Origin: Flavobacteriaceae bacterium
GTDB lineage: Bacteria > Bacteroidota > Bacteroidia > Flavobacteriales > Flavobacteriaceae
Assembly: GCA_012959395.1 (NCBI GenBank)
Contig: DUDG01000038.1
Coordinates: 15,544 to 62,188 of the forward strand
DNA: 46,645 bases
Direction of reading: 5' to 3'
The notes below the pieces were generated by a model. It ran no database searches. It had not been told where the DNA came from and was given only the letters and a program-made list of their open reading frames with translations. The number at the start of each line of letters is the position of its first letter. Positions within the stretch are counted from its first letter, which is position 1. Below are positions 1 through 46,645 of the stretch, piece after piece. A program made the translations under genes and the position numbers.

Positions 1-94
1 CAAACATACCTTGTCCGATTTCTAAACTCAAATTATCTATTGCTTTAACTTTGTTACTATATGTTTTTGTTAGATTTTTAATAACTAGATTCAT
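1..94 (-). CDS. ABC transporter ATP-binding protein, N-terminal fragment
   Basis: The reverse strand opens with an ATG at 94 and stays open to the window edge (31 codons). The peptide begins MNLVIKNLTKTYSNK and continues with a segment like DNLSLEIGQGMF. This is the usual N-terminus of an ABC ATPase just before Walker A: a beta strand, the Tyr A-loop and the segment leading to the P-loop. The GMF form is common in ABC-2 type exporters. The Walker motifs themselves lie outside the window, so family is inferred from this short stretch. It is divergent from the oxidoreductase at 174, with about 80 AT-rich bases between them. Confidence 0.7.
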   Translation of the reverse strand, partial: MNLVIKNLTKTYSNKVKAIDNLSLEIGQGMF

Positions 95-173
95 TGTTTT
101 TTTTTAAGGTCTAAATATAATTATATTTAAGCATATTCATAATATATAATTTTTTATACATTTAATAGATAAT

Positions 174-1760
174 ATGATTCAATCTTATAAACAGAAATTA
201 GAATTAGAAGAACATTATGATGCCATAATCATTGGTTCTGGAATGGGTAGTTTAACAACGGCTGCCTTACTTTCTAAAGAAGGAAAGAAAGTCATGGTAT
301 TAGAAAGGCATTATACAGCTGGTGGTTTCACTCATGTCTTTAAAAGAAGGGGCTATGAGTGGGATGTTGGAATTCATTATATAGGTGAAGTTCAAAACCC
401 TAATACAGCAATTAGAAAAATGTTCGATTATGTTTCAAACAATCAGCTTGAATGGGCTGATATGGGGGAAGTATACGATAAAATTATCATTGGAGATAAA
501 ACCTATGACTTTGTTAAAGGAGTTGAGAATTTTAAAGCACAAATGATTGAATATTTCCCTAGCGAATCTAAGGCTATCCAACAGTATATCAATCTTGTTT
601 TTGATAGTAACAAGGCCATGAAAAGATTTTATTTAGATAAAACTCTCCCTAATTTTATTAGTGCTTTTCTAGGGTTTTTTTTAAAAAGAAAATATTTAAA
701 ATATTCAAGTAAAACTACTTATCAGGTTATAAGTTCTTTAACCGATAACAAGGAATTGATCAAAGTTTTAACAGGTCAATATGGAGATTATGGCTTGCCT
801 CCTAAACAAAGTAGTTTTGCTATGCACGCTAGTGTAGCTAAACATTATTTTAATGGAGGAAGTTTTCCAATTGGAGGTTCTTCTAAAATAGCTAGTACCA
901 TAGACAAGGTTATAGAATCTTCTAAAGGAACTATACTTGTGCACGCAGAGGTTGATCAAATTATTATTGAAGATAATGTAGCTAAAGGAGTGGTTATGTA
1001 TGATGGTAAGAAATTCTATTCAGATCTTATTATTAGTGGAACGGGCGTGTTTCATACTTATCAAAAATTAATCAACGAAAAAGTAAGATTAAAACACGGC
1101 TTTGAAAAGAATTTAACTCAAGTTACACCATCAGTTGCTCATGGTTGTTTGTATATAGGATTAAACGGAACTTCTGAAGATTTGAAATTGCCAAAATCTA
1201 ATCTATGGATTTATCCTAAAGATATTGACCATGATACAGCAGTTTCAAATTATTTAAAGGATAATGATTCCGAATTTCCACTTGTTTACATATCCTTCGC
1301 TTCATCTAAAGATCCTTCGTGGCAATCTAGGTACCCTAATAAAAGCACCATTGATGTGATTACTTTACTTCCTTATGAAAGATTTTCTAAATGGGAAGGG
1401 ACAAAATGGATGAAAAGGGGAGATGATTATAATAATTTAAAAGAAAAAATAACGAATAGACTTTTGGATCACCTTTTTAATCAGCTCCCTCATTTAAAAG
1501 GTAAAATAGACTGCTATGAATTATCTAGTCCATTAACCACAAAAAACTTTGTTAATTATAATAAAGGAGAATTGTATGGAATTGATCACACACCAACTCG
1601 ATTTAGTCAAAAGTTTCTAAGACCTAAAATGCCTATTAAAGGTCTGTACTTAACGGGTCAAGATATTGTATCCGCTGGTGTTGGAGGCGCGATGTTCTCT
1701 GGTTTTATAACAGCAACTGCTATTACAAAGATAAATTTTATGAAGAAAATTTATAAATAA
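174..1760 (+). CDS. FAD/NAD(P)-dependent oxidoreductase, phytoene dehydrogenase / retinol saturase-like
   Basis: A 528-residue protein with an N-terminal Rossmann dinucleotide-binding motif at residues 16-35 (DAIIIGSGMGS), followed by the ERH-xx-GG segment typical of carotenoid desaturases and isomerases. The C-terminus carries the second FAD contact (LTGQDIVSAGVGGAMFSG). Length and both end motifs fit the CrtI/CrtISO/RetSat group, which desaturate, isomerise or saturate polyene substrates. The exact substrate cannot be read from the sequence. No other carotenoid genes sit beside it. It appears monocistronic, with a strong hairpin terminator directly after the stop. Confidence 0.85.
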   Translation: MIQSYKQKLELEEHYDAIIIGSGMGSLTTAALLSKEGKKVMVLERHYTAGGFTHVFKRRGYEWDVGIHYIGEVQNPNTAIRKMFDYVSNNQLEWADMGEVYDKIIIGDKTYDFVKGVENFKAQMIEYFPSESKAIQQYINLVFDSNKAMKRFYLDKTLPNFISAFLGFFLKRKYLKYSSKTTYQVISSLTDNKELIKVLTGQYGDYGLPPKQSSFAMHASVAKHYFNGGSFPIGGSSKIASTIDKVIESSKGTILVHAEVDQIIIEDNVAKGVVMYDGKKFYSDLIISGTGVFHTYQKLINEKVRLKHGFEKNLTQVTPSVAHGCLYIGLNGTSEDLKLPKSNLWIYPKDIDHDTAVSNYLKDNDSEFPLVYISFASSKDPSWQSRYPNKSTIDVITLLPYERFSKWEGTKWMKRGDDYNNLKEKITNRLLDHLFNQLPHLKGKIDCYELSSPLTTKNFVNYNKGELYGIDHTPTRFSQKFLRPKMPIKGLYLTGQDIVSAGVGGAMFSGFITATAITKINFMKKIYK

Positions 1761-1761
1761 T

Positions 1762-1792
1762 AAAAAAAGGGAACGTAATGGTTCCTTTTTTT
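1762..1792 (+). terminator. Rho-independent terminator after the oxidoreductase
   Basis: An A-run, then the stem GGAAC / GTTCC around a six-base loop (GTAATG), then a run of seven T. It starts two bases after the TAA stop at 1760. The flanking A-run and T-run lengthen the stem, so it could also act on the other strand, where the AtoE-type gene ends at 1882. Confidence 0.75.
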
Positions 1793-1881
1793 ATATTGAA
1801 TCTAAATTAACTTTATCCTTTATTTTGTTTTTAGACTGTTAATATAATAAACATCCTAAATCGAACGTTGTGTATTTAATG

Positions 1882-3279
1882 CTATATAGGCATATACAAG
1901 ATTAATAGTGATTCAAGAATAAATAATATTAAAAATGGGATAGCTAAATAACCCATCACATCTCTAGCTTCAATTCTGGTTCCAGAGCCCATTACTGGAA
2001 GAACTATTAAAAGAAAAAATGGCTGTAGAAGGTTAGTTAGTGATTCCCCATACGCAATTGACAAGGCTGTTCTTGCTATATATTCAGTCATCTGTTCTGG
2101 TGGAAGTGAGATGGCTAATTGTTTGGCAGCTTCAATAATGCTAGGTCCAATTACAGCAAACTCACCTCCTCCTGATGGTATAGCGAAATTTACTAAACCA
2201 CCGATTAAGTATGAGTAATATGGAAAATTGGAAATAGTAGCATTTGATGCTATCCAGTTTGAAAAAGATTCACCAAGTCCTGTGTAAAGCATTATGCCCA
2301 TTATACCTGCATAAAATGGAAACTGAAAGATAATACCATAGACATTGTTACTAGCTCGTTTCATTGATATGGCATATCTTTTAGGAGTTTGATGCAGTAC
2401 TAAACCTAAAATGATAAAAATGAAAATCATTATGTTAAGATTTAAATCAAAACCATTTGAATTAAAGTAATATATCAAATAACAAATTCCCATTATAAAA
2501 ATTATATTTTGAAGAAGCCTGCTATGGTTTAATTTGTCAGAAAAAGTATTCTTTTTAGACCTGTATAAATTAGCTTCTTCTTCTATACTAATTTCCTTAT
2601 TAGTTTGATCGTTAACAATTAAATCTTTTAGTTCTTTATTCTTACTGCTTTTAGGAATTAGAATAAATATGATAAAAGGAACAACTATTACATAGATGAA
2701 AATGATTATAAAATTTAAATTAGATCCCAGTGTTAATGAAGTAGGAATTACTTCATTAAGAACCCCCTCTTTTATTAAAAAGTTATTCTTAGTGTTCATT
2801 AATAAAGGAATTGAACTGGATAACCCAGTAACCCAACTTGTAAAAGACAAGTAAGTGCAGGCAATTAGGAAAGGGTAATTTATTCCTTTTACTCTTAATG
2901 CTAATTCTCTAGCTAAAACAGCAACAATTACTACCATTCCCCATGAAATCATAGAAAGTAAAACGCCTAATATTATAACAGTTAAATAAACTTGTAATGG
3001 ACTGCTGATTCTTTGAGATACTTTATTTAGAATTTTATCAGTAAAAGATGACAAAGCAATGCTATATCCAGTTACAATAATCAGTGTAATCTGCATCCCG
3101 AATTCTAAGAGTTCCCAAAAGCCTTTATACCAAGAATCTAATATTTCTAATAGATTTGAATCAACGAAAATAACAGCTGACAGCCCTGTTACTAATGTTA
3201 ATAATAATGCAAAAACAAAAGAGTCAGGCATGATTCTTTTAAAAATATCTGTAAATTTTTCTCCAAATTTTAATAACAT
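1882..3279 (-). CDS. atoE: Short-chain fatty acid transporter, AtoE family
   Basis: A 465-residue polytopic inner-membrane protein. The N-terminus (residues 1-30, GEKFTDIFKRIMPDSFVFAL) matches the conserved start of the AtoE family of short-chain fatty acid permeases, and the C-terminal half has the conserved SGGGEFAVIGPSI segment and a LLQPFF motif. About ten hydrophobic segments are visible, interrupted by one charged cytosolic loop at about residues 210-260. E. coli AtoE, about 440 residues, carries acetoacetate and butyrate. No acetoacetate-degradation genes are adjacent, so the physiological substrate is open. The ATG at 3279 is preceded by an A/T-rich leader. Confidence 0.85.
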   Translation of the reverse strand: MLLKFGEKFTDIFKRIMPDSFVFALLLTLVTGLSAVIFVDSNLLEILDSWYKGFWELLEFGMQITLIIVTGYSIALSSFTDKILNKVSQRISSPLQVYLTVIILGVLLSMISWGMVVIVAVLARELALRVKGINYPFLIACTYLSFTSWVTGLSSSIPLLMNTKNNFLIKEGVLNEVIPTSLTLGSNLNFIIIFIYVIVVPFIIFILIPKSSKNKELKDLIVNDQTNKEISIEEEANLYRSKKNTFSDKLNHSRLLQNIIFIMGICYLIYYFNSNGFDLNLNIMIFIFIILGLVLHQTPKRYAISMKRASNNVYGIIFQFPFYAGIMGIMLYTGLGESFSNWIASNATISNFPYYSYLIGGLVNFAIPSGGGEFAVIGPSIIEAAKQLAISLPPEQMTEYIARTALSIAYGESLTNLLQPFFLLIVLPVMGSGTRIEARDVMGYLAIPFLILFILESLLILYMPI

Positions 3280-3372
3280 TTATTTTTTTTAGAATATAAC
3301 AATATTATTTTTTTTAACACAGATTTTTATTAAAAACTAATATCTTTAATATATTAATTTAATCTAATATTT

Positions 3373-3786
3373 ATGAGCTTACGTGTGTCTATGTCTTATG
3401 TTGATGATCAAAAATTTAAAATCACCAATCAAACAGAAAATCAACTATTAGTTGATATGTATTCAAAAGAAAAAAAGGAACATTTATCCCCTATGGAATT
3501 GCTTTTATCTGCTTTGACAACTTGTGCTGCTGTAGAAATTGTATCCATGATAAAAAAGAGAAAAAGAAATTTTATCAATATTAAGGCTGAAACAACAGGA
3601 TTAAGAGTTGAGAATCCGCCAAAATTTTTTAAGTCAATAAATGTAAAATATTTGATTTATTCATCTGATTTAACTGAAAAAGAAGCTGAAAGGTACATAT
3701 CCTTGTCTTTAGAAAAATATTGTTCAGTAGGATCAACAATTAATCAAAAGACTGCAATTAATCATAGTTTTGAAATAGTAAGGTGA
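3373..3786 (+). CDS. OsmC/Ohr family protein
   Basis: A 137-residue protein with the OsmC layout: an N-terminal beta sheet, the helix segment LSPMELLLSALTTCAAVEI with the first redox Cys at residue 51, and a second Cys at residue 117 in EKYCSVG. These two cysteines are the peroxidatic and resolving residues of OsmC/Ohr thiol peroxidases, which reduce organic hydroperoxides in the cytoplasm. The protein is closer to the OsmC/YhfA branch than to Ohr by its short N-terminus, but this was not tested. It is a single gene, convergent with the gene ending at 3803. Confidence 0.85.
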   Translation: MSLRVSMSYVDDQKFKITNQTENQLLVDMYSKEKKEHLSPMELLLSALTTCAAVEIVSMIKKRKRNFINIKAETTGLRVENPPKFFKSINVKYLIYSSDLTEKEAERYISLSLEKYCSVGSTINQKTAINHSFEIVR

Positions 3787-3802
3787 TCTATGTTTATCGA
3801 TT

Positions 3803-4738
3803 TTATTTTAAATACATCTTATTTAAATCGAATGATGTAACGACAAATCCGTGATCTGAAGGATAAATTATTTCTTTATCATTTATTAATAAAGGCTCAT
3901 TAAAAAAACTCATGTAAGATTCTGAATTTGTAGGTTCTAATGAATTTCCTTTATAAAAAATATAATCAATTCTATGGGAATCATTTTCCCTTTTTTTATT
4001 ATCCCATGTAATCCCAGGATGTGAAATAGGATTAGGATTTATTTCTCTATATGAATCAATTAAACCAAGCTTATCTAAAATTTTAGTTGAATACCAAGGG
4101 ACAACTAAACCGTTATGAATTGTTTTAGTTCGATGATCCCAATCTTTATGAGAAAGAGAGTTCATGTCTCCAGCAAAAATCATTGGAATAGAGTCTGTTT
4201 GAGCTACATATTTTTTTAGATAAGGAAGTACGTTTTGTATCATATCGTACTTGTATCCTGTTTTTTCCCATAATAATAATTCTTCTGTAGATTTTCCCAT
4301 TTTTTCAGGTTGATTATTCCAAGGTAAATAGTGAAACCAATTGCAAAAAAAACGAATTTTTTGATTATCAATAAAAATTTCTATCCCTCCCAAATAGAAC
4401 GGATATTTAGTGTCAATTCTTTCTCCAAAAGGGTATTTTGAATATATTGATAAGTTTGTGTTCTTGTCATCTAAGGGAGTTCCTTTATCTGCAATTAAAT
4501 GAAAATTATATCCTAAAGAACTAGCAATGGATTTTCCTGAACCATAAGTTTCGATCATTAAAAGAACATCTGGATCAATTTCTTTAATAATTTTTATTGC
4601 GTTTTCTTTTCCATTAACAATATCATTTGCACCATGCAAAATATTCCATGTCATAACCTTGAATTTATTGGTCTGACTATTAACTTGAAATGTTATTAGA
4701 ATTAATAAAAAATAAAATAATAAATGTGTTTTTTTCAT
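3803..4738 (-). CDS. Secreted endonuclease/exonuclease/phosphatase family protein
   Basis: A 311-residue protein with an N-terminal signal peptide (MKKTHLLFYF to about residue 21, ending NSQ). The EEP fold motifs are in order: metal-side Asn in MTWNILHG (about residue 32), Glu in LLMIETYG (about 63), Asp/Asn in FAGDMNS, the SHRIDYIF segment and the C-terminal YPSDHGF with the catalytic Asp-His pair. EEP enzymes hydrolyse phosphodiester or phosphoester bonds in nucleic acids, inositol lipids or sphingolipids. Export suggests nutrient phosphate scavenging, but the substrate is not readable. It lies downstream of, and in the same direction as, the hydrolase ending at 4818 (79-base gap). Confidence 0.85.
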   Translation of the reverse strand: MKKTHLLFYFLLILITFQVNSQTNKFKVMTWNILHGANDIVNGKENAIKIIKEIDPDVLLMIETYGSGKSIASSLGYNFHLIADKGTPLDDKNTNLSIYSKYPFGERIDTKYPFYLGGIEIFIDNQKIRFFCNWFHYLPWNNQPEKMGKSTEELLLWEKTGYKYDMIQNVLPYLKKYVAQTDSIPMIFAGDMNSLSHKDWDHRTKTIHNGLVVPWYSTKILDKLGLIDSYREINPNPISHPGITWDNKKRENDSHRIDYIFYKGNSLEPTNSESYMSFFNEPLLINDKEIIYPSDHGFVVTSFDLNKMYLK

Positions 4739-4817
4739 GCCTTTAAAGTTTGCTGATTTCCAAAAGAATTAAATGTTTGTGATATTTTACAATTTAGGAA
4801 TTCTTATAACAATTTTT

Positions 4818-5783
4818 TTATTTGATTAATGTTTTCATCATGAAATCGTTTGCAAAAACATAAGATTTTTCTCTAGCAATAGAGTTTCCTCCGATATGAA
4901 CTCCTCTAGTAGTGCAAAATAAGAATCCTATTTTTTGAAGAAATGGATTTGACATAGGAATATGTAAGTAATTCATTAGTATGTCTCCATCATTTGTTAA
5001 TTTAAAAAGGCAATTTTTAAAACTATAAGCATTATCATTAGTTTCAACTGGAGATTCTCTATCAAATCCATGATGAGAATCTTTATAAACTGTTATATCA
5101 ATATTAGCTTTATCTGCTAATTTTTCAACTAATTTAATACAAGGATATGCTGGAGTCCAGTCATCACTTTCTCCAATTAGTATATGCATAGGAGACTTGG
5201 TAAAACTTAAATTGTCGGGCTCAATAAAACAAGGAGGATAAAACGCTAGGTGAGAGGCGAATTTCAAATCTTTATTGATGGCATTTTTTAAGGGAAGCCA
5301 TCCTGAGAACAATGCAACACCACCACCTAAGCTCCACCCTGTAAGTGAAACCCTATTTTTATCTATATTTGGATGATTAGATAGTTTTTCGAAAGCCTTA
5401 TAAGCATCCAATATCATAGCAGCCATAGTTATTTCATTTTGAGTGCCCACAGTTGACTTAATGCTTCTACTTTTAAAACTATTTAATTCAAAAGTAGCAA
5501 AGCCTGATTCTTGATACATTTCTAAATACTCATAGTGATGTCTTTTCCACCCTAAGCTTCCTGCAACTCCTATAATTAATGGATATTTTTTTGAAGGATT
5601 TAATGAATCAAATGGGGTTATTAATGTTCCAAAAACTTTTTGTGGTTCTTGATTTTTTAAATTGGTTATAACGTCATTAAATGAAAATGGGTTAGCACTT
5701 TCAAAATTAATTTTTTCAGAATTAGTTTGAGAATAAATTTTAATAACAGATAAAATCAATAAAATGATCAATATTTTTTTCAT
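4818..5783 (-). CDS. Secreted alpha/beta hydrolase, dienelactone-hydrolase-like
   Basis: A 321-residue protein counted from the ATG at 5783, which opens a clean signal peptide (MKKILIILLILSVIKIYSQ). An in-frame TTG at 5798 would only add five residues before it, so the ATG is preferred. The nucleophile elbow GWSLGGG places Ser at about residue 151. GESDDWTP near 204-211 supplies the acid and SHHGFD near 236-241 the His, completing an alpha/beta hydrolase triad like that of dienelactone hydrolases and acyl-peptidase-type esterases. The substrate is unknown. A lone Cys near residue 265 has no obvious role. It sits upstream of the EEP gene in the same direction. Confidence 0.8.
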   Translation of the reverse strand: MKKILIILLILSVIKIYSQTNSEKINFESANPFSFNDVITNLKNQEPQKVFGTLITPFDSLNPSKKYPLIIGVAGSLGWKRHHYEYLEMYQESGFATFELNSFKSRSIKSTVGTQNEITMAAMILDAYKAFEKLSNHPNIDKNRVSLTGWSLGGGVALFSGWLPLKNAINKDLKFASHLAFYPPCFIEPDNLSFTKSPMHILIGESDDWTPAYPCIKLVEKLADKANIDITVYKDSHHGFDRESPVETNDNAYSFKNCLFKLTNDGDILMNYLHIPMSNPFLQKIGFLFCTTRGVHIGGNSIAREKSYVFANDFMMKTLIK

Positions 5784-5843
5784 AATTATAATATTCAATA
5801 CTTTAAATATATCACTTAATCAGGATTTTATTATATTGTATGT

Positions 5844-6287
5844 ATGATTTCAGATAAAAACATTAAACTTTTACAAATTCCTTTAATATTAATTTCTTTA
5901 ACTCTTGTTATTTGTGGGTTAAGATGGTTAATTCATGATGAACCATGGATTTTGGATCAATTAGCAAATGAAGAAAGATTAAACATGTCATTTAATGATC
6001 TTTTTGGTTTACAAGGAAATCAAACTTTAAGTGCTTATTTAACTCAGATATATAGATTTTTGGGTCTGTATGTTTTAGGAATAGGAGTGTTGTTAATTTC
6101 GTTTTCTTCAAGAAAAATGTTAGAAATAATTATTGTTCGCAAAAGAATTCTTATTGTTTTAGGGACTTTATTAGTTAGTAATTTAATTTTAGCTTACTCT
6201 TGGATCCCAAACTCTCATTTTATATACGTTATTTGGATTTCTATTGCTTTTTACTGTATTAGTTTGTATGCTCATAAAAAGTATTAA
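5844..6287 (+). CDS. Small membrane protein of unknown function
   Basis: A 147-residue protein not assigned to a family. Four hydrophobic segments are visible at about residues 11-27, 71-88, 100-118 and 122-141. A more polar stretch at about 30-70 probably faces the periplasm. The residues are Ile/Leu-rich without a lipobox, metal motif or nucleotide site. It reads like a DUF4345- or DoxX-sized four-helix bundle protein, but no signature confirms that. It is divergent from the hydrolase (60 bases between the two starts) and convergent with the GreA-like gene. Confidence 0.7.
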   Translation: MISDKNIKLLQIPLILISLTLVICGLRWLIHDEPWILDQLANEERLNMSFNDLFGLQGNQTLSAYLTQIYRFLGLYVLGIGVLLISFSSRKMLEIIIVRKRILIVLGTLLVSNLILAYSWIPNSHFIYVIWISIAFYCISLYAHKKY

Positions 6288-6341
6288 ATTTTTTTAACAA
6301 AACGATTATTTAACTCTAGTAAACTTTTTTATCAATCATCT

Positions 6342-6788
6342 TCATAAAATTTCTAAAATCTTATCTTCAATATTATTAAAAGTAATTAAATCTCCAACTT
6401 TTTTACCTAACATTAAAGATCCAATAGGGCTTTTACTAGAAATACAATAATAGATTTTTGAATTATAATTATATTCTCCAGCAGAAACAGATATAAAATA
6501 TCCATTTCTTCCAGTTATTACAACTGAACCTAAACCAGCACAACTTAAAGTTGTTTTTTTGTTTATTTTAGAAAATATTTGGTGTTCTTTTTCGATTTTT
6601 TTAATTTGTTCGCCACTTTTTTCTCTCTCTAATTGTATCATAGATCTACCAGTTTCATGTTTGTCTCCTGCACTACTTTTTGTTTCTGAATTTAAAGCAA
6701 TAAAAAGTTCATTGCTGCGTTTTTTATATCTCTTTAGTCTGGACTTAACGTAAGATTCACAATGTTTATATAATAGCTCTTTAATCAT
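6342..6788 (-). CDS. GreA/GreB-like C-terminal domain protein
   Basis: A 148-residue cytosolic protein. Residues 1-80 are charged and helical, including the ESKSSAGDKHETGRSM-type segment seen in a Bacteroidota GreA-like family. Residues 90-148 form a small beta domain with the SPIGSLMLGKKVGD motif of the GreA/GreB C-terminal domain. Databases often mislabel this family as 3-oxoacyl-ACP synthase. Whether it works on RNA polymerase is unknown: the N-terminal coiled coil is shorter than in true GreA (about 158 residues). Its ATG overlaps the TGA of the GH29 gene as ATGA, so the two are likely translationally coupled. Confidence 0.75.
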   Translation of the reverse strand: MIKELLYKHCESYVKSRLKRYKKRSNELFIALNSETKSSAGDKHETGRSMIQLEREKSGEQIKKIEKEHQIFSKINKKTTLSCAGLGSVVITGRNGYFISVSAGEYNYNSKIYYCISSKSPIGSLMLGKKVGDLITFNNIEDKILEIL

Positions 6789-8272
6789 TTTAATATTGGA
6801 GATTTGTATAATCCAATTTCTGATATTACTGGTATATCTTTAGTTTCAAGAATTGTTATTCTTATAGCATTAATATCATTAGTAGTGAATCTAATTAATC
6901 GCTTATTGCCTATAGTTGTACCTGTTTTAATCGATTTCCATTGATTTTTTAATTTTATTTCAAAATGAAATTTTTTTATCCTTTGACCTAAAGCTATATG
7001 TTCCGATATTTTTAAAATATTAGCATTGATAGGTTTATCAAAATTTATTTCAATTTGACATTTTTCATCATCACTTTTTGAGTACCAGTATGTATCTGTG
7101 TCATTGTCATTAATTTGTTTTTTTAAATTTTTAAAGTTATTCGACGATGTAATTATGTTTCCTTCTAATGCAAGATTGTTAGAAAATGTAGATTTTAAGA
7201 ATTCAGCTAATTCATGAAGCTTTAAAGAATCATTTTCATGGATCAATCCTCTTTTGTCTACAGGTATATTTAATAATAATGAACTGTTTAATCCAACTGA
7301 ATTAAAGTAGATATCTACCAACTTAGCTAATGATTTTACTTTTGAATCTTGATCTGGATGATAGTACCAGCCTGGACGAATTGAAACATCTGTTTCGGTT
7401 GGAATCCAATGTGTTCCAAATTCTTGACCTGCAGAAAATCTATTGTAATCTATCATTCCTGTGTACACACTATCTCTATATATATTTGACCAAGAAGTTT
7501 CGTTTGCATACCCTTTTTCATTCCCTACCCATCTAATATCAGGTCCAGAATCACTAAATATTACAGCATTTGGTTGTAACTTTCTAACGATTTTATAAGT
7601 ATTTTCCCATTCGTAATAGGTTTTTTTATCTACATGCCTAACTTCATTACTTCCTCCATAATATCCATCTCCTCCGTTAGCTCCATCAAACCATACTTCA
7701 AATATCTCACCATAGTTAGATAATAGTTCACTTAATTGATTTCTGAAATATTTTAGATATTCTGGTTTTCCATAATCAGGATGATTACGATCCCATGGGG
7801 ATAAATACACACCTAATTTTAAATTATATTTTTTACACGATTTCATTAAATCTTTAATAAGATCTCCTTTTCCTTTTTTCCAAGGACTATTCTTTATTGA
7901 ATGATCTGTATATAAACTTGGCCATAGGCTAAATCCATCGTGATGTTTTGCAGTTATAATAATTCCTTTCATTCCAGACTCATGAATTACTTTAGCCCAT
8001 TGGTCCGTGTCTAAATTACTTGGATTAAAAGCTAAAGGAGATTCATCACCATAGCCCCATTCTTTGTTTGTAAAAGTATTCATGTTGAAATGGATAAATG
8101 CGTAGTATTCCATTTTTTGCCAAGTTAATTGTCGTTTGGTAGGTATAGGATTAGTGGGTTGAATTGTGTTTTTATTAAGCACACAAGATCCTAAACTTTG
8201 AAAAGTAAATACAATAATAAATATTATAATAGTTGTTTTTACTATTTTCAAATTAACTATTAGTGCATTCAT
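6785..8272 (-). CDS. GH29 alpha-L-fucosidase lipoprotein with C-terminal F5/8-type domain
   Basis: A 495-residue protein. The signal peptide ends in a lipobox (SLGSC, Cys30), so it should be lipid-anchored. Residues about 50-370 form the GH29 TIM barrel: AKHHDGFSLW (about 108-117), LKLGVYLSPWD, and EVWFDGANG, whose Asp at about 196 is the expected catalytic nucleophile. Residues about 375-495 resemble a discoidin/F5-8 type C (CBM32-like) sugar-binding domain beginning with NLALEGN. The enzyme would release alpha-L-fucose from glycans, although some GH29 members take alpha-L-galactose. It lies about 7.6 kb outside the main sulfatase/SusCD cluster and shares an operon with the GreA-like gene through a 4-base overlap. 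Confidence 0.88.
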   Translation of the reverse strand: MNALIVNLKIVKTTIIIFIIVFTFQSLGSCVLNKNTIQPTNPIPTKRQLTWQKMEYYAFIHFNMNTFTNKEWGYGDESPLAFNPSNLDTDQWAKVIHESGMKGIIITAKHHDGFSLWPSLYTDHSIKNSPWKKGKGDLIKDLMKSCKKYNLKLGVYLSPWDRNHPDYGKPEYLKYFRNQLSELLSNYGEIFEVWFDGANGGDGYYGGSNEVRHVDKKTYYEWENTYKIVRKLQPNAVIFSDSGPDIRWVGNEKGYANETSWSNIYRDSVYTGMIDYNRFSAGQEFGTHWIPTETDVSIRPGWYYHPDQDSKVKSLAKLVDIYFNSVGLNSSLLLNIPVDKRGLIHENDSLKLHELAEFLKSTFSNNLALEGNIITSSNNFKNLKKQINDNDTDTYWYSKSDDEKCQIEINFDKPINANILKISEHIALGQRIKKFHFEIKLKNQWKSIKTGTTIGNKRLIRFTTNDINAIRITILETKDIPVISEIGLYKSPILK

Positions 8273-8307
8273 TCTTTTAAATATAGTTATTAAGTAGGGA
8301 AGTAGTT

Positions 8308-8350
8308 AAAAAAAACCCCTCATAAATCAATAATTTACAAGGGTTTTTTT
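8308..8350 (-). terminator. Hairpin terminator after the SnoaL-like lipoprotein gene
   Basis: Read on either strand it has the arms AAAAAAACCC and GGGTTTTTTT around a loop of about 24 bases. It lies between the stop of the gene at 8370 and the start of the GH29 gene at 8272, both on the minus strand, and separates these two transcription units. The long loop makes it a weaker call than the other terminators. Confidence 0.55.
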
Positions 8351-8369
8351 AAAATAATAAACTAGTCTT

Positions 8370-8858
8370 TTATTTAGGTATTCCAGTACCGCCTTCTAGT
8401 GGTGCCCAGTTTGAATGCATTATTTTCCAACCATTTACTGTTGAAACCCATACTGAAGAAGCTCTTGTGCTATAGTCTATTACATCACTTTCTCCAACAG
8501 TGTAATCCCCTTTAGCGTAAAAAGTTAAAACAGCTGTATTAGAATTTACAAGAGACACATCTATGTCATATAATTCAAATGTTCCCCACTTAGCTTTTTG
8601 TTCGATATCGAATCTTTCTGAGTTCATTACATAAAACTTACTTAAGTTTGAATCTCCAGTGATAAAAGGAATGTTTTCATCAACATGTTTGTTGAATTCT
8701 TCTAGATTTTGTGTTAGAATAGCATCTTGAAGCTTTACCGCTTTTTCTTTTAGAGAACTAATAATATCTTCATCAGACATTTTTGGTTCACTAGGTGCAG
8801 TTGCTGTTTGACAAGCTGTAAATAATATTACAGTTGTTAATAGAAATAATTTTTTCAT
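8370..8858 (-). CDS. SnoaL/DUF4440-like lipoprotein
   Basis: A 162-residue protein with a lipoprotein signal (LFTAC, Cys16). After a short Ser/Pro/Thr linker, residues about 30-150 fit the nuclear-transport-factor-2 cone fold of SnoaL/DUF4440: an N-terminal helix pair, then strands ending in a VSTVNGWKIMHSNWAP segment, which is the usual closing strand (GxWKIxHxHxS) of that family. Such proteins bind small ligands or act as isomerases. No specific active-site set is clear here, so the function is unknown. It is divergent from the M28 peptidase with an 86-base shared upstream region. Confidence 0.8.
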   Translation of the reverse strand: MKKLFLLTTVILFTACQTATAPSEPKMSDEDIISSLKEKAVKLQDAILTQNLEEFNKHVDENIPFITGDSNLSKFYVMNSERFDIEQKAKWGTFELYDIDVSLVNSNTAVLTFYAKGDYTVGESDVIDYSTRASSVWVSTVNGWKIMHSNWAPLEGGTGIPK

Positions 8859-8944
8859 GTATAAATATTAAAGGTTAATTTTGATTGAATATATTAAATT
8901 ATATCTAATCATTCCACTGTGGATATTACAATTTTTTTTTAAAA

Positions 8945-11242
8945 ATGAAAAAATACACATCATTAATTTCTGTCATAATATTAGTTTTGACATTCTTCTG
9001 GAGCTATTCTGATTTAACACCTTCAAGATCTATTAATAAGGTTAATTCAAATACTGAATTTTCAATTGAAAACGCTCTAACTCATTTAAAAGTAATCTCT
9101 AAAGAACCTCATTATACTGGCTCTCCAAACCACATAATAGTTCAGAATTATATAGTGAATGAGTTAAAGAAAATGGGGCTTAATCCAAAAATTCAACAAC
9201 AGGTTGTTGTAAATGACAAATGGAGAACTTCTACTAATGTGGCAAATATAATAGCTTCGATAAAGGGAACTGAAATCGGAAAATCTCTTGTTTTATTATC
9301 ACATTACGATTCCAGACATCATTCTTCATTTGGAGCAAGTGATGCAGGTTCTGGAGTAGTTACAATTTTAGAAGGTGTCAGAGCATTTTTAGCAAAAAAT
9401 AAAAAACCTAAGAATGATATTCATATTGTTTTCACTGATGCCGAAGAAATAGGTTTACTTGGAGCTCAGGCATTTGTAAACCACAGTCCTTTAGCTAATA
9501 ACATTGGATTGGTAATTAATTATGAAGCTAGAGGGAGTGGAGGTCCAAGTTATATGTTGATGGAAACCAATGGGAAGAATAGTCAACTCTTAACTGAATT
9601 TATTAAAGCTAAGCCAAACTATCCTGCAGCAAATTCTTTAATGTATAGCATTTATAAAACGTTACCTAACGATACTGATTTGACAATTTTTAGAGAATAC
9701 GGTGATATAAATGGACTGAATTTTGCCTTTATTGGTGATCATTTTGATTATCATACAGAACAAGATTCTTTTGAAAGATTAGACATAGAGACTTTACTTC
9801 ATCAAGCAGACTATTTCACTACTACACTAAATTATTTTGCCTATTCAGACTTGTCAAATTTAAACAGTGAGATTGATCAAGTTTATACTAATTTTCCTTT
9901 TATTACTCTATTGCACTTTCCTTTTTCGTTGATTCTTCCACTGTTGATTTTTTCAATAATAATTTTTATTTTTTTACTTTTTATTGGAATTAAATCAAGT
10001 AGAATGTCACTTAAATCAATTGCTATAGGTTTTATTCCTTTTTTAATTTCCCTTGTTACATGTTTGATTGTTTCCTTTTTAACATGGAAATTACTAGTTC
10101 TTTTACACCCAAACTATAATGATATTTTACATGGCTTTACTTATAATGGCTATCAATATATAGTTGCTTTTTCATTTTTGACTCTATGGGTATTATTTAA
10201 AATCTACAATCCTTTTTTTGTAAAACATAAAGGTCTTGATCTTCTTGTAGCTCCTCTGTTTTTTTGGATAGTTATAAATGTTTTATTTTTTATGTATTTA
10301 AAAGGTGCAGCGTATTTTATTGTTCCTGTTTACTTTGCTTTAATTGCATTAAGTTTCTTGATTTTTTTAAGAGATAATATTAGTTTGAAAGTTGTTTTAA
10401 CTACTTTTCTTTCTATTCCATTAGTTTATATGTTTGGACCTCAACTAAGGATGTTCCCTGTTGGTTTAGGCTTAAGCAATTTATTTGTTACAGGGTTTTT
10501 TATTGTTTTAATATTTGGTCTTCTTGTCCCGGTTTTTACATCAATTAAATTAAATAAATTATATGTAAGGATTACAGGGCTTTGTTCACTTTTATTTTTT
10601 TTACTTGCCTCATTTAATAGTGATTATAATGAAAATAACAGAAAGCCAAATAGTATAGTTTTTATTAATGACGTTGATAAAAACGAGTCTTATTGGGCAA
10701 GTTATGATCATGTTTTAGATGATTTTACACTACAATTTTTTGAAGATTATATAGTTCAAGATAATTTAAATGATAAAGCTTCTAACAGTAAGTATAATAA
10801 TTCATATAAACATTATAATAAAACTGATAACAGAGTTATTAAACCTTCTAATATTGTTAAGGTTAGAGATTCTGTTAGTGAAGATTTAAGATACATTACG
10901 TTAATAATAAAACCTCAGCGTTCAATTAGCAAGATTAGCCTTTACTCTGATGAGCCACTCAGTTTTGAAAACATTGGCATTCAGAATGTTTTTATAAATA
11001 AGGTAGATGAATTGAAATCAATTAAAAATATATTTACTTACTATTACACACCTTATGATGATCACCTAAAAATTGATTTAGTAATTAATAAAGAAATAAA
11101 ACCATCTTTAAAAATCACTGAAACATCATTTGATTTATTATCAAATACTTTGTTTGAAATTAAACCTAGAGCAGAATATATGATGGCTATGCCATTTGTA
11201 GTAAACGATGCTATAATTACTAAACAAAAAATAAATTTATAG
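8945..11242 (+). CDS. M28 family metallopeptidase with C-terminal multi-pass membrane domain
   Basis: A 765-residue protein. Residues 1-20 are a signal anchor. Residues about 40-300 are an M28 zinc aminopeptidase domain with all metal-site residues visible: HYD (His120), SDAGSG (Asp133), DAEEIGLLG (Glu167/168), NYEARG (Glu194) and the final YHTEQD (His270). Residues about 320-600 hold about eight transmembrane helices, and residues about 620-765 form a soluble C-terminal region rich in beta strands. This layout resembles the eukaryotic ER aminopeptidase Fxna/ERMP1 and similar bacterial membrane peptidases. It should trim peptides at the periplasmic face. The first codons follow an A/T-rich leader. 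Confidence 0.88.
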   Translation: MKKYTSLISVIILVLTFFWSYSDLTPSRSINKVNSNTEFSIENALTHLKVISKEPHYTGSPNHIIVQNYIVNELKKMGLNPKIQQQVVVNDKWRTSTNVANIIASIKGTEIGKSLVLLSHYDSRHHSSFGASDAGSGVVTILEGVRAFLAKNKKPKNDIHIVFTDAEEIGLLGAQAFVNHSPLANNIGLVINYEARGSGGPSYMLMETNGKNSQLLTEFIKAKPNYPAANSLMYSIYKTLPNDTDLTIFREYGDINGLNFAFIGDHFDYHTEQDSFERLDIETLLHQADYFTTTLNYFAYSDLSNLNSEIDQVYTNFPFITLLHFPFSLILPLLIFSIIIFIFLLFIGIKSSRMSLKSIAIGFIPFLISLVTCLIVSFLTWKLLVLLHPNYNDILHGFTYNGYQYIVAFSFLTLWVLFKIYNPFFVKHKGLDLLVAPLFFWIVINVLFFMYLKGAAYFIVPVYFALIALSFLIFLRDNISLKVVLTTFLSIPLVYMFGPQLRMFPVGLGLSNLFVTGFFIVLIFGLLVPVFTSIKLNKLYVRITGLCSLLFFLLASFNSDYNENNRKPNSIVFINDVDKNESYWASYDHVLDDFTLQFFEDYIVQDNLNDKASNSKYNNSYKHYNKTDNRVIKPSNIVKVRDSVSEDLRYITLIIKPQRSISKISLYSDEPLSFENIGIQNVFINKVDELKSIKNIFTYYYTPYDDHLKIDLVINKEIKPSLKITETSFDLLSNTLFEIKPRAEYMMAMPFVVNDAIITKQKINL

Positions 11243-11250
11243 TTGTTCGT

Positions 11251-11275
11251 TTATAAAAAATTTAAATTTTTATAA
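11251..11275. repeat. AT-only inverted repeat between the peptidase and antiporter genes
   Basis: Nine-base arms TTATAAAAA and TTTTTATAA around a 7-base centre, just after the stop at 11242. It could be a weak terminator, but an all-A/T stem in DNA this AT-rich may be chance. Confidence 0.3.
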
Positions 11276-11300
11276 CTTAGTCTATATAAATACTGATTAT

Positions 11301-12569
11301 ATGAATGTACTTGAACTTACAGCTATTCTACTTTTATTAGCCTCTTTGTTTTCAATTATAAACTTAAGATTACTAAAATTACCTCAAACTATCGGTTTAA
11401 TGATTTTAGCAATTGGATTATCTATAGTTATTTTGATAATAGGTTTAATTTTTCCAAAATTTCTTGCATCAGTTACTGAACTAAATAATAGTTTTGATTT
11501 CAGTGTTTTACTAATTGACATTATGCTTCCTTTTCTTCTTTTTGCAGGAGCAATTAGTGTCGATGTTCATCAATTGTTAAAAGATAAACTCACAATATTA
11601 TTATTAGCTGGTTTTGGAGTTGTCTTTTCAACTTTTGCAGTAGGTAGTGGAGTATTTTGGTTAATTGAACAACCTTTTTTTGGACTTAATAACCTAGGCT
11701 TGACTTTAGTTGATTGTTTATTGTTTGGAGCTTTAATTGCGCCTACAGATCCTATAGCTGTCCTTGCTATTGTTAAAAAAATGAAGTTATCTCCAATTAC
11801 TGAAACTAGGATCGCAGGAGAATCTCTTTTTAATGATGGAATTGGTGTGGTTGTTTTTTTAACTCTTTTAAAAGTCAAGTTGACAGGAATTGAAAATGTT
11901 ACATTTAATAGCGTAAGTTTTCTGTTTGCAAATGAAGTAGTTGGTGGCGTTTTAATAGGATGTTTGATCGGTTATTTAGGACTTAAACTTGTTAAATATA
12001 TTGAAAACGAACATATTGAGTTAGAAGTATTAATTACTCTTTCTTTAGTTTTATTAGTTTCAGTAATCTCTAATAAGTTTCATTTTTCAGGTCCTCTTGG
12101 AGTTGTAATGATGGGATTGTTTTTAAATAGAAATATTGACACAGACAACGATCAGGTTGGAGTCCAAAAAGCAATGGGCGAATATGTGTATAAATTTTGG
12201 CATTTATTAGATGAAACTTTAAATGCTATTTTATTTATCTTAATTGGTTTAGCTATTATTCCAATTTTTCAAAACTTCACCTTAACCTACTTGCTTATTT
12301 CAGCTTTAACAATATTTTTAGTAGTCATATCTAGATCTATCGGAGTATTTGTTCCAATTAAATTTCTTTCTTTATTTAAAGATTTTGAGAAGGGAACAGG
12401 TCTAATAATAACTTGGGGAGGTCTAAGGGGAGGTTTGAGTATAGCTTTAGCTCTTAACCTTCCTGATCAATTAGGTGAAGGAAAAGAATTGCTTCTTTTT
12501 CTTAGTTATATGGTTGTGTTGTTTTCAATATTAGTTCAAGGCTTGACTTTAAAAAAATTAACTAAATAG
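11301..12569 (+). CDS. Na+/H+ antiporter, CPA1 (NhaP-type) family
   Basis: A 422-residue inner-membrane protein with about twelve transmembrane segments. The diagnostic motifs are GALIAPTDPIAV (Asp150) and ESLFNDGIGVV with the Asn-Asp pair at 178-179, the ion-binding site of electroneutral CPA1 exchangers. The C-terminal GGLRGGLSIALAL motif is also typical. It lacks the long cytosolic tail found in some NhaP proteins. The likely job is sodium extrusion and pH homeostasis, consistent with a marine host. It begins 58 bases after the M28 gene, in the same direction, and may be cotranscribed with it. Confidence 0.9.
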   Translation: MNVLELTAILLLLASLFSIINLRLLKLPQTIGLMILAIGLSIVILIIGLIFPKFLASVTELNNSFDFSVLLIDIMLPFLLFAGAISVDVHQLLKDKLTILLLAGFGVVFSTFAVGSGVFWLIEQPFFGLNNLGLTLVDCLLFGALIAPTDPIAVLAIVKKMKLSPITETRIAGESLFNDGIGVVVFLTLLKVKLTGIENVTFNSVSFLFANEVVGGVLIGCLIGYLGLKLVKYIENEHIELEVLITLSLVLLVSVISNKFHFSGPLGVVMMGLFLNRNIDTDNDQVGVQKAMGEYVYKFWHLLDETLNAILFILIGLAIIPIFQNFTLTYLLISALTIFLVVISRSIGVFVPIKFLSLFKDFEKGTGLIITWGGLRGGLSIALALNLPDQLGEGKELLLFLSYMVVLFSILVQGLTLKKLTK

Positions 12570-12654
12570 ACAATTTAGAATAATTTAATTTTCTGATTAT
12601 TGTTTTCTACACTTTTTTAATTTTTCGAAATATTTTTTTCATTATTTTTACATA

Positions 12655-13932
12655 GTGAATAAGCCATTAGCAGAGCGTTTACGACCTAAAACTTTGAAAG
12701 ACTACGTTAGTCAGACACACTTGGTTGGAAAAAATGGTGCTTTAACTCAGCATATTAAGAGAGGACTTATTCCGTCTATGATTTTTTGGGGCCCTCCAGG
12801 AACGGGAAAAACTACCCTTGCAAGTATTATTGCTCTTGAATCTGAAAGACCATTTTATACTCTTAGCGCCATTAATTCTGGAGTTAAAGATATTCGTGAT
12901 ATAATTAATAAAGCGAAACAAAATGGTGAATTGTTTAGTTCTAAATCCCCAATACTATTTATTGATGAAATTCATAGATTTAGTAAGTCACAGCAAGATT
13001 CCTTATTACAAGCTGTTGAAAAAGGTTGGATTACACTTATTGGAGCTACAACTGAAAACCCGAGTTTTGAAGTTATTTCTGCCCTATTATCAAGATGTCA
13101 GGTATATATCTTAAATTCTTTTGATAAAAATGATTTAGAAACACTTTTAAAGCGTGCTATTACTCAAGATGAATACATTTCAAAAAAAACTGTAATTCTA
13201 AAGGAAACAAGCTCCCTTTTAAGGTTATCAGGTGGTGATGCAAGAAAACTGTTGAATATCTTTGAACTTATTATAAATTCTCAAGATTCAGAAGAGATTA
13301 TTATTACAGATGAAGTCGTACTTCACATAATTCAAAATAATACCATGCATTATGATAAAGCAGGTGATCAGCATTATGATATTATTTCAGCCTTTATAAA
13401 ATCGATTCGTGGAAGTGATCCTAACGCTGCTGTTTATTGGTTAGCTCGTATGGTTGAAGGAGGTGAAGATGTGAAATTTATCGCAAGAAGGTTGCTTATT
13501 TTAGCTAGCGAAGATATTGGTAATGCTAATCCAACAGCTTTAGTTATTGCAAATAACACATTTCAAGCAGTTTCTGCTATAGGATATCCAGAATCTAGAA
13601 TAATATTAAGTCAATGTACCACCTATTTGGCTTGTTCGCCTAAAAGTAATTCGGTTTATAAAGCTATAAATAAAGCACAGAAAGTAATTAAAGAAACGGG
13701 AGATTTATCAGTTCCTTTAGAAATCAGGAATGCTCCAACAAAATTAATGAAAGAGTTAGGTTATGGTGATAACTATAAATATGCACATAGCTTTGAAAAT
13801 GATTTTGCAAATCAGGAATTTATGCCAGATTCCATTAAAGGCTCAGTGTTTTATGACCCTGGAAATAATTCTCGTGAAATCGCTTATCGTGAATTTTTAA
13901 AAAAACGATGGAAAGACAAATACGGTTATTAG
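12655..13932 (+). CDS. rarA: Replication-associated recombination protein A (RarA/MgsA AAA+ ATPase)
   Basis: A 425-residue AAA+ ATPase close to the family's usual length (E. coli RarA is 447). The opening PLAERLRPKTLKDYVSQ matches the family start. Walker A is GPPGTGKTT (residues 46-54), Walker B is LFIDEIHRF (about 101-109), sensor 1 is GATTENPSFE, and the clamp-loader-like C-terminal domain includes SIRGSDPNAAVYWLARM. RarA acts at stalled replication forks, displacing DNA ends with SSB and affecting recombination. The start codon is GTG, supported by the conserved N-terminus starting immediately after it. Confidence 0.95.
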   Translation: MNKPLAERLRPKTLKDYVSQTHLVGKNGALTQHIKRGLIPSMIFWGPPGTGKTTLASIIALESERPFYTLSAINSGVKDIRDIINKAKQNGELFSSKSPILFIDEIHRFSKSQQDSLLQAVEKGWITLIGATTENPSFEVISALLSRCQVYILNSFDKNDLETLLKRAITQDEYISKKTVILKETSSLLRLSGGDARKLLNIFELIINSQDSEEIIITDEVVLHIIQNNTMHYDKAGDQHYDIISAFIKSIRGSDPNAAVYWLARMVEGGEDVKFIARRLLILASEDIGNANPTALVIANNTFQAVSAIGYPESRIILSQCTTYLACSPKSNSVYKAINKAQKVIKETGDLSVPLEIRNAPTKLMKELGYGDNYKYAHSFENDFANQEFMPDSIKGSVFYDPGNNSREIAYREFLKKRWKDKYGY

Positions 13933-14026
13933 TCACGAAATATTAAGATATTTTATAACAATTATAATATAATAATTAAAAAAAATATATAAAATAATAA
14001 GTAAATTGAATGTTTTAACTTGTTAT

Positions 14027-15466
14027 ATGAAAAAAATAAATCTTCTTTTGTTTTTTAGCATAATATTTATATTAATGTCATGTTCTAATGATATTGATAA
14101 AAAAAATCCTATTTCATTTTCTAAAAAAGACTATTCTGAGGCATTTCAATTAATTGATTATTGGTTAAATTCTCAAAAAGATTATGAAAATTTACCAGGT
14201 ATAACTGCTGTGATTGGTGATTCAAATGGACCTGTATGGTCTGGAGCTTTTGGAATGGCTAATGAAAAAGATATTATGAATATAGAAAATACTTTTAGTA
14301 TTTGTTCAATCTCTAAATTATTTACTTCAATCGCAATAATGAAGCTGGTTGAAGATAATAAAATTAACCTTGAAGATCCAATAAATAAACTACTGCCATG
14401 GTTTGATATAAATCAACAATTCAATGATTCTCCACCATTAACAATTAAATCAATATTAACTCATTCTTCTGGTTTGCCAAGAGAATCTAATCATTCTTAT
14501 TGGTCTTGGCCTGACTTTCCATTCCCATCAAAACAAGAAGTGCTTGATGAACTTAAAAATCAGGAAATGTTATATCCAAGTTCAAAGTATTATCAGTACA
14601 GTAATTTAGGACTTTCTCTACTTGGTTATGTTATTGAGGAGGTGTCTGGTGAATCTTTCGACGATTATATAACTAAAAACATTCTCAATCCGTTATTAAT
14701 GACCAATACAAAAACTTATATGTCTAAAGAAGAATATGGCAAAGTACTTTCAGTTGGATATTCATCAATAAATAGAGATAGAAATAGAGAAAAAGTAAAT
14801 TTCTTTAATGCAAGTGGAATAGCTGCAGCTGCTGGATTCACATCAAATGTCAATGATCTTGCAAAATTTGCTGCATGGCAAATACAATTATTAAATTCTT
14901 TAGAGAAGAATATTATTTCAGCTGAAACATTAAAAGAAATGCATAAAATTAAATGGGATGATGAGTTAACTTCAGTGACTAGAGGATTGGGTTTTGGAGT
15001 ATATGATATTAATGGAGAAAAGTGGGTAGGTCATGGAGGTTCATGCCCTGGCTACAGATCACAATTGTATTTAAGTCCAAAAAAAGGAATTTCGTATTCA
15101 GTTATGATTAATTCAAGTGGAACAGATCCTGGAAAGTATATAATTGGAATGCATGAAATATTAAAAAAAGTAACAAAGACAAAAGGAAGTGACTCAAATA
15201 AATTTAAAGATATAGAAGGAATTTATATTGCTCAGCCATGGAATAGTGAAACCTATATTCAATCTTGGGGGGATCATATAGCATTATTGTTTATACCTTC
15301 AGATTCACCTGAATTAAATTTATATAAAAAGATAGAGAAAGATGTTTTTAAAAGAATATTGAAAAATGATGAACTAGGGGAGAAGCTAGAGGTTTTAAGA
15401 GATGAAAAAGATAATGTAATTGGAATTAGAACACATCAGAATATATATTTAAAAAATAAAATTTAA
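14027..15466 (+). CDS. Serine hydrolase lipoprotein, class C beta-lactamase fold
   Basis: A 479-residue protein counted from the ATG at 14027. An in-frame TTG at 14006 would put seven extra residues before the signal peptide, so the ATG is preferred. The lipobox is ILMSC (Cys19). The beta-lactamase/penicillin-binding fold shows SISK (Ser94, Lys97) and YSN (in YYQYSNLGLS) as the nucleophile and base motifs, plus VGHGGSCPG as the third (HGG-type, KTG equivalent). Such proteins act as esterases or D-amino-acid/peptidoglycan peptidases; resistance should not be assumed. A C-terminal domain (about 380-479) resembles the small beta domain often found after this fold. Confidence 0.85.
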   Translation: MKKINLLLFFSIIFILMSCSNDIDKKNPISFSKKDYSEAFQLIDYWLNSQKDYENLPGITAVIGDSNGPVWSGAFGMANEKDIMNIENTFSICSISKLFTSIAIMKLVEDNKINLEDPINKLLPWFDINQQFNDSPPLTIKSILTHSSGLPRESNHSYWSWPDFPFPSKQEVLDELKNQEMLYPSSKYYQYSNLGLSLLGYVIEEVSGESFDDYITKNILNPLLMTNTKTYMSKEEYGKVLSVGYSSINRDRNREKVNFFNASGIAAAAGFTSNVNDLAKFAAWQIQLLNSLEKNIISAETLKEMHKIKWDDELTSVTRGLGFGVYDINGEKWVGHGGSCPGYRSQLYLSPKKGISYSVMINSSGTDPGKYIIGMHEILKKVTKTKGSDSNKFKDIEGIYIAQPWNSETYIQSWGDHIALLFIPSDSPELNLYKKIEKDVFKRILKNDELGEKLEVLRDEKDNVIGIRTHQNIYLKNKI

Positions 15467-15480
15467 ATAAATTTAACAAG

Positions 15481-15837
15481 GTGTCTGCTATAAAATTAAC
15501 TTCTCTTTTCATTATGTCAGCATTTTATTTGTTTGCAGGAATTAGTCATTTTCGTAAACCAAAGTTCTTTCTTAAGATTACTCCAAAGTGGGTTCCATTT
15601 CCAAAACAGATTAATCTTATTATAGGTTTAATTGAAATATCCCTTAGTGTATTGCTTCTTTTTAATTATACTAGACATTATGCAGCATTAGGTGTTATAG
15701 TTTTACTTATTACTGTTTTTCCTGCTAACGTGTATCACTTTCAATTATGTCTAAAAAGTAAAAAAAATATATTTCTATCCTTTCTAAGGCTTCCTCTACA
15801 ACTAGTATTGATTTATTGGGCATTTCAATATGTTTAA
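15481..15837 (+). CDS. DoxX-like small membrane protein
   Basis: A 118-residue protein with four hydrophobic segments (about 5-20, 43-62, 66-84, 96-115). The early motif AFYLFAGISHFRKPKFF and the spacing of helices match DoxX/MauE-like membrane proteins of Bacteroidota. The annotated start is GTG at 15481, 14 bases after the upstream stop. An ATG at residue 12 (15514) would leave a shorter first helix. Function unknown; possibly linked to respiratory or quinone metabolism in relatives. It follows the serine hydrolase and probably shares its transcript. Confidence 0.75.
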   Translation: MSAIKLTSLFIMSAFYLFAGISHFRKPKFFLKITPKWVPFPKQINLIIGLIEISLSVLLLFNYTRHYAALGVIVLLITVFPANVYHFQLCLKSKKNIFLSFLRLPLQLVLIYWAFQYV

Positions 15838-15845
15838 TATTAATT

Positions 15846-15888
15846 AAGTAGGGTGGTGGTTAGGTATAAAAAACTACTTATGTTTTTT
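15846..15888. terminator. Weak hairpin between convergent DoxX-like and beta-helix genes
   Basis: Arms AAGTAG (15846-15851) and CTACTT (15874-15879) followed by a run of seven T. The 22-base loop is long, so this is only a candidate terminator for the plus-strand genes. Confidence 0.3.
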
Positions 15889-15898
15889 TATTTCAGAA

Positions 15899-17557
15899 TT
15901 AATTAATCTCAATTGCTCCTAAATCTGGAAGACCAGTAATTTTATTTCCTAGTATATCAAATTCTAATTCTAATCCTTTAAAAAGACCTATAGTGTCATT
16001 TGAAATATTATGAATTTTAATTCCTTTGTTTTTTATTAGATTAATATTTTTTGGAATATAATCTTTAATATTTTGACCTCCTTTATTTGAAAATTTAGAA
16101 TTACCAAAAAAACTATTTTTTGGCTGAATTAAAACATTTTTTGGCCAGTAAGAATCATTCAAAAATAAATTGTTTTCAAAAAACACATTTTGAACTTTCC
16201 CTTTTCCTAATTTATCAGGACGATATTGATCTCCCAGAACGAATTCACTCTTCCCCTCAATGTGAAAAATATTATTAACTACTAAAACTCCATCTGTAGC
16301 TTTATCTACTGCAATTTTGGATAATAAAGATTCATTTGTATATATAGTGTTATTATATATATAACTATTAAAAGGACCATTTCTTTCATTATTTTTTCCA
16401 GTAAAACCACTTAGCCAAAAAGTTTTACCTTCTTGAAATGCATTTTGTTTCCCCTTAATCCTATGACCATCATTAACACTAATATTATATCTATAAGAGC
16501 AATTATAATTATTTCCTAAAATTTCAATAAATCCACCTGCATTTTCTACACTTAAATTATATTGAACAATTACATTATCACAATTAAAATCTATATGACA
16601 ACCTGCAGAATCTGCAGGACCATTAGCATACATAAATGAATTTTTTTCTATTAGAACATTAGAGGCCCCCCAAGTCCATAACCCACTTCCTCTTCCCCAT
16701 TTTCTACCATCATCAGGGCTTCCTGAATATTTGACATTATTATTATGAGCATGCAAGTTTTCAACTAGGCTAAATTGCAAGCTTGGCCCACCTGTCCTTC
16801 TAAGTTTATTATTTGCAACTTCGATGTTTTTAAATCTATTTTTACTTCCATTAGAAGTCATTTTAATACCAGTATGTCCAACATTTTCAACATAACAATT
16901 AGTTACTGAAATACCATCTATGAATCCTGCCTTACTAGAATTATAAAATCTAATTCCAAAACCATAAGCTTGTGTACCCATTGAAGTTCTCACTTCATTA
17001 GAATCTCTGATAAAACCCTTGTCCTCATAAAAAAGATCTTTAACGGTAACATTATTAATTGAAATATTTTTAAAAGTCTTATTTGAACTTACGTTAACCA
17101 AAACACCAGCTCTCATAATAGCCTTATCGACTGATCTTTTAGTTTTTAGATTTGGATACTGTTCAATAACTCCACCTCCATTGGCAGTAATTAATATATT
17201 AGAAATCGAAATATTAGAAGAATTTTCAAGATATATACCTGCAATGTGTCCTTTAGAATCAATTATTGGATTTGAATTATTTTCATCTTTTATATTATAA
17301 TTTGAAATATATATTTTATCTAAACTGATAATCTTTATATTTCCTTTAAAATAAGATCCATTTGATAAAAATATACTATCACCTGAATTTAGGAATATTG
17401 TTTTTAATTTTTTTAAAGTTTTAAATGGTGATTCAATTGAAGTTCCATGATTAGAATCACTTCCGATATCTGAATCAAAATAATAAGAACCAGATTTAGA
17501 CCTTTCCTTACAGGAAATAAAAAGAATTATTAAAAAAAGAAATCGAATAGTTTTCAT
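15899..17557 (-). CDS. Right-handed parallel beta-helix lipoprotein (second of a tandem pair)
   Basis: A 552-residue protein with a lipobox (LFISC, Cys16). It then has the DSNHGTSIESPFKTLKKL-type opening (about residues 33-50) common to secreted beta-helix enzymes, and many Asn-rich coils (NNKLRR, NNIF, NNTIY) as expected for parallel beta-helix rungs. A central block with RGSGLWTWG, HIDFNCDNVIVQYN, GGFIEILGNN and YRYNISVNDG is shared almost word for word with the neighbour at 17563, so the two are paralogs. Beta-helix folds include polysaccharide lyases and glycoside hydrolases, but no catalytic motif of a known family was recognised. It starts 5 bases after its upstream neighbour's stop. 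Confidence 0.8.
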   Translation of the reverse strand: MKTIRFLFLIILFISCKERSKSGSYYFDSDIGSDSNHGTSIESPFKTLKKLKTIFLNSGDSIFLSNGSYFKGNIKIISLDKIYISNYNIKDENNSNPIIDSKGHIAGIYLENSSNISISNILITANGGGVIEQYPNLKTKRSVDKAIMRAGVLVNVSSNKTFKNISINNVTVKDLFYEDKGFIRDSNEVRTSMGTQAYGFGIRFYNSSKAGFIDGISVTNCYVENVGHTGIKMTSNGSKNRFKNIEVANNKLRRTGGPSLQFSLVENLHAHNNNVKYSGSPDDGRKWGRGSGLWTWGASNVLIEKNSFMYANGPADSAGCHIDFNCDNVIVQYNLSVENAGGFIEILGNNYNCSYRYNISVNDGHRIKGKQNAFQEGKTFWLSGFTGKNNERNGPFNSYIYNNTIYTNESLLSKIAVDKATDGVLVVNNIFHIEGKSEFVLGDQYRPDKLGKGKVQNVFFENNLFLNDSYWPKNVLIQPKNSFFGNSKFSNKGGQNIKDYIPKNINLIKNKGIKIHNISNDTIGLFKGLELEFDILGNKITGLPDLGAIEIN

Positions 17558-17562
17558 TGATT

Positions 17563-19326
17563 TTAAGAGCCATTATAGGCGCCTATATTAGGTTTTTCTG
17601 AATTTGAAACAGAGTTTCCAAAATAATCTCTTCCTCCGTTATTTTGAATAAAATTTTTAGAATCTGTACTTCCATTAATTAAAATACCTTTTCCAATTGC
17701 AGGACTTCCTGGTTGTAATTTATAATCGTCGAGATTTGTAGAACCTGGATTTACTAATTTAGGATCAACAAAAATTTCACTAGAATGATGTTCAAATGCG
17801 GTGTTTGCATCAATGGTGACATTTCCATAATAAAGATTATTTCTAAAAAAATTTAAATCTTTATCATTATCTGTTTTAATATTCATGCTTGCACCCGAAT
17901 TGATATAAATTAAATTATTATAAACAAATGTATCCTCTGTGTTTTCTCTGATAAATATGTCAGGTGACATTGCATCATCTGCATCATCTGTAACAGGGTT
18001 AGTAGTTGGAATATATACGGTATTATTATAAATAAAATTATTCTTTGAACCTATTCTTCTATTTGTTCCGGCAAAATCTGAAACCCAAAATATTTTTCCA
18101 TTATGAGCACCTGTTCTCGTGCCATCACCTATGCTTATGTTATAACGATAGCCGCAATCTAAATTTTCTCCTAATATTTCAACAAAACCTCCAAAATTAT
18201 TTTTACTGAGACAATATTGAATAACGACTCTCTCATTCCCCCAATCAATGTGTGCACCAAAAGAATCTTGAACACCGTATGCTTCTTCGAAAGTACATTT
18301 TTGAACTATAACATCATTGGATGTGAACATCCAAAGACCACTTCCTCTTTCCCACATTCTACTATCCATCATAGAACCTGTTCCTTTAAATGTAGAGTTT
18401 TCTATTAGAACATTTTTTGTTCTAGATAATACAATTCCTGAACCACCAGTGTTATCAAAACTTGAGTTTGTAATAGAAACATTTCTATGGTAATAATCAG
18501 CTTGAGCACTGGGCATTCTGTTCAATATATGGATTCCGTAATGACCTGTTAAACTAATTTCAACATTGTCAATTGTAATTCCATCATAATAATTTATTTC
18601 GGAATCATTATATGACTCAAACCTCATCCCGTAACCCTTATGTTTATGTTTGTCTTCATTTGGTGTTGGATATATATTTGAAATTTTAATATTAGAAACC
18701 TTAAGATGATTTATGTTCTTACCTTCCCCAAACCTTAAAGCTAGCAATCCAAATCGTTCATTTTGGCCATTTCTAGTTGAACCACTCATTAATTTAACGT
18801 CCCCATTAGATTTCTTATGAGATGCTTCGTTCTTAAACTCGAGATTATTTACTTCAATATATTGAACGTTTTCTAAAAATAATGATGCTTGGTAACCATT
18901 CCCATCTATCATAGGTTTATTAGCTGTTCCATAACTTTCAATAATAATTGGGCTTGCAGCACTGCCAGAACCTCTTAATTTAAAATATCCTTTCCATGTA
19001 TCTCCAGTTTTAAAATTAATTTTATCACCTGGAGCAAATGTTATGCTATTAATTTTTCCTAAATTTTTAAATGCATTAGCTTCGGATTTACCATCTTTAG
19101 AGTCGTCTCCACCAGAAAAACTAATATAATATATTGTATTTCCACTTGAAAAAGAATTGGTGTATTTGTCTGGATCTGTTTCGCCATCGGAATTTCCTCC
19201 AGTATTACCTCCTGTGTTTCCATCACCATTATTATTTCCTCCACCTGAAATATCATCTCCACCTGTTGATTCAGAAGAGCAACTTAACGTAATGAAAATC
19301 GATAAAAGTAAAAATCTTAATTTCAT
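17563..19326 (-). CDS. Right-handed parallel beta-helix lipoprotein with Gly/Asn-rich linker (first of a tandem pair)
   Basis: A 587-residue protein with lipobox TLSC (Cys16), followed by a low-complexity Ser/Gly/Asn/Asp tether at about residues 17-55 of the sort found on surface lipoproteins. The helix domain opens with PGDKINFKTGDTWKGYF, then GSGSAASPIII and KPMIDGNG. The core block RGSGLWMF, HIDWGNERVVIQY, GGFVEILGEN and GYRYNISIGDG parallels its downstream paralog. The ending GKPNIGAYNG-type coil is typical of Bacteroidota beta-helix proteins. Probably surface-exposed and acting on the polysaccharide of this locus, either as a lyase, hydrolase or binding protein. Family not assigned. Confidence 0.8.
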   Translation of the reverse strand: MKLRFLLLSIFITLSCSSESTGGDDISGGGNNNGDGNTGGNTGGNSDGETDPDKYTNSFSSGNTIYYISFSGGDDSKDGKSEANAFKNLGKINSITFAPGDKINFKTGDTWKGYFKLRGSGSAASPIIIESYGTANKPMIDGNGYQASLFLENVQYIEVNNLEFKNEASHKKSNGDVKLMSGSTRNGQNERFGLLALRFGEGKNINHLKVSNIKISNIYPTPNEDKHKHKGYGMRFESYNDSEINYYDGITIDNVEISLTGHYGIHILNRMPSAQADYYHRNVSITNSSFDNTGGSGIVLSRTKNVLIENSTFKGTGSMMDSRMWERGSGLWMFTSNDVIVQKCTFEEAYGVQDSFGAHIDWGNERVVIQYCLSKNNFGGFVEILGENLDCGYRYNISIGDGTRTGAHNGKIFWVSDFAGTNRRIGSKNNFIYNNTVYIPTTNPVTDDADDAMSPDIFIRENTEDTFVYNNLIYINSGASMNIKTDNDKDLNFFRNNLYYGNVTIDANTAFEHHSSEIFVDPKLVNPGSTNLDDYKLQPGSPAIGKGILINGSTDSKNFIQNNGGRDYFGNSVSNSEKPNIGAYNGS

Positions 19327-19428
19327 GTTTAACTTTTTAATTCTAATAACGTTAATTTCAAAGTCTAAATTTATATAAAACCTATTGTTTTAATAATTAC
19401 AAATAATTCAAAAATTAGGTTATATAAT

Positions 19429-20958
19429 TTAATGTACATTCAATATTTTCTTGTCATCAGGCCAAGGGACTAAAGTGTTTGTAGATGTTTGAATGGGCAT
19501 TTGTGCATTTACTTTTCTTAAATAATTCCCTAACTCTTTTGATAATTCTTTCAATTTAACCTTTTCAGAACTTGCTAAATTATTAAGCTCGCCAACATCT
19601 TTATTAATATTGAAGAGTTCGAAATTACTGTCTAAATGATAATAGATTAATTTCCAATCTCCTTTTCTTATAACACTTCCAGCAGCAATACCAGGACCAT
19701 TTCCTCCCCAATTGTTAGGGTAGTGCCAAAAAAATGATCTGTCGTTTGGAATTTCTATTTCCCCCTTTAATAAAGAAGTAAAACTTATACCATCAACATT
19801 CTGAACGGTTTTGTAGTTATTAATTTGTGCCATCTCTAAAACTGTCGAAAAAAAATCTTCTATAATTACAGGTTTATTTGTTGTACTTGCTTTCTTAGTC
19901 TTTCCAGGCCATTTTACTATCATTGGTTCTCTTATTCCACCTTCGTATAAGGAACCTTTGCCGCTTTTAAGTGGTTTATTATGCGTATGTTTTTCTCCTC
20001 CTCTTGCATGAGCACTTAATCCTCCATTATCAGACATGAATAATATTATAGTATTATCACTAATTCCTTTTTTATTCAGATGATTCATTAAATCCCCAAG
20101 ACTTTTATCCATTCCTTCAATCATTGAAGCGTATTTAGCTTCAATAGAATCCAATCCTTTGTTTAAATAATTTTGTTCAAATCGTGAGTCTCCTTGAATT
20201 GGGGTATGGACTGCATAATGTGCCATATATAAAAAAAAGGGCTTTTTATCATCAATACTTTTATCTATTTCTAAAATCGCTTCATTAGTTAAAGCTTCAC
20301 TTAAAAAAATATCTTTACCGTGATATTTCTCTAATCCCGGAACATCCCATATTTTTTCAATTCTCCTTTTGTTTTGGAAATTTTTTAAACCATAATAACT
20401 TCCAGGTGCACCAGCTGCATGCCCAGCAATATTAACTTCAAACCCTAAACTTAATGGATTTGCTCCTGGTGTAGTTAAAGCACCAAAGTGAGCTTTTCCA
20501 ACGTGAATGGTTTTGTAGTTGTTGTTTTTTAGAATTTGTGGAAGAGGCGTGATGTGAATAGAATTTTCAATAGAATCTATTGGTTGAGCACCATTCATAT
20601 TCCACCTAGGGATTTGCAAACCTACTGGGTCTTTTTCCATAGAAATATTTCTTCTTAACGTCCAATTAGTCACTCGATGTCTTGCAGCATTCATTCCAGA
20701 AATTAAACTAACTCTAGTAGGGGTACAAACCGGTGTAGAGTAAGCCTGGGTAAATTTCATTCCTTCTGAAGCTAAACGCTCCATATTTGGAGTTTTGTAT
20801 ATTCTGTTAAAATTTGTTTTTTCTTTCCAAAAAGGCACAGAAGTGTCTTGCCAACCCATATCATCTACCAAAAAAATAATAATATTTGGTTTTTGAGTAG
20901 TTTTACAAGAAAGGATAGATATTAGAATTATAATTGAGATTATTTTTGTAAAATTCAT
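19429..20958 (-). CDS. S1 family sulfatase lipoprotein (CTPTR)
   Basis: A 509-residue formylglycine-dependent sulfatase with lipobox SILSC (Cys18). The first metal ligands are in FLVDDMGWQD (Asp32, Asp33). The maturation motif is CTPTR at residues 78-82 (Cys78 becomes formylglycine), followed by the family continuation SLISGMNAARHR. FMSDNGG and the KSGKGSLYEGGIREP segment complete the site. The WQDTSVPFW insertion after the metal ligands suggests a distinct S1 subfamily from the other five, but the subfamily was not assigned. It would remove sulfate esters in the periplasm or at the surface. It is divergent from the cassette starting at 21329 and lies upstream of the beta-helix pair. Confidence 0.93.
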   Translation of the reverse strand: MNFTKIISIIILISILSCKTTQKPNIIIFLVDDMGWQDTSVPFWKEKTNFNRIYKTPNMERLASEGMKFTQAYSTPVCTPTRVSLISGMNAARHRVTNWTLRRNISMEKDPVGLQIPRWNMNGAQPIDSIENSIHITPLPQILKNNNYKTIHVGKAHFGALTTPGANPLSLGFEVNIAGHAAGAPGSYYGLKNFQNKRRIEKIWDVPGLEKYHGKDIFLSEALTNEAILEIDKSIDDKKPFFLYMAHYAVHTPIQGDSRFEQNYLNKGLDSIEAKYASMIEGMDKSLGDLMNHLNKKGISDNTIILFMSDNGGLSAHARGGEKHTHNKPLKSGKGSLYEGGIREPMIVKWPGKTKKASTTNKPVIIEDFFSTVLEMAQINNYKTVQNVDGISFTSLLKGEIEIPNDRSFFWHYPNNWGGNGPGIAAGSVIRKGDWKLIYYHLDSNFELFNINKDVGELNNLASSEKVKLKELSKELGNYLRKVNAQMPIQTSTNTLVPWPDDKKILNVH

Positions 20959-21004
20959 AATAGATTATTAATTATATTATAAACAAATATCCTAAATTTT
21001 TAAC

Positions 21005-21037
21005 GATTTGTATTACAATTACTGTCATTTACAAATC
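21005..21037. repeat. Inverted repeat, 8-base arms with 17-base spacer
   Basis: GATTTGTA at 21005-21012 and TACAAATC at 21030-21037, perfectly complementary. It lies about 47 bases upstream of the sulfatase ATG at 20958, a plausible position for a regulator site or promoter element on that strand. Confidence 0.4.
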
Positions 21038-21254
21038 ATAAATTATCATGTTTAAAGAATTGTTAAGGTAATTAATGTTTGTAAGATGTTAATGTTAGAT
21101 TTTTTTTTTAATCAAAGGATAGTACTTTTAAAATATTAGATCATTTAAGAATGAATTTTAAATAAAGATTATGAAAAATTGTATAAGCATTTTAAGATTA
21201 TTGTAAGCAAAGTCAAGAATTTAATGTAACCCATTGTTAATTTCTGGTTTAAAC

Positions 21255-21271
21255 TAGATAATTTTTATCTA
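21255..21271. promoter_or_regulatory. Candidate operator: 7-3-7 palindrome
   Basis: TAGATAA-TTT-TTATCTA is a perfect 17-base palindrome, 57 bases before the ATG at 21329. Its size fits a dimeric helix-turn-helix repressor site, and no such repressor gene is in the window. Confidence 0.4.
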
Positions 21272-21284
21272 AAGTTTTAATAAT

Positions 21285-21303
21285 AAGTAAAGTAGGTTTA
21301 CTT
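21285..21303. promoter_or_regulatory. Candidate operator or leader hairpin: 7-5-7 palindrome
   Basis: AAGTAAA-GTAGG-TTTACTT is a perfect inverted repeat ending 25 bases before the ATG at 21329. It could be an operator or a short hairpin in the mRNA leader of the cassette. Confidence 0.4.
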
Positions 21304-21328
21304 TTAAATGAATTAAACTATTTAAGTT

Positions 21329-21637
21329 ATGTATAAGCACGTTGTTTTTTTGAAACTCAAAGATGATGTTAATGGTATGTCTAAAAAAGAATTAACTGTA
21401 GAGGTTAAAAAGCGTTTAGATGAATTGCCTTTTCATATTCCCGAAATTATATCTTACGAAACTGCAATTAACATTGGAGACTATGGAGCATCATTTTTTG
21501 ATGTTAGTGTTATTTCAGTTTTTAAAAGTAAAGATGAATTTTGGAAATACACAAAATATCTTATTCATGATAAGGTTGTTGATTTTATTAAATCTGTTCA
21601 ATTGGATGAGTATATTGTTGATTATGAATTAGACTAG
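21329..21637 (+). CDS. Dabb family (stress-responsive A/B barrel) protein
   Basis: A 102-residue cytosolic protein with the Dabb opening MYKHVVFLKLKDD and the ferredoxin-like alternation of strands and helices: KELTVEVKKRLDELP helix, YETAINIG strand, FDVSVISVFKS strand, and the HDKVVDFIKSV helix near the end. Dabb-domain proteins form dimeric alpha/beta barrels, and some act as small-molecule decarboxylases, lyases or isomerases. It is the first gene of a five-gene run with an enolase-superfamily enzyme, so it may handle a sugar acid or lactone, but no catalytic residue proves this. The stop is 71 bases before the next gene. Confidence 0.8.
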   Translation: MYKHVVFLKLKDDVNGMSKKELTVEVKKRLDELPFHIPEIISYETAINIGDYGASFFDVSVISVFKSKDEFWKYTKYLIHDKVVDFIKSVQLDEYIVDYELD

Positions 21638-21708
21638 TTTTTACAAAATATTAAAGTAATAATTGCTTAACTTATGGTAATTTAAGTCTTAGCAATAAAT
21701 CATTTTAT

Positions 21709-22848
21709 ATGATTATAGAAAAAATAGAAACGTACATTTTAAAAGACACATTATCTAAAAGTTTTTTCTTTTCTCAATGGGAATATTCAGAAAGATGTAT
21801 TTGTGTTGTAAAAGTTACCACATCTGATGGACATTATGGTTGGGGCGAAGGGTATGGACCAGCATCAGTTTTAGAAGCAGGTATTAATTTTTTAAAACCA
21901 ATAGTCTTAAATAAGAATCCATTAGAAAACGAAGTGATTTGGAGTGAAATGTATAGGAAAACTTTAGATTTTGCTCGTCGTGGTATCCTAGTGGCATCAA
22001 TGAGTGCTATTGATATTGCTCTTTGGGATTTAAAAGGGAAAATTTTAAACTTACCTGTATCTCTACTTCTAGGTGGGGTATATAGAAAAAAAATAAAACC
22101 TTATGCAACTGGACTGTATTTTTCAGATCGAAATAATCCTTCAAAAGATTTTGACGAAGAAGCAGCTAATTATGTATCTCAAGGCTTCAAAGCTATTAAA
22201 ATGAAGGTAGGATTAGGGGTTGATTTAGATTTCAAACATGTTAAAAGAATGCGAGAGGTTATAGGCGATGATATTCAGCTTATGGTAGATTCTAACCATG
22301 CGTATTCGTTAAGTGAAGCAATTGCTTTAGCAAAGAAAATAGAACCTTTTAACATTTCTTGGTTTGAAGAGCCTATTTCTCCAGAGTATTATGAACAGTA
22401 TAACGAGTTAAGAAACAAAACTACTATTCCAATATCTGGTGGAGAGTGTGAATATTTACGTTTTGGATTTCATCAATTATTAAAAAACAAATCTGTTGAT
22501 ATAATTCAACCTGATATTTGTGCAAGTGGTGGTTTAACTGAAGCTAAAAGAATTGCAGCATTAGCTAGTACTTATGGCGTAGACGTTATTCCTCATACAT
22601 GGGGAACATCAATCGGGATACACGTAGCGCTTCATTTTATTTCAAATCTAGAGTTAATGCCTGGTAGAATGATGGTTCCGGATTTTTTAATTGAATACGA
22701 TCAAACAGAAAATGTTCTTCGTGATAAATTAACATTCCCTTCCTTAGTAATGAAAGATGGAATGATTGAAGTTCCAACTGGACCAGGTCTTGGTATGGAT
22801 GTAAATGAAGATATATTAAAAAAGTATTCTATTTCAAGAAGTTTATAA
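21709..22848 (+). CDS. Enolase-superfamily sugar-acid dehydratase (mandelate racemase subgroup)
   Basis: A 379-residue protein with the full MR/MLE active site: the KMK pair at about Lys164/Lys166, metal ligands Asp194 (MVDSNH), Glu220 (WFEEP) and Glu246 (GGECE), and the Asp269-His296 dyad (QPDI and PHTWG). These numbers are nearly those of mandelate racemase. Both a Lys and a His base are present, as in acid-sugar dehydratases of the MR subgroup. Expected reaction: loss of water from an aldonate such as fuconate, rhamnonate or galactonate to give the 2-keto-3-deoxy acid. The neighbours (aldehyde dehydrogenase, HpcH aldolase, RhaT-type carrier) point to a 6-deoxyhexonate. Exact substrate not determined. 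Confidence 0.88.
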   Translation: MIIEKIETYILKDTLSKSFFFSQWEYSERCICVVKVTTSDGHYGWGEGYGPASVLEAGINFLKPIVLNKNPLENEVIWSEMYRKTLDFARRGILVASMSAIDIALWDLKGKILNLPVSLLLGGVYRKKIKPYATGLYFSDRNNPSKDFDEEAANYVSQGFKAIKMKVGLGVDLDFKHVKRMREVIGDDIQLMVDSNHAYSLSEAIALAKKIEPFNISWFEEPISPEYYEQYNELRNKTTIPISGGECEYLRFGFHQLLKNKSVDIIQPDICASGGLTEAKRIAALASTYGVDVIPHTWGTSIGIHVALHFISNLELMPGRMMVPDFLIEYDQTENVLRDKLTFPSLVMKDGMIEVPTGPGLGMDVNEDILKKYSISRSL

Positions 22849-22863
22849 AACAATATTTCTATT

Positions 22864-24309
22864 ATGAAGACTCAAAATTTTGGATATAAAAAACTTTATA
22901 TTAATGGGGAGCTAGTAGACTCTATAAATAAAAAAAGAATTAAAGTAATATGCCCTGCTACAGGGAAAGCTATTGCTGAAATTGCTGAAGCTGGAAAGGA
23001 AGATGCTGAAAAAGCTTTGGAATCTGCTCAAAAAGGTTTTAAATATTGGTCCAAATTAACCTTGTCAGAAAGAAGTAGTTGGATGTCTAAATTAAGAGTT
23101 GCTATTTTAGATAAAGAAGCAGAATTGCGTTCAGCCATTATTCATGAAATGGGAAAAACATACGCTGGATCATATGAAGATATTGAAGCGTTGGTAAATT
23201 CTCTAGATTGGTATCCAAATGCCATGAAAAACTTAAGAGAAGAACAAATTCCTGACTATGAAAACACACATACACATAAAATGATTCAACAACCAGCTGG
23301 TGTGGCTATTGCTTATTTAGCATGGAATTTTCCTTTATTGAATGTTGGTTTTAAATTAGGTCCAGCATTAGCTTCAGGATGTTCTATTATTATAAAACCT
23401 TCTGATTTGTCGCCTTTATCAACTTATATGTTAGGTGAAATTTTATATGATATTAATTTCCCTGCGGGAGTTGTAAATATTTTAACAGGGCCAAATAGTG
23501 AAGTGGCGACAACCATGACTAAAAGTAAAATTCCAGCAATACTAACTATGATTGGCTCTACTGCAACAGGAAAAAAAATAATTGCCGATAGTACAACGTC
23601 CATAAAAAAATTAGGAATGGAGCTAGGGGGTAATGCTCCATTTATCATTTTTGATGATGCTGATTTTGAAAAAGCTTTGGATCTTGCAATTGGTTTAAAA
23701 TTTGGAAATACGGGACAAATTTGTGTTGCTGCAAACAGGATTTTTGTTCATAAAAATATTCATGATAAATTTCTAAATGCATATATAAAAAGAGCTTCTA
23801 AACTAAAACTTGGTTTTGGTGTTGAAGAAACACCTGATATGGGCCCTTTAATTACTAGAAATGACAGAGACAGAATGTTTGATTTAATAGATGATGCTAT
23901 CAGTAAAGGTGCTACTATAGAATACGGAGGAAAAATTCCTAAAGGATTAGAAAACGGAAATTGGATTCAGCCTACTGTAATTTCTGGAATGACAACAGAC
24001 ATGAGGTTATTTACAGAAGAAACTTTTGGGCCAATTGCACCTATTATGAGTTTTGATTCTGATGATGAAGTTTTAGAAATGGCTAATGATACAGAATATG
24101 GATTGGCATCATATATATTTACTAATAATCACCAAAGAATTCAGCGTTTTACAGAGGATTTACAATTTGGAGAGATTCAAATAAATGGTGTAAAATACTC
24201 AATATATCTTCCCCATGGTGGCATTAAGAATAGTGGCTTAGGACACGATTGTTCTCACTTAGCTTTAAATAATTATTTAATTAAAAAAAGAGTTTCAATA
24301 GCTTTATAA
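22864..24309 (+). CDS. NAD(P)-dependent aldehyde dehydrogenase
   Basis: A 481-residue ALDH-superfamily enzyme. The visible catalytic residues are Glu253 in ELGGNAP and Cys287 in GNTGQICVAANR. The cofactor Lys is at about 178 in IKPSDLSP, and GSTATGKKI forms the nucleotide-binding turn. Overall it is closest in style to the succinate-semialdehyde/lactaldehyde group. In this cassette the best role is oxidation of lactaldehyde, made by the downstream aldolase, to lactate. 2-Ketoglutarate semialdehyde or another semialdehyde cannot be excluded. It starts 15 bases after the dehydratase and ends one base before the aldolase ATG, so it is almost surely in the same operon. Confidence 0.88.
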   Translation: MKTQNFGYKKLYINGELVDSINKKRIKVICPATGKAIAEIAEAGKEDAEKALESAQKGFKYWSKLTLSERSSWMSKLRVAILDKEAELRSAIIHEMGKTYAGSYEDIEALVNSLDWYPNAMKNLREEQIPDYENTHTHKMIQQPAGVAIAYLAWNFPLLNVGFKLGPALASGCSIIIKPSDLSPLSTYMLGEILYDINFPAGVVNILTGPNSEVATTMTKSKIPAILTMIGSTATGKKIIADSTTSIKKLGMELGGNAPFIIFDDADFEKALDLAIGLKFGNTGQICVAANRIFVHKNIHDKFLNAYIKRASKLKLGFGVEETPDMGPLITRNDRDRMFDLIDDAISKGATIEYGGKIPKGLENGNWIQPTVISGMTTDMRLFTEETFGPIAPIMSFDSDDEVLEMANDTEYGLASYIFTNNHQRIQRFTEDLQFGEIQINGVKYSIYLPHGGIKNSGLGHDCSHLALNNYLIKKRVSIAL

Positions 24310-24310
24310 T

Positions 24311-25075
24311 ATGTTGAAAAACAATTTAAAATCAAAACTTTTGAAAGGCGAATCTGTTTTCGGGCCTTTTTGTAAACTACAAGATTCCAGTGTAGTAGAA
24401 ATAGCTGCTCTAGCTGGTTTTGATTTTGTCATTTTAGATATGGAACATGGGCCTTTTAGCGTGGAAAGTGTTCAAGATCTCAAACGGGCTGCAGAAGCCA
24501 GAGGCATTGAAGTAGTTGTGCGAGTAACCGAAAATAACCCCTCAAATATATTACGTATTCTTGATATAGGTGTAAATTCAATTCAAGTTCCTCAAGTGAT
24601 CACAACTGTAGATGCCCAAAAAGTAATTAATGCAAGCTATTTCTACCCCAAGGGAGAACGCGGTATGTGTAGGTATGTTCGAGCAGCTTCATATACACAA
24701 ACAAACAAGAAAATCCATTTTTCTTCTGCCAATTCAGACATATTAACAATTGTACACATTGAGGGTATTGAAGGATTTAATAATTTGACTAAAATGGTAA
24801 TCCTTGACGGGATTGATGTTATTTTTTTAGGCCCCTATGACTTGTCGCAGTCTTGTGGTGTTCCAGGTGAAATAGACCATCCAGAAGTGGTTAACAAAAT
24901 GAAGCTAGCCGTTGAAATGGCAAAAGAGCATAATAAGATTATTGGCACTTTCTGTGAAAGCGTCAAAGATGCACATAAGTGGCGTGACCTAGGAGTACAA
25001 TATATTGCCTATTCGGTTGACGTGGGCATCATATACAACAAATATTCTGAAATTGTAAAACAACTTAATAGTTAA
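24311..25075 (+). CDS. HpcH/HpaI family 2-keto-3-deoxy sugar-acid aldolase
   Basis: A 254-residue class II pyruvate aldolase. Visible residues are the base in LDMEHGP (His46), Arg71 in VVVRV, the metal ligands Glu151 (HIEG) and Asp177 (LGPYDLS), and the KGERGMCRY segment. These positions sit within two or three residues of those in YfaU/HpaI (His49, Arg74, Glu153, Asp179), as far as they are remembered. YfaU cleaves 2-keto-3-deoxy-L-rhamnonate to pyruvate and lactaldehyde, and a fuconate-derived analogue would do likewise. Base composition looks richer in GC than its neighbours: about 39% in a hand-counted 240-base sample (24481-24720), versus about 32% in 120 bases of the aldehyde dehydrogenase gene. 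Confidence 0.88.
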   Translation: MLKNNLKSKLLKGESVFGPFCKLQDSSVVEIAALAGFDFVILDMEHGPFSVESVQDLKRAAEARGIEVVVRVTENNPSNILRILDIGVNSIQVPQVITTVDAQKVINASYFYPKGERGMCRYVRAASYTQTNKKIHFSSANSDILTIVHIEGIEGFNNLTKMVILDGIDVIFLGPYDLSQSCGVPGEIDHPEVVNKMKLAVEMAKEHNKIIGTFCESVKDAHKWRDLGVQYIAYSVDVGIIYNKYSEIVKQLNS

Positions 25076-25086
25076 AATATAAACTT

Positions 25087-26112
25087 ATGGAGTCAATTAT
25101 ATTACCGTTTTTACTGATTATTATTGCCAGTGTTTTTCAAGGTTCATTTGGTCTAGGTATGAAATACATGGCACCTTTAAGGTGGGAGTCATGGTGGCTT
25201 ATTCACGTAACAATTGCAATGATCATTTTACCAATGACTTGGGCTTTTTTAGTTGTACCAGATTTAGGGGAAGTTTTAAGTATATCTTTTTCAGATCCAA
25301 CTATGCAAAGTGTCGTTTATATGGCAATGTTTTTTGGATTTCTTTGGGGAATAGGTGGTATTTTATTTGGAGTAAGCGTTCCTTATATTGGTTTGTCATT
25401 AACCATGGGGATAGTAATGGGATTAGCTGGTTCTATAGGAGCATTAATTCCTTTGCTTCAAATGGAAAATGCAACAACTACTCCTCAATTTCCATACATA
25501 ATTATTGGCTTAGCTATTTCTATTTTGGGGGTTGCTATTACAGCTAAAGCGGGAATTGATAAAGATAAAATGACCTCACAAACATCTGGTGAGAAATCAA
25601 ATATTGTCAAAGGAATCTTAATTGCGGTATCATGTGGTGTTTTATCCGCTTTGTTAAATGTTGGTTTTGTTAAAGCTGCACCTATTGCGAAATTAGCAGA
25701 AGAGATGGGTGCTATAGATAGAAATGCAAGCTTAGCTGCTTGGGTTGTTGTATTAATTGGGGCTTTTGCTATGAATGCTGGCTATGCTGTTTTTTTACTA
25801 TTTAAAAATAAATCATGGAGTTCTTTTAAAATACAAGGCTCTTCAAAATCATATAGGTGGGCTATTTTAGCAAGTGTTTTTTGGTTTGGAGCATTAGGTA
25901 TTTATGGTCAAGGAGCAGCTTTAATTGGACCTATAGGGGGAGTTATTGGATGGCCAATGCTTTTAGGGTTATCTCTAATTATAAGTAATTTTTGGGCTTA
26001 TAGAGCAGGTGAGTGGAGTGGAGCAAAAAAACCATTTAACTTATTATTAGTTGGTTTAATTATACTTATTGGATCAAGTATAATTCTAGGTTATTCTAAT
26101 TCTGTAATTTAG
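25087..26112 (+). CDS. rhaT: RhaT-family sugar/H+ symporter
   Basis: A 341-residue inner-membrane protein with about ten transmembrane helices, equal in length to E. coli L-rhamnose/H+ symporter RhaT (344). Family features include the GMKYMAPLRWESWW segment after helix 1, FGFLWGIGGILFGVSVPYIGLSL, and GWPMLLGLSLIISNFWAYRAGEW near the C-terminus. The symbol marks family membership. Since the locus also suggests fucose, the carried sugar could be either L-rhamnose or L-fucose, or a related acid. It is the last gene of the cassette, 11 bases after the aldolase, and ends before a strong symmetric terminator. Confidence 0.85.
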   Translation: MESIILPFLLIIIASVFQGSFGLGMKYMAPLRWESWWLIHVTIAMIILPMTWAFLVVPDLGEVLSISFSDPTMQSVVYMAMFFGFLWGIGGILFGVSVPYIGLSLTMGIVMGLAGSIGALIPLLQMENATTTPQFPYIIIGLAISILGVAITAKAGIDKDKMTSQTSGEKSNIVKGILIAVSCGVLSALLNVGFVKAAPIAKLAEEMGAIDRNASLAAWVVVLIGAFAMNAGYAVFLLFKNKSWSSFKIQGSSKSYRWAILASVFWFGALGIYGQGAALIGPIGGVIGWPMLLGLSLIISNFWAYRAGEWSGAKKPFNLLLVGLIILIGSSIILGYSNSVI

Positions 26113-26135
26113 AAATACCCGTTAACCTTAAAATA

Positions 26136-26176
26136 TTTAAAGGTTCAGTTTGTGAAAACTGAACCCTTAAAAAAAC
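26136..26176. terminator. Bidirectional terminator between rhaT-like and susD
   Basis: Arms GGTTCAGTTT (26142-26151) and AAACTGAACC (26156-26165) around the loop GTGA, flanked by TTTAAA on the left and TTAAAAAAA on the right. It sits between convergent transcription units, so it can end both the plus-strand cassette and the minus-strand SusCD transcript. Confidence 0.85.
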
Positions 26177-26193
26177 AACATATAAAAAACTAT

Positions 26194-27915
26194 TTAATAT
26201 CCTGGGTTTTCTATTAGGTTTGGATTTTGAGCCATTCTGTTTGTTCCATAAGGAAGCCAGTACATTTTTGGAAGGAAAGGAGTATTTTGTGAAAAATTCC
26301 ATTTCCACTTTTTAGCCTTATACATCCCATCACTTCTTCTTCTATACCATTTTGACCCAAACTTTGTGACAAGATGCAATTCTGCTTGCGCATCCCTCCA
26401 GGTTCTTAAATCCCAGTATCTATGGTTTTCTGCATAAAGCTCAACAAACCTTTCATTTTTAATAAGATCTAATGTTACATCAGTTTTTGCTGGCATACCT
26501 ACTCTAGCCCTTATAGTGTTTAATAAACTTTTAGCTTGAGCCATATTGCCTAATTCAAAGGCAGCTTCAGAACCATTTAGATACTGCTCACCTGTTCTAA
26601 GGACTATGTAATCTACATCGTCTGTTCCAAATGCAGGAAATTCAACATCAGGGTGTACTCTTTTTTGGATTAGCCTACCACCTCTATTTCTATTTCTTCC
26701 CGGTGCTCTACTAGGAACGACATTACCTGCTCGACCTAATTTAGTTCCAGCTCCTACTGACTTATCATGGAACCATACCTCTCTACCTTGAAATATGTCT
26801 TCAGGGGTAAATAGTGACGCCAAATAACGAGGGTCTTTCTTGTATATTACTTCCTCTATATCGAACCAAGTTTTGTTATTGAATTTTGCATGATGCTTGT
26901 TTCCTGGACTTCCATCTTGATATTCAAATCTAGCATCAGAAGCTAGATACATATGCATATTGGAACCCCATCCTGCCTTAAATCCATCAGGCAAAGCATA
27001 TCCTGACCAAGCATGAGTTTTTCCTAAAGCTGTATTATATTCTTCAGAGAAAATTACTTCTGAAATTCCTTTCACTTTATAAAATATTTCACCATAAGTA
27101 GTTTCCTTATTAGATCCTGTATGTAATGGGTGTTTTCCTCCATCAATTACGGCATTGGCAGAAGCAAGAGCCATTGCGTAATAACCACCTGATGAACCGG
27201 ATGGAATGGATGTAAGTCCATTTGAAGATTGAGGGTGATATTTAGCAATTCTAGCAGCATATAAAGCAGCTCTACTTTTTAAAGCATAAGCAGCCCACTT
27301 AGTTGCTTTTCCATAAAGAGCAGTACCAGGCAAGTCAGCAATACCAGCATCCAAATCAGAAATTATTTGATCATAAGTTGCTTGTAAAGTTGATCTAGGA
27401 ATCATTAATTCATCAACTGTGGAATCAACAGATTTTGCAGATAACTCAAGTGGCATTCCACCATATCTCTTTGTCATATCCAAATACATCCAAGCTCTTA
27501 AAAATTTAGCCTCTGCAATTTGTTGTTGTATAGTTTGGGGATCAAAACTGGCATTATTTAAAATATCAATTATTTCATTACAAGATCTAATGTTTCCGTA
27601 ATGCCATCTATTTAAATTGTTATGAGCTCCACTTGAAGTAGGAATGTTATAAGAAGCCTTCACTGCATTTTGCCATGGAGCCATAAGTGTATACTCCGCA
27701 CCAACAACCGCATCTGTTAACCTTTCCTGACCTTTCATTGAACCCACTTCGTTAGGTTCAAAAACAGCGTTAGCATAAATTTTAGTTAAAAAAGCTTCAA
27801 CTAATCGAGGGTCTTTTTTAACTGCTTCTTCTGAAATCATATCAGTTGGAGAAAGATCAAGATCCGCACATCCAAATATAAAAAGCACTGTTAGTAAATA
27901 AGTTAATTTTTTCAT
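26194..27915 (-). CDS. susD: SusD/RagB family glycan-binding outer-membrane lipoprotein
   Basis: A 573-residue protein with lipobox FIFGC (Cys16) followed by ADLDLSPTDMISEEAVKKD, the standard SusD opening. The tetratricopeptide-like helices are seen in AKFLRAWMYLDMTKRYGGMPL and in repeats through residues 180-260. The SusD-type C-terminus has DLIKNERFVELYAENHRYWDLRTWRDA (about 510-535). The protein acts as the lid on its SusC partner, capturing oligosaccharides at the cell surface. It lies 45 bases after SusC, in the canonical order. Its glycan specificity cannot be read directly. Confidence 0.95.
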   Translation of the reverse strand: MKKLTYLLTVLFIFGCADLDLSPTDMISEEAVKKDPRLVEAFLTKIYANAVFEPNEVGSMKGQERLTDAVVGAEYTLMAPWQNAVKASYNIPTSSGAHNNLNRWHYGNIRSCNEIIDILNNASFDPQTIQQQIAEAKFLRAWMYLDMTKRYGGMPLELSAKSVDSTVDELMIPRSTLQATYDQIISDLDAGIADLPGTALYGKATKWAAYALKSRAALYAARIAKYHPQSSNGLTSIPSGSSGGYYAMALASANAVIDGGKHPLHTGSNKETTYGEIFYKVKGISEVIFSEEYNTALGKTHAWSGYALPDGFKAGWGSNMHMYLASDARFEYQDGSPGNKHHAKFNNKTWFDIEEVIYKKDPRYLASLFTPEDIFQGREVWFHDKSVGAGTKLGRAGNVVPSRAPGRNRNRGGRLIQKRVHPDVEFPAFGTDDVDYIVLRTGEQYLNGSEAAFELGNMAQAKSLLNTIRARVGMPAKTDVTLDLIKNERFVELYAENHRYWDLRTWRDAQAELHLVTKFGSKWYRRRSDGMYKAKKWKWNFSQNTPFLPKMYWLPYGTNRMAQNPNLIENPGY

Positions 27916-27960
27916 TTTATTTGTTTTTAGTATGTTATATCTATATGTTTTAATAATGGT

Positions 27961-30900
27961 TTAAAATCCTATTTTTATACCTGTTGTAAGTGTTTTATTA
28001 TTTGGGTAAGCTCTATCGACACCACCTACTCCTCCTACTCCAGATACAATTTCAGGATCGTAACTTCCTGAATAAACACCCAAATTATCAATTGTTAAAA
28101 GGTTTGAACCAGCAAGGTAAAGTTGAATACTAGTTAATCCTATTTTGTCAACAATATTTTTTGGAATATTGTACGACAGGCTTATTGTTTTAAGTCTTAA
28201 ATACATGGCATCAACTTTATTGAAATCACTAGCACCTTGATCAACTTGAGGCATTCCACCAGTTGTAAAGGTTGGTGGAAATGCTCTTAAGATTTCGATA
28301 TCGCCATTAGCTCCTCTAATTGATCTATTTTCATATGCGAAAGATTTTGAAACAGTTTGGTGACCTGAATGTGACCAAGGTCCAGCAGACCCACCAAACG
28401 TAATGGTATATCCAGTGGCTCCTTGCCATAGCATATCTAAATTCCAGTTTTTGTATTTTGCCCCCATATTAGTACTATAATTCCATTTAGGCATGCCTCC
28501 TTGCCCTACAACTACTTGATCTTTCCAGTCGATTAGTCCATCACCATTTTGGTCAATCTTAATTAAATTTCCTACAATTAAAGTTACATTACCAGCTCCA
28601 TCTATATCTACTGGATGGTTATCAATTTGACTTTGAGATGTAAAGAATCCATTTGTTTGGTAACCCCATTGACGATCATCCCAATTTCCAGTAAGTACAT
28701 ATCTATTGTTATACGTTGCATTAGCAGCTCCATCTGCTCCATCTGTTGGAAGAATATTTTCCTCCCAACTTACATATTTTCCTCTGGAGAAAGAAACCAT
28801 AGGATTTATATTGTAAGAAACATTTCCGATTTTTCCTTTATGTTTTAACATTAAATCAAAGCCTCTATTGTCTCTTGAATTAAGATTGGTTTTTGGTAAG
28901 CTTGCACCAAAATGAAAAGGAATATCAGAATCAGGAATAGCCAAGATATCTTCTCTTAATCTATAGAAAACGTCTAATTCAAATCCTAAACCGCCATTCC
29001 ATAAAGTACCCTCGATACCTATATTAGCAATTTTCATTGTTTCCCATGTTACAAGTCTGTTTGCAAGACCAGCAGAAGAAATAATAGGAAAAGGCTTTCC
29101 GTCAAACATGTAAAAACCAGAAGAAATATTATATCCTGTTAAATAGTCAAAATTGGAAACAGCATCATTACCCATAAGTCCATAAGATGCTCTAAGTTTA
29201 AGGTTATTCCAAGTAGGAGAATCTTTCATAAAGTCTTCTTGTGAAATTCTCCATCCAAAACTAATACTAGGGAAGTATCCCCATCTACCCTCAACCGCAT
29301 ATCTTGCAGTCGCATCAGCTCTCATAGTAGCTTCAAATAAATATTTTTGTTTATAATCATAATTAACCCTACCTACGTAACTAGATCTAGCAGATTGTGA
29401 AAAAATCTCAGCATTATTTCTTTCCGCTTCAGATGAATAATTTAAATAAGGAGCCTCAAAAGATAAAGGGTCCGTTCTTGATCCCATCAAATAGTCTCTT
29501 TCAAATGTAGTAGACTCTGCTACAAATGTTGCTTTTAAAGCATGTTCATCCCATGAATTTTCATAGTTCAAAGTAAGTTTTGGAAGTAATTCCATATCAC
29601 GATCAGAATCAACCGTTATCATATCTCTTTGGTAAGTACCGAAAAATACGTATGCAGCATCACCCTCACCTAGTAATGGATTATAGGTGTACATGTTAAA
29701 TTTCTTTTGAACTTTTTTGTTCCATTCCGTTTGTGTTTCCATGTTTAAACTAGCTGTAGCGCTTAGTCCATCAATAAATGGAACATCGTATTTTAAACTA
29801 ATACTAGCCTGTAAGTTATTATCACGATCTAGCCTAGTTCCTGAGTGAGATTTTCTAGTCATATAAACTGGAGAATAAGGTGTAGCAGCTCCAGTTTGTG
29901 ATGCGAAATCAGGATTTGGAAATATCGGAAGGTTAGTAGGTTTTCCTGTCCCAAGTCTATTATACATTTCCTGGATTCCAAAATTCGCTCTATCTAAAGT
30001 AGTTTGACGATAACTAATATCTAATCGAGCACTTAAATTATCGTTGAACTCAGCATCTAAATTAGATCTAATATTGTATCTATTATGCGTATAATCAGCA
30101 TCTCTAAAGGCACTTTGAGTATCCGTAAAACCCAAAGAAATAAAATACCCTATTTTATCACTCCTTCCACGAGCACTCAAGTTATGTTGCTTTTGAGGTG
30201 TCCAATCTTTATATATAGTTCTGTACCAGTCCACTCCATCAAAATCTTCTCCCGTAATTCTATTATAAACTCTTTTTCTTGTAGTATCGTAATCTAAGTA
30301 TTCTGGCATTTCATTCTCAGCTCCTAATCCGTTTTCCTCCATCAATTCAGCAAACTGATGAGCATTAACTGTATTTGGCATTGTAACCAACGAAGACCAA
30401 GTTGTAGTTCCGTGATAACTAAACTTAGCGCCCTCGGCAGCATCAGATCCTCTTTTGGTTGTAACAAGGATAACTCCATTACCAGCTCTTGCACCATAAA
30501 TAGTAGCTGCAGCATCCTTTAATACAGAAATTGATTGAATATCATTTGGATCAATTTGACCTAGGGTCGACTCAACTCCATCAATTAAAACCATTGGAGA
30601 TCCAAAGTTTCTAATACTAAGATTTGCCCAATCATTACCAGGCAAAGAACCACTTTGTCTAGTGGACAATCCAGCTATCTGACCCATAAGAAGTTCAGTT
30701 GTATTTTGAGTTGGTCTTAGTGTTAATGCTTCAGAAGAAACTGTTCCAATTGCTCCAGTTAATGTTTTTTTAGTGGTCGATCCATATCCAGTAACTACGA
30801 CTTCCTCTAGTTTGGCTATATCCTCAACCATAACAATATCAATATTGGCAGAAGAAGCGGAAACAGTCTGAGTTATAAACCCTATAAAGCTAAAGACTAA

Positions 30901-31107
30901 TGAAGAATTTTCGTTAATTAAAGTTATTGTATAATTACCATCAAAATCTGAATTAACTCCGTTAACAGTTCCTTGTTCAATTATAGAAACACCTGGAAGA
31001 GGTACTCCGTCAGCAGTTACATTTCCGGTTATTGTTTTCTGAGAAAATAGCGATCCAATTCCAAAGACAAAAACTATTAGAATGTTTAAAAAGTTTAATT
31101 TTTTCAT
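27961..31107 (-). CDS. susC: SusC/RagA family TonB-dependent outer-membrane transporter
   Basis: A 1048-residue protein with a signal peptide (1-22), then a carboxypeptidase-regulatory-like domain (about 23-95, TITGNVTADGVPLPGVSI to GNYTITL). The TonB box region is LEEVVVTGYG (about 100-110), followed by the plug domain (about 115-230, with VLIDGVES and SISVLKDAAATIYGARAGNG). The rest is the 22-strand barrel with the usual aromatic ending (TGIKIGF). It imports oligosaccharides bound by SusD using the TonB-ExbBD motor, which is not in this window. A 121-base gap separates it from the HTCS gene upstream, likely with its own promoter. Confidence 0.96.
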   Translation of the reverse strand: MKKLNFLNILIVFVFGIGSLFSQKTITGNVTADGVPLPGVSIIEQGTVNGVNSDFDGNYTITLINENSSLVFSFIGFITQTVSASSANIDIVMVEDIAKLEEVVVTGYGSTTKKTLTGAIGTVSSEALTLRPTQNTTELLMGQIAGLSTRQSGSLPGNDWANLSIRNFGSPMVLIDGVESTLGQIDPNDIQSISVLKDAAATIYGARAGNGVILVTTKRGSDAAEGAKFSYHGTTTWSSLVTMPNTVNAHQFAELMEENGLGAENEMPEYLDYDTTRKRVYNRITGEDFDGVDWYRTIYKDWTPQKQHNLSARGRSDKIGYFISLGFTDTQSAFRDADYTHNRYNIRSNLDAEFNDNLSARLDISYRQTTLDRANFGIQEMYNRLGTGKPTNLPIFPNPDFASQTGAATPYSPVYMTRKSHSGTRLDRDNNLQASISLKYDVPFIDGLSATASLNMETQTEWNKKVQKKFNMYTYNPLLGEGDAAYVFFGTYQRDMITVDSDRDMELLPKLTLNYENSWDEHALKATFVAESTTFERDYLMGSRTDPLSFEAPYLNYSSEAERNNAEIFSQSARSSYVGRVNYDYKQKYLFEATMRADATARYAVEGRWGYFPSISFGWRISQEDFMKDSPTWNNLKLRASYGLMGNDAVSNFDYLTGYNISSGFYMFDGKPFPIISSAGLANRLVTWETMKIANIGIEGTLWNGGLGFELDVFYRLREDILAIPDSDIPFHFGASLPKTNLNSRDNRGFDLMLKHKGKIGNVSYNINPMVSFSRGKYVSWEENILPTDGADGAANATYNNRYVLTGNWDDRQWGYQTNGFFTSQSQIDNHPVDIDGAGNVTLIVGNLIKIDQNGDGLIDWKDQVVVGQGGMPKWNYSTNMGAKYKNWNLDMLWQGATGYTITFGGSAGPWSHSGHQTVSKSFAYENRSIRGANGDIEILRAFPPTFTTGGMPQVDQGASDFNKVDAMYLRLKTISLSYNIPKNIVDKIGLTSIQLYLAGSNLLTIDNLGVYSGSYDPEIVSGVGGVGGVDRAYPNNKTLTTGIKIGF

Positions 31108-31228
31108 AATATTCTTTAATTATTTGGTTTAATTAAGATAAAAATAGTAATTGTTAAAAAATATTTAGGTCACAAATAATTCATATAAGGGGGCCTATCG
31201 TTCATATATATAGTTTTTTTAACAAATT
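31108..31228. promoter_or_regulatory. Leader and likely promoter region of susC
   Basis: The 121 bases are AT-rich apart from GGGGGCC at 31189-31195, about 80 bases upstream of the susC ATG. An HTCS usually activates the adjacent susC promoter, so the regulator site is expected here. No convincing -33/-7 pair was fixed. Confidence 0.4.
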
Positions 31229-34200
31229 TTATATATCAGAAACTTCGCTTAGAATTTTTGAATTTTTGTATTTAGAAGGAAGGCAGTTGAATTGTTGCTT
31301 AAATGAAGTCCTAAAGTATTTATAGTCATTGAACCCTACTTCATAGCATATATAAGAAAGTTTTGTGTCTGTAGTGGAAATTAAAAAAGCTGCTTGTTTC
31401 AATCTTATAGATCTAATAAATGCCGTTAAAGACAATCCTGTTAGTGACTTAATTTTTCTATATAATGTAGATTGGCTCATACAAAAATAATCTGTCATTT
31501 TATCAATTCCAAAATTTGTGTTTTGAATATTTTCTTCGACAAGAGTAATTGCTTTTTCAATAAATCCTATCTCAATGTCCTTATTATTAACTTCAATAAT
31601 AGGTTCAAATCTTACTTTATTTAGTAAATGCTTTCTTGTACTAGTTCTGTTGTCTAATAAACTTTTAATTCTTGCTTTTACAATATTGGCATTAAATGGT
31701 TTTGTGATATAATCATCTGCACCAGATTCTAACCCGCTTATTTCAAATAAAGTAGAATTTCTTGCTGTAAGTAGTATAATTGGGATATGAGATGTGCTTA
31801 AATTCTTTTTTAATTCACTACATAAAGTAATCCCATCTTTAACAGGCATCATTATATCACTTATTATTAGATCTGGCATCTTTTGAGTTGCGGCAATACA
31901 TCCCAAATCTCCATTTTCTGCTTCTAAAATATGGTATTCATTAGATAGTAAAGATCTTAAGTAAGTCCTAATATCTTTATTGTCATCTATAATTAATAGG
32001 GTTTCTTTTGATTCAATGTTTAAATTTGTCAAATTAAGGGAGTTTTCATTGTGTTTATAAGAGCTAATATCTTCAGTTTTTTTAAAATTTAAATCAATTT
32101 CCTTGTAATTAGCAGGATCCATATTAATAGAAGCTATTATTTCTGTCCCAATACCATATTCACTTAAAACATCAATTTGTCCATGATGAAGTTCAATTAT
32201 TTTTTTAGAAAGAAACAGACCAATTCCAGTTCCAACAGTATTGCTTTTTATTTCCCTTTGTACCGTATAAAACTCATCAAAAACTTTGTCTATGTCATCT
32301 ATTGGAATCCCAATTCCAGTATCTTTTATAGTGCAAATACAAAACCCATTAATTGATTTTACATAAACATCTATTTTTCCACCATTTGGAGTAAACTTTA
32401 GAGCATTTGAAATTAAATTGCTCAAAACAATTTCCATTTTGTCTCTATCAAAAGGGAAATTAATTAATTCTTGTTTAGAGTGGAAGTGGTATGCAATTTT
32501 TTTAGATTTTGCTAATTCACTGAAAAGAAGAAAAATTTCTTTACTAAAGTTTGTGAAATCTCCATTCGCGACTTTAATTTTTAATAAACCATGATTGGCC
32601 TTTCTGAAATCTAAAAGCTCGTTAATTAAGTTCAATAATTTATTAGCATTTTTTTCAGCAGTTATTAGTTTACTTGAAATTTCTGCATTAATGTCATAGT
32701 TATTTAATAACTCTTGTATAGGACTGATTATTAAAGTAAGTGGAGTTTTGAATTCATGAGAAATATTGGTAAAGAAACTTAATTTAGTTTCAGTAAGTTT
32801 TAATTCCCTTTTTTTGTCCATTTCAATATTAACTAAACTGTTTTTTAAATGCATTCCTTCTAAGTAATATCTTAAAATGAGATAAATAATAAAAATAATT
32901 ATTAGGATATAAATCACAAGAAATAGAGGGGATAAAAAAAGAGGGGGTTTTATATTTATTAAAATTTCAGCAGAATTATTCCAGTTTATATTATCTAATG
33001 AAGAGGCAATTTGTAATTTATAATTTCCATTTAAAAATAATGACGACGACAATCCAGTAAAATCAACCTCCTTTTGATAGCCTAGATTAATCCATTGATC
33101 TTGATATCCTATTAGTTTATAAGCATACTTACTTTTCTCTTTGTAATCATTATTGACAAACCCTATAGAAAAGGACTTTTCTTTATTGCTTAAGTTAATT
33201 TGATCTAAATAGGCTAGATTTTTTTTAATAATAATTCTGCCATTTAATTCTTGATTAGGATAAACTTTGTTGTTATTAATCTTTAAATCTGTAAAAACTA
33301 AATTTCCAGTTTCTTGTATGTGATTTATTTTATCAAGAGATGCATATGTTAAATCATCATTTCCACCAAAATAAAGAGTTTGATCATTGTAATTGTGGGC
33401 CGCTCTTAAATTAAACATTGTAACCTTTAAACCATCTTGTTCATTGAAATGTATTATTCCTCCAGTATCCCGATTATAATTCACTATTTCAGACATAGTT
33501 GACATCCATATTGAGCTAGTACCTGAGTTCTCCTTTTTTACTTTTAAGATCGAGTTGATGAACTCATCATTAAGACCATTTTTTTTATTGATTATTTGAT
33601 TAATGTTTAATGCAAAATTATTGTTTTGATCTTTTGATTTATAATCTAATTTATAAAGTCCGTTAGGAGTGCCAAGCCAAATAAATTCATCTATAATGAT
33701 ATCGTTAATTATATTTGGTAAAGTGATCTTAGAAAAATCACTATAACGGGTCATTTTATTATTTTCACTTAATAGGTAAAGTCCATTATAAGTGCTAATC
33801 CAAATGTCATCTAACTCATCTTGTCTGATTCCAGTAATTCTTCTACTATTGTTAAATGAATTTCCTGATTTTATACGCTTAAATTGATTATTAAATAAAC
33901 CTTTTTCATCAGTTATAAATAAACCAGCTTGTTGAGATCCTATCAAAATATTATTTGATGAATCAATAAAAAACACAGTTATTTGATTCTGGTCTAATAT
34001 ATTATTATTCGCAAACAAATTCCGTTTGAATATTTTATTTGTCTTGGTGTCAATAATATACAATGTTTTATTTGCACCAATAATGATATAGTTATTATAT
34101 AGTCCTATTGTATTTATTTTGTCTCCAATTGTATCTTCATATAGAGATGTTTTTCCATTTTCATCAATTTTAAACAGACCAGAGTATAGTGTTCCTACAT

Positions 34201-35323
34201 ATAAATTTTTATCATCTTTAAAAACAGAAGTTATATTCTTGTCTTTAAGTTTAGAGTTACCTAACTCTATGCTTTCTATAGATTGAAATATTCTTGTAGG
34301 ACTTAGTTTAACAACTCCACCATTTGCCATAGAGAGCCAAGTTGTATTGTTTGTAAAGTGTTTAATATGATTAATCGAAGAATAGTTAATTGGAAGTTTT
34401 CCACTCTCTGCGTTTATTAAATTTATTTTTTTAAAATTTTCAATATTTGAATCACTAACATAAAGTCCATGTCTCCATGTTCCAACCCATAATTTACCTT
34501 TACTATCAATAGACATGGAAGGATTGAAGGTGGATTCAAGTTTTATTATTTTTTTTATTTTTTTATTTTTTTTATCAAATTCCCTTAATACTCCATTTGA
34601 AGAAATGAATAATATTTTATTTCTCTTAACATCTTCAACAATATCACCGGTAATCGGAAAAGGATTGGTGTCATAGGACATTAATTTATTTTTGTTTAAA
34701 TCAAAAAAATTAATATTTCCTAATGAATTAAACCATACATTTCCTTCTTTATCATTAATAATACTTCCTATATTTTCACCATCGTTAAAATGATAAATTA
34801 ACTTACTGTCTTTTGGATCAAACACATACACACCTTTTGAATAAGTCCCTACCCAAATCCTCCCAATTTTATCTTCATTAATTGAAAGAATTCTGAAATT
34901 AAAATCACCGGACATTCCTATAATTAAATTATAGTTTTTAGTCTCATTATTCACTGGATTTATTGAAGAAAGACCTCCGCTTTTAGTTCCTACCCATATT
35001 ATGTTATTACTATCCCTAAATAGCGTTTCTATATTTTCATTTAAAAGTTGAGGATATAAAGGACCAGGTTTAATTATTTCAAAATCATTTCCATTGTATT
35101 TTGAAATACCATTTTCTGTAGCAATCCATTTTATATTTAAGTCATCGCTGATTATTTTTGTAACATAATTACTGCTTAATCCTTCTTTTGTTGTAAGGTA
35201 TTCAACTGTGTAGTCAGATTGTTGAGAATGTATTGTTGTGCTAAATAAAAACAATAAAGTATATGCTAATCTTATAATCGAATCGCATATTTTCAATAAT
35301 GGATTATATGTCAATTTTATCAT
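31229..35323 (-). CDS. Hybrid two-component system sensor/regulator (HTCS)
   Basis: A 1364-residue one-protein signalling system. An ATG at 35323 is preferred over a TTG at 35326. Residue numbers below count from that TTG, so subtract one for the ATG start. After an N-terminal membrane/signal segment there are propeller repeats (about 40-670, many WVGT and GLY motifs), a Y_Y_Y domain (about 680-795) and one transmembrane helix (about 798-821). Then come HisKA with His857 in SHEFKTP, HATPase_c (N-box SNALKF, G1 KDTGIGI, G2 GTGIGL), a receiver with Asp1157 (IISDIMM) and a C-terminal AraC helix-turn-helix (about 1255-1353). It senses a periplasmic oligosaccharide and activates PUL genes. It is located between GH2 and SusC in the same direction. 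Confidence 0.95.
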   Translation of the reverse strand: MIKLTYNPLLKICDSIIRLAYTLLFLFSTTIHSQQSDYTVEYLTTKEGLSSNYVTKIISDDLNIKWIATENGISKYNGNDFEIIKPGPLYPQLLNENIETLFRDSNNIIWVGTKSGGLSSINPVNNETKNYNLIIGMSGDFNFRILSINEDKIGRIWVGTYSKGVYVFDPKDSKLIYHFNDGENIGSIINDKEGNVWFNSLGNINFFDLNKNKLMSYDTNPFPITGDIVEDVKRNKILFISSNGVLREFDKKNKKIKKIIKLESTFNPSMSIDSKGKLWVGTWRHGLYVSDSNIENFKKINLINAESGKLPINYSSINHIKHFTNNTTWLSMANGGVVKLSPTRIFQSIESIELGNSKLKDKNITSVFKDDKNLYVGTLYSGLFKIDENGKTSLYEDTIGDKINTIGLYNNYIIIGANKTLYIIDTKTNKIFKRNLFANNNILDQNQITVFFIDSSNNILIGSQQAGLFITDEKGLFNNQFKRIKSGNSFNNSRRITGIRQDELDDIWISTYNGLYLLSENNKMTRYSDFSKITLPNIINDIIIDEFIWLGTPNGLYKLDYKSKDQNNNFALNINQIINKKNGLNDEFINSILKVKKENSGTSSIWMSTMSEIVNYNRDTGGIIHFNEQDGLKVTMFNLRAAHNYNDQTLYFGGNDDLTYASLDKINHIQETGNLVFTDLKINNNKVYPNQELNGRIIIKKNLAYLDQINLSNKEKSFSIGFVNNDYKEKSKYAYKLIGYQDQWINLGYQKEVDFTGLSSSLFLNGNYKLQIASSLDNINWNNSAEILINIKPPLFLSPLFLVIYILIIIFIIYLILRYYLEGMHLKNSLVNIEMDKKRELKLTETKLSFFTNISHEFKTPLTLIISPIQELLNNYDINAEISSKLITAEKNANKLLNLINELLDFRKANHGLLKIKVANGDFTNFSKEIFLLFSELAKSKKIAYHFHSKQELINFPFDRDKMEIVLSNLISNALKFTPNGGKIDVYVKSINGFCICTIKDTGIGIPIDDIDKVFDEFYTVQREIKSNTVGTGIGLFLSKKIIELHHGQIDVLSEYGIGTEIIASINMDPANYKEIDLNFKKTEDISSYKHNENSLNLTNLNIESKETLLIIDDNKDIRTYLRSLLSNEYHILEAENGDLGCIAATQKMPDLIISDIMMPVKDGITLCSELKKNLSTSHIPIILLTARNSTLFEISGLESGADDYITKPFNANIVKARIKSLLDNRTSTRKHLLNKVRFEPIIEVNNKDIEIGFIEKAITLVEENIQNTNFGIDKMTDYFCMSQSTLYRKIKSLTGLSLTAFIRSIRLKQAAFLISTTDTKLSYICYEVGFNDYKYFRTSFKQQFNCLPSKYKNSKILSEVSDI

Positions 35324-35355
35324 CAAAAAATTAAACTATAGAATTAATATATGAT

Positions 35356-39944
<4,589 letters not shown>

Positions 39945-40102
39945 GTATGTAAATAAATAAAATTTTATCATAATCTATTGGGATAAAGTAATCATTATGT
40001 AGGTTTAATAAGTATAATTTAATGAATTATTTAGCCTATAATTATGCATTATATGTTCTGTTTATTAATAACTATATTACCTATTTTTACTAAAAAACAA
40101 AC
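39945..40102. promoter_or_regulatory. Divergent promoter region between two sulfatase operons
   Basis: 158 AT-rich bases between the sulfatase at 39944 (minus) and the sulfatase at 40103 (plus). It holds GTAGGTTTA at 39999-40007, which also occurs at 21292-21300 ahead of the sugar-acid cassette. No certain promoter boxes were placed. Confidence 0.4.
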
Positions 40103-41977
40103 ATGAATTCAAATTTAAAATTCTTTTTTTTAATAATTTTAATAGCATTAGTTGTTAATTTTTCTTTATTATCAGAAATTAATGAAGAAAAACCAAATAT
40201 AGTTTGGTTAGTTACCGAAGATAATTCAGTCCATTATATGAATTTATATACTGAAGGAGGGGCTGAAATGCCTGTAGTTGCCAATTTGGCAAATGAAGGT
40301 GTTATTTTTGACAATGCATTTTCAAATGCTCCTGTTTGTTCTGTTGCTAGAAGTACAATAATTACAGGGGCATATGCACCTAGAATTGGAACTCAATATC
40401 ACAGAAAATCATCACCAGTAAATTTACCTAAAAACATAATTCCTCTTCCAATTTATTTAAAAGAATTAGGCTATTACACCACTAATAATGCAAAAGAAGA
40501 TTATAATTTTATTAAAGAAAATAAAATATGGGATGAATCGTCATTGAAAGCTAGTTATAAAAATAGAAAAGCTGGACAACCTTTTTTTCATGTTCAAAAT
40601 TATCACGCAACTCATGAAGGAAAATTACATTTTAATAAAAAAGAGCTTAGTAGTGCTCTTGAATTAAATGATTTAGACAGCATCACTCCATTTCCATATC
40701 ATCCAGATACTCCAACTTTTAGATATACTCAATCTTTACTTCATACCCACCACAAGAATATTGATAAAGAAATGGGAAAATTTATTGAAAATTTGAAAAA
40801 AGAAGGATTAATGGAAAATACCATTATTTTTTTCTATGGTGATCATGGTGGGGTTTTACCTAGAAGTAAGGGTTATTTATATGAAAGTGGCCTCAATATT
40901 CCTTTTGTTGTATATGTTCCTGAAAAATGGTCTCATCTTTCGCCTTTTAAAAAAGGAACTAGAACTTCTACATTTATTGATTTTGTTGATTTAGTCCCTA
41001 CTGTATTATCTATAGCTGGAATTAAAATCCCTGATGGAATGGATGGTACTCCTTTTTTAGGAAAAGATTTAAAAAAGAGTAACCTTGAAAAACAAAATAT
41101 CACATTTGGTTATGCTGATAGATTTGATGAAAAATATGATCTAGTTAGATCTGTTAGAAAAGGAAAATACAAGTACATTAGAAACTACCAGCCCTTTAAT
41201 GTAGATGGAATATATAATTTTTACAGATACAAAATGCTAGCTTATAAAGAATGGTATAATCTATTTAAAGAAGGAAAGTTAAATAAGATTCAAAGTCAAT
41301 TTTTTCTTCCTAGAACACCTGAAGCACTTTATGATATAGAAGAAGATCCTCATGAGATCAATAATTTAGCTAAACATAAAAAACATAAAGAAACATTACT
41401 AAACTTAAGAGAAACTTTAAATAATCACGTAGTTTCTCAACCAGATCTTAGTTTTTTTCCAGAACCTTATTTTTTAGAAAATGGATTAGAAAATGCTGTA
41501 GATTTTGGTCAAAAAAATAAAAAAATAATTGAAAGCCTTGTAGAAACAGCTAATTTAAACTTGTATCCTTACAAGGATGTTTCTTCAGAAATTAAAAATG
41601 CTTTAGAAAATGAGAATCCATGGATAAGGTACTGGGGGCTTATAGTATGTTCTTCTTTTGGAATAGATGCAAAAGAGCACTTGAATAATATAAATTCAAT
41701 TTTTGAAAACGATTCAGAAAATTTAGTAAAAATAAGAGCTGCCGAGTACCTTCTTCTTAATAATTTAAAAATAGATTCGTCAAAAATTAATAATTTATTA
41801 AAAAATGCTAATTCTGAATCTGAAGCAAATCTTATGCTCAACACATTAGCTTTAATTAAAATAAAAAACCCTAATTACAAATTAGAACTAAACAAAAGTG
41901 TTTTCCCAAAGAAATGGTTTGAAAGGGAAAATGCACTTGTTAATAGAAGAATGAATTATTTAACTGACAGCGAATAG
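40103..41977 (+). CDS. S1 family sulfatase with CSVAR motif and C-terminal HEAT-like helices
   Basis: A 624-residue protein with an uncleaved-anchor or signal-peptidase-I type N-terminus (no lipobox Cys). The metal site is TEDNS (Glu39, Asp40) instead of DD, and the formylglycine motif is CSVAR at Cys79, with Val where Pro or Ala is usual. FYGDHGGVLPRSKG replaces the common SDNGG. Such variants are seen in part of family S1, so it is probably active rather than dead. Residues about 500-620 form alpha-helical HEAT-like repeats (NPWIRYWGLIVCSS, LVKIRAAEYLLL), an addition absent from the other five sulfatases. It starts the plus-strand sulfatase pair, and its TAG overlaps the following start region. 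Confidence 0.88.
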   Translation: MNSNLKFFFLIILIALVVNFSLLSEINEEKPNIVWLVTEDNSVHYMNLYTEGGAEMPVVANLANEGVIFDNAFSNAPVCSVARSTIITGAYAPRIGTQYHRKSSPVNLPKNIIPLPIYLKELGYYTTNNAKEDYNFIKENKIWDESSLKASYKNRKAGQPFFHVQNYHATHEGKLHFNKKELSSALELNDLDSITPFPYHPDTPTFRYTQSLLHTHHKNIDKEMGKFIENLKKEGLMENTIIFFYGDHGGVLPRSKGYLYESGLNIPFVVYVPEKWSHLSPFKKGTRTSTFIDFVDLVPTVLSIAGIKIPDGMDGTPFLGKDLKKSNLEKQNITFGYADRFDEKYDLVRSVRKGKYKYIRNYQPFNVDGIYNFYRYKMLAYKEWYNLFKEGKLNKIQSQFFLPRTPEALYDIEEDPHEINNLAKHKKHKETLLNLRETLNNHVVSQPDLSFFPEPYFLENGLENAVDFGQKNKKIIESLVETANLNLYPYKDVSSEIKNALENENPWIRYWGLIVCSSFGIDAKEHLNNINSIFENDSENLVKIRAAEYLLLNNLKIDSSKINNLLKNANSESEANLMLNTLALIKIKNPNYKLELNKSVFPKKWFERENALVNRRMNYLTDSE

Positions 41978-41982
41978 TGATT

Positions 41983-43467
41983 GTGAAAAAAATACTAACC
42001 TTAATTCTTTTAACCACTTTTATCTCTTGCCAAACTAGTGACTCTAAAGAAAAAAAACCCAATATTGTATTAATTATGGCTGATGATTTAGGTTGGAGTG
42101 ACCTATCTTATATGGGTTCAAATTATTACGAAACCCCTAATATTGATAAGCTTGCAAAAAGTGGAATGATATTTTACAATGCATATGCATCTTCTGCAAA
42201 CTGTGCGCCAAGTAGAGCGTCCATGATGACAGGAAAATACCATCCAGATCATGGAATTTATACTGTAAGTCCTTCTGATCGTGGGATTGATAAAACAAGA
42301 AAAATAATCCCAACAAAAAATACAGAAAATTTAGATTTAGATTTTTTTTTGATACCAGAAATGTTAAAAAGTGAAGGGTATATTAATGCTCATGTTGGAA
42401 AGTGGCATTTGGGCTCTAAGGGTTTTTATCCTGAGCAAAATGGATTTGATATTAATATAGGAGGTTGGGAAAAAGGGAGTCCAAAAGGAGGTTATTTTTC
42501 TCCTTATAAAAATCCTAAATTAGAAGATGGTCCAAAAGGAGAGTATTTAACCGATAGACTAACTAATGAAGCAATTAAATTCATTGATCAAAACAAAAAA
42601 AAACCATTTTTCTTGCACTTATCTTTTCACTCAGTTCATACCCCAATTCAAGCTAAAAAAGAATACCAAGAAAAATATTCTAAAAAAAATGGAGATGAAA
42701 ATCATAATCGATCTGATTATGCTGGCATGATTAATTCACTTGACGAAAATATTGGAAGAGTGCTAAATAAAATTGAGAAATTAGGATTATCTGAAAATAC
42801 GTTAATTATTTTTACATCTGATAATGGAGGGATTAGATCAATATCAAATCAATATCCTCTAAGAGCTGGAAAAGGATCTTACTATGAAGGAGGAATAAGA
42901 GTTCCTTTGATTTTTTCATGGCATGGTAAAATTACTGCTGGAACAAAATCATATGAAAGAGTTAGCAATATTGATTTTTATCCAACTATAAAAAATGTAA
43001 TAGACCACAATAATGAAAATTTAGAACTGGATGGAGTTGACTTAAATCCAATATTTGAAGGAAAAAATTTAAAAAAAAGAGCTTTGTTTTTCCATTTTCC
43101 TATCTATTTGGAAGCATACAATGTTCGGAAGGACGATGGGAGGGATCCTTTGTTTAGAACAAGACCTGGATCAGTAATTATTAAGGATAACTGGAAGCTT
43201 CATCACTATTTTGAAGACAATGGATTAGAGCTTTACAATATTGATAACGATGTTTCAGAATCAAAAGATTTAAGTAAAAAAAATAAAGAAAAAACCAAAG
43301 AGCTATTTGACGATTTAAAAAAGTGGAGAGAAGATAAAAATGCCCCTATTCCATCAGACAAAAATCCTAAATACAATCAAAAATTTGTTGACAGTCTAAT
43401 TTTTTTAATAAAAGATAAAAAACTAAGTGGAAGAGTTAAAGGCTTAATAAGGGTTTTGGATCATTAA
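41983..43467 (+). CDS. S1 family sulfatase lipoprotein (CAPSR)
   Basis: A 494-residue sulfatase counted from the GTG at 41983, which gives a typical MKKILTLILLTTFISC lipoprotein signal. Another in-frame GTG at 41977 sits inside the upstream TAG and adds two residues. The metal site is MADDLGWSDL, the maturation motif CAPSR has Cys at about residue 74, and GKWHLGS and FTSDNGGIRS follow. It is five bases after the preceding sulfatase, so the pair should be cotranscribed. The C-terminus is basic (KDKKLSGRVKGLIR). It is convergent with the next sulfatase, sharing TTAA at their stop codons. Confidence 0.92.
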   Translation: MKKILTLILLTTFISCQTSDSKEKKPNIVLIMADDLGWSDLSYMGSNYYETPNIDKLAKSGMIFYNAYASSANCAPSRASMMTGKYHPDHGIYTVSPSDRGIDKTRKIIPTKNTENLDLDFFLIPEMLKSEGYINAHVGKWHLGSKGFYPEQNGFDINIGGWEKGSPKGGYFSPYKNPKLEDGPKGEYLTDRLTNEAIKFIDQNKKKPFFLHLSFHSVHTPIQAKKEYQEKYSKKNGDENHNRSDYAGMINSLDENIGRVLNKIEKLGLSENTLIIFTSDNGGIRSISNQYPLRAGKGSYYEGGIRVPLIFSWHGKITAGTKSYERVSNIDFYPTIKNVIDHNNENLELDGVDLNPIFEGKNLKKRALFFHFPIYLEAYNVRKDDGRDPLFRTRPGSVIIKDNWKLHHYFEDNGLELYNIDNDVSESKDLSKKNKEKTKELFDDLKKWREDKNAPIPSDKNPKYNQKFVDSLIFLIKDKKLSGRVKGLIRVLDH

Positions 43468-44885
43468 TACTTAAATCGATCAGGGTTTAGCTTGTTATAT
43501 TGATCATTTGCTAATAGACCTAAAAAAATAGGATCCATCAAAGTTTTAGACCATCTTTTATACTCATTTTTAAGGCTATCATACATTTCTTTTTCTTGAT
43601 CTTTTAAATTGGTTTGTTCTGAAATTTCTTTTTTTAAATTATAAAGCGCATCCACTTGTTTATTTTTGATAAACTTAAATTTTTCAGATCTAACAGCTGA
43701 AGCCTCGGTTCTTAATTCATTTTTGTTTTGCATGAAATTATTTCTCCAAAATAAATTGCTATGTGGAGAATGTTTTTTTTCTCCCTTTAAAAAAGGAATA
43801 AGATTAACCCCATGTAACTTGTTTTTAGGTGTGATTTCAGGAGAAGTAATTGCTTTTGATGTAGCAAAAATATCAAGCGAACTTACTGGTTTATCAAATG
43901 TTTGACCTCCTTTAATTTGGCCAGGCCATTGCATTACAAAAGGAACTCTTACGCCTCCTTCAAACAAATTTCCTTTTTTACCTCTAAGTTCTCCGTTATC
44001 TGAATCACCTTTCAATCTACCTCCATTGTCTGAAAGAAAATATACAATAGTATTATCATAAATGCCTTTTTCTTTTAGTTTGGATATAATAGTTCCTATT
44101 CCATCATCCATCGCACTTACCATTGCAGCATAAGTTCTTCTGTTTTTGCTTTCAATTTCTAGAAATCTATTTAAATATTTTTCTGTTGCTTGCAATGGGC
44201 CATGGGGAGCATTATATGCCAAATAAATAAAAAATGGATTATTTGCATTTCTTTCAATAAAATTTACACTCTCTCTTGACAAAGCATCAGTTAAATATTC
44301 TTTCTCTTCTATTCTCTGTTCATTTCTTAAGAGTTTAGTTCTGTAAGCACCATTTTGACTTTTAACCTTAGTTTCATCTTCTAAATCCCATTCATATGGA
44401 AAGTATCTATGTCCTCCAGTTAAAAAACCAAAAAACTCATCAAACCCTCTTTTCATTGGCCTTAAACTTTCATGGGCTCCAAGATGCCATTTCCCAACAG
44501 CAAAAGTTTTGTAATTTGAAAGTTTAAGCATATCAGCAATTGTTTGCTCGGATAATGGCAGCCCCATGTTTGGATCTTTTGGAGTAAATAACGGGTTTTT
44601 GCCAAACCCAAAAGTATCTTGATATCTTCCAGTTATTAAACCTGCTCGACTTGGTCCACAAACAGGATAAGAAACATAGCCTTCAGAAAAAACAACTCCA
44701 TTTTTAGCAATATCATCAATATGAGGAGTTTTAATATCTTTAGAACCGTTAAAACCAACATCAGCATATCCTAAGTCATCTGCTAAAATAATTATGACGT
44801 TTGGTAATTCTGTATTCTCATTAATAACAGAACTACAGCTAATTACAGTTATATATAAAAATAAAAAGGTGTAGATGTTTTTCAT
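43464..44885 (-). CDS. S1 family sulfatase lipoprotein (CGPSR)
   Basis: A 473-residue sulfatase with lipobox VISC (Cys17), metal site LADDLGYADVG, formylglycine motif CGPSR (Cys76), GKWHLGAHE and FLSDNGG. It is closest by eye to the sulfatase at 38562 (both have LADDxGYADxGF, RRTYAAM/RKTYASM and a short C-terminus), so these two may share a subfamily. Its role is removal of sulfate esters from the same polysaccharide. It is divergent from the sulfatase at 45021 (135 bases between) and appears to be a single-gene unit. Confidence 0.92.
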   Translation of the reverse strand: MKNIYTFLFLYITVISCSSVINENTELPNVIIILADDLGYADVGFNGSKDIKTPHIDDIAKNGVVFSEGYVSYPVCGPSRAGLITGRYQDTFGFGKNPLFTPKDPNMGLPLSEQTIADMLKLSNYKTFAVGKWHLGAHESLRPMKRGFDEFFGFLTGGHRYFPYEWDLEDETKVKSQNGAYRTKLLRNEQRIEEKEYLTDALSRESVNFIERNANNPFFIYLAYNAPHGPLQATEKYLNRFLEIESKNRRTYAAMVSAMDDGIGTIISKLKEKGIYDNTIVYFLSDNGGRLKGDSDNGELRGKKGNLFEGGVRVPFVMQWPGQIKGGQTFDKPVSSLDIFATSKAITSPEITPKNKLHGVNLIPFLKGEKKHSPHSNLFWRNNFMQNKNELRTEASAVRSEKFKFIKNKQVDALYNLKKEISEQTNLKDQEKEMYDSLKNEYKRWSKTLMDPIFLGLLANDQYNKLNPDRFKY

Positions 44886-45020
44886 AAATAAACTTTATTA
44901 ATTTAAAATTAACAATAATTATTCTAGATATTGAATTATTTTATTTTTATGAATGTTATAACCCTTAAAATGAGTTAAAAGACCCATAAATCGAATAAAA
45001 GGTATACTTATATTTATAAA

Positions 45021-46580
45021 ATGATTAAAATAATATTCTCCTCACTCAAAATTACGTTACTTTCTTTATTATTTATAGGTTGTGCAGATCTTCAGAAAAA
45101 AAATAATAAAGAAATCAAACCCAACATTATTATTATTTATACAGATGACTTAGGATATGGTGATGTTAGTGCATATAAAAGAGGAACTTTAAACACTCCT
45201 AATATTGATAAGCTAGCAAATGAAGGTATGAGATTTACTAATGGTTATGCTTCTTCCGCAACATGTAGCCCTAGTAGGTACGCCTTGTTAACTGGAACTT
45301 ATCCATGGAGAAATCCAAGAGCAAAAATATTAACAGGAGCTTCACTAATTATTGATACAACAGAAATGACCATACCTAAGGTATTAAAAACTAAAGGATA
45401 TCACACCGGTATTGTTGGCAAATGGCATCTAGGCCTAGGCTCAGGTAAAATAGATTATAATTCTAATATATCACCTGGCCCTAATCAAGTAGGTTTTGAT
45501 TATTCCCACATTATGGCAGACACGCAAGATCGAGTTCCAAGTGTTTATATAGAAAATGGTTATGTAGTAAATCTAGATCCAAATGATCCTATAGAAGTTA
45601 ACTTTTCTTCCCAAAAAGAAAATAATGACTACGGTCTTCCAACAGGATTAAAAAACCCTGAATTAACTACTATGAAATGGCACCACGGTCACAATAGTTC
45701 TATTATAAATGGTGTGCCTAGAATTGGATATATGAAAGGAGGAGAAAAAGCAAAATGGAGCGATATCGATATGGCAGATCATTTTTTAGGAAAAGCTCAA
45801 GAATATATTAAAGAACATAAAGACAAACCTTTCTTTCTATATTATGCTCTGCAGCAGCCTCATGTGCCAAGAACACCCCACCCTAGATTTGAAGGTAAAT
45901 CTGGAATGGGCCCTAGAGGAGATGTAATTGTTGAGGCAGATTGGTGTGTTGGAGAATTTTATAAAACGTTAGAAGCCGAAGGGATTTTAGACAATACATT
46001 GATCATTTTTTCTAGTGATAATGGACCAGTTCTAAATGATGGATATTATGATGATGCTGTTGAAAAGCTTGGAGACCACACCCCTTCTGGTGGATTAAGA
46101 GGAGGAAAGTATAGTTTATTTGAAGCTGGTGCAAAAGTTCCTTTTATTGCCTATTGGAAAGGAAAAATAAAACCCAATGTTTCAAATGAAATAATCTCTC
46201 AAATAGATCTTTTTAATTCCATTTCCACTATAGTCGGCACAGACTATAAATCAAAAGATGGTATAGATTTTTCTAACTTAATTTTAAATAATGAAGGAAA
46301 CGGAAGAAATGAACTTATTCTTGAAGCATCAACTAGAACTGCATATAGAAATGGAGATTGGGCAATGATCCCTCCATATAATGGGGTAGCAATTAGTGAT
46401 TATACAAATATTGAATTAGGGAATTCAAAAGATTTTAAACTATATAATCTAAAAGACGATCCTTCACAAAAAAATGACCTTGCTAAAAAAGAACCAGAAA
46501 AGCTAAAGGAAATGATATCTAAATTTGTTAAAATTAGAGGAAGTAATTTTTCTAACATCGAAAATCTAAAATTAGAGTAA
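45021..46580 (+). CDS. S1 family sulfatase lipoprotein, arylsulfatase-like (CSPSR)
   Basis: A 519-residue sulfatase with lipobox LLFIGC (Cys21), metal site YTDDLGYGDVS, motif CSPSR (Cys82), GKWHLGLGS, and FSSDNGPVLNDGYYDD with the metal-binding Asp-Asn. A long insert (about 150-260) with TTMKWHHGHNSSI and the SGGLRGGKYSLFEAGAKVPF segment places it in the arylsulfatase A-like branch with a galactose- or hexosamine-6-sulfatase-type layout, though the substrate is not certain. It is the last gene in the window. Only 65 AT-rich bases follow, without a terminator or further ORF. Confidence 0.92.
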   Translation: MIKIIFSSLKITLLSLLFIGCADLQKKNNKEIKPNIIIIYTDDLGYGDVSAYKRGTLNTPNIDKLANEGMRFTNGYASSATCSPSRYALLTGTYPWRNPRAKILTGASLIIDTTEMTIPKVLKTKGYHTGIVGKWHLGLGSGKIDYNSNISPGPNQVGFDYSHIMADTQDRVPSVYIENGYVVNLDPNDPIEVNFSSQKENNDYGLPTGLKNPELTTMKWHHGHNSSIINGVPRIGYMKGGEKAKWSDIDMADHFLGKAQEYIKEHKDKPFFLYYALQQPHVPRTPHPRFEGKSGMGPRGDVIVEADWCVGEFYKTLEAEGILDNTLIIFSSDNGPVLNDGYYDDAVEKLGDHTPSGGLRGGKYSLFEAGAKVPFIAYWKGKIKPNVSNEIISQIDLFNSISTIVGTDYKSKDGIDFSNLILNNEGNGRNELILEASTRTAYRNGDWAMIPPYNGVAISDYTNIELGNSKDFKLYNLKDDPSQKNDLAKKEPEKLKEMISKFVKIRGSNFSNIENLKLE

Positions 46581-46645
46581 CTGTATTAAACAATCATTTT
46601 GAAGTCACTAATTTTTAGTTGAAAAATTTATCATATTTAATAATA

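Follow-up and report, generated by a model that had tools for sequence, protein, structure and literature searches.

A Flavobacteriaceae PUL with GH136-like beta-helix proteins and a DauA/DauB-like pair: a putative system for a carrageenan-type sulfated galactan

Results

A sulfatase-rich PUL at a contig end

The window, i.e., the whole stretch of 46,645 nucleotides analyzed here, contains a PUL spanning positions 15899-46580, whose gene content was confirmed by open frames and Pfam/NCBIfam matches (Table 1). These models recovered everything that an earlier note on this DNA had placed together: six sulfatases, SusCD, an HTCS, a GH2, two beta-helix proteins, and a catabolic cassette. The co-occurrence of these genes is far beyond chance. 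With a SusC and SusD pair, a regulator, and degradative enzymes all present, the locus has the makeup of a SusCD-type PUL, and its gene content supports the note's view that sensing, uptake, desulfation, cleavage, and monosaccharide catabolism are united at a single locus. Homologues of SusD with 72-75% identity were found in loci L113 (partial), L114, and L120, and partial homologues of SusC with 64-66% identity in L114 and L120.

The source genome, a 1.49-Mb bin of 46 contigs, is 67.7% complete and gave 24 sulfatase-family matches (E 0.001). The window runs to the last base of contig C38 (62188 bases), and the right side of the PUL is cut by the assembly. The contig stops at window position 46645, leaving only 65 bases past the final sulfatase gene, and a GH16 or GH127 could be encoded on the missing side. 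None of nine other contig ends compared, in a bin of 46 contigs, overlapped the cut end of the PUL. In the same comparison, contigs C13 and C42 overlapped each other.

Table 1. Features of the PUL and its surroundings (window positions)
Feature	Position	Strand	Basis or remark
Alpha-L-fucosidase-like gene, GH29	6785-8272		Outside PUL, about 7.6 kb off, unrelated genes between
BHa, GH136-like right-handed beta-helix lipoprotein, 552 aa	15899..17557	-	Pfam Beta_helix; predicted dyad D316/D323
BHb, GH136-like right-handed beta-helix lipoprotein, 587 aa	17563..19326	-	Predicted dyad D354/D361
S1_16-like sulfatase, lipoprotein, predicted galactose/GalNAc 4-O-sulfatase	19429..20958	-	CTPTR motif
DauB-like 3,6-anhydro-D-galactonate cycloisomerase (predicted), enolase superfamily	21709..22848	+	5olc 4e-147
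DauA-like 3,6-anhydro-D-galactose dehydrogenase (predicted), aldehyde dehydrogenase family	22864..24309	+	50% to DauA-position gene, Zobellia-like G133
HpcH/HpaI class II pyruvate aldolase	24311..25075	+	PF03328
RhaT-family transporter	25087..26112	+	PF06379
SusD-like lipoprotein	26194..27915	-	PF07980, PF14322
SusC-like TonB-dependent transporter	27961..31107	-	TIGR04056, 740 bits
HTCS, hybrid two-component sensor/regulator	31229..35326	-	Pfam Reg_prop, Y_Y_Y, HisKA, HATPase_c, Response_reg, HTH_18
GH2 LacZ-type beta-galactosidase	35356..38565	-	NF052611 (beta_gal_Bga2A) 1001.7 bits, cut-off 999
S1_19-like sulfatase, lipoprotein, carrageenan galactose-4-sulfatase type (predicted)	38562..39971	-	CSPSR motif
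S1_8-like sulfatase, closest to S1_8C	40103..41977	+	PDB 9bba (S1_8C) 4e-161, next 2e-61
S1_16-like sulfatase, lipoprotein	41977..43467	+	PDB 9fo1 "k-carrageenan sulfatase S1_16" 3e-106; CAPSR motif
S1_19-like sulfatase, lipoprotein	43464..44885	-	PDB 6bia 5e-110; iota-carrageenan sulfatase 6b0k 5e-108; CGPSR motif
S1_15-like sulfatase, lipoprotein, predicted galactose-6-sulfatase	45021..46580	+	CSPSR motif

Six sulfatases resemble mostly galactose sulfatases

The six S1 sulfatases, with PF00884 scores of 123 to 226 bits, were assigned by PDB matches (the best 60 at most for each protein) to S1_19 (two), S1_16 (two), S1_8, and S1_15, the subfamily names being those of PDB titles and the literature rather than of SulfAtlas. 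The first S1_16-like sulfatase in Table 1 was closest to 6uss (6e-184) and 7oza (5e-179), the latter presumably an S1_16 enzyme, and its best subfamily-titled match was 9fo1 (S1_16; 2e-79). The first S1_19-like sulfatase matched 6bia (1e-92), 6prm (1e-91), and 6b0j (2.5e-90), as well as the S1-19-titled 9hh3 (3e-81). The S1_15-like sulfatase matched 7ozc (5e-182), which we take to be an S1_15 enzyme, and the S1_15A-titled 9bas (6e-140). The formylglycine motif C-x-P-x-R is present in five of the six, the S1_8-like protein having C-S-V-A-R at the corresponding place, and a simple pattern detected a lipobox at the start of five sulfatases and both beta-helix proteins.

By their closest structures, the six are predicted to be mostly galactose (or Gal/GalNAc) sulfatases. 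The activities of the matched families are those given in passages of PMC12549532, PMC10154612, and PMC6923384; in the first of these, S1_8C is a 2-O-sulfatase preceding a GH2 in the lambda-carrageenan pathway. S1_15 and S1_16 relatives also act on GalNAc-containing host glycans, and S1_8 relatives on other sugars. For the carrageenan sulfatase subfamilies S1_7 and S1_17, no relative was identified at the PUL; the second sulfatase of a Zobellia-like cluster (L210:13985-15628), presumably S1_7 and as such an uncertain reference, was 28% identical to the best window sulfatase.

The catabolic cassette is closest to that of carrageenan catabolism

Among the best 60 of 164 PDB matches, the predicted cycloisomerase was closest to Zobellia DauB, 5olc (494 bits, 57% identity), the enzyme treated in passages of PMC5698469; L-rhamnonate dehydratases reached 113-144 bits among the same matches. 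In three genomes with Dau clusters (G133, G511, and G416), the dauB-position genes were 57% identical to the DauB-like protein (other enolase-family genes there, at most 37%, and at most 36% for the next paralogue in two Zobellia-like genomes), and the DauA-position genes were 50-51% identical to the DauA-like protein. Identity to 5olc was 99% at the L105 locus of G133. The next DauA paralogue (35%) adjoins an enolase-family gene with 30-32% identity to the DauB-like protein. The window's enolase-family enzyme and aldehyde dehydrogenase are thus, by sequence comparison, closest to DauB and DauA of carrageenan catabolism. An agar (L-anhydrogalactose) reading was rejected: the 3,6-anhydro-alpha-L-galactonate cycloisomerase 5xd7 scored 133 bits versus 494 for DauB, and the second ALDH/enolase pair of Zobellia-like genomes, presumed to be the agar pair, is 35%/30% identical to the window pair.

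In the tree, 27 DauA-like rows formed one branch (support 100/99), and DauA and DauB of the window type branched separately from the Zobellia type, with 23 consistently differing positions. This separation, together with identities of 57% and 50%, would allow a change of substrate, in which case the pair would act on another sugar (an aldose, lactone, or acid) and the polymer would be a sulfated galactan devoid of 3,6-anhydro-D-galactose. We consider this quite unlikely, given that 33 positions are common to 22 aligned DauB-like rows and differ from those of galactarolactone cycloisomerase 4ggb, that a GH127 with 64-69% identity to those of Zobellia-type loci lies close by in 5 of the 12 fetched loci of the window cassette type, and that an aldehyde dehydrogenase as the first step would suit the free aldehyde of an anhydro sugar. 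The DauB relatives split into two groups, and the neighborhood check found DagA-type GH127 genes near both, which favors the same pathway, although without certainty. This check covered 20 of the DauB matches, each with flanks of about 10 kb, and four further regions (G521 C6, G358, G434, and G605) were fetched afterwards. The neighborhoods were limited by contig ends, and here as in the other neighborhood surveys neighbor genes and their subfamily labels are names of best BLASTP hits to a reference set from this analysis, so that divergent families can be missed.

The window aldolase scored under the cut-off of the NCBIfam HpaI, GarL, and rhamnonate-aldolase models. In some related loci, it is replaced by a KDG/KDGal-type kinase and a KDPG-type aldolase, and the dehydrogenase is retained. 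Since a 2-keto-3-deoxy-hexonate-type kinase in this place needs a 6-OH, the sugar is expected to retain this hydroxyl; the HpcH aldolase is predicted to cleave 2-keto-3-deoxygalactonate unphosphorylated. A RhaT homologue (56%) adjoins dauB in the Zobellia-like locus L105, where a DauA homologue also lies, and the window's RhaT-family transporter is a possible importer of the anhydro sugar.

The earlier note had read the cassette as a 6-deoxyhexonate route and the substrate as a fucan or rhamnan with galactosyl side chains. A sulfated fucan/rhamnan PUL would comprise L-fuconate or L-rhamnonate dehydratase, an aldolase, lactaldehyde dehydrogenase, and RhaT; the transporter is indeed RhaT-like, and the L-rhamnose oxidative pathway uses the same enzyme families as the cassette. 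However, the rhamnonate dehydratases among the best 60 PDB matches score far below DauB, the homologues of RhaT, DauB, and DauA are grouped in a carrageenan locus (L105), and the kinase of related loci requires a 6-OH. The sulfatases, moreover, group with galactose (or Gal/GalNAc) enzymes, and Pfam/NCBIfam matched no fucosidase or rhamnosidase family inside the PUL, the GH29 gene lying outside it. We therefore rejected the fucan/rhamnan reading as very improbable. Galactose is probably a backbone sugar rather than a side chain.

Beta-helix proteins are candidate backbone-cutting enzymes

For both beta-helix proteins, the top six Foldseek chains matched by the predicted model were all lacto-N-biosidases (BHa, pLDDT 83.1, E 2e-19 to 5e-13, next 2e-6; BHb, pLDDT 89.6, E 5e-22 to 5e-14, next 7e-8). 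Residues D316, H321, D323, and E345 of BHa were invariant in 23/23 aligned rows, as were D354 and D361 of BHb in 50/50. The latter two, seven residues apart, align with the acid/base and nucleophile Asp pair of ErLnb136, given an inferred offset of +2 between the numbering of the chain and that of the paper. According to these models, BHa and BHb resemble GH136 in fold and appear to retain its catalytic Asp pair, and the invariant catalytic-type residues argue for enzymes rather than accessory proteins. The earlier note had proposed that the missing cutter is either a beta-helix protein or encoded elsewhere, and the first option has gained ground: the predicted GH136-like fold and invariant Asp pair make for good candidates. 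The GH136 enzymes characterized so far cleave a beta linkage and depend on a second domain or subunit; the general Pfam and NCBIfam models recognized no GH136-I domain or subunit at the locus.

Synteny was examined in 23 loci with BHb of at least 60% identity, whose fetched DNA contained BHa (22/23), DauA-like (22/23), DauB-like (20/23), RhaT (20/23), and GH127 (0/23) genes. Likewise, no DagA-type GH127 was recognized near beta-helix genes in the fetched DNA of the best 80 of 466 relatives (sulfatase counts in this survey of 80 loci required a 150-residue alignment). Of 16 other genomes positive for beta-helix genes, only one has a DauB homologue, and the family at large is therefore not bound to anhydrogalactose. 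One genome, G003, has a similar PUL with two beta-helix genes, SusCD, GH2, and sulfatases that are S1_19, S1_16, S1_8, and S1_15 by best hit; galM, galK, and galT adjoin this PUL, and no DauB homologue was found in G003.

The sample for gene complementarity comprised 36 DauB matches from 35 genomes, one of which is the source genome of the window. The beta-helix family was present in 8 of the 9 genomes without the GH127 anhydrogalactosidase DagA versus 3 of the 26 with it (Fisher p = 6e-5). These rows are related to one another, and the six incomplete genomes all lack DagA; p was 9e-4 with repeated genus patterns dropped, and the association was weaker in the 29 genomes with a completeness of 90% or more (2/1/3/23, family present/absent without and then with DagA; p = 0.07). 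Among the three genomes positive for both, G596 shows no more than a partial match of 109 residues. G513 and G660 carry their beta-helix genes away from dauB. The window's own genome (67.7% complete) gave no dagA match at E 1e-60; its one clear GH127 is 20-23% identical to DagA-type rows, and its one GH16 adjoins a GH3. The beta-helix family may displace GH127 in DauB-carrying genomes.

The same class of substrate could also be cut by a GH16, GH82, or GH127 encoded past the contig end or in the third of the genome that the bin lacks, with the beta-helix proteins as accessories that act on side groups or bind glycan. The truncated contig and incomplete bin leave room for such a gene, and a weakly GH16-like gene adjoins the beta-helix gene in G632 and G358. 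We regard this alternative as unlikely, if well worth bearing in mind: no DagA-type GH127 was recognized around the beta-helix genes in the fetched DNA of the 80 surveyed loci, nearly all DagA-less DauB genomes carry the beta-helix family, the genome's own GH127 and GH16 have the features described above, and the catalytic-type residues of BHa and BHb are invariant.

Discussion

From gene content, predicted fold, conserved residues, homology, synteny, and gene complementarity, we infer the substrate and reactions of what is fairly probably a PUL for a carrageenan-type sulfated galactan, in which GH136-like BHa and BHb make the backbone cut and anhydrogalactose is catabolized. The substrate would have a D-galactose backbone, partly 3,6-anhydro-D-galactose, with sulfate at O4, O2, and O6. 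The HTCS would sense this glycan, and SusCD would take up its oligosaccharides. The 4-sulfate would be removed by S1_19 and S1_16, the 2-sulfate by S1_8, the 6-sulfate by S1_15, and terminal beta-galactose by GH2. BHa and BHb would cut the other backbone bond, replacing the Zobellia GH127 DagA and releasing anhydrogalactose or a disaccharide containing it. Anhydrogalactose would enter the cytoplasm, perhaps through the RhaT-like carrier, to be oxidized by the DauA-like enzyme, opened to 2-keto-3-deoxygalactonate by the DauB-like enzyme, and split by the HpcH aldolase with no kinase involved. A little-known enzyme type thus seems to replace the one that seaweed bacteria use.

The closest relatives carry isolate names that look like those given to ocean bins and single-cell genomes. 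A broader proposal, plausible but short of probable, is that open-ocean Bacteroidota have a separate carrageenan-type system, where GH127 is displaced by a GH136-like clade that would form a new GH family or subfamily, and that plankton include a source of 3,6-anhydro-D-galactose polymers. If so, the clade would act on sulfated galactans or 3,6-anhydro-D-galactosides. Its repeated presence in seemingly pelagic bins and single-cell genomes would then point to an unrecognized plankton source of polymers known from red seaweeds and, if the relatives are pelagic and the enzymes active, would raise the question of what produces a carrageenan-like glycan in open water. No pelagic system of this type is described in the passages of PMC6794258, PMC9122927, and PMC10877868, which leaves its absence from print unproven. 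According to PMC5698469 (2017), known carrageenases are missing from some of the bacteria that have carrageenan systems, which may therefore possess new carrageenase families or feed on predigested oligosaccharides. The window locus and its relatives offer concrete candidates for this missing enzyme, with predicted catalytic residues.

Compared with the Zobellia galactanivorans carrageenan system, as described in passages of PMC5698469, the window PUL has in common DauA, DauB, an S1_19 sulfatase, a GH2 beta-galactosidase, and a SusCD pair, the last recognized by domain matches and possibly a counterpart of Zobellia cgtA/cgtB. In contrast, it has no dagA (GH127); dauC kinase and dauD aldolase are absent from the window, with an HpcH aldolase instead; it includes two GH136-like beta-helix proteins and no identified S1_7/S1_17 relatives; and an HTCS with an AraC-type HTH stands in place of the AraC-family regulator cgrA. 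The lambda-carrageenan PUL of Pseudoalteromonas distincta U2A (passages of PMC12549532) likewise has an S1_8C-like 2-O-sulfatase, S1_15, and GH2. Its GH110/GH150 were not recognized in the window PUL by a scan that used no dedicated models, and the window PUL differs in being SusCD-based and in having an anhydrogalactose pathway, which the U2A pathway does not need. BHa and BHb share their predicted fold and the position of the catalytic Asp pair with the GH136 lacto-N-biosidases (ErLnb136, LnbX, TnX, and BsaX) but are about 17-22% identical to them in structure alignments, lie in a sulfatase-rich galactan context, and have no GH136-I seen beside them. Finally, the kappa/iota-carrageenan PUL of Pseudoalteromonas fuliginea PS47 (passages of PMC6923384) also has S1_19 sulfatases and DauA. 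It has GH16 and GH167 where the window PUL has beta-helix proteins, and its neocarrabiose-releasing GH167 is a functional analogue of the proposed disaccharide-releasing beta-helix enzyme.

Gene content of the locus

Gene calls and Pfam/NCBIfam scans of the polysaccharide utilization locus (PUL) at 15899-46580 identified six S1 sulfatases, two beta-helix lipoproteins (BHa and BHb), SusC, SusD, a hybrid two-component sensor (HTCS) and a LacZ-type GH2, bearing out the gene content described in an earlier note. A four-gene array within the PUL encodes an enolase-superfamily enzyme, an aldehyde dehydrogenase (ALDH), an HpcH/HpaI aldolase and a RhaT-like carrier, separated by 15, 1 and 11 bases. 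Window and contig end at one point, truncating the PUL; the source genome, a 1.49-Mb bin, has an estimated completeness of 67.7%. Genes for M28 peptidase, antiporter, MgsA/RarA-like and beta-lactamase-fold proteins lie between the PUL and a GH29 gene. On another contig of this genome (C17, left end; L038:113-6873), a sulfatase, a second GH2, galT and galK are grouped. This group may be a neighbor of the cut PUL; contig-end comparison found no sequence overlap joining the two. The end of L044 (contig C42) and the start of L040 (contig C13) have sequence in common, which brings a GH29 gene (L044:10964-12307) next to another sulfatase, perhaps as a separate fucose-related locus.

Selected genes of the window
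Feature	Position	Strand	Basis or remark
GH29 alpha-L-fucosidase-like gene with F5/8 domain	6785-8272	-	outside PUL, not counted as member
BHa	15899-17557		beta-helix lipoprotein
BHb	17563-19326		beta-helix lipoprotein
S1_16-like sulfatases	starts 19429, 41977		solved-structure search
S1_19-like sulfatases	starts 38562, 43464		solved-structure search
S1_8C-like sulfatase	start 40103		solved-structure search
S1_15-like sulfatase	start 45021		solved-structure search

The available text of PMC12549532 describes S1_8C as stripping 2-sulfate off terminal beta-galactose, enabling GH2 action, other S1_8 members as using other sugars, and S1_15 enzymes as removing 6-sulfate. Bacteroides S1_15 and S1_16 enzymes target 6- and 4-sulfated Gal/GalNAc, respectively, according to excerpts of PMC10154612, in which an S1_16 Trp contact is present in only 37% of S1_16 sequences. 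S1_19 enzymes target carrageenan galactose-4-sulfate (part of PMC6923384). A sulfatase adjoining GH127s in a Zobellia-like cluster (L210) shares 40% identity with the S1_19-like gene starting at 43464. Galactose is the best common denominator of these sulfatases, though this is not proof.

Sugar catabolism

The best solved relative of the enolase-superfamily protein was Zobellia DauB, the 3,6-anhydro-D-galactonate cycloisomerase (5olc, from the carrageenan system of PMC5698469; E 4e-147); L-rhamnonate dehydratases scored 113 to 144 bits among the matches listed. Because a gene of genome G133 is 99% identical to 5olc, its locus (L105) served as the yardstick for the Zobellia type. There, dauB is accompanied by a RhaT-like gene, an ALDH, a KDPG/KDPGal-type aldolase, a GH127 and a protein of 317 aa, presumably the DauC kinase, for which no NCBIfam model matched. 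Across three genomes (G133, G511 and G416), the window ALDH was 50 to 51% identical to the Dau-cluster-type ALDH versus 35% for the next ALDH, and the cycloisomerase was 57% identical to the gene in the DauB position versus at most 37% for others. Phylogenetically, 27 DauA-like ALDHs formed a single branch (100/99) separate from the four other ALDHs included; the cycloisomerase tree had long branches on some outside rows, leaving its deep order unsettled.

Cycloisomerase relatives occurred in 35 of 397 family genomes, own genome counted (E at most 1e-80), one group being 72 to 81% identical to the window's and the others 54 to 68%. Twenty loci were fetched, 12 of them from the window's group (L087-L098). 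ALDH was present in 12/12 and HpcH aldolase in 7/12. Two (L087 and L095) carried instead a sugar kinase and a nearby small, presumably KDPG-type aldolase, and three had neither arrangement within the fetched stretch. The kinases of L087 and of beta-helix loci L114 and L120 matched KDG/KDGal kinase models below cut-off, the L095 kinase was identified by likeness only, and the L114 aldolase clears the eda model. Since ALDH is retained with either lower branch, the dehydrogenase should act upstream of the branch point, and a kinase in the aldolase's place implies a substrate with a 6-hydroxyl. This argues against the 6-deoxyhexonate route previously proposed, in the kinase-bearing relatives and, by homology, in the window. 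GH127 was found in five of the 12 loci, 64 to 69% identical to GH127s of Zobellia-type loci (the L093 copy is clipped at the fetched end). For one DagA-type GH127 (L092:199-2181), the sole NCBIfam match was a sub-threshold one to "aceric acid hydrolase"; anhydrogalactosidases may be misnamed by automatic annotation.

GH136-like beta-helix proteins

Sequence searches with BHa and BHb returned weak solved relatives, chiefly lacto-N-biosidases. AlphaFold models built from window-derived or related-locus sequences had mean pLDDT values of 83.1 (BHa) and 89.6 (BHb). For both, the six best PDB chains were lacto-N-biosidases, two titled GH136 (TM-scores 0.46 to 0.67), with the next match several orders of magnitude behind. 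BHb D354 and D361 align with the Asp pair of ErLnb136, whose acid/base and nucleophile are D568 and D575 in the available text of PMC7335108; we infer that the chain numbering is offset by two, with which W548 also agrees. D354, D361, W332 and R394 of BHb were conserved in 50/50 aligned rows, and D316, H321, D323 and E345 of BHa in 23/23. GH136 specificity is for beta bonds. The ring of 3,6-anhydro-alpha-D-galactose is flipped, and its alpha bond is thus equatorial and resembles a common beta bond. With this geometry, either backbone bond could be compatible with a GH136-like site.

Distribution of the beta-helix family and DagA

A contig scan found 466 relatives, of which the best 80 were analyzed with their loci. 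The 23 closest by BHb (60 to 83%) carry isolate names that we take to be typical of ocean bins or single-cell genomes. They contained BHa (22), DauA-like (22), DauB-like (20), RhaT (20), kinase (19), KDPG-type aldolase (19), S1 sulfatase (13), GH2 (13), SusD (3) and SusC (2) genes, and GH127 in 0/23, many of these loci ending at contig ends. Among the remaining 57, S1 was present in 31 and DauB-like genes in 4. By best hit, contig C35 of G513 carries almost all of the window set (SusCD, HTCS, BHa, two S1_15, S1_19, S1_16, S1_8 and GH2). G003 carries SusCD, GH2, two beta-helix genes and best-hit S1_19/16/8/15 sulfatases, then galM, galK and galT; it lacks DauB. DauB occurred in only 1/16 other beta-helix genomes (G119), so that the family, taken across its members, matches sulfated galactans, or a broader range, rather than just anhydrogalactose.

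Twelve distant members (L129-L140; 40 to 44% identical, mostly titled Crocinitomicaceae or Bacteroidetes MED-G20) had no recognized sulfatases nearby and a partly conserved setting; their substrate may differ. Relatives under Deltaproteobacteria, Euryarchaeota and Alteromonadaceae titles (L152, L176 and L186) reflect either transfer or mis-binning. In G632 (L098:1294-2238) and G358 (L216:7559-8524), a weakly GH16-like gene, 25% identical to the own-genome GH16, adjoins a beta-helix gene and is a possible endo-enzyme partner.

Among the 35 DauB genomes, a DagA-type GH127 was present in 26 (E cut-off 1e-60) and a relative of BHb in 11 (E cut-off 1e-10). The beta-helix family was present in 8/9 DagA-less versus 3/26 DagA-bearing genomes (Fisher p 5.7e-5); G286 had neither. 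With repeated genus patterns dropped, p was 8.8e-4; among 29 genomes at least 90% complete, the counts were 2/1/3/23 (p 0.07). All six incomplete genomes had the beta-helix family and no DagA, so sequence gaps could account for part of the DagA absence. On these counts the beta-helix family may displace GH127. Two DauB loci occur in G521: that on C4 has DagA, and that on C6 has several beta-helix genes 40 to 78 kb off, GH2s and best-hit S1_15, S1_19 and S1_8 sulfatases. In G513 and G660, beta-helix genes are distant from dauB or on separate contigs.

Comparison with known systems

Judged from sequence, the window locus would be a carrageenan-type PUL in which the lower branch runs without a kinase and GH136-like proteins stand where GH127 would. 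The claim worth testing is the putative enzyme role of these beta-helix proteins. The pathway parts are known; their combination is new.
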